A stretch of 35,267 nucleotides of DNA, taken from the IMG/VR virus record IMGVR_UViG_3300024344_000060, positions 1-35,267 of that record. One strand, 5' to 3'. The stretch is from a virus. Positions within the stretch are counted from its first letter, which is position 1. Every line of letters starts with the position of its first letter. Both the position numbers and the translations under genes were made by a program. Of the stretch, positions 1 through 35,267 are shown piece by piece. Below the pieces are notes generated by a model. The model was not told where the DNA came from and ran no database searches. It saw nothing but the letters and a program-made list of their open reading frames with translations.

Positions 1-1
1 T

Positions 2-325
2 ATGATAAATGATGAATTAAAAAAGAAACATGATGAAATGTTTAAGGAATGTATTGATTTAATGAGAGAGCCTATTTCTAAAATGGGTGACAAGTATCCA
101 TTAGAAATAATCAATGCGTCTTTAATTGAATTAGGTTTGAGAATGTCTATGATACAAGGGGGCACTTATCATACAATAAGAGTGTTCGCTAATGTTATGG
201 ATAACCTGGCGACCTTTGGTCAGATGATTGAAAAAGATTTACAATCTATGCTTGAAGAAGGACATGAGCCAAATCCATTTGACGATTGGAAGTACACGGA
301 TTCAACCAAGAAAACTATTCATTAA
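2..325 (+). CDS. Hypothetical protein, 107 aa, possibly 5'-truncated
   Basis: I do not recognise this small, mostly helical, charged protein. No membrane segment, signal peptide or cysteine motif is visible. The ATG lies at the second base of the window, so its ribosome binding site cannot be seen and the real start may be outside. A sigma-70-like promoter follows the stop, so this gene probably ends an upstream transcript. One copy of the AGGGGGCAC motif (157-165) lies inside the coding sequence. It is likely a real gene because the frame is open throughout and codon use matches its neighbours. Confidence 0.7.
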   Translation: MINDELKKKHDEMFKECIDLMREPISKMGDKYPLEIINASLIELGLRMSMIQGGTYHTIRVFANVMDNLATFGQMIEKDLQSMLEEGHEPNPFDDWKYTDSTKKTIH

Positions 326-333
326 GAATTTTG

Positions 334-362
334 TTGACATGGTGTCGACAATAGTATATAAT
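334..362 (+). promoter_or_regulatory. Sigma-70-type promoter
   Basis: A perfect TTGACA (334-339) and a perfect TATAAT (357-362) are separated by 17 bases. They lie in the 51-base gap between the first gene and the 52-aa gene at 377. Predicted transcription starts near 369, leaving almost no leader before the ATG. This would be read by host RNA polymerase and probably drives the small genes and the nuclease up to about 3409. Confidence 0.85.
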
Positions 363-376
363 ACATGGAGTGTGTG

Positions 377-535
377 ATGTATAAAAAGAAACTATTAATT
401 TTAATATTTAAAACCTCTGCCCTTGTGCAAACTTACTCTAATAAAGTAAGGGTGTGGGCATTGTATAAAATGCATGAAGTTAAAAAGCAAAGTAAATACA
501 AACCACACAAAAAATATATGAGAGGTAAGAAATGA
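377..535 (+). CDS. Small basic protein, 52 aa
   Basis: The frame starts at ATG 377, six bases after a GGAG (367-370), and ends in an ATGA overlap with the next gene (ATG 532, TGA 533-535). The product is strongly basic, with many Lys and no Asp. Its N-terminal third is hydrophobic (residues 6-19, rich in Leu and Ile), followed by a Lys-rich tail ending in MRGKK. I cannot assign a function. The promoter directly upstream, the good ribosome binding site and the coupled stop make it credible despite its size. Confidence 0.55.
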   Translation: MYKKKLLILIFKTSALVQTYSNKVRVWALYKMHEVKKQSKYKPHKKYMRGKK

Positions 536-813
536 AAAAATTTGATGTGACTACTTCCCATTGTTTTACACAGCATTGGGAGGTCGTGGCTAAAGATAAG
601 GAACAAGCCGCGAAAAAAATTATGGAAGGTGATTTAAAGTTTGATAAAACTTCAAGGACTTATGTGTCCAATAAGTTTACCCGTGCTTTGATAACGATTC
701 CAGATGCTACAGTATTGTCAGTTGAACCTATCAAACCTAATGATGTGGAAAAACATACAGATACTATTGACATAGATGTGGAGGGTAGTTATGGTGGAAC
801 AGATCCAGATTAA
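532..813 (+). CDS. Hypothetical protein, 93 aa
   Basis: A small soluble protein with an acidic C-terminus and no recognisable motif. The start ATG 532 follows an AGAGGT (521-526) and overlaps the stop of the upstream small gene, which suggests coupled translation. The N-terminal part (residues 1-60) alternates charged and beta-prone residues and looks folded; the last 25 residues, rich in Asp and Gly, look disordered. It overlaps the following membrane-protein gene by 23 bases. Function unknown. Confidence 0.7.
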   Translation: MKKFDVTTSHCFTQHWEVVAKDKEQAAKKIMEGDLKFDKTSRTYVSNKFTRALITIPDATVLSVEPIKPNDVEKHTDTIDIDVEGSYGGTDPD

Positions 814-1054
814 TAAAGTAACACCTCGAAGTGGTGCCTCGTGGTATATAAAATGGTTGGCATCAATTACATTGCTAGTAGGTATGTCATTTACTAGCAT
901 AGAACTTATCCCTTACAACTTATACTTACATCTGTTAGGTATAACAGGTTGGTTAGTTGTAGGAATATTGTGGCATGACCGAGCATTGATTACAGTAAAT
1001 GCTGTCGGAGCTTTTATATTCTTGAGTGGGATAGTAAAATATTATTACGGTTAG
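791..1054 (+). CDS. Small membrane protein, 87 aa, three TM segments
   Basis: Three hydrophobic segments are visible after an N-terminal cytosolic stretch: about residues 21-38, 42-62 and 65-83. A central 'GWLVVGILWHDRALI' region is of a kind I recall from small marine phage membrane proteins. An upstream in-frame ATG at 776 exists, but GGAGGG (780-785) lies five bases before ATG 791, so the shorter form is chosen. It begins inside the preceding gene. The function is not known; a role at the host inner membrane is inference from hydrophobicity only. Confidence 0.75.
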   Translation: MVEQIQINKVTPRSGASWYIKWLASITLLVGMSFTSIELIPYNLYLHLLGITGWLVVGILWHDRALITVNAVGAFIFLSGIVKYYYG

Positions 1055-1073
1055 CAGGAGAGGAGCCAGACAA

Positions 1074-1556
1074 ATGAATATATTTTTCTTAGATAAAACA
1101 CCATACAAATCAGCACAATATTTGTGCGATAAGCATGTGGTAAAAATGATATTAGAATCAGCACAGATGTTATCTACTGCTGTTCAAAGATACACAGGTA
1201 GAATGGAAGAACTATACAAACCTGCGTATCAAAATCATCCCATGACAAAATGGGTAGGAGATAGCCGCCCCAACTTTGAATGGGCAATGAGAAATGCACA
1301 TGGTATCCATGAAGAATATGCTTCAAGGTATGCCAGAATACATAAGTCTTCCAACATTCTAAATATTATTTGGAATGATAATTTAAAAAGTAAAATACCA
1401 GAAAGAAACTTAACAACCCCACCCCAATGTATGCCAGATAAATATAGATTGAGAAGCGATTTGTATGTAAAGGCATATAGAAATTATTATAAAGGAGAAA
1501 AAGAATACTTTGCCAAGTGGCAAAAAGGTAGACCACAACCACATTGGTGGCAGTAA
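1074..1556 (+). CDS. Conserved phage protein with CDKHVVKM motif, 160 aa
   Basis: This resembles a family that is common in myo-, sipho- and podoviruses. Its hallmarks are an N-terminal 'NIFFLD', a 'CDKHVVKMILESAQML' block (about residues 18-33), a central 'NHPMTKWVGDSRPNFEW' block (54-70) and a C-terminal Trp-rich end (PHWWQ). The conserved Cys, His, Lys and Trp residues suggest an enzyme or nucleic-acid-binding protein, but I know of no demonstrated activity. The ribosome binding site is AGGAGAGGAG (1055-1064). The stop overlaps the ATG of a tiny membrane peptide (TAATG). Confidence 0.8.
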   Translation: MNIFFLDKTPYKSAQYLCDKHVVKMILESAQMLSTAVQRYTGRMEELYKPAYQNHPMTKWVGDSRPNFEWAMRNAHGIHEEYASRYARIHKSSNILNIIWNDNLKSKIPERNLTTPPQCMPDKYRLRSDLYVKAYRNYYKGEKEYFAKWQKGRPQPHWWQ

Positions 1557-1639
1557 TGGAGTGGTTTCAAGATTACGGACTAACTATATTAGTTATATCT
1601 ATGGTAGGTATAGCTCTAATAATGTATAAAAATAAGTGA
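1556..1639 (+). CDS. Micro-protein, 27 aa, single TM helix
   Basis: A very short frame starts at ATG 1556, overlapping the preceding stop (TAATG), and ends at TGA 1637-1639. The peptide has a short polar N-terminus (MEWFQDYG), one hydrophobic stretch (about residues 8-23) and a basic tail (YKNK), an arrangement that suits a single-pass inner-membrane peptide. No independent ribosome binding site is seen, so it would rely on coupling. It fills what would otherwise be an 89-base gap in a genome with almost no gaps. Function unknown. Confidence 0.5.
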   Translation: MEWFQDYGLTILVISMVGIALIMYKNK

Positions 1640-1645
1640 GGTAAT

Positions 1646-1897
1646 ATGCCCAAGAAAAAAGAAGAAATTGTTGAAGAAGAATTAGTCATACCAACAGAAC
1701 TCTTGGAAAAAGATCCTGTTGAATTGGCGACTGATGAAGAAGGAATTAAAACTATAATCTCTTATCTTAAAAAGACTAGAGAGAATATCAGAGCGGCAGA
1801 AAAAGCTGGCAAAAGAATCACTGGTAAATCTGCAAGGACTAAGACCCCAGAAAAAGCAGGCGATAATATTCTAGATGTGTTGGTGGATAATGTCTAA
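1646..1897 (+). CDS. Hypothetical protein, 83 aa, charged
   Basis: A highly charged small protein with an acidic N-terminal half (runs of Glu around residues 6-13) and a Lys/Arg-rich C-terminal half. Helix is predicted by eye through the middle. There is no motif I can name. The start ATG 1646 follows GTGAGG (1636-1641) within the end of the micro-protein gene. The last eight bases overlap the next gene. Size and charge pattern would fit a small DNA- or protein-binding regulator, but this is not evidence of one. Confidence 0.7.
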   Translation: MPKKKEEIVEEELVIPTELLEKDPVELATDEEGIKTIISYLKKTRENIRAAEKAGKRITGKSARTKTPEKAGDNILDVLVDNV

Positions 1898-2129
1898 GGA
1901 AAAAGATAAGATAGATTTCATAGGCAAGTACCACCCCCACCCCAAAGAAGCACCTAAGCATTGGCGTATGGCTCGCATGAAAGAACTTCGTGCAGAGGTT
2001 ATGGCTAGACGCTTAGAAAAGAAAAGGCAATGGGGTTTAATGGAACAACACACAAAACAATGGGGGCTTTTAGCTGTGTATCTAATTGCTTTTGTTATAG
2101 TGGTGTTGGGTATGAAGGAGTTAATGTAA
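1890..2129 (+). CDS. Hypothetical protein, 79 aa, C-terminal TM anchor
   Basis: The N-terminal two thirds are basic and helical (Arg, Lys and Glu rich, with several His near residues 14-20). The last 20 residues form a clear hydrophobic segment (LLAVYLIAFVIVVLGM). This gives a tail-anchored topology with a cytosolic basic domain. A longer in-frame start at 1875 exists, but ATG 1890 follows GGTGGAT and is favoured. The stop overlaps the ATG of the nuclease gene (TAATG, 2127-2131). Function unknown. Confidence 0.65.
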   Translation: MSKEKDKIDFIGKYHPHPKEAPKHWRMARMKELRAEVMARRLEKKRQWGLMEQHTKQWGLLAVYLIAFVIVVLGMKELM

Positions 2130-3085
2130 TGGAACAACCAGAAAAATTAAAGAAGTATTTAATTCAAGACGATAAACCTAGACAAGCTATATGGGATTCA
2201 TCTAGCCTGTCTACATTTTCTGCATGCCCTAGAGCATACAATCTTTCCAACCTATTGGGATATAAATTAAAACTCTATGCCCCTGTCACAGGATTTGGAT
2301 CAGCAGTACATGACGGCTTTGAAGTTTTAGATAAAGGCAAACATGAAGGCAAGTCTAAAGATGAGTCAGTAAATAAAGCAGTTACTTTTATTATAAAAGA
2401 ATACGGCAAAGACTTATCACAAGCTGAAGATAAAGCCAGAGGTCTTGAGGCGGCAATAAGGACAGTAGTATGGAGAGCCGAAGAATATTGGGAAGACACT
2501 TTAAAAATTGCGACCATGCCAAATGGTGCCCCCTGTCTAGAGAAAAGGTTTGAAGTTCCTTTTGGAGAGCGAGGTCATAGATTTTCTGGAAGGATAGATA
2601 AGATAGTGGAGTTAAATAATCGTTTGTATTTATGTGATACTAAAACAACAAAGGCTTCGCTTACTGATTTATATTTTAGAAACTTCCAACCAAGCAATCA
2701 AATCTATGCGTACATCTGGGCGGCTAGATTCGTATTGGGTTTAAACATTGCAGGATTTATTATTGATGCTGTACAAACAGGTGTACATTTTTGTAGATTT
2801 AATAGAAGCATATTTAATGTATCAAAAGAATCTATACTAGAATGGTACAACGATGCACAGTATCATATCTCTTTGTCAGATGCATATGCAGATAACGGTT
2901 GGTATCCTGCCAACTTTACATCATGTGGCAACTATGGTGGTTGTAAGTTCAGAGAAGTATGTGGTGAATCACCTGAACACCGTACGATTTTGTTAGAAGA
3001 AGACTTCATTCGTGACCCGCATGCTGACTTGCAAGTGGATAATGTTATTCATGTGCCAGAAAATATATTTAGGAAAAAGAAATGA
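2129..3085 (+). CDS. PD-(D/E)XK nuclease, Cas4/RecB-like with likely Fe-S cluster, 318 aa
   Basis: The order of motifs matches Cas4/AddB/RecB-type nucleases: an N-terminal 'LSTFSACPRAYNL' with Cys33, a His at about 61, a core 'GRIDKI' (Asp157), 'CDTKTT' with Asp170-x-Lys172, and a 'QIYAY' helix near 191. Three more cysteines near the C-terminus (266, 272, 278) with Cys33 could hold a 4Fe-4S cluster, as in Cas4. The expected activity is DNA end resection in phage recombination or repair. The frame extends upstream to 2030, but ATG 2129 has AAGGAG (2115-2120) and overlaps the previous stop. An antisense GGGGGCAC motif lies at 2526-2534. Confidence 0.85.
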   Translation: MEQPEKLKKYLIQDDKPRQAIWDSSSLSTFSACPRAYNLSNLLGYKLKLYAPVTGFGSAVHDGFEVLDKGKHEGKSKDESVNKAVTFIIKEYGKDLSQAEDKARGLEAAIRTVVWRAEEYWEDTLKIATMPNGAPCLEKRFEVPFGERGHRFSGRIDKIVELNNRLYLCDTKTTKASLTDLYFRNFQPSNQIYAYIWAARFVLGLNIAGFIIDAVQTGVHFCRFNRSIFNVSKESILEWYNDAQYHISLSDAYADNGWYPANFTSCGNYGGCKFREVCGESPEHRTILLEEDFIRDPHADLQVDNVIHVPENIFRKKK

Positions 3086-3300
3086 GATTAATAATTTTAC
3101 TATTGTGTTTGTTAAGTTTAAATAATTGCACATATTTTGTTGCTAAAGAAACTGCTAAGATAGTTTTAGATACTGACAAGAACCCAGAGAAAAAAGAAAA
3201 GATACTTAAGAAACAAAACCTAAAGAAAGAAGCTAACAAAAAGAAAGCAAAAGATTTTTATTGTAGTAAGATTGAAGACCCTGTGAAGTGTAATGAGTAG
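3082..3300 (+). CDS. Small putative lipoprotein or secreted protein, 72 aa
   Basis: The start overlaps the nuclease stop (ATGA, 3082-3085). The N-terminus has Arg2, a Leu/Ile-rich core (residues 3-12) and 'SLNNC' at 12-16, like a signal peptide with a weak lipobox; Asn in the -1 position is not canonical. The mature part is Lys-rich and helical with two further Cys (residues 60 and 69) that could pair in the periplasm. Small lipoproteins in phages can act in superinfection exclusion or as outer-membrane spanins; neither can be argued from this sequence alone. Confidence 0.65.
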   Translation: MRLIILLLCLLSLNNCTYFVAKETAKIVLDTDKNPEKKEKILKKQNLKKEANKKKAKDFYCSKIEDPVKCNE

Positions 3301-3409
3301 GGCAGATTTAAAAAGAAAGAATCATAAGGGAAGGAGAAAGATAGGTTCTCGTAAGAGAAAGAATCGCAGACGTATTAGATTAAAATTACGTGTGAGAAAC
3401 AAAAGATAA
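3293..3409 (+). CDS. Arg/Lys-rich peptide, 38 aa
   Basis: A 38-residue frame (ATG 3293 to TAA 3407-3409) overlaps the last eight bases of the preceding gene. It holds 13 Arg and 8 Lys and only one acidic residue, so more than half the peptide is basic. Such composition fits a nucleic-acid-binding or condensing peptide, but no family is recognised. No strong ribosome binding site is seen. It ends a few bases before a new promoter, so it closes the first operon. Similar tiny basic proteins occur at 13995, 16254 and 18331. Confidence 0.5.
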   Translation: MSRADLKRKNHKGRRKIGSRKRKNRRRIRLKLRVRNKR

Positions 3410-3412
3410 TTG

Positions 3413-3447
3413 TTGACAATTATTTTATTTGTGGTAGTATTATAAAT
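3413..3447 (+). promoter_or_regulatory. Sigma-70-type promoter
   Basis: TTGACA at 3413-3418 is followed by a 15-base block, GGTAGTATTATAAAT (3433-3447). The -10 could be TAGTAT (3435-3440, spacer 16) or TATTAT (3438-3443, spacer 19). The same 15-base block recurs exactly after the nrdB promoter TTGACA at 12080. The promoter sits between the Arg/Lys peptide and the Sak4-like gene, whose AGGAG lies at 3451-3455, and should drive the replication and recombination operon. Confidence 0.75.
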
Positions 3448-3461
3448 TATAGGAGATAAGT

Positions 3462-4280
3462 ATGGCAAGTATTAAAAATCATCAATCAACTGATGTTACT
3501 AAACTATTACTCGTAGGAGATAGTGGTTCTGGTAAGACGGCTTCATTGGCTCAGCTCGCAAATGCTGGATACAATTTACGTATCTTGGATTACGATGATG
3601 GGTTAGCTATTCTTCCAGAGTTTCTAACTGCTGATGCAGTAGATAGAGTTAGTTACGTAACGTTGAAAGACCCCATTGGAAAGGCAGATTCTTTTCGAAG
3701 GGGTGTTAATTTAATTTCAAATTGGAAAGACGAAGGAGAAGACTTCGGGCCTGTTAGTAAGTGGACATCTAAAGATGTCTTAGTCATTGACAGTCTAACC
3801 CTAATGGGTGAAGCGGCTTTAAGGGGGGCACTTGTATTTAATAACAAGAAGCCAACCGATCAAGCTAGCCAACCAGAATGGGGCACTGCGGCTCGCGATG
3901 TACAACACATTGTACAATACATAACAGGTACTGAAGCACCATGTAATGTGGTAGTAACAACCCATATGCAATATATGGAAGGCGATTTGGGTGTGTCTAA
4001 AGCATATCCAACTAGTGTCGGTTCAAAGTTATCAACCAAGTTAGGTAGATACTTTAACTGTGTATGCAGAATTGATACTAGAAGTTCTAGCAAAGGAGTT
4101 GAGCGAACTTTGAGAACTGTATCCGATCATCGCATGGATCTAAAAGTAACGGCACCAAAATTAATTGAGCCTAATACTGAATTAGATTTAGCTAAGTTGT
4201 TCGGAGCAATACAAAAGAATGCTCAACAAAAATTATCCAAGAAGGATAATGTAATTAACATCAAGACAGGAGGTAATTAA
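3462..4280 (+). CDS. Sak4-like RecA-fold ATPase (recombination), 272 aa
   Basis: A P-loop NTPase with Walker A 'GDSGSGKT' (residues 19-26), an acidic patch 'DYDDG' (43-47), Walker B 'VLVID' (106-110) and a sensor-like 'VVVTTHMQ' segment. This pattern and length match phage Sak4-type ATPases, which help single-strand annealing proteins in phage recombination. The next gene encodes a putative ssDNA-binding protein, and the Sak4/SSB pairing is common. The start has AGGAG at 3451-3455. The stop overlaps the next ATG (TAATG). A GGGGGGCAC copy lies at 3823-3831 in the sense strand. Confidence 0.8.
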   Translation: MASIKNHQSTDVTKLLLVGDSGSGKTASLAQLANAGYNLRILDYDDGLAILPEFLTADAVDRVSYVTLKDPIGKADSFRRGVNLISNWKDEGEDFGPVSKWTSKDVLVIDSLTLMGEAALRGALVFNNKKPTDQASQPEWGTAARDVQHIVQYITGTEAPCNVVVTTHMQYMEGDLGVSKAYPTSVGSKLSTKLGRYFNCVCRIDTRSSSKGVERTLRTVSDHRMDLKVTAPKLIEPNTELDLAKLFGAIQKNAQQKLSKKDNVINIKTGGN

Positions 4281-4717
4281 TGGCTGATGTAAGTGACTTT
4301 TTATCGATGAATCCAGAGGATATACCAGAGTCTATAACTTTACCAGAGGGTAGTTATGACTTTGTTATTACATCTTATCGTACGGATAAAGTCGGTGAAA
4401 ACCAAAACGAAATTGTGCGTCTTAATTGTAAGGCTAATGCAGTTTTAGAATCTGATATTACGGATGCAGATCTAGAGAACTGTGATGGTACTCGATTAGA
4501 ATTTTGGGCAACCAAGAAAGCACTTAGACAGGGTAACCCTGTGATTTCACTCAAAGCTTTCCTAACAAAATCACTCGGTATGAGTGGTGTTTCGTTCGGG
4601 GAAATGCTTGAACAATCTATTGGACAATCGTTTAGTGGTATCGTTAAACACGAAATGGTTGGACGTAACAAAGATATACTTCAAGCTTCAGTATCAAGAG
4701 TATTGAACAACAAGTAG
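4280..4717 (+). CDS. Putative ssDNA-binding protein (DUF669-like), 145 aa
   Basis: The protein starts 'MADVSDFLSMNPEDIPES', then has a beta-rich stretch (about residues 22-95) that includes 'LPEGSYDFVITSYRT' and a 'LEFWATKKAL' segment, then a short helical part. This layout resembles the DUF669-type phage proteins found beside Sak4 ATPases and thought to bind single-stranded DNA. No acidic tail typical of bacterial SSB is present. AGGAGG (4269-4274) precedes the ATG. The assignment rests on context and general fold and is moderate. Confidence 0.65.
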   Translation: MADVSDFLSMNPEDIPESITLPEGSYDFVITSYRTDKVGENQNEIVRLNCKANAVLESDITDADLENCDGTRLEFWATKKALRQGNPVISLKAFLTKSLGMSGVSFGEMLEQSIGQSFSGIVKHEMVGRNKDILQASVSRVLNNK

Positions 4718-4723
4718 TATCTT

Positions 4724-5797
4724 ATGGGTGAGTATGCAGTTAAGCAAAGAGTTCCTTCTCAATTAAAGAAGGGGGCAAAGATAGCCATAGTCATGGACTA
4801 TCCTAACTCTAATGAAGTTCGCTTGAATAAAATACTTGCAGGAGATTTTATAGTCAATAAGATTTGTAGACTAGCAGGGATACAAATAGAAGATTGTATG
4901 CTCACCCACACTATTCAACTTAAACCTGCACAAGACAACCCCCAAAATTTTTTTCACAAACGTTCTGAATATAAAGCTTTGTGTAAAGATAGTGAGTGGC
5001 GTTCTTCCTATCCGATTACCACCTATGGCTACCTCAAGCAGGAGATGGAGCAAGACTTACAACGTTTATACAATGAACTCAATGAGACAAACCCCAATGT
5101 TATTATAGCAATGGGGGGAGTTTCATTGTGGGCACTCACAGGATTTGATAAGGTAGGTATATACAGAGGTGCTGTTATTCCTTCAACTCAAGAAAGATTG
5201 AAACAGGTTAAGGTAGTACCTTCTTATAATCCTTCTGCCGTAGTTAGAAACTATGGCTTCAGAGCACACGTTTATTCTGACTTTAAAAAAGCTAAACGTG
5301 AATCAGAATTTTCACATATTAATTATACAACAAGAGAGCTATGGATTGAGCCTCAGTTAGACGACATGTATGCATTTGAATCAGAATACATACATAGAAA
5401 TAATGCTGAGGCACCATTGGCTTTCGATATTGAAACAGCGGGAGGGCAGATAACGTGTATTGGATTTGCCCCCTCTTTAAATCATGCAATCGTGGTCCCA
5501 TTTAAGTACAACTATTGGTCACGTGATGAAGAAGACAAAGCGTGGGCATGGGTTAAAGACTTATTGGAAGATACGAACTTAGTTAAAGTTGCACAGAATC
5601 AAACGTATGACATATCATGGTTAGCTTACAAACAGAATATAAAAGTAAGTGGACTAGTACATGATACAATGCATGCACAACATTCACTGCAGCCAGAAAT
5701 GGAAAAAGGTTTAGGTTTTCTCGGCTCCATATACACTAATGAAAGTGCATGGAAAACATTAGCCAAGTTCTCTAAGAGCACAAAAGCTGATGAGTAG
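4724..5797 (+). CDS. UDG-like domain fused to 3'-5' exonuclease domain (N-terminal half of split Pol A), 357 aa
   Basis: Residues 1-190 resemble the family 4 uracil-DNA glycosylase fold once called 'SPO1 DNA polymerase-related', with 'MDYPNSNEV' (24-32) in place of the catalytic GExPG motif and 'NPSAVVR' (169-175) in place of HPS. The catalytic motif is degenerate, so activity is doubtful. Residues 230-345 form a DEDD exonuclease: Exo I 'FDIET' (Asp235, Glu237), Exo II 'NQTYD' (Asn292, Asp296) and 'YTNESAWK' (337-344). The protein stops before Exo III. The missing motif and the polymerase domain lie 530 bases downstream in a separate gene (6324-7844). The stop overlaps the GTG start of the next gene (TAGTG). 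No strong ribosome binding site precedes ATG 4724. Confidence 0.8.
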   Translation: MGEYAVKQRVPSQLKKGAKIAIVMDYPNSNEVRLNKILAGDFIVNKICRLAGIQIEDCMLTHTIQLKPAQDNPQNFFHKRSEYKALCKDSEWRSSYPITTYGYLKQEMEQDLQRLYNELNETNPNVIIAMGGVSLWALTGFDKVGIYRGAVIPSTQERLKQVKVVPSYNPSAVVRNYGFRAHVYSDFKKAKRESEFSHINYTTRELWIEPQLDDMYAFESEYIHRNNAEAPLAFDIETAGGQITCIGFAPSLNHAIVVPFKYNYWSRDEEDKAWAWVKDLLEDTNLVKVAQNQTYDISWLAYKQNIKVSGLVHDTMHAQHSLQPEMEKGLGFLGSIYTNESAWKTLAKFSKSTKADE

Positions 5798-6162
5798 TGA
5801 AGCGACCACATTTTTTTACAGCAAAAGCTGTTGACGATAGGTGGGGTGAGTTAGATGCTCACGTAAGATTATGGCGAGCAACATTAGATCAACTGTTGCA
5901 AGACCTCATATACGTGGGAAGTGGTAAGGAAGATAAGAAAGCTTTTATTACTGCATGGGAATGGTTTGAAAACAACCATGAAGATTTTAAAATGGTGTGT
6001 GACTTAGCTGATCTAGATCATCAAAGAACACGAAAGGAATTGAAAGATTTAATAGCGAGGGTAAATGGTAATAGACATAAACGACAATTTAAAAATAGCC
6101 GCAAAGCTTTTGAGTGGCAAAAGGGAACAGGAGTACGGAAACAAAAAGATAAACCACGATAA
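5797..6162 (+). CDS. Hypothetical protein between the polymerase halves, 121 aa
   Basis: It starts at GTG 5797 inside the TAGTG junction with the exonuclease gene. The protein is helical and charged, with Trp-rich patches (around residues 16, 26, 51, 53 and 109) and a strongly basic C-terminus (residues 90-121, many Lys and Arg). I recognise no nuclease, GIY-YIG or HNH motif, so it does not look like a homing endonuclease. It overlaps the next gene by about 98 bases in another frame. Function unknown; its place between two parts of the polymerase suggests a replication role only by position. Confidence 0.65.
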   Translation: MKRPHFFTAKAVDDRWGELDAHVRLWRATLDQLLQDLIYVGSGKEDKKAFITAWEWFENNHEDFKMVCDLADLDHQRTRKELKDLIARVNGNRHKRQFKNSRKAFEWQKGTGVRKQKDKPR

Positions 6163-6355
6163 CATTGCTGTGTTGTGGTCAGCTTATTTGGGTACAAAGT
6201 TAAGTGCTCATGACGTTGCTATATTAATGTTGTTATTAAAAATAGCAAGAACAAAATCTGGGAATCCTACCGAAGATACATACATAGATATGGTGGGGTA
6301 TTCAGCTATTGCAGGAGAATTGTGTGAAGATAGTAAAGAACACGGAAATAAATAA
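6065..6355 (+). CDS. DUF6378-like phage protein, 96 aa
   Basis: The pattern 'EYGNKKINHDNIAVLWSAYLG' (around residues 23-43, with Tyr-Gly and Leu-Trp-Ser-Ala-Tyr-Leu-Gly), a 'LLKIARTKSG' helix and 'IDMVGYSAIAGE' near the C-terminus match a small helical family (DUF6378, as I recall it) common in phages. Its all-alpha layout recalls MazG/dUTPase-type folds, but activity is unproven. GAGGG (6057-6061) precedes ATG 6065. It overlaps the gene before by 98 bases and the polymerase gene after by 32 bases. Confidence 0.7.
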   Translation: MVIDINDNLKIAAKLLSGKREQEYGNKKINHDNIAVLWSAYLGTKLSAHDVAILMLLLKIARTKSGNPTEDTYIDMVGYSAIAGELCEDSKEHGNK

Positions 6356-7844
6356 ACACGATCTAAATAAAGATCAAATACTTTGGACGTATTGTGCATT
6401 AGATTGTACATTGACCCATGAGATATGGTCTAGGATACATAAAGAGTTTGATCCTATAACTAAAAGAGTTTACTTATTTGAATTAGATAGTTTAAAACCT
6501 GCAATGGAAATGATGTTGCGAGGTTTAAAAGTTGATGAAGTTAAAGTAAAAGAAAAGAAAGAAGTCTTACGTGCTCGTAGATTAAAACTAGAACGTATGC
6601 TTAATCTTTTTGCACAAGGTGTATGGGGTAAAGATTTAAATCACAATAGCCCTGTGCAACTTAAGAAAATTTTATATGAAGACTTAGGCCTACCACCTGT
6701 TGTGTCTTACAAAGGGGGCAAGTCAAAGATATCTACTGACCGTGCAGCTTTGGAGCAGCTTGGGGAATTTTATCCAAGAGCAAAACCATTCGCACATACC
6801 ATACTTGCACTACGTGACATAACTAAACAGCTTTCTGTTTTAGATTCTAAACGTGATAAGGATGGCAGGATTAGATGTTCATATAATGTAGCAGGTACAG
6901 AGACAGGACGTTGGTCTTCATCAGAAAGTCCTTGGAGAACAGGAACTAATTTACAAAATGTTACAAAGGAATTACGTTCAGTATTTATTCCAGATGATGG
7001 CATGGTTATGTTCTATGCAGATTTAGAACAAGCAGAGTCGAGAGTTACTGCTTATGTTGCAGGTGATGAAGGTTATATAAATGCATGTGAGAGCACAGAC
7101 TTACACACTGAAGTAGTTAAAATGGTTTGGCCCAACTTGGGTTGGTCTGATGATCCTGCGCAAAACAGGGAGCTTGCAAACAAACCTTATTACTTACACT
7201 TTACATATCGTGACATGTGTAAACGAGCAGGTCATGGTACTAACTATGGAATGTCAGCACATGCATTAGCTAAACATTTAAAAATAAAAGTTTCACATGC
7301 GACAAGATTTCAGTTGCTTTATTACGGAGGTGTGGTACCATTAGCTTCTTTAGAACGTTGGCACCAACAAGATAGAGAAGGAGGCTTTCAAGAATTGATA
7401 GACACAGGAGAGATAATAGGTAAGCTAGTAAAAATACAAGGAGCATTCCCTGGCATACGTGCTTGGCACAACGAAGTATCGGGTGAGTTAAAACAAACAG
7501 GTTGTTTAACTACACCTTTAGGTAGGCGCCGACAATTCTGGGATAGATTAAATGATAACTCTACATTGAGACAGGCTATAGCTTATGTTCCACAATCTAC
7601 TATTGGGGATTTATTAAACATGGGTTTATACAATGTATGGAAAAGTGTTAGAGAGATAGAGATACTTGGCCAAGTGCATGATGCTATCTTGGGTCAATGT
7701 CCTATTGAAAGAGTGGATGAATTAATGCCTAAAGTTTTAGAGCAAATGAACAACCCTTTAGAAGTTAAGGGAAGACAAATGATTATCCCTTCCTCAGTTG
7801 AGGTGGGTCATACATGGAAGGATATGGAAACATGGAAGAAGTAA
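6324..7844 (+). CDS. Family A DNA polymerase domain (C-terminal half of split Pol A), 506 aa
   Basis: Replicative polymerase domain. The first 30 residues carry exonuclease motif III, 'WTYCALD' (Tyr23, Asp27), so the exonuclease active site must be completed by two polypeptides. The polymerase motifs are intact: 'TGRWSS' (194-199), motif A 'DLEQAE' (Asp233, Glu238), motif B 'RDMCKRAGHGTNYG' (Arg296, Lys300, Tyr308) and motif C 'VHDA' (His452, Asp453). The residue matching E. coli Phe762 is His304. The start is GTG 6324 with AGGAGA (6313-6318) five bases before it; an in-frame TTG at 6309 is less likely. It overlaps the preceding small gene. A sense AGGGGGCAA copy is at 6713-6721. Confidence 0.9.
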   Translation: MKIVKNTEINKHDLNKDQILWTYCALDCTLTHEIWSRIHKEFDPITKRVYLFELDSLKPAMEMMLRGLKVDEVKVKEKKEVLRARRLKLERMLNLFAQGVWGKDLNHNSPVQLKKILYEDLGLPPVVSYKGGKSKISTDRAALEQLGEFYPRAKPFAHTILALRDITKQLSVLDSKRDKDGRIRCSYNVAGTETGRWSSSESPWRTGTNLQNVTKELRSVFIPDDGMVMFYADLEQAESRVTAYVAGDEGYINACESTDLHTEVVKMVWPNLGWSDDPAQNRELANKPYYLHFTYRDMCKRAGHGTNYGMSAHALAKHLKIKVSHATRFQLLYYGGVVPLASLERWHQQDREGGFQELIDTGEIIGKLVKIQGAFPGIRAWHNEVSGELKQTGCLTTPLGRRRQFWDRLNDNSTLRQAIAYVPQSTIGDLLNMGLYNVWKSVREIEILGQVHDAILGQCPIERVDELMPKVLEQMNNPLEVKGRQMIIPSSVEVGHTWKDMETWKK

Positions 7845-8038
7845 AAAGATTATATATAGAAGACGGAAAGATACTAGTAAAAGAGGGGGAATTTTCTACC
7901 ATATGTACTGAGGCAGAGATAGAAGGACCTTCATTAATAAGAAACAAAGACGGTAATGTATGGATTGAGACTACATCTACAGTAGTTAAGCTTGTCCATA
8001 TACCTAAAGAAAATGTCAAGTTTCTAGATGAAAAATAA
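7832..8038 (+). CDS. Hypothetical protein, 68 aa
   Basis: A small acidic, beta-prone protein with no recognised motif, lying between the polymerase and the primase-helicase. It could start at ATG 7814 (74 aa) or ATG 7832; I prefer 7832, which overlaps the polymerase end by 13 bases and has AGGAT and GGA sequences upstream. Its stop overlaps the next ATG (TAATG at 8036-8040). The constant position between replication genes hints at an accessory factor, but nothing in the sequence proves it. Confidence 0.65.
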   Translation: MEEVKRLYIEDGKILVKEGEFSTICTEAEIEGPSLIRNKDGNVWIETTSTVVKLVHIPKENVKFLDEK

Positions 8039-9297
8039 TGTCAAGAAATTATACAGATTACATGGAGGCATGTGTTGATGCCATTAAGAATAGTCCTATC
8101 CCTAAACCTTTTGCGAGGTGGACTGCCTTATCCTCAATAGCAGGGGCACTCGGCCGAAGGGTCTGGTTTCCTATGCCTAACTATAACATTGGTTCTAATT
8201 TATTTGTAATACTTATTGCAAGTCCTGGTCGTAATAAATCAGTAAGTTTAATATTACCTTTCTCTAAAGTATTCAATAGACTTACTACACCTGTTGGTAC
8301 AACAGAAGATGATTCTAATTTCAACTCTGGTCTTGACCAATACGGTTTAAGAAACTATCCTTTATATCTTATTCAAGATAGAATCACTCCAGAAAAATTA
8401 GCAGTTGACATGACTAAAGTAACACGTTTAGATTTGCGTTTAAGTAATCCACGTCAAGAACAATTCTTTGATTCATCTATGACTTTAGTTACATCAGAGT
8501 TTGGTACGTTCATGGGCAGGAGTGAAAGATATTTGCAAATGTTTTTAACTGATATGTGGGATGCCAAAGATCAGTACAGCCACAAAACAAAAACAGCAGG
8601 TGAATATATTATTGAAGGCCCTTGTTTAAATTGGGTTGCTTGTGCAACACCAGAACAATTTGTTGACAACTTACCAGAGGATGCAAAGTCTCAAGGATTA
8701 TTATCAAGAATCATTCCTGTGTTTTATGAAGGAGAAAGAATACCACAAGACTTAACACAAAAAGTTATTAGTGATAACACAATAGATAATTTAAGAAATG
8801 ATTTATCTCATGTAGCTAAAATGTATGGGCCAATGACATTTGATGATGACGCATTTGAAGGAGCTAATGAAGATATCTATTACAACTTACAACCAGAACC
8901 AACTGATCCTCATCTATCTGAGTATTGTCAAAGAAGAGTATCACACTTTCTAAAAATAGCTATGTCAGTTTCAGCTTCACGTAGATCAACTAGAAAAATT
9001 ATGAAAGAAGATTGGGAAACAACTAAAGAGATTATGTTTGAGATGGAAAAGAATATGCCTAAAGCATTAGAAGGTTTTGGCATGGCACGTACAGGTAGAA
9101 TAGCACACGACATGGGAGTATGGTTGGATGCTACGATGGCTCTTAACAAGCGACAACATGTCACACTACGTGCATTTAAACGTGAGTTACTTCGAAAGAT
9201 TCCGAATCCAGGTGAGCTGGATCAAACAATCAGAGCCATGCAAGACTCTGGTTATATAAAAATGGAAGGTAATTTAGTCTTTGCTTGTAAAAAGTAA
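8038..9297 (+). CDS. DUF3987-like primase-helicase ATPase, 419 aa
   Basis: An AAA/RecA-like protein of the DUF3987 type, often annotated as a phage replicative helicase or primase-helicase. Residues 25-45 (ARWTALSSIAGALGRRVWF) are a family signature. The P-loop is atypical: 'ASPGRNKSVS' (61-70) instead of GxxGxGKS, as in this family. A Walker B-like 'LVTSEFGTFMG' and an arginine-finger-like 'SQGLLSRIIPVFYE' follow. The C-terminal 100 residues look like a winged helix. No zinc-binding primase domain is present. It closes the replication operon; a new promoter begins at its stop codon. Confidence 0.75.
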   Translation: MSRNYTDYMEACVDAIKNSPIPKPFARWTALSSIAGALGRRVWFPMPNYNIGSNLFVILIASPGRNKSVSLILPFSKVFNRLTTPVGTTEDDSNFNSGLDQYGLRNYPLYLIQDRITPEKLAVDMTKVTRLDLRLSNPRQEQFFDSSMTLVTSEFGTFMGRSERYLQMFLTDMWDAKDQYSHKTKTAGEYIIEGPCLNWVACATPEQFVDNLPEDAKSQGLLSRIIPVFYEGERIPQDLTQKVISDNTIDNLRNDLSHVAKMYGPMTFDDDAFEGANEDIYYNLQPEPTDPHLSEYCQRRVSHFLKIAMSVSASRRSTRKIMKEDWETTKEIMFEMEKNMPKALEGFGMARTGRIAHDMGVWLDATMALNKRQHVTLRAFKRELLRKIPNPGELDQTIRAMQDSGYIKMEGNLVFACKK

Positions 9298-9326
9298 TTG
9301 ACCTTAATAAATAGAAATGATATACT
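9298..9326 (+). promoter_or_regulatory. Sigma-70-type promoter for nrdAB
   Basis: TTGACC (9298-9303) and TATACT (9321-9326) are separated by exactly 17 bases in the 59-base gap between the primase-helicase stop and nrdA. Predicted transcription starts near 9333, giving a leader of about 25 bases. It allows nrdAB to be expressed apart from the replication operon. Confidence 0.75.
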
Positions 9327-9356
9327 GCGAGGTTGGTATGTATGAAATAGGAAAAT

Positions 9357-11108
9357 ATGAAATTAAACATTGATATAACTAAGGATACTCTACTCTCTAA
9401 AAACGCTGTGGATATCTTAAGGGATAGATACATGTTACCAAAAGAGGAGACACCACAAGAAGCATTCGCCAGAGCATGCATGGCATTTGCAGATAACAAA
9501 GCTCATGCAGAAAGATTGTATAAATATGTTTCAAATCTTTGGTTTATGTTTGCTTCTCCGCTTTTGTCAAATGGAGGAACAGATAGGGGTCTGCCTATCA
9601 GTTGCTTTTTAAATTATGTGCCCGATAGTAGAGAAGGACTAGCGGCACACTATACTGAGAACATCTGGTTATCTAGTATGGGGGGCGGAATAGGTGGTTA
9701 TTGGGGTCATATTCGCTCACAGGGACAGTCAACTAGCAAAGGTAATAAGACGACAGGGGTTATTCCATTTATGCACGTGGTGGACTCTCAAATGGTAGCC
9801 TTTAATCAAGGCGCTACTAGACGTGGGTCGTATGCTAGTTACATGGATGTATCCCACCCAGAAATTATAGAGTTTATAGAGATGAGAAAGCCTGCTGGTG
9901 GAGACGTCAACAGAAAGAATCTTAATCTTCATCATGCTGTTATTACTCCAGACAAATTCATGAGAGCAGTAGAAGATGATAAAGATTGGGATCTTATAGA
10001 CCCTAACAGTAAAGAGAAAGTAAAGACAGTTAAAGCTAGGAGTATTTGGATAAAGATACTAGAGGCTAGAGTTGCTACAGGAGAACCTTATATAATGTTT
10101 ATTGATACAGTTAATAAGCATTTACCTAAAGAGTTAAAAGACAAAGGATTAAAAGTACATCACTCTAATCTTTGTAGTGAAATTACTTTACCCACTAATG
10201 AAGATAGAACAGCGGTGTGTTGTTTATCTAGTTTAAATTTAGAATACTTTGATGAGTGGTCTAAAGATGAAATGTTTATTGAGGACATCATGCGCATGCT
10301 TGACAATACGTTAAGTGTATTTATTAAAGATGCCCCTCTGACCATGAGTAAAGCTGTTAACAGCGCTAAGTCTGAACGTTCAATAGGCTTAGGTACTATG
10401 GGATTTCATTCTTACTTACAACGTAGTGGTATTGCATTACAAAGTCCTATGTCCATGGGACCTAACATTAAAATATTTAAACACATTAAAAAGAAATGTG
10501 ATGCGGCGAATTTCTTATTAGGAAAAGAAAGAGGAGAAGCACCAGACCTTAAAGGAACTGGAAAAAGATTCTCACATATGACTGCCATAGCTCCTAATGC
10601 AAGCAGTTCAATTATATGTGGCAACACTTCTCCAAGTATAGAACCATTGAGAGCAAATGCATTTACTCAAAAAACTTTAAGCGGTTCATTTTTAATTAAA
10701 AATAAATACCTTGAAAAGTTATTAGAAGAGAAAGGAAAGAATACTAAAGATGTTTGGAAAAGTATTATTGCTAGCAGAGGAAGTGTTGACGCGCTCACTT
10801 TCCTTACGGCACAAGAGAAAAATGTATTTAAGACGGCCATCGAGATTGATCAAGCGTGGTTGGTTGACCTGGCTGCGGAACGTCAAAAATATATTTGCCA
10901 AGCGCAAAGTTTAAACTTATTCTTCCCACCTGATGTTAACGTGAGAAGATTAAACAATGTACATAAACGTGCATGGCATAAAGGATTAAAAACTTTATAC
11001 TATTGCAGAAGTGAAGCTATTAAAAGAGCAGAGAACATATCATTAAAAGTAGAAAGGAAAGTGAGACAAGATAACGATGAAGAAGATTGTATCATGTGTC
11101 AAGCATAG
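9357..11108 (+). CDS. nrdA: Class I ribonucleotide reductase large subunit, 583 aa
   Basis: Reduces ribonucleotides to deoxyribonucleotides with NrdB, supplying dNTPs for phage replication. Key residues are visible: Cys83 ('ISCF', matching E. coli Cys225), 'NLCSE' (Asn271, Cys273, Glu275: the catalytic Cys439/Glu441 pair), Cys288 ('AVCC', partner cysteine), the radical-transfer Tyr pair in 'LYYCRSE', and a C-terminal 'CIMC' redox pair. At 583 residues it is about 180 shorter than E. coli NrdA; the first catalytic Cys comes at residue 83, so the N-terminal ATP-cone is absent and overall dATP inhibition should be lost. nrdB follows after nine bases. Confidence 0.95.
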   Translation: MKLNIDITKDTLLSKNAVDILRDRYMLPKEETPQEAFARACMAFADNKAHAERLYKYVSNLWFMFASPLLSNGGTDRGLPISCFLNYVPDSREGLAAHYTENIWLSSMGGGIGGYWGHIRSQGQSTSKGNKTTGVIPFMHVVDSQMVAFNQGATRRGSYASYMDVSHPEIIEFIEMRKPAGGDVNRKNLNLHHAVITPDKFMRAVEDDKDWDLIDPNSKEKVKTVKARSIWIKILEARVATGEPYIMFIDTVNKHLPKELKDKGLKVHHSNLCSEITLPTNEDRTAVCCLSSLNLEYFDEWSKDEMFIEDIMRMLDNTLSVFIKDAPLTMSKAVNSAKSERSIGLGTMGFHSYLQRSGIALQSPMSMGPNIKIFKHIKKKCDAANFLLGKERGEAPDLKGTGKRFSHMTAIAPNASSSIICGNTSPSIEPLRANAFTQKTLSGSFLIKNKYLEKLLEEKGKNTKDVWKSIIASRGSVDALTFLTAQEKNVFKTAIEIDQAWLVDLAAERQKYICQAQSLNLFFPPDVNVRRLNNVHKRAWHKGLKTLYYCRSEAIKRAENISLKVERKVRQDNDEEDCIMCQA

Positions 11109-11117
11109 AGGTAGATT

Positions 11118-12077
11118 ATGAGTATATTTAAAGAGAGAGATTATTACAAACCATTCACATATCCATGGGCTTTTGAAGCCTATGACATGCAACAAAAAAT
11201 GCATTGGCTTCCAAGTGAAGTACCACTTCATGAAGATGTTAATGATTGGAATAATAGAATGGATGAAGGCGAAAAGAATTTAGTAAAACAAATATTAACT
11301 TTCTTTACACAAGGTGATGTAGACATAGCACAAGCTTACATGGATGTATATGTTCCAATGTTTAAACCACCAGAGATACGTATGATGTTATCGTCTATAG
11401 CTACAAGTGAAGCCAACCATGCCCACAGCTATTCATTATTAAATGATACAATAGGTATGGATGATAGAGAGTACAAAGCTTTCCAAGAAATAAAAGCTAT
11501 GAATGATAAGCATGAGTATCTATGGAAAAGCAAAGGGGGCACAGAGGAAGAACAAATGATAAGAGACATGGCGGTGTTCTCTGCATTTGGTGAAGGCCTT
11601 CAATTGTTTGCTAGCTTTGTTATGCTTCTAAACTTTACAAGGTTTGGTAAGATGAAAGGCATGGGACAAATTGTCGCATGGTCTATAAGAGATGAGTCAC
11701 ATCATGTGGAAAGCATGATTAAATTATTCCATTGTTTATTAGATGAGAAACCTAAGGTTTGGAATGACAATTTTAAAAAGAGTTTATATGAGATATGTCG
11801 TGACATGGTAATGTTAGAAGATAAGTTTATTGATTTGGCTTTTGCTATGGGTCCTGTTCAAGGACTGACAGCAGATGAAGTCAAACAATATATACGACAT
11901 ATAGCAGATAGAAGACTACTACAGCTAGGGTTAAAACCTAACTATGGGGTAAAAGATAATCCACTCGAATGGGTCGATTGGATAGTTAACGGAGTAGAAC
12001 ATACCAACTTTTTTGAGAACAGAGCTACTGAATATGCTAAAGGTGCCATGACTGGTACTTGGGCTGATGCATTTTAA
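11118..12077 (+). CDS. nrdB: Class I ribonucleotide reductase small subunit, 319 aa
   Basis: Holds the di-iron/tyrosyl radical cofactor used by NrdA. All expected ligands are present with exact E. coli spacing: Asp67, Glu98 and His101 ('SEANH'), Glu159 ('FGEG'), Glu193 and His196 ('DESHH'). The radical tyrosine is Tyr105 ('HAHSY'), so this is a conventional Tyr-radical enzyme rather than a Mn/Fe Tyr-less type. The ribosome binding site is AGAGG (11105-11109). A sense AGGGGGCAC motif (11534-11542) lies within the gene. The stop is two bases before the next promoter. Confidence 0.95.
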   Translation: MSIFKERDYYKPFTYPWAFEAYDMQQKMHWLPSEVPLHEDVNDWNNRMDEGEKNLVKQILTFFTQGDVDIAQAYMDVYVPMFKPPEIRMMLSSIATSEANHAHSYSLLNDTIGMDDREYKAFQEIKAMNDKHEYLWKSKGGTEEEQMIRDMAVFSAFGEGLQLFASFVMLLNFTRFGKMKGMGQIVAWSIRDESHHVESMIKLFHCLLDEKPKVWNDNFKKSLYEICRDMVMLEDKFIDLAFAMGPVQGLTADEVKQYIRHIADRRLLQLGLKPNYGVKDNPLEWVDWIVNGVEHTNFFENRATEYAKGAMTGTWADAF

Positions 12078-12079
12078 GC

Positions 12080-12115
12080 TTGACAGAAAATCAAAAGTAT
12101 GGTAGTATTATAAAT
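12080..12115 (+). promoter_or_regulatory. Sigma-70-type promoter after nrdB
   Basis: TTGACA (12080-12085) starts two bases after the nrdB stop. GGTAGTATTATAAAT (12101-12115) is identical over 15 bases to the promoter at 3433-3447; TAGTAT (12103-12108, spacer 17) is the likely -10. Transcription should begin near 12115-12121, right at the GGGGGGCAC motif and the hairpin that follows. Confidence 0.75.
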
Positions 12116-12118
12116 CAA

Positions 12119-12168
12119 GGGGGGCACAAAGGGCAGACTGATCTAGGTTAGTGTGCCCTTAGCTTTTT
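12119..12168 (+). terminator. Terminator-like hairpin or attenuator downstream of a promoter
   Basis: AAGGGCA (12129-12135) pairs with TGCCCTT (12154-12160); after one G-G mismatch the stem extends with ACTGA (12137-12141) against TTAGT (12148-12152), leaving a six-base loop. AGC and five T residues (12164-12168) follow, so it reads as an intrinsic terminator. A second 5' arm, GGGCACA (12122-12128), can pair with TGTGCCC (12152-12158) instead. GGAGG (12171-12175) of the next gene comes three bases after the T run's C-T, so the structure could control that gene. Confidence 0.65.
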
Positions 12169-12180
12169 CTGGAGGTGTGT

Positions 12181-12501
12181 GTGAAAGACTTAAGTAAAGA
12201 AGAATATAAGACGTACTTAAAAGAGTACAAGGAACGAGGCAATGCCGCTTTCAAAAAGTCACGTAACAATAGAATAGAAAAACGTGATAGAGAAGCTGCA
12301 TATCGTGAACACTTGGAGTGCGCGGCGATGATTAGAAACATGAACTATAAAATGAAGAACGATGAATGGTTGTATGATGACAGACCAAACGGAAGCTTCT
12401 TAAAATTTCATAGAGTTATTGCATCTGGTGATCCAGATAAAATAGGAAAGTTATTTGATAACTTTGGAAGGGAAGTTAATGTACCAAGAAAAACAAACTA
12501 A
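12181..12501 (+). CDS. Hypothetical protein, 106 aa
   Basis: A highly charged helical protein, basic in the first half (many Lys, Arg and Glu), with no motif I can name. GTG 12181 is taken as the start because GGAGG (12171-12175) lies five bases before it; another GTG at 12175 overlaps that site and is unlikely. It is the first gene after the promoter and hairpin at 12080-12168, so its expression may depend on read-through. It overlaps the next gene by 23 bases. Confidence 0.7.
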   Translation: MKDLSKEEYKTYLKEYKERGNAAFKKSRNNRIEKRDREAAYREHLECAAMIRNMNYKMKNDEWLYDDRPNGSFLKFHRVIASGDPDKIGKLFDNFGREVNVPRKTN

Positions 12502-12703
12502 GTACGATGGCTTTGCTAAAAAATTATTTTATGATTTTAGAAAGACGAGGAAGGGTATACCCTATTGGGAGCGGTTACACTTTAAAGATAGAGATGAGTG
12601 GCGTGGTATAGCTCAGCTTATTAAAAGAGAACGTAGACATTTTAAAAAGCTACGAAAGAAAACAGGAGACAATAATGAAAGACCTATTACAAGAAGCGGT
12701 TAA
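12479..12703 (+). CDS. Hypothetical basic protein, 74 aa
   Basis: A small basic protein rich in Lys, Arg and aromatic residues ('PYWERLHFKDRDEWRG' in the middle), probably helical and perhaps nucleic-acid binding; no family recognised. ATG 12479 follows a purine-rich GGAAGGGAAG (12466-12475), better than the in-frame ATG at 12455. It overlaps the previous gene by 23 bases and the phosphoesterase gene by 29 bases. Confidence 0.65.
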   Translation: MYQEKQTKYDGFAKKLFYDFRKTRKGIPYWERLHFKDRDEWRGIAQLIKRERRHFKKLRKKTGDNNERPITRSG

Positions 12704-13907
12704 TGCTGTAGTATTAGCCAAAGGGAATAAGTCTGATGCGGCTAGGGCATTGAACATTCCTCGCACTACTCTGATAAGCAGATTAGAAGCGGCTGAACGA
12801 GAAGAGATAAAGCCTACTGTTAAATCTCCCAACCTAGAAGTTGCTCTTGCTGAGCAAAAAATGGTATATGATTTACAGGTAAGGGAGTTAAAGAAACAAT
12901 TAGATGAAGCCATACAACAAAACGTTACATCAGATTATGTCAGAAAAAGCGTGTTCAAGTTGGGAAAACATAAAGCTAATCCACCTAAGTGGTTGGTTAA
13001 ATCCTCTCCTGCAACAGGCGCACCTGGTGTTCCCACTTTGTTCTTATCTGATTTTCATTATGGGGAAGTTGTTAAGTCCGATGCAGTTAATAACTTAAAC
13101 ACTTTTAATAAAAAGATTTCGCGATCGCGATTGAAGTCAACTGTAGAAACTGCAATTGATTTATGCCACAACCATATGGTCAATCCTAAATATCCTGGAA
13201 TCGTTTTAGCTTTAGGTGGAGACATGATGTCTGGTTGTATTCATGATGAGCTAATAGATACAAATGATGGAACAAACATTGACCATGTATTAGAATTGTT
13301 TGACCAACTAATCTGGACAATCAGTACATTGGCTGATAAGTTCGGTAAGGTTTTTGTACCTACATGTTATGGCAATCATTCAAGAATGTACCAGCAATAT
13401 AGAAATAAAGAAGCTGCGCATCTAAGTTTTGACTGGTTGCTTTACAATATGTTAGAGAAACATTTTAAAAATAACAAAGACGATCGTATACAATTTCTAA
13501 TACCTACAGGATTTGATACGTACTATAAAATCTTTGACACTAGCTACCTATTAACACATGGTGATAGGCTTGGAGTCCGTGGAGGAACTGGCATCGTGGG
13601 TATGCTTGGGCCTATAGCACGAGGTGTTCAAAAGGTTAGATCAGAGTATGCTAACTTTGGTAAGTCCATTGACTATGTTATCATGGGGCACTACCATCAG
13701 TATATATCTATAAAAGGGGCCATAGTTAATGGCTCACTTAAAGGCTATGACGAGTATGCAATGAGCAATCGTTTTGCTTTTGAGATTCCTAAGCAAGCTT
13801 TATGGTTTACACACCCACAATATGGTGTAACTTTCCAGGTTCCTGTGATCGCCGAGCAAGGTGTTCCTAAGAAATCTAAGAAAGAATGGCTTCAATGGGC
13901 AACATAA
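12675..13907 (+). CDS. Calcineurin-like metallophosphoesterase with N-terminal HTH, 410 aa
   Basis: Residues 4-42 ('AKGNKSDAARALNIPRTTL' and flanks) form a Fis/HTH_8-like DNA-binding helix-turn-helix. A linker of about 75 residues follows. The catalytic domain has every metallophosphoesterase motif: 'SDFHYG' (Asp126, His128), 'GGDMM' (Asp183), 'YGNHSR' (Asn234, His235), 'THGDR' (His295) and 'GHYHQ' (His339, His341). It should hydrolyse a phosphodiester with a two-metal centre. The HTH suggests DNA as partner, as in SbcD/Mre11-like nucleases, but no SbcC partner is seen. AGGAG (12664-12668) precedes the ATG. A TCGCGATCGCGA palindrome lies at 13119-13130. Confidence 0.8.
   Translation: MKDLLQEAVNAVVLAKGNKSDAARALNIPRTTLISRLEAAEREEIKPTVKSPNLEVALAEQKMVYDLQVRELKKQLDEAIQQNVTSDYVRKSVFKLGKHKANPPKWLVKSSPATGAPGVPTLFLSDFHYGEVVKSDAVNNLNTFNKKISRSRLKSTVETAIDLCHNHMVNPKYPGIVLALGGDMMSGCIHDELIDTNDGTNIDHVLELFDQLIWTISTLADKFGKVFVPTCYGNHSRMYQQYRNKEAAHLSFDWLLYNMLEKHFKNNKDDRIQFLIPTGFDTYYKIFDTSYLLTHGDRLGVRGGTGIVGMLGPIARGVQKVRSEYANFGKSIDYVIMGHYHQYISIKGAIVNGSLKGYDEYAMSNRFAFEIPKQALWFTHPQYGVTFQVPVIAEQGVPKKSKKEWLQWAT
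13119..13130. repeat. 12-bp perfect GC palindrome
   Basis: TCGCGATCGCGA is a perfect palindrome inside the phosphoesterase coding sequence, in an otherwise AT-rich genome. Its core GCGATCGC equals the cyanobacterial HIP1 octamer, but I saw only one copy. It encodes Ser-Arg-Ser-Arg and may be chance. Confidence 0.6.
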
Positions 13908-13914
13908 AGTGATT

Positions 13915-13951
13915 TAAAGGGGGACGCAAGGTATTGCATGTGCCCCCTTTA
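13915..13951 (+). terminator. GC-clamped hairpin between operons
   Basis: TAAAGGGGG (13915-13923) pairs perfectly with CCCCCTTTA (13943-13951), a nine-base stem whose 19-base loop holds a further GCAA/TTGC pairing. It ends eight bases after the phosphoesterase stop and is followed by only a weak T run. It includes the antisense GTGCCCCCT motif (13940-13948). The -35 of the next promoter lies in its loop, so termination and initiation share this site. Confidence 0.55.
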
Positions 13952-13962
13952 TCTGATATAAT
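13934..13962 (+). promoter_or_regulatory. Sigma-70-type promoter for the small-protein and lysis region
   Basis: TTGCAT (13934-13939) and a perfect TATAAT (13957-13962) are spaced 17 bases apart. Transcription would start near 13969, and AAGGAG (13983-13988) then serves ATG 13995. It probably drives the cluster from 13995 to 18492, in which no other promoter was evident. Confidence 0.75.
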
Positions 13963-13994
13963 AAACGGTTCAAACCCACAACAAGGAGTATACT

Positions 13995-14198
13995 ATGGCA
14001 ATGGGATTAAAAAGAAATAAAATGAAAGGGCCTAAAAAAGTAGGCAAGAAAAAGCAAGGATATAAAGCTCGTAAAGATGAATCCATTGCTATGAGAATTA
14101 AAAAGAAAAGAACTAAGAAGCAACTTAAAGCTAGCCGTGACGAATCTTATGGTAAGTTCGGTAGCAAAGCTAAGAAAAAAGGTAAGATCAATAGATAA
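13995..14198 (+). CDS. Small basic protein, 67 aa
   Basis: Lys and Arg make up close to half of the residues. The pattern (GLKRNKMKGPKK..., ...ARKDESIAMRIKKKRTKK...) suggests a small nucleic-acid-binding or structural protein; comparable tiny basic proteins are frequent in marine phages but have no assigned role. It has a strong ribosome binding site (AAGGAG 13983-13988, six-base spacer) and is the first gene behind a good promoter, so it should be well expressed. It overlaps the next ATG by one base (TAATG). Confidence 0.75.
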   Translation: MAMGLKRNKMKGPKKVGKKKQGYKARKDESIAMRIKKKRTKKQLKASRDESYGKFGSKAKKKGKINR

Positions 14199-14332
14199 TG
14201 CCTGATGATAAATGGACAGACGACCAGGATTTTCAAATGGGAACAGTTAAAGTAGGCGGAGACGCCATTAAAGTAGAAGAAAAAGAGGATGACAATAAGC
14301 AGAAGTCAGACGGGAAAGACAGTGAGTCTTAA
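14198..14332 (+). CDS. Small acidic protein, 44 aa
   Basis: A short acidic, Asp/Glu/Lys-rich peptide that begins at ATG 14198 in a TAATG overlap with the basic protein before it. No fold or motif is visible, and the last 20 residues look disordered. An acidic gene directly coupled to a strongly basic one could form a charge-matched pair, but this is speculation. It overlaps the next gene by 44 bases in another frame. Confidence 0.5.
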   Translation: MPDDKWTDDQDFQMGTVKVGGDAIKVEEKEDDNKQKSDGKDSES

Positions 14333-14519
14333 ACCGCCTGCTCACTTACAGCATCGTGTCACCCTATCATCTTCTCCAATGGAGAAGAGAAAGAAAAAAA
14401 GAAAACCTCTTCTTCCTGCTACAAAAAAGAATTTTAAAAAGTACAAACAACCTAAGAACAAACTTGGCAAACCAATGAGTCAGAGTGCTCTATGGAAATT
14501 TGTACCCGATGTTAAATAG
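14289..14519 (+). CDS. Hypothetical basic protein, 76 aa
   Basis: Rich in Lys, Pro and Ser, with a central run of Lys/Arg (about residues 31-52) and a more ordered C-terminus ('GKPMSQSALWKFVP'). I recognise no family. The start is uncertain: ATG 14289 follows a purine-rich stretch ending in GAGG but overlaps the acidic gene by 44 bases, while ATG 14379 would give a 46-residue protein beginning MEKRKKKR. The stop lies two bases before the next gene. Confidence 0.55.
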   Translation: MTISRSQTGKTVSLKPPAHLQHRVTLSSSPMEKRKKKRKPLLPATKKNFKKYKQPKNKLGKPMSQSALWKFVPDVK

Positions 14520-14521
14520 TT

Positions 14522-14764
14522 ATGATAAAAATTTATTTATTACTTATGGTAATATCAATGCCAGGAATGCCTTCGGTAAAATACAATGCAGCATTATATC
14601 CTACTATGGATGATTGCCTTGTAGCACGTGAAGGTTATATGGCAACTTATCATGCCAAAGACCAATCTTATAAAGACAAACTACATGCTGATGCAACTTG
14701 TTTGGAGTTTGAATCATTTCCTATACAAGGATTGCCAGGCAAACCTATAGGAATGGGGACATAG
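14522..14764 (+). CDS. Small exported protein with a cysteine pair, 80 aa
   Basis: The N-terminus (MIKIYLLLMVISMPGMPS) looks like a signal peptide. The mature part has two Cys (in 'TMDDCLVAREGY' and 'DATCLEF') separated by about 30 residues, which could form a disulphide in the periplasm. The layout resembles the protein at 17962, which also has an N-terminal hydrophobic stretch and two Cys in similar places. Function unknown. It ends directly before the ATG of the Cys-rich protein. Confidence 0.65.
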   Translation: MIKIYLLLMVISMPGMPSVKYNAALYPTMDDCLVAREGYMATYHAKDQSYKDKLHADATCLEFESFPIQGLPGKPIGMGT

Positions 14765-14926
14765 ATGGATCCAGAACTATGCAAAGTATGCGGGCACGTA
14801 TGTCATTGTAGTAATGGTGGCTCTTGTTGTGGAGGTCATTGCGAATGTAAGAATTGTGAACACCCAGAATCAGAAGAAGAAAAGTCTGTGGATTTTGATC
14901 CCGACTTTAGTCTTACTATACATTAG
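14765..14926 (+). CDS. Cysteine-rich putative metal-binding protein, 53 aa
   Basis: Nine Cys lie in the first 31 residues (6, 9, 13, 15, 21, 22, 26, 28, 31), with His at 11, 14, 25 and 33, arranged as CxxC, CxC, CC and CxCxxC. This is dense enough for a multi-zinc or metallothionein-like cluster. The rest (34-53) is acidic and probably disordered. The ATG follows the previous stop directly, with no spacer, and the endolysin ATG lies one base after its own stop. It also overlaps, in another frame, a longer open frame leading into the endolysin. I know of no named family. Confidence 0.65.
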   Translation: MDPELCKVCGHVCHCSNGGSCCGGHCECKNCEHPESEEEKSVDFDPDFSLTIH

Positions 14927-14927
14927 C

Positions 14928-15398
14928 ATGGCTGGATTAGATATGTTAATATCCTTTGTGGATAGAATAACTGGGGGTGGTAAGAATGATACCTTCAAAG
15001 AAGATCTTGCCATGTCTGAAAGTTCAAACAAGTATGATGTTGTAAATGATAAAGGTTACATGGGAAAGTATCAGTTTGGAGATGCTCGTTTAGAAGATTT
15101 TAAAAATGCAAATAAAGATTATAAGTTTACTAAGAAAGAATTTTTAAATGACCCAAACTTACAAGAGGATGTATTCTCTTGGCATGTTGAAGATATAAAT
15201 AGTTATATTGATAGCCGTGGGTTAGATAAATATATTGGAACAGAAATCAATGGTGTTACAATAACCAGAGATGGATTAATTGCAGGTGCTCACCTTGGTG
15301 GCAAAACTGGATTAAAAAATTTTCTGAGTACTGGGAAAGATAAAGAAGATAGTTATGGTACTAGTATATCAGAATACATAACGAAGTTTAGTAGTTAG
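14928..15398 (+). CDS. Lysozyme-like endolysin / transglycosylase, 156 aa
   Basis: Residues 24-50, with 'AMSESSNKYDVVNDKGYMGKYQFG', have the pattern of phage lysozyme/lytic transglycosylase-like enzymes: a likely catalytic Glu in 'SES', then 'GYMGKYQFG'. The C-terminal 'GLIAGAHLGGKTGLKNFL' is also typical of this group. It should cleave peptidoglycan at lysis. ATG 14928 is chosen because the upstream part of the frame overlaps the Cys-rich gene; the frame is open back to 14814 and that extension encodes a hydrophobic stretch (see findings). The holin-like gene follows after 13 bases. Confidence 0.75.
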   Translation: MAGLDMLISFVDRITGGGKNDTFKEDLAMSESSNKYDVVNDKGYMGKYQFGDARLEDFKNANKDYKFTKKEFLNDPNLQEDVFSWHVEDINSYIDSRGLDKYIGTEINGVTITRDGLIAGAHLGGKTGLKNFLSTGKDKEDSYGTSISEYITKFSS

Positions 15399-15411
15399 AT
15401 AGGAGTTATTA

Positions 15412-15846
15412 ATGGGCGGATTACCAGTAGAAATGATCACCATGCTTGGCTCATCCTTGTTGGGTGGGTTCATGTCTATATGGGGACAAAGTATTAAAGC
15501 TAAACAAGCTGAACAAAAGATGTTACTTGCTCGCGGCAAGTTTCAAATGGAGTCAATTGAAAAAGCTAGAACATATGACAACAAAGGATTTCAATGGACT
15601 AGAAGAATCATAGCTTTATCTGCTGTGTTTGCTATTATCATTTGGCCTAAGATTGTACCTGTATTTTTTGATACAAGTGTATGGTTAACATGGACAGAAT
15701 TTACTAGAGGATTTTTATTCTTAATTGAATCAAAAGAAATTGTAATGGATAGAGAGTTTTTTGGTGTAGTAATAACACCACTTGATACTCATTTAATGTC
15801 TGCAATAGTCGGACTATATTTTGGAGGAAGTCTTGTTAAAAAATAA
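15412..15846 (+). CDS. Three-TM holin-like membrane protein, 144 aa
   Basis: Hydrophobic segments lie at about residues 8-25, 65-86 and 126-141. A charged helix (residues 28-62) with 'RTYDNKGFQWTRR' separates the first two. This resembles the three-TM holin family known from gene transfer agents and marine phages. Its place right after the endolysin supports a role in inner-membrane permeabilisation. AGGAG (15401-15405) precedes the ATG. The C-terminus (GGSLVKK) is overlapped by a 33-aa frame. Confidence 0.65.
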   Translation: MGGLPVEMITMLGSSLLGGFMSIWGQSIKAKQAEQKMLLARGKFQMESIEKARTYDNKGFQWTRRIIALSAVFAIIIWPKIVPVFFDTSVWLTWTEFTRGFLFLIESKEIVMDREFFGVVITPLDTHLMSAIVGLYFGGSLVKK

Positions 15847-15934
15847 AATTTTAAAATGGATTGAAAAAGTTTCAGGTAAGATTAATCTTTGGGCCTGGTG
15901 GAAAAACAAACCTTATAGCAAAAGAGACAAATGA
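15833..15934 (+). CDS. Micro-protein, 33 aa, TTG start
   Basis: A TTG at 15833 follows a strong GGAGG (15823-15827) by five bases and opens a frame ending in an ATGA overlap with the next gene. The peptide is basic and Trp-rich ('INLWAWWKNKPYSKRDK'), likely amphipathic and membrane-associated. The GGAGG lies inside the holin-like gene and has no other start to serve, which is the main support. It would fill the only gap (15847-15930) in this cluster. Confidence 0.5.
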   Translation: MLKNKILKWIEKVSGKINLWAWWKNKPYSKRDK

Positions 15935-16251
15935 AAAAAGAAATCATAGCACTTGGTGTGGCAATTGCGGCACAGTTCTTTGGTATTGTATGGTATGTTT
16001 CTAAATTAGATTCTAAAGTTAATATCTTATATGATAAGTTTGAAAAAGAATCTGACCTAGAGGTAGTAGAGAATCAAGTTAAAATGAAATTAGATCTTGA
16101 ACATCTGGTTAAAGATATGAAACAACTTAAGAAACAACTTAAAGAAGAGAACAGTAAAAACAAAGAAATCATGGAACAACATAATGATATTTATAAACTT
16201 CTTAGAGAAGGCAACTCTAATGTTTCAAGTGATTATAATTACGGAGGTTAG
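15931..16251 (+). CDS. N-terminally anchored coiled-coil protein, 106 aa
   Basis: One TM segment (about residues 6-24) is followed by a long heptad-like helix rich in Lys, Glu, Leu and Ile (residues 28-95). This is the layout of inner-membrane spanins or antiholin-type proteins: short cytosolic N-terminus, one TM, periplasmic coiled coil. Its location after the holin-like gene supports a lysis role, but no motif is specific. It overlaps the micro-protein stop (ATGA) and ends just before a GGAGG-preceded small gene. Confidence 0.6.
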   Translation: MKKEIIALGVAIAAQFFGIVWYVSKLDSKVNILYDKFEKESDLEVVENQVKMKLDLEHLVKDMKQLKKQLKEENSKNKEIMEQHNDIYKLLREGNSNVSSDYNYGG

Positions 16252-16253
16252 TC

Positions 16254-16382
16254 ATGGCCAAAAAAGGATTATACGCCAACATTAATAGAAGAAAAAAGTT
16301 GGGAATATCAAGACCTAAATCTAAGTCAACTATTTCTAAGAAAGCCTACAGCAAAATGAAAAAAGGTTTTAAGAAAAAATAG
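16254..16382 (+). CDS. Small basic conserved phage protein, 42 aa
   Basis: Begins 'MAKKGLYANINRRKK' and ends in a Lys run. The 'KKGLYANI' opening is one I recall from many marine phage small proteins, whose role is unknown. GGAGG (16243-16247) lies six bases before ATG 16254. Its stop overlaps the GTG of the next gene (TAGTG). Strong basicity suggests nucleic acid or membrane surface binding. Confidence 0.65.
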   Translation: MAKKGLYANINRRKKLGISRPKSKSTISKKAYSKMKKGFKKK

Positions 16383-16663
16383 TGGCAGACTCTAGATTAA
16401 AGAGAGCAGGAGTAAGTGGGTTTAATAAACCTAAACGTACTCCTAAACATCCTAAGAAGTCACACATTGTTGTGGCTAAAGAAGGTAGCAAAATAAAAAC
16501 TATTCGCTTTGGTGAAAAGGGGGCAAGTACAGCGGGCAAACCTAAGGCAGGTGAGTCATCTCGTATGAAAGCCAAACGTAAATCATTCAAAGCTAGACAT
16601 GGCAAGAACATTGCCAAAGGTAAAATGTCAGCAGCATACTGGGCGGATAAAGTAAAGTGGTAA
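16382..16663 (+). CDS. Conserved basic marine-phage protein, 93 aa
   Basis: Very basic, with the pattern 'RLKRAGVSGFNKPKRTPKHP' (about residues 4-23), 'KTIRFGEKG', 'AGKPKAGESSRMKAKRKSFK' and 'KGKMSAAYWADKVKW' at the C-terminus. I recall this arrangement from many marine phage genomes, always without an assigned role. It starts at GTG 16382 in a TAGTG overlap. The Lys/Arg pattern and small size suggest DNA or RNA binding. A sense AGGGGGCAA copy lies at 16518-16526. Confidence 0.75.
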   Translation: MADSRLKRAGVSGFNKPKRTPKHPKKSHIVVAKEGSKIKTIRFGEKGASTAGKPKAGESSRMKAKRKSFKARHGKNIAKGKMSAAYWADKVKW

Positions 16664-16667
16664 TCTT

Positions 16668-17114
16668 ATGTTTAAATATCTGGCGTCTATCCCCGTAGTA
16701 TTATCTCTGTTAGCAGGGGCATACGGTGGAATTAACTACATAAATAAATTAAATAATACAATTGATGATAATGAAGATGCTATTGCATTGCTTCAATTAG
16801 AAATAGATAATATGTATAATAGCTTTGGTGATGAGATAGATAATGTACATCAAATTTATTCTGAACGCACATCAAGAAACTCAAACAATTATACTGAAGC
16901 TCGTGAGGAGCTCGTTCGTGAGATGACCGATATGGTGACATGGGTGGGGCGTATCGAGGCGAAGCTTCAAGCCATAGAAAAACTTTTATATGAAACAGCA
17001 AGTGATGCAGGACTGCGTGCACTTGAAGATCAAGTAAGAACAAATGCCGATTCAATAAGACAATTCAAATATGATATGAAAGATCTGGAGAACACAATTT
17101 CTGGAGGATACTAA
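16668..17114 (+). CDS. N-terminally anchored coiled-coil protein, 148 aa
   Basis: A hydrophobic N-terminal segment (about residues 6-25, 'ASIPVVLSLLAGAYGG') is followed by an acidic, mostly helical domain with heptad-like Leu/Ile/Met spacing to the C-terminus. It is the second such anchored coiled-coil gene in 1.2 kb (after 15931) and is followed by another at 17556. Inner-membrane spanin or phage-adsorption modulator are possible. The stop overlaps the next ATG (TAATG). Confidence 0.6.
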   Translation: MFKYLASIPVVLSLLAGAYGGINYINKLNNTIDDNEDAIALLQLEIDNMYNSFGDEIDNVHQIYSERTSRNSNNYTEAREELVREMTDMVTWVGRIEAKLQAIEKLLYETASDAGLRALEDQVRTNADSIRQFKYDMKDLENTISGGY

Positions 17115-17581
17115 TGCATCGTGACAGATGGATATTTTTTATCCTTAGTTTTATTCTTATCCTAATGTGGTCTAGCAATACTAACGCTAGAAATGATTAT
17201 TTAAATGATCGTAATTGTGAGAGAGGTCGTGTAGAATTATACACTGAATTAGACCGCTATGACTATGACCAGCGAATGAATAGTGACAATGATTACTTCA
17301 GTGATTCTGGGAAAATTGGGCTACGTTTTAGCTGGCCCTTGCAGAGTACGTGTGATAATGATACAATAGACTTAATACAAGAAAACCAACGCTTAATGCA
17401 GGAGCTTGAATTGCTCAAGACTTGCGGCAAGTATAAAGACTTAGAGCTTGGAGACCAGTTTGCCACTGTGCGAGAAATGTGTAAGGGTGTGTCAAAAAAA
17501 TCTAAGGTTGTAAAAGAAGATAAAGAATTGAAGAAAAATAAAAAAGATAAAGAGAATGAGTGGAATGAAATTAAGCGATAA
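17114..17581 (+). CDS. Exported protein with C-terminal charged helix, 155 aa
   Basis: The N-terminus (DRWIFFILSFILILMWSSNTNARN) reads as a signal peptide with a possible cleavage near 'TNA'. The mature part begins with a Tyr/Asp-rich region (residues 27-68), has 'GKIGLRFSWPL' as a short beta-like segment recalling an outer-membrane strand, three Cys and a coiled coil (about 85-100), and ends in a long Lys/Glu helix. It could be a periplasmic partner of the anchored coiled-coil proteins, as in two-component spanins; no lipobox is seen. Confidence 0.6.
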   Translation: MHRDRWIFFILSFILILMWSSNTNARNDYLNDRNCERGRVELYTELDRYDYDQRMNSDNDYFSDSGKIGLRFSWPLQSTCDNDTIDLIQENQRLMQELELLKTCGKYKDLELGDQFATVREMCKGVSKKSKVVKEDKELKKNKKDKENEWNEIKR

Positions 17582-17975
17582 TACAAGTGTGGCAATGCCT
17601 ATTCGAAATTTACTTTCGATTGTAGCAGCGGTAGCACTGGGAGTGTGGGCGTTCTTTGGGATTCAGGAGAGGCTGAACTCACTTGAGACCCGCGCTACAT
17701 TAGCTGACGCAGATCTTGAAAAGAATACAGAGTTCAGAATCAAATGGCCTCGTGGAGAAATGGGGGCACTTCCCGCAGACCAACAACAAGATATGTTAAT
17801 TGAATTTATGGCTACACAAATTGAAGCCATGCAAGATGAAATGGAAAGTATGATGAGCAATACCGTAAATATTAAGAGGGCTCAACAGGATATTGAAAAA
17901 TTAATTGCAGACGTTGAGAAATTAAAAGATAAAGTTCGTGAAAACAAAAACGGAGGTTATGATGGAAGTCATTAG
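17556..17975 (+). CDS. Membrane-anchored coiled-coil protein, 139 aa
   Basis: A TM segment (about residues 16-36, 'NLLSIVAAVALGVWAFFGI') is followed by 'LEKNTEFRIKWPRGEMGALPAD' (54-75, cut here by intervening context) and a long acidic coiled coil to about 130. The 'EFRIKWPRGEMG' block is one I recall from marine phage genomes next to lysis genes. The start could be ATG 17556 or ATG 17565. It overlaps the previous gene by 26 bases. A sense TGGGGGCAC copy (17761-17769) encodes part of 'MGALPA'. Confidence 0.65.
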   Translation: MSGMKLSDNTSVAMPIRNLLSIVAAVALGVWAFFGIQERLNSLETRATLADADLEKNTEFRIKWPRGEMGALPADQQQDMLIEFMATQIEAMQDEMESMMSNTVNIKRAQQDIEKLIADVEKLKDKVRENKNGGYDGSH

Positions 17976-18273
17976 CGTGATACTTATGTTCGTTTTCGGG
18001 AACATGAATGACCAAGAACATAGAATGACACAATATATTCCTATGGAATCTATATCATCATGTATGAAAGAAGTAAGAATGTTAAAGAAAAAGAATACAG
18101 GTTATGATAAGGATGCTTTCTGTAGTCCTGGTATTGTTGAAATAAAAGATGGTGAAGTAATTGCTTTATACAATGAAATACCAGAAGGTGCTACAATGGT
18201 AAAGAAAAAAATAAGCAAAGAAGCATTTACAAGATGGTCGTTGAAAGCTAAAGAAAAATGGAATAAGGATTAG
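17962..18273 (+). CDS. Small exported-like protein with a cysteine pair, 103 aa
   Basis: ATG 17962 follows GGAGG (17952-17956) by five bases; ATG 17959 and GTG 17938 are also in frame. The N-terminus (EVISVILMFVFGNM) is hydrophobic but short for a signal peptide. Two Cys ('SSCMKEV' and 'AFCSPG') are about 20 residues apart, as in the protein at 14522, which has a similar size and layout. The C-terminal third is basic. Function unknown. The stop overlaps a GTG (TAGTG). Confidence 0.6.
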   Translation: MEVISVILMFVFGNMNDQEHRMTQYIPMESISSCMKEVRMLKKKNTGYDKDAFCSPGIVEIKDGEVIALYNEIPEGATMVKKKISKEAFTRWSLKAKEKWNKD

Positions 18274-18437
18274 TGGGGAATAAATTATACCAAAGGTTTT
18301 TAAGAAATAGAAAACTAATGATGAGAAGAAATGAACAACAAAGTACAGTATACCAAAAAGAAAAATCCAGTAGCGAAAGAGCTACGAACTCCACAATACA
18401 AATCCCAAAAAATAAAAAGCAAAAAGAATTACAATAG
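18273..18437 (+). CDS. Possible small basic protein, 54 aa
   Basis: A frame from GTG 18273 (TAGTG overlap with the gene before, AAGGA at 18265-18269) to TAG 18435-18437. It is basic and Gln/Ser-rich. The last 107 bases overlap the 53-aa frame at 18331, so one of the two may be spurious or both may be read. The TAGTG coupling, seen also at 5795 and 16380, is its main support. Confidence 0.35.
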   Translation: MGNKLYQRFLRNRKLMMRRNEQQSTVYQKEKSSSERATNSTIQIPKNKKQKELQ

Positions 18438-18492
18438 AAAAGAAGACACGGCTGGCTTATTAAAAATGCTTAATGGCCATGACTTTGTTTAA
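18331..18492 (+). CDS. Small basic protein, 53 aa
   Basis: ATG 18331 to TAA 18490-18492. The sequence (MNNKVQYTKKKNPVAKEL..., ...KSKKNYNRKEDTAGLLKML) resembles small Lys/Arg-rich proteins I recall from other marine phages, with a basic N-terminal part and a short helical end. The purine-rich GAGAAGAA before the ATG may serve as ribosome binding site. It is the last gene of the plus-strand arm, and its stop overlaps the stop of the convergent minus-strand gene by four bases. Confidence 0.6.
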   Translation: MNNKVQYTKKKNPVAKELRTPQYKSQKIKSKKNYNRKEDTAGLLKMLNGHDFV

Positions 18493-19220
18493 TCTCCAGA
18501 CTTAGCTTTCATTATATCGTTGTGTAAGTTAGTACCATATTTTATAATTTTATCTATGTTGTCATCAGTTGCTTCGAAGCCGTTTCGTTTAAGCATAAAT
18601 TTTATATATGTTCTTGCATTTCTTGCAGTTTGTTCATCACCATATTTTGTATCCATGACACGGGTAAACATCTCTTCACCTATCTGACTGTCATCAATTA
18701 ATTTATGTGCAACAGGATCGTTTGCAAATGCTTTATGCCGCATCTCATGAAGTAAAGTTCCTATACCTTGATCTGTGTTCCATCTATCATATTGAGCTAT
18801 TACATCTTTTTTACCTTGAGAACCTTTTAAAAACTCTGGTCTGTATTTTACTAAATCCTTAAGAACTCTCGATTCACCTTTCTCATTCTCATAATCTTTA
18901 AAAACTTTCTGAACATTACCTTTTGGATCCCAAATTAAATTTTCTAAATGTTTCCCGTATTGGCCATAACCTGTCCACTTGTCAGCATCTTTTTTGAAAG
19001 GGTTTGTTATATCCATTGCTAAACTTTCATCCATTAACTGGTATACATTATCTACATCCCAAGCCTCTTTAGCATAGGGATCAGCTTCTTTCATTTTAAA
19101 TAATGTTTCAAGAAACTCATAGTTCCTGTCATCAGATAACTCATGCGGCCCACTTGCATCTTTTAATTGAATAGGTTTAGGTGGTTTTGTTTTATCTATT
19201 TTATATTTATCTTCGGCCAT
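18489..19220 (-). CDS. Putative zinc peptidase-like protein with HExxH, 243 aa
   Basis: The sequence 'GTLLHEMRHKAF' gives an HExxH motif (His158, Glu159, His162), typical of zinc metallopeptidases. A Glu pair about 20 residues later ('IGEEMF', 182-183) could supply the third ligand. The N-terminal 100 residues are polar, rich in Lys, Asp and Pro. It is the last gene of the virion arm, just after the 2,599-aa protein, which has its own HExxH. A role in virion protein processing or in opening the host envelope at entry is possible, but unproven. The start is ATG 19220; AGGA lies in the end of the upstream gene. Confidence 0.6.
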   Translation of the reverse strand: MAEDKYKIDKTKPPKPIQLKDASGPHELSDDRNYEFLETLFKMKEADPYAKEAWDVDNVYQLMDESLAMDITNPFKKDADKWTGYGQYGKHLENLIWDPKGNVQKVFKDYENEKGESRVLKDLVKYRPEFLKGSQGKKDVIAQYDRWNTDQGIGTLLHEMRHKAFANDPVAHKLIDDSQIGEEMFTRVMDTKYGDEQTARNARTYIKFMLKRNGFEATDDNIDKIIKYGTNLHNDIMKAKSGD

Positions 19221-19221
19221 T

Positions 19222-22200
19222 TTAATCTAATCCTAAAGCTTCTCTTATTAATTTTTTCTCAGCGTAAAGTTTCTTATTAGTCTGACTTATTCTAAATTCT
19301 GGATGCACAGCTTTCATAGCTTCTTGATATAATCTAGATAGATCAGGAATAAAAACCAATTGTGGTGGTTTGTTAGAGTTATAATCCATAATGTCTGCCA
19401 TGATATCTTCTAACTCTTGTTGTCCTTCATTAACCATATCTGCATTATACCTCATACCACCAATTATTATGCTTCTATAAGCATTTGATATCTGAGCATT
19501 CTTTCTTTGTCTAAATAAATTCATTCGTTTATCTAGTTTACCTTCTTGCCATATAGCTTCTCTTTGTTTAGCAATAGAAGCTGGAGCAAACCCAAACGCT
19601 TGCATCATTATTTCCCAACCTTTTATATCTTGAGTCAACACTTGTCCATAACTTGTGCTAGCAAATCCATTTCCATATGAAGAATACTCTACAGCTTTTA
19701 ACATATTACGTATTGCAGTAGGCATTGATTGTTGAAATGCTTTGCCCCAATTTTGTTCTCTTACACCTTGTTCTATAAGACCTTTTGCTGCATCAACATA
19801 AACAGAACCTGGCGCTCCTAAGAACTCTTCAGCTCTAGCACCTGTTGGTATGCCCATTATATTTAATCCTGCTCTTACTTGTTGAGACCAAGGTAATACA
19901 CCAAAGCCAACTCTTCGTTGAACATCCCACCCAAGAGTAGAATTTATTAAACCATTTTCCACAGCATTAATTAAGCCAGGTCCCCAACCTGCTTCATATA
20001 ACATATTACGAAACTCTGTTCTTACATCAGAGTCTAAACCTGTTATCATCTTCTTAGTTAAATCATATAAATCTTCTGCGTCTTCACCACCAGGTAATCC
20101 CATAAGACCACCAGTCACAAGCATCATTAACATTATTCTAGCAAATGCTCTTCGGCCCATTCTATTTTGTAGTTTTGTTTTTGCTGGGTTAGCTACACCT
20201 ATAGTGAATCCGCCGCCAGCTTTTCTCTTTAATACAGGTGGGTTTAGTAAACGATACAGCAGTCCTACCATTTGTGTCATGTAAGTCATGAATAGTGCAG
20301 GTAATGAACCTAAGCCCCTACCTATTTGTTGTCTATTTTCTTTACCATATATACCAAATGTTTCCTCGGTCATGAATCTTGCCAATGCTTCTGGAGATCT
20401 TCCATATTGCGCCATAGTTAGTTGATAATCCATATCATCACCATACAAAAGATCTGCTTTATCTAATACTTTAGGATCATTCTTTGCTAAATTGTATGTA
20501 GCTATAAAAGCTGTAATACGAGACGCTGCCTCAAATGTATTGAATGCTCCACCTACTATAACACTCTCCACCCATCTAAATGTTTTGTCTCTTTCTCTTT
20601 GGCTACCTACTAATGAACCGCCCATACCAGGAGTTATACCTGCTTCTTGTAAAGCTTGTCCTTGTTTAATTGTTCCATCTGCTATGGCACGGAACAGTGC
20701 CTCTTTAATATCACCTTCTGGTAATTTATTAAAATCAATAAATGCATCTTGGTATTGTCTTTGTCCTGCTACGCCATCTACTACCATACTAGAAGCGTGT
20801 GCAAAAGCTTTACGCAATTCATTTACAGTAGATACTGTGCCCCCTAGTTGTGATAGTATCGGTCCTGTAAATTGTACTAAACTCATAGTTTGTAAGACAG
20901 CTGATGATAAGTTTCCACCAAGATACCACCAAAATCCTATACGTCTCATGTTAGCAAATTCTTGTACAGGGTCATCTACATATGTATCATATTTTTCTGC
21001 GAATCTTAATAGATTAGTGTCACCTTTATCCATTGCCCATTTTCTAGTTTCATCGTAATATTTATTTTTATCTTTCATGTATCTATTACGAGATAATTGA
21101 TTACTGGCTACCATTATGTATTGCATAATAGCACGAGGAAAATCTGCACTATAACCTGGGACACCTTCAGCTCCAACTGATTTATCTCTTGCTATGAAAA
21201 ATGAATTAAGTCCCATTGTATCTTTATCTAATCCTTTTTTCGCAAGTACTTCTCTTAGTTCTTTTAATATTAATTGATAACTTTGTGCATTAGTATCAGA
21301 CATAAATTGTGCGAGGTATTCTAAATTTTTAAATCCTTTACCCTCTTGTATCATTTGTCTCAATCTGTCTATGGTCATTTCAGAGGGGGCACTTATATCG
21401 GCTTCAGGATACTTAACCCTAAGACCAGGCAATGCCGCCTGAGCTTCTCCCATAGTTTCAAACTGTTGATACCAAAGTAATTTTTTAGACTCTTCACCCT
21501 TCTCATCTGTTTCAAGAGCAGATACACTAATGTAGAATTTTCCAAAACGCATCAATGGTACATACATTTTTTTATTTAATGTTTCTACTTGTCCTGCTTG
21601 ACTTAATAAAGCATTAAGACCTGCGTCTTTATTACCTAATAAAGTTTGTATTTGTTCTAGAACATCTCCTTGTATTGATGTTCTCATAATCATAATGTTA
21701 GATAAGCTATCTACAATAAATTTAATCTGTGTATAATCTAATTGTTCTAATAAGTTAGCTATCTCTTGTTGGTCCATTCCCTCAAAGTTATATAATGTTT
21801 TTAGCTCAGGCATTTGCGGGAAAAATCTTTTCAATAAGTTTATACCCATTATTAAATTAGGTACATGTTCTCTAGCAATCTCTGCCTTTAGCCATTCTTT
21901 GTTTATATCTTGGAATGTTTTGTGCACGTCAATAAAAGCTTGTGCAACGTCACCTTCTAGTACAACAACCTCACCTTTTTTAACGGGTAAGTCTGCGGCT
22001 CCTCCATCTTCAGGAGCAATAAATGTTAAACGCCCATTAGGATCTACTTGCATATTCATAGCATCTGTCATCTGTGCAATAATCATAGCTTTAGCTAGTG
22101 CTTCTTTCATTGCATCATCTTGAATAACATTCATGTAATTACGTCTTAAGTAATCTGTAAACTGTTGCTGTAATGATCTGTTCTTGCGAGTCATATTTAT

Positions 22201-25200
22201 TACAGTATTGTACAAATAAGTAAATGGTGTATTTCTTTTTGCTATTGATCTAGCATGCGCCATAATTTTAGCAAACAAAGACATTTTATCTGGTGTAGCT
22301 TTTCTTCCTGCAGCAGCTAATGGCTCTGATGTTGCTGCCATATCTAAATCTTTAATTGCTTTTCTTATTTCTGCATTTCTTTCTTGTCTATTCTTTTCGA
22401 ATTGTGGGTCATAACTTGCATCACCAAATTGTATAGAAGGGTTCGGCTGATTAAGATTTATGTATTCATTTGTATATTGGTAGTCACCGCCTGGTGTTGT
22501 TTCGAATGATTCATATAAGGCAGCGATAGCTTGCTTTGCTGGTATACTACTAGATTCAAATTTTATTCTTTCTCTAACATTAAAAGGATCTCTTGTTTCA
22601 TCTAATGCCCCAGCATCTGTCGTAGGATCGTCTCTAAATATCTCTCTATCCATGCCTTTCAATATACCTTCAGTTAAGAAAGTAGTTATTAGTTTCTTGT
22701 TAGTAGGATCTGTTCTTTTATTATTTTGGGTAAGTTGCCCCAATCTTTCATAAGCAAGATTACTATCTGTAGGATCATATATAATCCTAATTGCTACAGG
22801 CAATGTAGATTGTGTACCATTTATACCTTGAGCAGTGAATACTCTATGTCTTCCTTCCTGCCCTACTACTTTTCCTGTTTTACCATCCGCTGACAATTCT
22901 ATAATAAGATCAGGCACTCCAAATACTCTACCATCACGTGCAGCTTGTGTCATAAATTTCACAGCTTTTTTATCATAAGTTGTATCTTGCAAAGGCATGG
23001 TTAAATCTAAGTATTGTTGAGGAGACATATAAGTATACATACTATTTTCAGGTCCTACAGCTTGAGTCAAACCTATCTCCTCTCCTACCATATTCTCCCT
23101 TTCATAGTCAAAACTAAAGGTAAAAAAATTCCTGTTATTGTATGTAGTTTTTACTGTCTTATCGTTGAATCGATTAGTAAATCTAATTTTATTTTTATCT
23201 AAAGAAAACTTCATTTGAATGGTAGTATCTGTATCTATTTTTTCACCAAGCATGAACTCAATAAATTTCTTTTGTTGATTACGTAAAGTTGGATCGCTGT
23301 AGTCTGCAAGGTTACGGCTAAGAACTACGTCACCTCTAGGATTTTTATAAGTCATTTCTGCTAAACTTTTAGCTGTATTCATTTCAGCAATTTGACCTTC
23401 TACTTTCATTCTTTGTCCAACCAAGCCTGCTTCTATTTTATTAAATATACTTTCAGGAGTCTCAAAGCCTGCCCCTCTTAGTCCGCTAGCAAGAGCCATT
23501 AAGAATGCTTTTATTCTTACAAATATTTTTTTAATTTGTGCAGTTAAAGTGTTATCTATATTAGCTCCTTTTTTTAAGTGTGCTAATTTTCTTTGTAATG
23601 CAAAGTTAGCGAATGCATAGGCAATACCTTCTTCTTCATACATCTGTTGTTCTGTTTGATTAAAAGTATTGTTGGTCCAAGTATACTTATCTTTAATACC
23701 ATACTCGTTTATCCATTGATCTCTTGCAGCCTTAGTTAATATGTTCCATTCTTTGTCTGTAAACAATCCTAAATTTTTTAATGCATGAATAGCTTCATGA
23801 TTAAGACTTTGAAATGCTGTCATCATTTGTGCAGCACTAAATTCCATATCTGTTTTTCTTAACGCAGGATTAGTATAATTGTTACGTGCTATTCTTTCAT
23901 TTATATTTTGATACATGTCCATATTAAATGCGATCTGTATCAATCCATATGTTAAATTAGGAAACTCTGGTACAGTTAATGTTGGTGCGCCAGTTCTTTT
24001 TATTGCAGTTCTTATATATTCAGGAGCAGTAAATCCCCCACCTATTCCTTCTTGTGGCCTACCTCCTGACATTACATTGTTAACAATAGCTAAGTCAGTT
24101 TGAGATAATCCCAATTGATCTAACCACTCTCTCATTAACTCAGTAATCAGTGGCAAATTATCATCTACTTCAGTAAGTATGCCTGGTTGGCTAGATCCTG
24201 TTGCAGATGATTTATTAAATCTAACAAACTCTCCGTAAATTTTTCTACGTGTAACTTGTGTCTCTGTTTGATTTAATTGTTTTCTTAATTTGTTTATTTG
24301 TTTTTTAACTTTAGTTAAAGTTACAGTTTCCCAACTCATAGCTCCTCTTATAGGAGTATCTAATATAGGTTCTATACTTAATGATTGTAGTAATTTATTT
24401 ATATCTTTTCTTGCTCTAAATGTTTGAGTTATTAATGATTTGTATGCTACTTCTTCAGCAACTAAAGGTGCTCGTACATTAGGATCAGCCGCTCTATACT
24501 TAGAGTCAGCTCGTATTTTTTCTAGTTGTCTTGCCGCTGCCCTTAATGCTTGCGGAGTGAATACAGGAAACAATCTAAATGTTTCTTTGATATCTCCCAT
24601 TTGCTTATCAGCTCTAACAATATGTTCACCTGTATTATCAAAATCTTTTAACTCTTGTCTTGCTTCTTTATACGCGTCACTTAATATTCCAAATTGTGCA
24701 CGTGCTGCATTAACCAAACCAACTTTAGTTTGTCTTAGTTCTTTATATTGTTGTAAGTATTTTCTTTTAATTCCAGTTGAATCTAATGCATCAGCTAATT
24801 GCAACACCATACGCATACGTTCGTTTGAAGGTATTTCGTATAAGTCTTCAAAGGTAAACTCTTCCTTTAATAATAAAGGATGATATCTCATAACAGGTAC
24901 AATTTTATCACCTGTTATACTTGCTTTTTGCGCCGCTGTTAAAGGCTCTGTTGTTCTAACAGTCTCACCAACTTGTATTTTTTCTGTGACAGGCCCCCCT
25001 AGTATAGGTGCCAATGTACTAAATGTTCTATTGTTTTTTATTATATCATTTATAATACGTCTGCCTTCAGTTATTTTCTTTTTGCCTGGAACAGGAGTTA
25101 TATTTTCAATTTGTCTTTGGATATACTCTTGTCCTCTTGGGCCAGATAAATAACCTAATTGCTGTAAACGATTACGATCTTCTTCTGGTAATTGATTTTG

Positions 25201-27021
25201 TTGTGCATCTTGCTCAGCTCTATCAATTAAAGCCAAGTCTCTCCAGAAAGTATAATCTTCTGTTACAGCTTTCTTTAAATCTTCACCCGTAAGTTTATCA
25301 TACTTTTTAAATAAAGGATTGAGTGGATCAATGTAAGGTTCATAACCATACTCATTTATAAATTCTTTTCTTTCTTCACTGGATAATCTTTCTGTTTGTT
25401 GCTGTGCTCTTGCAACTTCTATTCTATTTACTAATTCATCTATTGTTGCTTCTTTACCGCCCAGAAAAGTATCAACTGATTCATCTTTAGAGTTAGGTAT
25501 ATAACCTGTTTCTTCTAAAGCTTTTTTACTATCTGAATATTGTTTTCTTAATTTGGCATCTACATTTACCTGTTCATTAGGATTGGCAATATCATATTCA
25601 TAAATATCACCAGGCTCTGCCCCTCCTGTTGGAGTATCTACTTGATTGATTAGCCCAGCTTGTCTTATAGGTACAGTTGCTATAGCTGCTGGTATATCTA
25701 CTTGTGATAAAATAAATTGTTTTTCACCATCTAAATCTGCAGTACCTACAACTTTAAATTTAGGTTTATCAAACATATTCTCTAAATCTTTTTGTCTGCC
25801 TGGAGGTATGTCAGGATTGTATTGATTGTCTACTGTAACTGTGCTTCCTATGTCAAATTCTCTTGCTTCAAAAATAGGTGTTGAAACATCTAATGGATCT
25901 AGGTTAGATATTGCCGCACCACCTTTAGCATCTACAGGACCCGTGCCTTTACCTAACATCTTAATTGATTTATATGTAGGATTGATCATACCAAAACCAA
26001 AACCACCAAAGAAACCAGCTGCCGCCGCTTCACCTAATTGTTTAGCAAACTCTTTATCATTATATAATTCATCGAAGTTAACTCCTGTAGAAATACCAGC
26101 CGCAGTTCTGTTTAATGTTTCTTGTATACCCTCTGCAAGACCTTCACCTAACATTGTTAAAGGTACTTCTTTTGCAAACGTTCCAGGTATTCTTTTTAAA
26201 CTTCCTTTACTTCCATTCTTAACTGCTTGCACCATGCCCTTTTGGGCCATTTGTCTAGCTGCTTCTCTTGTTCCAAAAGTTCTAATCAAAGAAGGAACTA
26301 CACCACCAATACCCAATCTTTCAACAGCCGCGTATGGCACAGCTAGTGCCAGAGATAATCCAACATTAGGATCTTCAACACCAGCTTCTCTTTGTGCAAG
26401 AGTTGTATCACCTAATCCAAATATATAACCACTAAGTAAAGTACCTGCTGTTGCACCTGCAACTGTTCCACCTGGACCAGCTAATGAACCAACTGCACCA
26501 CCCACAATACCCATAATAATAGTAGGTATAGTAGTTGCCGCTGCATTACCTGAGGTGTATTTTAAATATTTAGTGAAAGCTGTTAATTGATCATCATCTT
26601 TTACAATATCTTCTATTGTACTAGGGCGTGCAAGTAACTCGCCATCTTCTGTTCTTTGAAAAATGTGTGCTGATCTATCTAATAGATATTGTTCTGCTAC
26701 TTTAAGAGCTTCTTCTTGATGCTCTTTAGCTCCTACAAAATCATAGAATGATGATAGTGCCCCCTGTCCGATAGCTTTCAAACTATCCATACCACCTTTA
26801 AAAGAAGATGTAAAAGAACCATCATCAAGGTTCTCTGCTTCTAACATGTCTACAGGTTGCAGACCGTACTTGTACATGAAGCCTTTCTCGAACATTGCGT
26901 TCTCAAGTTGCTCTGATTTTAAAAATTCTTTGATTTCTTCCTGCGATAAATCTGCAGGTAAACGGATTCTAGGTGCATTGGGCACCTGTTTAAACTCTAT
27001 AAATTTTACTGGCTCTGCCAT
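19222..27021 (-). CDS. Giant polyvalent/internal virion (ejection) protein, 2,599 aa
   Basis: One unbroken frame of 7.8 kb, over a fifth of the window. Visible parts in order: a short N-terminal region; a Gly/Ala-rich hydrophobic zone (about residues 155-245) that could insert in membranes; a long charged helical part (400-900); a gluzincin-like peptidase motif 'NHEAIHAL' (His1075, Glu1076, His1079) followed about 50 residues later by 'YEEEGIAYAF' (Glu1129-1131); a 'QEGRHRVF' block (near 1390) of the ParB-like/polyvalent type; and a C-terminal 650 residues with 'GFWWYLGGNLSSAVLQT' (near 2025) and several hydrophobic stretches (about 2230-2300), as in PLxRFG-type proteins. Such proteins are packaged and injected with the DNA. 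AAGGA lies five bases before the ATG. Motif GGGGGCAC occurs three times inside. Confidence 0.85.
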   Translation of the reverse strand: MAEPVKFIEFKQVPNAPRIRLPADLSQEEIKEFLKSEQLENAMFEKGFMYKYGLQPVDMLEAENLDDGSFTSSFKGGMDSLKAIGQGALSSFYDFVGAKEHQEEALKVAEQYLLDRSAHIFQRTEDGELLARPSTIEDIVKDDDQLTAFTKYLKYTSGNAAATTIPTIIMGIVGGAVGSLAGPGGTVAGATAGTLLSGYIFGLGDTTLAQREAGVEDPNVGLSLALAVPYAAVERLGIGGVVPSLIRTFGTREAARQMAQKGMVQAVKNGSKGSLKRIPGTFAKEVPLTMLGEGLAEGIQETLNRTAAGISTGVNFDELYNDKEFAKQLGEAAAAGFFGGFGFGMINPTYKSIKMLGKGTGPVDAKGGAAISNLDPLDVSTPIFEAREFDIGSTVTVDNQYNPDIPPGRQKDLENMFDKPKFKVVGTADLDGEKQFILSQVDIPAAIATVPIRQAGLINQVDTPTGGAEPGDIYEYDIANPNEQVNVDAKLRKQYSDSKKALEETGYIPNSKDESVDTFLGGKEATIDELVNRIEVARAQQQTERLSSEERKEFINEYGYEPYIDPLNPLFKKYDKLTGEDLKKAVTEDYTFWRDLALIDRAEQDAQQNQLPEEDRNRLQQLGYLSGPRGQEYIQRQIENITPVPGKKKITEGRRIINDIIKNNRTFSTLAPILGGPVTEKIQVGETVRTTEPLTAAQKASITGDKIVPVMRYHPLLLKEEFTFEDLYEIPSNERMRMVLQLADALDSTGIKRKYLQQYKELRQTKVGLVNAARAQFGILSDAYKEARQELKDFDNTGEHIVRADKQMGDIKETFRLFPVFTPQALRAAARQLEKIRADSKYRAADPNVRAPLVAEEVAYKSLITQTFRARKDINKLLQSLSIEPILDTPIRGAMSWETVTLTKVKKQINKLRKQLNQTETQVTRRKIYGEFVRFNKSSATGSSQPGILTEVDDNLPLITELMREWLDQLGLSQTDLAIVNNVMSGGRPQEGIGGGFTAPEYIRTAIKRTGAPTLTVPEFPNLTYGLIQIAFNMDMYQNINERIARNNYTNPALRKTDMEFSAAQMMTAFQSLNHEAIHALKNLGLFTDKEWNILTKAARDQWINEYGIKDKYTWTNNTFNQTEQQMYEEEGIAYAFANFALQRKLAHLKKGANIDNTLTAQIKKIFVRIKAFLMALASGLRGAGFETPESIFNKIEAGLVGQRMKVEGQIAEMNTAKSLAEMTYKNPRGDVVLSRNLADYSDPTLRNQQKKFIEFMLGEKIDTDTTIQMKFSLDKNKIRFTNRFNDKTVKTTYNNRNFFTFSFDYERENMVGEEIGLTQAVGPENSMYTYMSPQQYLDLTMPLQDTTYDKKAVKFMTQAARDGRVFGVPDLIIELSADGKTGKVVGQEGRHRVFTAQGINGTQSTLPVAIRIIYDPTDSNLAYERLGQLTQNNKRTDPTNKKLITTFLTEGILKGMDREIFRDDPTTDAGALDETRDPFNVRERIKFESSSIPAKQAIAALYESFETTPGGDYQYTNEYINLNQPNPSIQFGDASYDPQFEKNRQERNAEIRKAIKDLDMAATSEPLAAAGRKATPDKMSLFAKIMAHARSIAKRNTPFTYLYNTVINMTRKNRSLQQQFTDYLRRNYMNVIQDDAMKEALAKAMIIAQMTDAMNMQVDPNGRLTFIAPEDGGAADLPVKKGEVVVLEGDVAQAFIDVHKTFQDINKEWLKAEIAREHVPNLIMGINLLKRFFPQMPELKTLYNFEGMDQQEIANLLEQLDYTQIKFIVDSLSNIMIMRTSIQGDVLEQIQTLLGNKDAGLNALLSQAGQVETLNKKMYVPLMRFGKFYISVSALETDEKGEESKKLLWYQQFETMGEAQAALPGLRVKYPEADISAPSEMTIDRLRQMIQEGKGFKNLEYLAQFMSDTNAQSYQLILKELREVLAKKGLDKDTMGLNSFFIARDKSVGAEGVPGYSADFPRAIMQYIMVASNQLSRNRYMKDKNKYYDETRKWAMDKGDTNLLRFAEKYDTYVDDPVQEFANMRRIGFWWYLGGNLSSAVLQTMSLVQFTGPILSQLGGTVSTVNELRKAFAHASSMVVDGVAGQRQYQDAFIDFNKLPEGDIKEALFRAIADGTIKQGQALQEAGITPGMGGSLVGSQRERDKTFRWVESVIVGGAFNTFEAASRITAFIATYNLAKNDPKVLDKADLLYGDDMDYQLTMAQYGRSPEALARFMTEETFGIYGKENRQQIGRGLGSLPALFMTYMTQMVGLLYRLLNPPVLKRKAGGGFTIGVANPAKTKLQNRMGRRAFARIMLMMLVTGGLMGLPGGEDAEDLYDLTKKMITGLDSDVRTEFRNMLYEAGWGPGLINAVENGLINSTLGWDVQRRVGFGVLPWSQQVRAGLNIMGIPTGARAEEFLGAPGSVYVDAAKGLIEQGVREQNWGKAFQQSMPTAIRNMLKAVEYSSYGNGFASTSYGQVLTQDIKGWEIMMQAFGFAPASIAKQREAIWQEGKLDKRMNLFRQRKNAQISNAYRSIIIGGMRYNADMVNEGQQELEDIMADIMDYNSNKPPQLVFIPDLSRLYQEAMKAVHPEFRISQTNKKLYAEKKLIREALGLD

Positions 27022-27067
27022 AATTCCTTACATAATGTATTCAGGGATGAATCCCTTAGTGTTTTAA

Positions 27068-28093
27068 CTATTGTTTATAAATATCGTAATCTATAACTTC
27101 TTCGCTATATCCTCCACCACTACTTTGCATAACAATAGCAGTAAGTTGTTCATTTAATCTATCTCTTTGTTTCTCTAAATCTTTTTTCTTATCTGGATTA
27201 ACTTCTTGCATTATTGCCTCAGATATACTTTTAATTGCTGCGGATAAATCTGCTGCGCCACTTGCCACACCTTGTGTTTGTAACCAGTTGCCAATCCATG
27301 ATGTACCTTCTGCACTATCAGGATCGATGCCATTATTCCATGCCATATATCTAGCTTCCTTCATTTTGTTTGTATAAAATTGAAGAGGGTTAGCATCCTT
27401 TTGTGCTTGAGATAAGTCTTTTAACATCTTAGCTTCCGCCGCCTGTGCTTCTTGATATTTATCTTGTCCTCTATCAAGTCCTCTAGATAATGTAGGTACT
27501 AAAGCTCCCGCCGCTGCTTTCCCAGGTTCAATAGGTTTAACTAATTCTTTTCCCATCTCACCAATGTAAGTAAAAAGTTTTTCTCTTGCGTCTGCATTCT
27601 TAGAAAAGTATTCACCAAGTTTTCCAAGAGGTCCTTCGTATGGTTTTTCTTTTTTATTTCCGCTTATACCCCTAGCAATTGCTTTTGCTTTTGATACTGC
27701 TTGATCAGCTTCCATGCCAGATTTTTTAGCTTCTTCACTTCCTGGCAAGCCTCTATCAAATCTGTCATATTCATCTCCGATATATCCTTGACTTTCTAAT
27801 TTTTTTACAAGTTTTTCTTTATATATTTGAGCCGCTTTATCTGCTTTTTCTTCAGAAGATGGTGCTCTATATGTCCAGTAATTTAAATCTTCAATATCAT
27901 AGTCACTTACTTTTTTAGTTATATCTTTTAACTCTTTTAAAATCTCACCAGGTTCTGATTTTTTTAATCCTTTTTGAGCCTCTTCAGTATAATCATATAT
28001 TGTTAGATCTTCGTCCTCAGGATCAATAGTTCCATCCAATATGTTATAAGCTTGATCGCCGTATAAATATTCTAATATATCTTTTTCTGCCAT
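27068..28093 (-). CDS. Putative internal virion protein, 341 aa
   Basis: A hydrophilic, mostly helical protein with an acidic N-terminus (residues 1-60), a Lys/Glu-rich middle, an Ala-rich segment (about 195-240) and a coiled-coil-like C-terminal part. It has no named motif. The place directly upstream of the giant ejection protein and downstream of an Ala/Gln-rich virion protein suits an internal or ejected virion component, like T7 gp14-gp16. AGGATAAG precedes ATG 28093. The assignment is by context only. Confidence 0.65.
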   Translation of the reverse strand: MAEKDILEYLYGDQAYNILDGTIDPEDEDLTIYDYTEEAQKGLKKSEPGEILKELKDITKKVSDYDIEDLNYWTYRAPSSEEKADKAAQIYKEKLVKKLESQGYIGDEYDRFDRGLPGSEEAKKSGMEADQAVSKAKAIARGISGNKKEKPYEGPLGKLGEYFSKNADAREKLFTYIGEMGKELVKPIEPGKAAAGALVPTLSRGLDRGQDKYQEAQAAEAKMLKDLSQAQKDANPLQFYTNKMKEARYMAWNNGIDPDSAEGTSWIGNWLQTQGVASGAADLSAAIKSISEAIMQEVNPDKKKDLEKQRDRLNEQLTAIVMQSSGGGYSEEVIDYDIYKQ

Positions 28094-28101
28094 ATCTTAT
28101 C

Positions 28102-29001
28102 CTATTTACCAAATGGTTGCCAACCAAGGTTCGCCGCCATGCCCAATCCTTGCATACCAAGTCCCATTGCTTGTTGGAAGAATGGTGCTGGCTGTGCTTG
28201 AGGTATTTGTCCCACGCTTGTAGTTTGAGATGGGAATGGTGCTCCTCTAATAATGTTTGATACAAATCCAAGTTGTTCTTTTGGATAATCTCTTTCTGAT
28301 AAGAAATCAGTATAACTAATATCTAATGCTGTTTGATCTAATCCTCTACCAAGTGCGCCAATACCAAGTTGTTGAGCAATGTCTGCTTGTTCCATTGTTT
28401 GTGCTTGAGCACCAAGTGTACCCATTGCCATACCTGAACGAAGTTGTTGTGCTTGATCTTGTTGTGATGCTTTAAGTGCAGTTTGATAAGCTGCTGCTTG
28501 TGCCTTGGTGTATAAATCTCCAAGACCTGATGTTAAATTCTTTTGTCTTTCTGCTTCTTGTATTGCAAATCTTGTACTATCTAATCCACCTGCTTGTACT
28601 GCTTTTGCTGCGATACCTTGTTGTTGTATAGCAGATTGATCTTTCATTTGCTGAGCTGCGACGTCTGCAACTCGTTTATTATAATCTGTCATGTACTGGC
28701 CAACTCCACCTATTGCTGGAGCGCCTGCCGCAGTTGCCGCAGTGTAAGCCTGAGTACCACGAAGAGCACCAATGCCCTTCATTGCTTGAGCTTGTGCCGC
28801 TGCATCTTTTTCCATCTGAGATAGCCCTGCTAGTCTTGGGCCTGTGTACGGTACGTAAGCTTCTTTGCTTACATCCATTGCCTCCCCAATAATATCAGCA
28901 GTTGGTTCAGCTATATACTTTGGAATCTCTGTTGTTGTAATGTTAGTAGTTTCCACTGGAGGTGGATTTTTACTACCAAATAAAAAATCAAATATTGCCA
29001 T
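28102..29001 (-). CDS. Ala/Gln/Gly-rich virion protein, 299 aa
   Basis: Begins 'MAIFDFLFGSKNPPP', followed by a Thr/Pro stretch and then 'YVPYTGPRLAGLSQMEKDA' (about residues 50-68), a pattern I recall from structural regions of marine podoviruses. Residues 70-215 are very rich in Ala, Gln and Gly with many GxxG and AxxA steps and look like long packed helices. The C-terminal 60 residues are Pro/Gln/Gly/Met-rich. This fits a small ejection protein (T7 gp14-like role). The stop is eight bases from the 341-aa gene's ATG. Confidence 0.7.
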   Translation of the reverse strand: MAIFDFLFGSKNPPPVETTNITTTEIPKYIAEPTADIIGEAMDVSKEAYVPYTGPRLAGLSQMEKDAAAQAQAMKGIGALRGTQAYTAATAAGAPAIGGVGQYMTDYNKRVADVAAQQMKDQSAIQQQGIAAKAVQAGGLDSTRFAIQEAERQKNLTSGLGDLYTKAQAAAYQTALKASQQDQAQQLRSGMAMGTLGAQAQTMEQADIAQQLGIGALGRGLDQTALDISYTDFLSERDYPKEQLGFVSNIIRGAPFPSQTTSVGQIPQAQPAPFFQQAMGLGMQGLGMAANLGWQPFGK

Positions 29002-29003
29002 AA

Positions 29004-30797
29004 TTATGCCTGTCCACTATATATAACGTTACCTTCTTCATCAAAGTATTCATCTGGTTGTTCTCCTAATTCTTTTCTTCTTCTAGTTAGATACTCTTGA
29101 AAAGGTTCGAGTTGACTATAACCACCTAGTGTAGCATAGTTTATCGCTTCATTCAATCCCATAGGAGTATTTCCTCTAAATTTACCGCTTTTATCGATAG
29201 CAAATCTTCTGCCAAGCGGTACGTTCATTTCAGTTCCACCTGTTCTTGTATCATCTTTGTACTTCATGGTGCCCCCTACATTGAATTGACCAGCACGTGG
29301 GTCTATATCTATGTTTTCTTTAAACGTTACATTAGATACCTCTTCTGGTACACCACCACCCATACGATCTCTGCCTATGTTATTGCCTCTGCTATCTTTT
29401 GCTAAACGTTCTCTGCCTTCTTCAATCATCATAGTATTTGATCTAGTAAAATCAATCTTACCTTCTTTTTGTAATTGAGCTAATTCTTTAGGTGTAACTC
29501 CTTTTTCTCTCATTCGTTTTTGATAATCTGCTGAGTTTTCTCCAGGCTTTGAACCATAATATTTTTTAGGATCATAAGCTTTTAAAAAGTTATCTCCTCC
29601 ACCTGCTTTTGCTTTTTCTAAAAATCTTTGAAACTTATCTTCTTCACTTAATTCCATATCAAAGCCTTGTTCTTTTTCTACATCACCAAGTATCTCATCC
29701 ATAAAATCTTCGTCGCCATATCTCTTAAAGAAGTTTGCTTGTCTATCTGGATCACCTTCTAAAGTTCTTAATAAATTTCCTAAGCCTATACCTTTATCAT
29801 CTGTACCTAATGATCTCATTAATTTTTCAACTTGATTTGTTTCCATATTCTTAAGAAAATCAGATAATGCATCAGCACCTTCCATCATTAATGAAGGAGG
29901 TATAGATAAAGTATCTTTAGCTTTGTCAATTATACTTTTTTCTTTTTTAGTTTCTTCAATTTGTTTTAATAAATCTTTATCACCATAGTCTTGTATTGTT
30001 TCTGCTCGTCCTGTTTTATCATAATGTTTTGCGGCTCTATTAGCTCTTTTTTGATTGTCTTTGTCATGAAATTGATAACCACTAATAGCTTCTTTACCAC
30101 CAGTTCTAGCTCTTTGATGAGCCTTCTCATCTTGTCCTGCTTGAAATTGTTTTGTCTCTCTATCACTAAAACCCTTTGGAGTTGATCCTCCCAATTTCAT
30201 ATTTTGACCAGCAACATATGCATTTCTAAAAGATTCAATTCCTGTGACTGGTTCTTTTTCACCAGAACCTCCTAACATTTTTAATATGCCTTGTTCTTCA
30301 GGACTAATGTAAGCAAGTTGTTCGCCTTCTGGTGCAAATGCCTCAACCTTTTTAACATCATTTCTTACTTCATTCATTGCAAGCTGCGAGTCTATTTCTT
30401 CTTGAGACATTCCTGACTCAATCATTTTTAATATACTTCTCCAATCAGTTGGGTCTATAGCTGCTTCATCCCTCTCATAGCCATAAATCATTTCATCGTA
30501 TATTCTTCTGGCTTCTTCAGGACCAACACCATATGTTCCCATGATTCTCATTATTTCAGAGTCTTCAAGATTGGCTGTGTTTTGTTCTTCTACACCTTCT
30601 GCCGCTACTTTCATAAAGTTTGGCATTTCTTTGTCAGCTTGAGGTAATTTAAATATACCTGGTGTGTTCTTCTTTTGCATTTTAGAAAGCAAAGCCGCTG
30701 CTCCTACAGGCATCTCATTAGGTTTTGCAACCATATCTCCGCCTTCAACAGGCCCTGTTACTTTCATTTCTGATAATTCTTCTATACCGTATGCCAT
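29004..30797 (-). CDS. Putative virion structural protein, 597 aa
   Basis: A large acidic and charged protein with no hydrophobic segments. Short Met/Gly-rich motifs in the N-terminal 80 residues, long Lys/Glu/Asp helices (about 200-430) and a C-terminal domain that looks beta-rich ('GQFNVGGTMKYKDDTRTGG', about 515-535) are visible. It has its own promoter (30809-30837), and AAAGGATT precedes ATG 30797. Gene order (tail nozzle, small genes, this protein, ejection proteins) supports a tail or internal virion role. I do not recognise the family. Confidence 0.7.
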   Translation of the reverse strand: MAYGIEELSEMKVTGPVEGGDMVAKPNEMPVGAAALLSKMQKKNTPGIFKLPQADKEMPNFMKVAAEGVEEQNTANLEDSEIMRIMGTYGVGPEEARRIYDEMIYGYERDEAAIDPTDWRSILKMIESGMSQEEIDSQLAMNEVRNDVKKVEAFAPEGEQLAYISPEEQGILKMLGGSGEKEPVTGIESFRNAYVAGQNMKLGGSTPKGFSDRETKQFQAGQDEKAHQRARTGGKEAISGYQFHDKDNQKRANRAAKHYDKTGRAETIQDYGDKDLLKQIEETKKEKSIIDKAKDTLSIPPSLMMEGADALSDFLKNMETNQVEKLMRSLGTDDKGIGLGNLLRTLEGDPDRQANFFKRYGDEDFMDEILGDVEKEQGFDMELSEEDKFQRFLEKAKAGGGDNFLKAYDPKKYYGSKPGENSADYQKRMREKGVTPKELAQLQKEGKIDFTRSNTMMIEEGRERLAKDSRGNNIGRDRMGGGVPEEVSNVTFKENIDIDPRAGQFNVGGTMKYKDDTRTGGTEMNVPLGRRFAIDKSGKFRGNTPMGLNEAINYATLGGYSQLEPFQEYLTRRRKELGEQPDEYFDEEGNVIYSGQA

Positions 30798-30808
30798 GTT
30801 AATCCTTT

Positions 30809-30837
30809 ATTATACCCCATATAGTAGCGAATGTAAA
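30809..30837 (-). promoter_or_regulatory. Minus-strand sigma-70-type promoter
   Basis: On the minus strand, TTTACA (30837-30832) and TATAAT (30814-30809) are spaced 17 bases apart in the 53-base gap upstream of the 597-aa gene. It should drive the internal virion genes from 30797 down to 18489. A GTGCCCCC motif abuts the -35 directly. Confidence 0.75.
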
Positions 30838-30845
30838 GGGGGCAC
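30837..30845 (+). repeat. GGGGGCAC motif copy next to a promoter
   Basis: AGGGGGCAC on the plus strand; on the transcribed minus strand it reads GTGCCCCCT and shares its last base with the -35 element TTTACA. It is one of 17 GGGGGCA(C/A) copies in the window and is intergenic, so no coding constraint explains it. Confidence 0.8.
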
Positions 30846-30850
30846 ACCCA

Positions 30851-31222
30851 TTATACTCCACGTAAATCATCGCTTACCTCCATTACTGATATGACTACAT
30901 TAGCTGGTTGAACTGATGTATCAATTTTTAATATATCTCCTGACTCTAAAATAAGCGGCCCGTCTGCTGTAACATTCATGGCTTTTAACGTAGTGTAATC
31001 ACTTGTTGTAAAGTGTTTGAATGTAACCGCTGCCACGCCTGCGCTTGTGTCAACTATTTTAGCGTCTAAAGTACCTGCCCCACCTGTAGTGTTATATACT
31101 ACAAATGTTTTAACAATAGCCATATACTTAATTAAACTAGTAGTCGTTGGACAAGTATAAACTGTTTGGTCAGATCCTGCGGATGTAACTGCTTTTACTG
31201 AATTTTTATATTCTATAGCCAT
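30851..31222 (-). CDS. Small beta-rich structural protein, 123 aa
   Basis: The protein is a Thr/Val/Ala-rich beta-sandwich-like sequence: 'SDQTVYTCPTTTSLIKYM' near the N-terminus, then alternating strands to a 'ILESGDILKIDTS' segment. Such proteins decorate heads or tails in marine phages (head fibre or minor tail protein). ATG 31222 overlaps the preceding stop (TAATG on the minus strand), so the frame's earlier ATG (31237) is rejected. Confidence 0.65.
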   Translation of the reverse strand: MAIEYKNSVKAVTSAGSDQTVYTCPTTTSLIKYMAIVKTFVVYNTTGGAGTLDAKIVDTSAGVAAVTFKHFTTSDYTTLKAMNVTADGPLILESGDILKIDTSVQPANVVISVMEVSDDLRGV

Positions 31223-31410
31223 TAGCTTAAAAACCACTCCATTGAACGTTGTTCATTTTGATCTGCAATCTTAGAAGGAGTCTCTCCTTCAGATAAATCT
31301 CTTAATCTTAATATGTTTATTAGAGCATCATAAGTTCTAGCTGATATAATATTCTCAGCTCTTTCTTGATATGAAAGCTCTGGGTAAACTCCTTTAGTAT
31401 ATAGTCCCAT
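31222..31410 (-). CDS. Small hypothetical protein, 62 aa
   Basis: A compact helical protein ('QERAENIISARTYDALINIL' in the middle) between the tail nozzle and the beta-rich protein. Both ends overlap neighbours by one base (TAATG), so its place in the structural operon is firm. The size would fit a connector, adaptor or assembly factor; nothing in the sequence decides. It has no cysteines and no membrane segment. Confidence 0.7.
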   Translation of the reverse strand: MGLYTKGVYPELSYQERAENIISARTYDALINILRLRDLSEGETPSKIADQNEQRSMEWFLS

Positions 31411-33293
31411 TATCTAGTTCCGTCTGCTTGACCTGTTGCTCTCCAAGTACCAAGTCTCCATGATACATCTGTTGTATCTGAATACCATTTACATTGAAAA
31501 GATCTACCTCTTGCACGTAAATTTAATTTATTAGTGCTTGAAGTTATTGAATAAGGACCTTTAGTTGTTTCTGAATCATTAGGATAGCGCTTAGATTTCA
31601 TTTGAAATTTCATTGTTGATCCTGTACTGAATGATGTATCAGGAATAATTCTATCAATAAATATAATGTTATCCCCATTCTCATCACCACTAAAGAAACC
31701 TGTTTCTACTGAAGCATCCAATGCTGCTGAGGCTGCATTGACACCACGCTCTTGATCGAAAACTTTTCCTGCTGAATCACTTCCAAGAGGATATGTAAAT
31801 ATTCCTGCGTCATGCCACGCTGTTCTATCTAAAGAACCAACTGACCATGTGTTATCTACATAATTATAAATAACATATTTATCTATTTCTGTTGCACTTG
31901 CTGATGGGTAAAACCACCATATTTCATTGAACTCAATTATCTCTGCACTAAATACTTTTTCTCTTTGTGTCTGACTAAAGCTATCAAATACTCTATTAAG
32001 TACTGGACATTTTAAAGTTTTGATTGCACCATCATATGCATAGAAGTTATTAGTTCCCATCCAGAATGCGGCACCTTCAACCATTGCTGGTGAGTTTTTA
32101 GATATCGTACCTGAAGCTTCACCTAATTGTTGGAAAGAGAAAGTAAATGGAGGACCAGTAAACTGCATACCATATGCATCTACGTCTGTCCATAAAATCA
32201 TTTGACCACGACCTTTTGCGGCTGACTCAATATTAGTACCTGTTCCAAGTTTTTGTGCACCAGCTGTATTAGTTAACTGTGTATTCCAATCAGACAAACT
32301 TTCTTGAGAACACCATCTTACTAATGTTCTATCATAAGTAGTTGATCCTTCTGGTGTAGAACCAAAACAAGTTAAATGTCTGTCAGGTGTAGATACAAGA
32401 ACTACTCCAACTTTAGTTGGTATTTTAGTTCTATCTCCACCTACACTATTTACATACCAACTTAATGTAGATCCTCTATAGGTAGTTGGAGCTGCTATAA
32501 AAGCGCTGACATCAAAATAATAAATTGTATCCTCACCTCCGCCAACAGAAGCTACTATATCTTCGCCCCAACTGTCCATAGTCCACACACGTGGAGATAA
32601 TACAACACCTGAAGTGGAACGTGCTGTTCCCCATGATGCTGATCCCCACATTCCTGCGCCAAATCCGTAACCTGTTAAGCCATCGGATGGTCCGTTACTT
32701 ACTAAATATCTTAAAACTACTGCACCCCCACCAGATGTACTACCTGATGATGCTGTTCCTGATATACTGCCTGTTCCTCCTGCGACTGGTGTAATTGTGT
32801 AAGTTGTGCTACTTACCCATGTAGCATAATACTCACCTGTTGCAATAGTTACACCATCAACTGTTCCTGAAGCTATTGAGGAAATGACAATACGAGAAGC
32901 AGGACTTGTTCTTGCAATTTCGTTACCTGCATCTGTAACTGTAATTACTGAAGAACCTGCTGATCCCGTAGCAAAGGGATTAGTTAGATTAACATCGTCT
33001 GTTTTGTATGGAGTTATATCCTGTAATGAGCCTGAATACTCTGCGTATACATGCGTACTAGTCCCGTAAAAAGCTAATTTTCTTCCTTGAAGATCTCTGT
33101 GTGGAAATATATTTCTATTCTTTCCATCAAAACTTGTGCTGCTAAAAGCGTCTCTGGTTACCCAGCCGCCTATTTTTTCTGCTTGGTCAAAACGAAAACG
33201 AACTTTGTCTGCGTCTGTGTAACGCATGCCCGCTTGGTAATCTGTTACCTCTGTTACCACTCCAGCAGGCGCCGTTAATTTTACGTTTGGCAT
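31410..33293 (-). CDS. Tail nozzle / DNA-stabilisation protein (P22 gp10, T7 gp12-like), 627 aa
   Basis: The opening 'MPNVKLTAPAGVVTEVTDYQ' and 'DADKVRFRFDQAEKIGGWV' are hallmarks of the podovirus tail nozzle or packaged-DNA stabilisation family. Residues 60-470 carry repeated Trp/Gly-rich beta-propeller-like blades ('WGSASWGTARS', 'WTMDSWGED', 'VRWCSQESLSDW'), with a Ser/Thr/Gly-rich inserted domain (about 105-200). The C-terminal part is beta-rich with 'KSKRYPNDSETTKG'. It forms the tail tube through which DNA leaves. AGGGGG, which is also a motif copy (33294-33302), lies three bases before the ATG and serves as ribosome binding site. Confidence 0.85.
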   Translation of the reverse strand: MPNVKLTAPAGVVTEVTDYQAGMRYTDADKVRFRFDQAEKIGGWVTRDAFSSTSFDGKNRNIFPHRDLQGRKLAFYGTSTHVYAEYSGSLQDITPYKTDDVNLTNPFATGSAGSSVITVTDAGNEIARTSPASRIVISSIASGTVDGVTIATGEYYATWVSSTTYTITPVAGGTGSISGTASSGSTSGGGAVVLRYLVSNGPSDGLTGYGFGAGMWGSASWGTARSTSGVVLSPRVWTMDSWGEDIVASVGGGEDTIYYFDVSAFIAAPTTYRGSTLSWYVNSVGGDRTKIPTKVGVVLVSTPDRHLTCFGSTPEGSTTYDRTLVRWCSQESLSDWNTQLTNTAGAQKLGTGTNIESAAKGRGQMILWTDVDAYGMQFTGPPFTFSFQQLGEASGTISKNSPAMVEGAAFWMGTNNFYAYDGAIKTLKCPVLNRVFDSFSQTQREKVFSAEIIEFNEIWWFYPSASATEIDKYVIYNYVDNTWSVGSLDRTAWHDAGIFTYPLGSDSAGKVFDQERGVNAASAALDASVETGFFSGDENGDNIIFIDRIIPDTSFSTGSTMKFQMKSKRYPNDSETTKGPYSITSSTNKLNLRARGRSFQCKWYSDTTDVSWRLGTWRATGQADGTR

Positions 33294-33302
33294 GTGCCCC
33301 CT
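33294..33302 (-). repeat. GGGGGCAC motif copy acting as ribosome binding site
   Basis: On the minus strand, AAGGGGGCAC ends directly at the ATG of the tail nozzle gene. It is the only copy placed to act as a Shine-Dalgarno sequence, and GGGGG is not the best match to anti-SD, so the motif may have been kept for another reason. Confidence 0.75.
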
Positions 33303-33312
33303 TCACGGTTGT

Positions 33313-33513
33313 TTAAGGATTATTACTGTCCCATGCGTCTTGCATGGCTTTTAATCCGTCATTACATTCTTGTTCAGTTGGTTTATAACCACCATCTGTA
33401 ATTTCTAAATTTGCATAAATTTTATTTTTGCTATCTGTCCAACGAATAAAGTCTCCACCTCTTAAACTAACAATATAATCTTCAATCATATTTGGTCTAC
33501 CGTTTCGTTCCAT
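33313..33513 (-). CDS. Small hypothetical protein, 66 aa
   Basis: A small acidic alpha/beta protein ('NMIEDYIVSLRGGDFIRWTD', then 'YKPTEQECNDGLKAMQDAW'), following a fibre gene. ATG 33513 overlaps that gene's stop (TAATG); the longer frame from 33549 is rejected. Its place after a fibre-like gene and before the nozzle gene suggests a fibre chaperone or small adaptor by analogy with the other fibre/chaperone pairs nearby. Confidence 0.65.
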   Translation of the reverse strand: MERNGRPNMIEDYIVSLRGGDFIRWTDSKNKIYANLEITDGGYKPTEQECNDGLKAMQDAWDSNNP

Positions 33514-34109
33514 TATTGTGCCTCCGCTAGTTTTATAAAATCCATCCAAGTGTCATTATCCGCACTTGAGCCACCCACATACCAATCAGAACTAGCTGAT
33601 ACACTAAATTTAACTTTATGTGTTGATGTATCTGTGCAATTAAAAATAAACATAGCTGGAGATGACATTGATTGATTTGTAGCACTATTATTTCCCGTGG
33701 AGTTTGCTGCTTTATCATAAGTACCATCATCTGTTGTAGTATGTATTTCAGCTAATCCGTAGTTGTGATCGTTTTGACTGTTAGAATAAAAATATGCTTG
33801 AAATCTTAAAAGCCAAACACCTGTTGATGGAAAAGTAAAAACACCAGAAGATTGAGACATTCCAGTTCCAACTTTACTAAAGTTATTAGTATCAACTCTT
33901 TCTAAATTATTAGTTAAAAAATCTCTACTTGATGTTGCGTTCATAGCAGATGTTTTTCTCCATGTATCTACTTCTGTTAATGCTCCACCATTTACAAACC
34001 CACTTGTTAAAGCTGTGCCGCCATTAGCTACTGGTAAAGTACCTGTAACTTGGCTAGTTAAATTAATGTTACCACTTAAGGCTGATGTTTTTACTACTGT
34101 TAATGCCAT
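33513..34109 (-). CDS. Tail fibre / C1q-like structural protein, 198 aa
   Basis: The N-terminal 45 residues ('SALSGNINLTSQVTGTLPVA', 'NGGTALTSG') form a fibre-shaft-like repeat typical of phage receptor-binding proteins. Residues 75-198 look like a trimeric C1q/TNF-like jelly roll: 'FTFPSTGVWLLRFQAYFYS' and the final 'DTWMDFIKLAEA'. It is likely a host-recognition fibre tip. AAAGGATAAC precedes the ATG. Confidence 0.7.
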   Translation of the reverse strand: MALTVVKTSALSGNINLTSQVTGTLPVANGGTALTSGFVNGGALTEVDTWRKTSAMNATSSRDFLTNNLERVDTNNFSKVGTGMSQSSGVFTFPSTGVWLLRFQAYFYSNSQNDHNYGLAEIHTTTDDGTYDKAANSTGNNSATNQSMSSPAMFIFNCTDTSTHKVKFSVSASSDWYVGGSSADNDTWMDFIKLAEAQ

Positions 34110-34110
34110 G

Positions 34111-34401
34111 TTATCCTTTTGGGTTGTCCGATTTTACTTTAGCAATTGCGTCTTGCCAAGTAGTTGTTGAATTAATTTTATCATGATATTGCATATCTAA
34201 TTGATCTGTTATACTAGGGTAAGCTGCTTGTCTCTTTGGTATATAAGCCATAGCTTCCATCTTAGCTTTTATATCTGCTCTTGATATTTCTGGAGAAGAA
34301 TCCCATTCAAAAGTACATGTATCTATATTATCTCCACGAACAGTAACTTGTGCATCAGGATTAATAGCCATTATTGCATCACCAATTAAAACTTTCATCA
34401 T
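34111..34401 (-). CDS. XkdW-like tail fibre assembly protein, 96 aa
   Basis: The C-terminal half ('KRQAAYPSITDQLDMQYHD', then 'TWQDAIAKVKSDNP') is the pattern of XkdW-type small tail proteins and fibre chaperones. The N-terminal half reads 'INPDAQVTVRGDNIDTCTFEW'. The gene lies between two fibre genes and overlaps the previous one (ATGA). ATG 34398 is an equally good start because GGAGG sits upstream. Confidence 0.75.
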   Translation of the reverse strand: MMKVLIGDAIMAINPDAQVTVRGDNIDTCTFEWDSSPEISRADIKAKMEAMAYIPKRQAAYPSITDQLDMQYHDKINSTTTWQDAIAKVKSDNPKG

Positions 34402-34952
34402 GCTAGTACCTCCATTAAAGTCATTGTACTCGTACCAGTACCTCCACTACCACTACTATTCATTAAGTTAAGTGTAGCAGAGCCATGTTCTGCATATTTC
34501 ACCGAATATGTTAAACTGCTTGTACTCGAAGGTGAATCTAAATATGAAAAAACCATTGATTGTGTTGCTGTTTGAGATAGTGCGTTATAAACCAACATAT
34601 CACTATATATTGCTAGTTCTGAACCTGCTCTATAAATTCTAAGTTCAGCATAACTATTAGCTGCACTAGACATAAGAGCTGGACAAACATAATGAAAATA
34701 AACTTTAGATGAAGTAGCAGAAGGTGTAATTGAAGCTGTTAAACCTGAAGCTGTTAATGTGCCAGATGTAAAAGTTTCAGCACTACTTAAAGTTTCAGAA
34801 ACAACTTGGTTAATTTTTCCAAAGCCTGAAGCTGTACCATTATTTGTTAAAGTTACACCTGATGGTATCGTTATAGTATCACCCGATGTTCCAATCTCTA
34901 AAGCTGTGCCACTCGCTGGATCTACTTTGTCTACGTATATTGTGCTTGCCAT
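34398..34952 (-). CDS. Tail fibre-like protein, 184 aa
   Basis: Begins 'MASTIYVDKVDPASGTALEI', then 'TIPSGVTLTNNGTASGFGKI' (fibre shaft start), followed by a Ser/Thr-rich beta domain (about 60-184) with 'SSKVYFHYVCPAL', 'FSYLDSPSSTSSLTYSVKY' and 'STMTLMEVLA' at the end. I recall this form from many marine phage tail-fibre proteins. GGAG lies eight bases before ATG 34952, which overlaps the chaperone stop (TAATG). Confidence 0.75.
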   Translation of the reverse strand: MASTIYVDKVDPASGTALEIGTSGDTITIPSGVTLTNNGTASGFGKINQVVSETLSSAETFTSGTLTASGLTASITPSATSSKVYFHYVCPALMSSAANSYAELRIYRAGSELAIYSDMLVYNALSQTATQSMVFSYLDSPSSTSSLTYSVKYAEHGSATLNLMNSSGSGGTGTSTMTLMEVLA

Positions 34953-35267
34953 TATGCGTCACTCCATATTGTGTTTGTTAAATTACCATCCGCATCTCTA
35001 GTCAATATCACATCGTACTCTGTCTCTGTGTTGTTGTTTTGTGGGATGTCTCTCCAAGATTGTCTTTTAGTTTTCCATGCATCACTCATCGTTACGTCAG
35101 AGTTAGCCATCCAATCTGTTTGCTGAAATTTTTGATTTCTTATTCTTTTTATTTCTGCAAGTTTTCTATCAGCAGATTTACTATTCCAAGCTAATTGATC
35201 TTTATCATATTGAGCTTGTTCTTCAGCTGTCATGTCTCTACTTACACCATTAGAATTTATTTTTGTC
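34952..35267 (-). CDS. Tail fibre assembly chaperone, partial at window edge
   Basis: The visible part ends 'AWKTKRQSWRDIPQ...' and has 'ADRKLAEIKRIRNQKFQQTD', 'WMANSDVTMSDAWK', the pattern of Phage_tail_APC-type chaperones that help fold or attach tail fibres. The frame is open to the edge (…NSNGVSRDMTAEEQ), so ATG 35233 is not the real start. The gene's upstream part is missing from the window. It lies upstream of its likely client, the fibre protein. Confidence 0.8.
   Translation of the reverse strand, partial: TKINSNGVSRDMTAEEQAQYDKDQLAWNSKSADRKLAEIKRIRNQKFQQTDWMANSDVTMSDAWKTKRQSWRDIPQNNNTETEYDVILTRDADGNLTNTIWSDA

Follow-up and report, generated by a model that had tools for sequence, protein, structure and literature searches.

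A dispersed GGGGGCA word in a family of uncultured phages and its candidate reader

Copies of GGGGGCA in the window

The DNA under study, hereafter the window, is the whole analysed stretch of 35,267 nucleotides. It is a podovirus-like contig of uncultured, probably marine origin, and the early gene region lies outside it. No tRNA was found in the window or in the relatives scanned, and no Rfam family in the window. Scattered through the window are 17 copies of GGGGGCA, ten on the plus strand and seven on the minus strand, divided between the 8-mers GGGGGCAC (13 copies) and GGGGGCAA (four). Our recount placed all 17 where the initial annotation had put them, and the mapped positions reproduce its tally of 28 runs of at least five G or C, 17 of which are part of the motif. 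Fourteen copies are the following; the other three are given below together with the promoters at which they lie.

157..165, plus strand: motif AGGGGGCAC, within a 107-aa ORF
2526..2533, minus strand: motif GGGGGCAC, antisense within the PDDEXK nuclease gene
3824..3831, plus strand: motif GGGGGCAC, within the Sak4-like gene
4771..4778, plus strand: motif GGGGGCAA, within the UDG/exonuclease gene; position shared with the relative G003
5466..5473, minus strand: motif GGGGGCAA, antisense within the UDG/exonuclease gene; position shared with G003
6714..6721, plus strand: motif GGGGGCAA, within the DNA polymerase A gene
11535..11542, plus strand: motif GGGGGCAC, within the RNR beta gene; occupied in 10 of the 10 family genomes that have the gene
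16519..16526, plus strand: motif GGGGGCAA, within a 93-aa ORF
17762..17769, plus strand: motif GGGGGCAC, within a 139-aa ORF
20837..20844, minus strand: motif GGGGGCAC, within the 2599-aa gene
21385..21392, plus strand: motif GGGGGCAC, antisense within the 2599-aa gene
26757..26764, minus strand: motif GGGGGCAC, within the 2599-aa gene
29269..29276, minus strand: motif GGGGGCAC, within the 597-aa gene
33294..33301, minus strand: motif GGGGGCAC, directly 5' of the 627-aa gene's start codon ATG, overlapping its ribosome-binding region; G001 and G002 have this copy too

Base composition does not account for these numbers. In 100 dinucleotide shuffles GGGGGCAC occurred on average 0.15 times and at most twice, against 13 copies observed, which agrees with the earlier rough estimate of less than one. 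The Markov test proposed along with the motif gave a similar picture: under a third-order model GGGGGCAC is the top 8-mer of the window (13 versus 0.46 expected) and AGGGGGCAC the top 9-mer (10 versus 0.11). Synonymous codon shuffles yield 0.93 sense and 0.06 antisense coding copies, where the window has ten and three, and predict about one GGGGGCA copy per family genome. The coding copies are thus far above the codon-shuffle expectation, so protein sequence is no explanation for them, as had been argued initially from differences in reading frame; more than one frame is indeed in use.

Enrichment across the phage family

The word is not peculiar to the window. Each of 14 related, probably marine uncultured phage genomes carries 12–32 copies of GGGGGCA, in every case on both strands, and these 14 large genomes together hold 345 copies versus 26 of the reversed word. 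Other GGGGGNN words reach at most 35 copies each, the shifted GGGGGGC excepted. Over the family as a whole no word is more enriched than GGGGGCA; among 7-mers it ranks first in each of the three closest relatives, and first or nearly so in most family contigs. The motif was first described as GGGGGCA(C/A); its enrichment is borne out, but the core common to the family is the 7-mer, and the eighth base depends on the subclade, the consensus being GGGGGCA-N, GGGGGCAC or GGGGCACG.

Most copies in the family occupy positions that are not homologous between genomes, and substitutions create and remove them. After correction for homology, GGGGGCAC still occurs in 47 distinct contexts versus 3.6 expected, and the same test on relatives outside the family found no word near this enrichment. 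The initial annotation would have given up the motif had related phages lacked it at non-homologous positions; we find the word enriched family-wide, at mostly different positions. The trivial explanation, that the copies have no function and are either inherited or due to biased composition or codon usage, can point to some copies that are common by descent, such as the one in the RNR beta gene. However, it is effectively refuted by the dinucleotide, Markov and codon-shuffle controls, by the homology-corrected counts and by the turnover of copies at homologous positions.

The motif is still present in G011, which has no tail module. Phages having only the 627-aa tail protein in common, namely the wider relatives of this protein (L013–L088) that served as an outgroup, show no enrichment. 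When all viral contigs were scanned for pairs of nearby copies, 47 stretches came up, each with at least 39.9% GC; this is a weak test. Our literature searches on the word, and on Chi in marine phages, returned nothing relevant.

Orientation, spacing and placement of copies

That 12 of the 17 copies in the window face the direction of transcription, as noted initially, is correct as a count, but it is a codon effect and not a property of the motif. Among intergenic copies of the family genomes, 36 run along transcription and 33 opposite to it. Copies free of codon constraint thus show no strand preference, which disfavours a directional mark. Spacing is more even than random, with a regularity at around 1.5 kb. 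Although 80% of family copies lie inside genes, 69 of the 345 are intergenic, a threefold enrichment given that intergenic DNA makes up 6.8% of the sequence.

These figures bear directly on whether the copies might be strict stoperators, at which a bound repressor halts transcription elongation. Much here resembles the cluster A mycobacteriophages L5 and Bxb1 (PMC6550527, PMC9283540), whose genomes carry dozens of short, asymmetric, scattered sites, some of them at promoters, with a consensus that diverges with the phage lineage. Stoperators, however, are oriented with transcription and lose their function on reversal (PMC9283540), whereas the unconstrained copies of GGGGGCA point both ways about equally. 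GGGGGCA is also shorter and mostly intragenic, and the proteins examined include no recognisable integrase or repressor. We therefore consider strict stoperators very improbable.

Motif copies at promoters

Three promoters predicted in the window are each accompanied by a copy.

12080..12108, plus strand: P3, sigma70-like promoter TTGACA-17-TAGTAT, 5' of the gp410 gene cluster, identified by sequence match only
12120..12127, plus strand: motif GGGGGCAC, at about +5 of P3, followed by a 5' UTR hairpin
13934..13962, plus strand: P2, sigma70-like promoter TTGCAT-17-TATAAT, 3' of gp410, with the motif within its spacer; relatives are laid out alike
13940..13947, minus strand: motif GGGGGCAC, in the P2 spacer
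30809..30837, minus strand: P1, sigma70-like promoter TTTACA-17-TATAAT, 5' of the 597-aa gene
30838..30845, plus strand: motif GGGGGCAC, adjoining the -35 box of P1; kept at P1 family-wide

A few conserved promoters thus hold the motif at fixed positions: next to the -35 box, within the spacer or near +5. Across the family genomes, it is found at 21 of the 59 strong intergenic promoters, where about 11% would be expected, although these promoters are homologous between genomes, so that only about four independent loci stand behind the figure. With a looser promoter definition the excess is small (27 versus 21), and coding copies show no association with promoter-like sequences (35 observed, 56 expected). 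Of the three options raised in the initial annotation, that of a regulator's operator gains support for some copies, namely those in operator-like positions at the few conserved promoters, while a host Chi site finds no support in the genomes searched (see below).

gp410 as a candidate reader

12675..13907, plus strand: gp410 gene, encoding an N-terminal HTH (HTH_8), a long helix and, at the C-terminus, an Mre11-type metallophosphoesterase; candidate motif reader

Several observations draw attention to gp410, a protein with HTH, coiled-coil and Mre11-like parts that is found in all 14 family genomes. It matches phrog_284 (exonuclease) with an E-value of 2.6e-41, and Mre11 structures are the closest to its predicted fold (E 2e-7). 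It thus resembles phrog_284 and Mre11-type metallophosphoesterases but differs from them in the added N-terminal HTH_8 and long helix; that it reads the motif we only infer. The recognition helix, (I/L)PR(T/S/P)T(L/F)xxR, is near-invariant in members from motif-bearing phages and different in most motif-less relatives. Moreover, an intergenic copy in the same orientation lies 5' of the gp410 gene in 14 of 14 genomes, usually at a promoter, which matches the expectation for self-regulation.

Homologues of gp410 outside the family come without a comparable dispersed word; in low-GC relatives, 254 kb of sequence contain a single copy. Having a gp410 therefore does not in itself entail such a word. 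GGGGCGTA, at first sight dispersed in a MAG contig that carries a gp410 relative, proved to be clustered locally. Where residues of gp410 covary with the eighth motif base, the signal mostly reflects common descent, and HTH positions are not conspicuous. No gp410 relative turned up in a sequence search of the PDB, and a scan of genome contigs for the protein yielded no host and just three remote matches, all in MAGs.

Comparison with Chi sites and nick sites

A short, asymmetric, G-rich word over-represented on both strands inevitably recalls Chi (PMC5959072). GGGGGCA(C) might be recognised by a host RecBCD or AddAB enzyme, which would stop degrading there, and phages without an inhibitor would accumulate copies. 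Indeed, Chi is over-represented in phages that have their own recombinase and no RecBCD inhibitor (PMC3784561); the present family encodes a Sak4-like protein, and the more-even-than-random spacing suits a protective mark. However, phages carry Chi at roughly the density of their host, with an observed/expected ratio of about 2.5 in comparable phages (PMC3784561), and the enrichment here is far above that. Among the 552 proteobacterial genomes searched, many of them small, none is enriched over the reversed word comparably to the phage: the densest have about one copy per 13–19 kb and exceed the reversed word by no more than 2.6-fold, whereas the window has one per 2.7 kb and no reversed copies. 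Consensus drift between subclades would be odd if the reader were a conserved host enzyme, fixed positions at a few promoters are unexpected, and the pelagiphage HTVC031P, whose RNR gene is 76% identical, has no copies at all. We regard Chi-like sites of a host beyond those sampled as unlikely but possible.

Alternatively, the copies might be nick, priming or recombination sites, used in replication or repair by a primase or by a phage nuclease such as gp410. The union in gp410 of a DNA-binding HTH with a predicted Mre11-type fold would fit such a role, as would the regular spacing and the way the motif tracks the replication module, being present in G011, where the tail module is absent. A precedent is phage tf, which has localised nicks at a dispersed 9-base consensus present in 14 copies (PMC3517423), similar in length and number. 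Yet in tf and the other known cases the sites are on one strand, while GGGGGCA is on both in every family genome, and its promoter positions would be left unexplained. Nicking, priming or recombination at each copy therefore seems distinctly unlikely.

Implications

The explanation we favour, with confidence that is evenly balanced, is that the phage family encodes a sequence-specific DNA-binding protein whose recognition site is GGGGGCA(C). Such a protein would bind its sites genome-wide; at promoters it may act as a regulator through operator-like sites, and elsewhere along the genome it may mark or organise phage DNA, or block or slow polymerases. gp410 is the leading candidate for this protein, an assignment that we put forward tentatively, as possible but somewhat doubtful; if it is the reader, it would regulate its own gene through the 5' copy. 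An extended version, in which gp410 acts as an Mre11-like nuclease directed to GGGGGCA self-marks along its own genome, for instance in protecting phage DNA or starting recombination, and also regulates its own gene cluster via the same site, appears improbable.

That selection maintains so sharp a dispersed word throughout a family of uncultured phages implies a genome-wide protein–DNA system, of which we found no description. Whatever the reader, GGGGGCA is usable as a signature of the family, with which metagenomes can be searched for its phages and perhaps for their host.

A dispersed motif kept across a phage family

The 17 copies of GGGGGCA that the initial annotation had located in the window all proved to be where it placed them, and its further counts, 17 of the 28 runs of at least five G or C belonging to the motif and 12 of the 17 copies facing the direction of transcription, were reproduced. 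GGGGGCAC is the top-ranked 8-mer of the window, with 13 occurrences against 0.46 expected under a third-order Markov model, a conservative test because the motif itself contributes to the background; 100 dinucleotide shuffles gave a mean of 0.15. Among 7-mers, GGGGGCA ranks third by Markov z-score, after two shifted versions of itself, AGGGGGC and GGGGCAC.

In three close relatives (29, 21 and 32 copies) GGGGGCA is in each case the top 7-mer by Markov z-score. The expectation that related phages would carry the word at non-homologous positions was borne out: where these genomes can be aligned with the window, only 3/8, 3/6 and 6/9 sites are shared, and at the others the homologous sequence is altered, mostly by substitutions. 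Scans of viral contigs with alignments of gp410, polymerase and primase, and a further scan with Sak4, brought in many more family members, almost all of them enriched for the word. Taken together, 59 near-family loci hold 486 copies of GGGGGCA against 76 expected, and GGGGGCACG occurs 64 times against 0.4 in 13 more distant loci. In non-homologous contexts only, GGGGGCAC was found 47 times against 3.6 expected; no word in relatives outside the family reached this homology-corrected enrichment. Fourteen large genomes hold 345 copies of GGGGGCA and 26 of the reversed word, and no further GGGGGNN word passes 35 except GGGGGGC, which is for the most part the motif displaced by a single base. Both the eighth base and the length of the G run drift across the family: C follows GGGGGCA in 13 of 17 copies in the window, in 2 of 32 in the relative G003, and nearly always in a distant subclade, where a following G is also favoured. 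The motif is real, family-wide and selected.

Protein sequence is not the cause of the copies, as had been argued from their varied reading frames. In the window and the three relatives nearest to it, each genome carries 10-20 sense and 3-7 antisense copies, far above the roughly 1 and 0.04-0.19 that synonymous shuffles yield. Coding copies in the 14 genomes (202 sense, 74 antisense) show an excess in the direction that codons predict; intergenic copies favour neither orientation (36 with transcription, 33 against). The copies are more regularly spaced than chance would give: taken one by one, 8 of the 14 genomes reach P<0.05, and the combined P is ~1e-8, a value that is overstated because genomes share sites.

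Genome context

The 35,267 bases of the window are the full length of an IMG/VR virus record. They lack end repeats and are laid out as two convergent gene arms. The left is a replication module (PDDEXK nuclease, Sak4-like protein, UDG/exonuclease, family A DNA polymerase, DUF3987 primase, ribonucleotide reductase (RNR) and gp410) and the right holds structural genes. No terminase, portal or capsid genes were recognised in it, and it is therefore probably a genome fragment. We found no close cultured phage and infer a marine habitat. One gene resembles a pelagiphage:

Window 11118-12077: RNR beta gene, 76% DNA identity to HTVC031P

Elsewhere in the left 20 kb no match to HTVC031P was found, which suggests that gene exchange may account for the similarity. 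HTVC031P has zero copies of GGGGGCA; all 10 family genomes with the RNR beta gene have a copy inside it.

At window 4724-5797, one protein combines a UDG-like and a 3'-5' exonuclease domain; the DNA polymerase A gene is a distinct one that lies downstream of it. Most family genomes also encode amidoligase-like and gamma-glutamyl cyclotransferase-like proteins, in a region absent from the window:

L099:1320-2540 and L098:17872-18330 (family genome G001): amidoligase-like/gamma-glutamyl cyclotransferase-like region

Placement between genes and at promoters

Intergenic sequence makes up 6.8% of the 14 genomes and holds 69 of the 345 copies, an enrichment between genes. These copies recur at repeated places:

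Motif against the -35 box of the promoter before the 597-aa gene
Motif within the 17-base spacer of the promoter after gp410
Motif at about +5 of the promoter before the gp410 cluster, counted from a start predicted from sequence
Motif adjoining the start codon of the 627-aa gene

With all transcription starts read from sequence, the motif lies on 21 of 59 strong intergenic promoters, against ~11% expected from intergenic density, a sample amounting to only about four independent loci. A looser promoter definition leaves a small excess (27 against 21 expected), and copies in coding sequence are not linked to promoters (35 against 56 expected). At window 12119-12165, the transcript predicted for the promoter ahead of the gp410 cluster opens with a hairpin beside the motif; the majority of the 14 genomes have similar hairpins at the same place, with different stem sequences.

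A candidate reader

Phages sharing only the tail protein are without the word, and one family genome (G011) keeps it with the tail module absent; the motif thus travels with the replication module or with the host. Within that module, gp410 (window 12675..13907, plus strand) is present in 14 of 14 genomes. It matches Pfam HTH_8, and its structural model predicts an N-terminal domain of three helices, then a long helix and a domain that most resembles Mre11 nucleases. A same-orientation intergenic motif lies 0.4-3.9 kb upstream of gp410 in 14 of 14 genomes, in most at a recognisable promoter. The recognition helix hardly varies among family members but differs in most of the non-family relatives, which have neither the word nor any comparable one. 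The case for gp410 as the reader is circumstantial: shared ancestry accounts for most of the covariation seen among family members, and gp410 persists in relatives that have no dispersed word.

Other words were noted in passing. The palindrome GTTTAAAC is in great excess in 21 kb of IMGVR_UViG_3300037424_000117, another phage with a gp410 relative (count 14 with both strands of the palindrome counted, z 24), and likewise in Caulobacter phage Kuura. A Vicinamibacterales MAG (G006:C203 36406-38038) has a local CGGGGCGTA cluster, apparently on the same contig as a gp410 relative.

What the motif may be

That the motif is a Chi-like site of the host is a sensible idea, since Chi-type words are short and G-rich (PMC5959072) and can be over-represented in phages with a recombinase but without a RecBCD inhibitor (PMC3784561). 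However, none of 552 proteobacterial genomes, many of 0.8-1.6 Mb, comes near the phage in density of the word or in surplus over the reversed control. Over the genomes surveyed, this lowers the idea rather than removing it, and we consider it rather unlikely. The motif also resembles stoperators and tf-type nick sites. Stoperators, however, require orientation with transcription (PMC6550527, PMC9283540), which the motif lacks, and tf-type nick sites all lie on one strand (PMC3517423), whereas the motif occurs on both; we therefore assign it to neither. A role in nicking, priming or recombination appears improbable. Overall, we favour, at about an even chance, the candidate reading that GGGGGCA is a phage-encoded, genome-wide binding site.

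Follow-up and report, generated by a model that had tools for sequence, protein, structure and literature searches.

A phage family-A DNA polymerase cut through its proofreading site and kept as two genes in a deep and diverse clade

Introduction

NrdA of Aeh1 provides a known example of a two-subunit enzyme reassembled from split halves, and split polymerases are known in phages as well. In Pseudomonas phage PaP3/LUZ24 and Escherichia phage phiEco32, the exonuclease gene is separate from the gene of the family-A polymerase, and other genes lie between them (PMC3517423; genome annotations). The exonuclease subunit of PaP3 and phiEco32 (175–185 aa) carries all three motifs, motif III being FEYCLQD or FTYCEQD, and hence the exonuclease site in these phages is whole; the cut is at the domain boundary, and there is no UDG domain. 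In the T4-like Aeromonas phages 25 and 44RR, the family-B polymerase gp43 is split, with a homing endonuclease gene situated at the phage 25 cut, and gp43A and gp43B of phage 25 co-purify and are polymerase-active (PMC2988022). By analogy, a replicative polymerase divided in two can evidently assemble and function, although the enzyme considered here belongs to family A. In Methylophilales phages MEP401 and MEP402, a marine PolA is encoded by two genes that flank a small one (PMC10580990); there, the polymerase domain itself is cut, downstream of motif III, and the polymerase lineage is distant from the one described below. A PolA annotated in two pieces, with a 184-aa gene between them, is also found in Vibrio phage VS-ABTNL-3 (locus L298, 2839–5973); judging by the annotation, the cut apparently lies within the polymerase domain, similarly to MEP401.

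Here, we describe a divided PolA in a virus record from IMG/VR (IMGVR_UViG_3300024344_000060); the whole analysed stretch of 35,267 nucleotides is referred to as the window. Similarly to PaP3/LUZ24 and phiEco32, polymerase and exonuclease are in separate genes, but the cut passes inside the exonuclease domain and leaves motif III to the polymerase chain, hence the interpretation of the locus as an exonuclease subunit of the PaP3/phiEco32 type was rejected. The same cut, in the same loop and with two small ORFs between the halves, is present in the isolated freshwater Caulobacter phage Kuura, whose genes in the cut differ from those of the window and whose polymerase is ~37–44% identical to the window one. 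In the Kuura annotation the first chain is hypothetical, and the part of PMC9959647 that treats its polymerase leaves the cut unremarked. Annotation pipelines miss this arrangement, and the Kuura polymerase appears there as one without proofreading. A literature search, with most subscription journals outside its range, yielded no description of a PolA cut between motifs II and III; while split phage polymerases are known, a cut through the active site and the age of such a cut appear to be undescribed.

Results

Gene layout

The exonuclease half (357 aa) occupies positions 4724–5797 of the plus strand, from an ATG start to a TAG stop. It comprises a UDG-like domain (approximately residues 2–201; PF03167, 6.6e-6) and the start of a DnaQ-type 3'-5' exonuclease domain (approximately residues 220–357; PF01612, 3.1e-11). 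The polymerase half (506 aa; 6324–7844, plus strand; PF00476, 7.7e-45) has its own GTG start and, possessing motifs A, B and C in addition to the Pfam match, is of family A (Pol I type). Two genes on the same strand, below called cargo, are situated between the halves: a 121-aa gene with no Pfam match (5797–6162), whose GTG start overlaps the stop codon of the exonuclease half, and a 96-aa DUF6378 gene (6065–6355; PF19905, 4.6e-27). The exonuclease half, the cargo genes and the polymerase half are in different frames. The ribosome-binding site of the polymerase half, AGGAGA (6313–6318, plus strand), lies within the second cargo gene, five bases from the GTG at 6324, and similar sites are seen in most marine relatives. 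No second match to these polymerase or exonuclease families was found elsewhere in the record.

The first-pass annotation had described PolA as two genes with two others between them, one of these DUF6378-like, and a GTG start five bases from AGGAGA; the ORFs with their coordinates, the sequence upstream of the start and the Pfam match all agree with this description. It had also let motif III begin, together with the polymerase half, at 6324. The ORF indeed starts there, but motif III starts at 6390.

Catalytic motifs and the position of the cut

Two of the three exonuclease motifs, motif I, DIE (D235 and E237; 5426–5434), and motif II, NQTYD (N292 and D296; 5597–5611), are on chain 1, the product of the exonuclease half. 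Motif III, YCALD (Y23 and D27; 6390–6404), is on the polymerase chain, in a helix predicted at residues 16–41. The same chain carries the motif A aspartate D233 (7020–7022), present in 77 of 77 split loci, and, by residue conservation, K300 and Y308 of motif B (7221–7247) and the HD of motif C (H452 and D453; 7677–7682); all these features are on the plus strand.

Alignment with the intact relatives (Microcystis phage Mel-JY34, MW202489, a Desulfofustis phage and Tiera) places the cut in the loop that joins motifs II and III; it falls within the exonuclease domain and not between the exonuclease and polymerase domains, where it had been supposed to lie. In the intact Mel-JY34 gene, the match to the exonuclease half ends at 14983 and the match to the polymerase half starts at 14990; as the matches are nearly gapless across the cut, the two halves make up one PolA with nothing lost. 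When the intact MW202489 is aligned with E. coli Klenow, its motif II corresponds to GQNLKYD, and its motif III, to YAAED. The comparison with intact phage PolA, proposed in the first-pass annotation as a check, has thus shown that the halves together cover one polymerase, and the claim that the exonuclease site would need both chains is borne out insofar as the motif positions indicate, chain 1 carrying motifs I and II, and chain 2, motif III.

The same annotation had compared the cut with an insertion in the same place in the polymerase of phage HMO-2011. This marine phage PolA does have extra sequence downstream of the exonuclease motifs, but it is a single chain, and its DnaJ insert (residues 294–326, with CXXCXGXG motifs at 294 and 319) lies ~140 residues past motif III (YLSAD, 152–156). 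Nothing is inserted between motifs II and III of the HMO-2011 polymerase, and no UDG domain was found in it. An assignment of the window to the HMO-2011 type was rejected, as there are two chains and CXXCXGXG is absent from both translations.

Survey, conservation and selection

The order comprising the exonuclease half, the 121-aa gene, the DUF6378 gene and the polymerase half was observed in ~100 IMG/VR contigs assembled independently of one another, whose polymerase identity ranges from 63 to 100%. Wider scans and an HMM survey yielded 93 non-redundant related loci, 77 split and 16 intact. All split loci but one (76 of 77) are cut at the motif II–III loop. The exception, L139 (MW202554), was considered as a split at the same loop and rejected, as its cut follows motif III; PolA in this locus (1727–4364) is split where the exonuclease and polymerase domains meet, and the spacer is 151 nt long. 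Cellular genomes gave only three matches; two are close and one is distant, and all come from metagenome-assembled genomes. These are probably phage fragments, and hence no host was inferred from them.

The motif I aspartate and glutamate are present in all rows having residues at these positions (75 of the 77 split loci, the other two being truncated), and the asparagine and aspartate of motif II, in all 77 split and all 16 intact loci. The tyrosine and aspartate of motif III are kept in every split locus cut at the motif II–III loop. One of them, L252, was a candidate for the loss of motif III, rejected when the motif was found in a second frame, probably due to an indel in the contig. Overall, polymerase motifs A, B and C and exonuclease motifs I–III are invariant wherever the contigs cover them. 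In six pairs, dN/dS (Nei–Gojobori) was 0.06–0.11 for the exonuclease half and 0.06–0.12 for the polymerase half; thus, both halves are under strong purifying selection.

As the window is a metagenomic virus record, one might suspect a sequencing or assembly artefact, or else a decaying gene. The arrangement, however, recurs in ~100 independent contigs and in one isolated phage, Caulobacter phage Kuura, dN/dS is ~0.06–0.12, and all catalytic residues are kept, which leaves such an explanation hardly conceivable. The split arrangement is real, and is due neither to chance nor to misassembly.

The conservation pattern also bears on the possibility that the halves work apart, the polymerase lacking proofreading and the exonuclease/UDG protein having a different function or none at all. 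There are phage PolA lineages from which the exonuclease has been lost (divPolA1, PMC11348598), and chain 1 could conceivably act by itself as a UDG. But the polymerase chain invariably keeps the tyrosine and aspartate of motif III, and the exonuclease chain, from which motif III is absent, is likewise invariant in motifs I and II. Since such two-chain invariance is hard to explain otherwise, a shared site is favoured, and we regard separate functioning of the halves as unlikely.

Genes in the cut

The spacing between the halves varies across loci from −4 nt to ~1.7 kb. Homologs of the first cargo gene are found in the same place in 34 non-redundant loci (dN/dS 0.05–0.27), and in ~10 marine loci DUF3310 replaces DUF6378 in the same slot. 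Relatives of DUF3310 (L058, 5726–5977) and DUF6378 (window, 6065–6355) have the PHROGs labels nucleotide kinase or phosphofructokinase. Other cargo includes an RNase H-like gene (L204), HNH_3 endonucleases (L215, L221, L237, L252), endonuclease VII (L218, L234), a LAGLIDADG-like endonuclease (L211; weak in Pfam, phrog_5046, 1.6e-10), another type of HNH (L230; phrog_99, 5.5e-12), and, in further loci, genes of no known function. Finally, there is no gap at all in 11 non-redundant loci, where the halves either abut or overlap, by 0–4 nt (ATGA, GTGA, TAATG or TAG-ATG).

The cargo/no-cargo state requires 11 changes on the tree. As cargo differs between lineages and is absent in some, it is not the cause of the split; judging by its distribution, the split persisted while the cargo turned over, and the cargo is replaceable.

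These junctions allowed us to consider the ways in which a single chain might still be produced. A self-splicing intron or other RNA joining that removes positions 5797–6323 would restore one chain in the window; other polymerase genes of phages are known to contain group I introns, and an intron was suspected for MEP401 by the authors of PMC10580990. However, in the window and 12 relatives we observed neither an Rfam match nor a recognisable group I or group II intron core between the halves, the DNA separating the halves in the window is coding throughout and evolves under purifying selection, and the new termini and start sites are conserved. Moreover, where the halves abut or overlap, as in the 11 loci above, there is nothing to splice and no room for an intron. 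Hence, RNA joining is quite improbable. A split intein was rejected as well, as only ~10–20 residues per side are outside the homologous region, which is too short for intein halves.

Alternatively, programmed frameshifting or stop readthrough could give a fused product, the split forms being by-products. One locus (L233), with both halves in one frame and one TAG between them, is in line with this; but in the window more than 500 nt separate the stop codon of the exonuclease half from the start of the polymerase half, and in 10 of the 11 abutting loci the polymerase is in another frame. A slippery heptamer was seen at none of the 11 abutting junctions. As the frames differ and slippery sites are lacking at these junctions, recoding is disfavoured, and its probability seems very small.

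Tree and origin of the split

In the maximum-likelihood tree of 88 polymerase rows, 72 split rows group together in a single clade (SH-aLRT 98), and the intact forms are in the sister group. The split clade has three deep sub-clades, with ~1 change per site to each: a Kuura-like one, a marine one that includes the window, and a third, mostly terrestrial or freshwater, if the habitat is judged by relatives. A single origin of the main split clade is well supported by the tree but not certain, as long branches join the deep groups.

An independent split in the same loop is found inside the intact sister group, in locus L283 (3543–5370). Its exonuclease frame ends with TGA and is followed by an HNH endonuclease gene (phrog_3377, 8.3e-28); the polymerase frame has a GTG start preceded by GGAGG, inside the end of the HNH gene. 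The insert, ~430 nt, is nearly all coding and has no Rfam intron match. It resembles the insertion of a homing-endonuclease gene and nothing else, and gives the best picture available of the way in which the older split could have originated. Given this recent case and the homing endonucleases found as cargo elsewhere, the main split, too, probably has a homing origin: the gene would have been cut once in the ancestor of the clade, probably by a homing endonuclease gene that inserted itself there, and many genes would since have come and gone at the junction.

In the window (2030–9297), the genes follow in the order PD-(D/E)XK exonuclease, Sak4-like protein, polymerase and DUF3987 primase. This order is common to the intact relative vir526, hence the split arose in place, within a conserved replication operon.

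Chain termini and predicted structures

The exonuclease half ends in a conserved C-terminal tail followed by the stop codon, WKTLAKFSKSTKADE* (5750–5797, plus strand), which is the same across the marine clade. The tail of chain 1 in the terrestrial/freshwater clade is WKSERK..TIKRDE*, with variants WK..ER..TIKRDE*/TIGRDK*, and the start of chain 2, M(A)(K/R)II(R/K)(T/N)..., is conserved across lineages. These conserved termini may be part of the chain interface, which is a guess.

The AlphaFold model of chain 1 alone is good up to motif II, while residues 317–357 have pLDDT under 50 and yet are conserved; the shallow alignment (33 sequences) may partly explain the low confidence at this C-terminus. 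The polymerase chain is modelled with pLDDT 88.5, its best matches being the large fragments of Bst and Taq Pol I, and motif III is in the first long helix of the model (residues 16–41). Residues 2–201 of the chain 1 model match UdgX/family-4 UDG with Z up to 19.9. All PDB matches listed for this model are UDG structures, so that the fold comparison bears on the UDG-like part. In the window, the UDG-like domain (4724–5330) has NPS (residues 169–171) for the usual HPS, and the GEGPG-type loop is degenerate; in Kuura, HPS is kept. The window domain may bind uracil rather than excise it.

Discussion

Phages of this clade likely possess an ancient and stable two-subunit family-A polymerase, whose proofreading site is completed in trans. 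The ORFs, the cut, the clade, the invariant residues and the variable cargo were read from the sequences, and from these we infer the assembly, the proofreading activity and the homing origin. Chain 1, which carries the UDG-like domain together with the first two exonuclease motifs, and chain 2, with the motif III helix and the polymerase, would be translated separately from one operon and then assemble into one enzyme. The N-terminal helix of the polymerase chain would dock on chain 1 and complete the exonuclease fold, contributing the tyrosine and aspartate of motif III in trans and tying proofreading to the polymerase. With the catalytic residues spread over two chains, the chains must come together if proofreading is to occur.

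A more speculative version, which we put forward only tentatively, is that the exonuclease chain is a dissociable subunit for proofreading and UDG-like template reading, that the ratio of the chains sets fidelity and strand displacement, and that homing endonucleases and other genes have long used the conserved junction in this essential gene as a landing site. If the subunit were dissociable, the polymerase would work either alone or with the exonuclease chain.

The split is real, ancient and conserved; what is unusual is that it passes through the proofreading site and has been kept in a deep and diverse clade. A divided proofreading site is a natural fragment-complementation experiment, long kept in phages of sea, lake and soil, and it raises a testable question, whether polymerase proofreading can be attached, detached or tuned as a subunit. 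The locus also shows an essential gene being cut, staying cut and becoming a landing site for mobile genes.

Two other regions of the window may be mentioned. Ribonucleotide reductase genes are located at 9357–12077, with the small subunit (PF00268, 3e-73) and, beside it, a 583-aa ORF that is a putative large subunit. On the minus strand, a single ORF of 2599 aa (19222–27021) takes up more than one fifth of the record.
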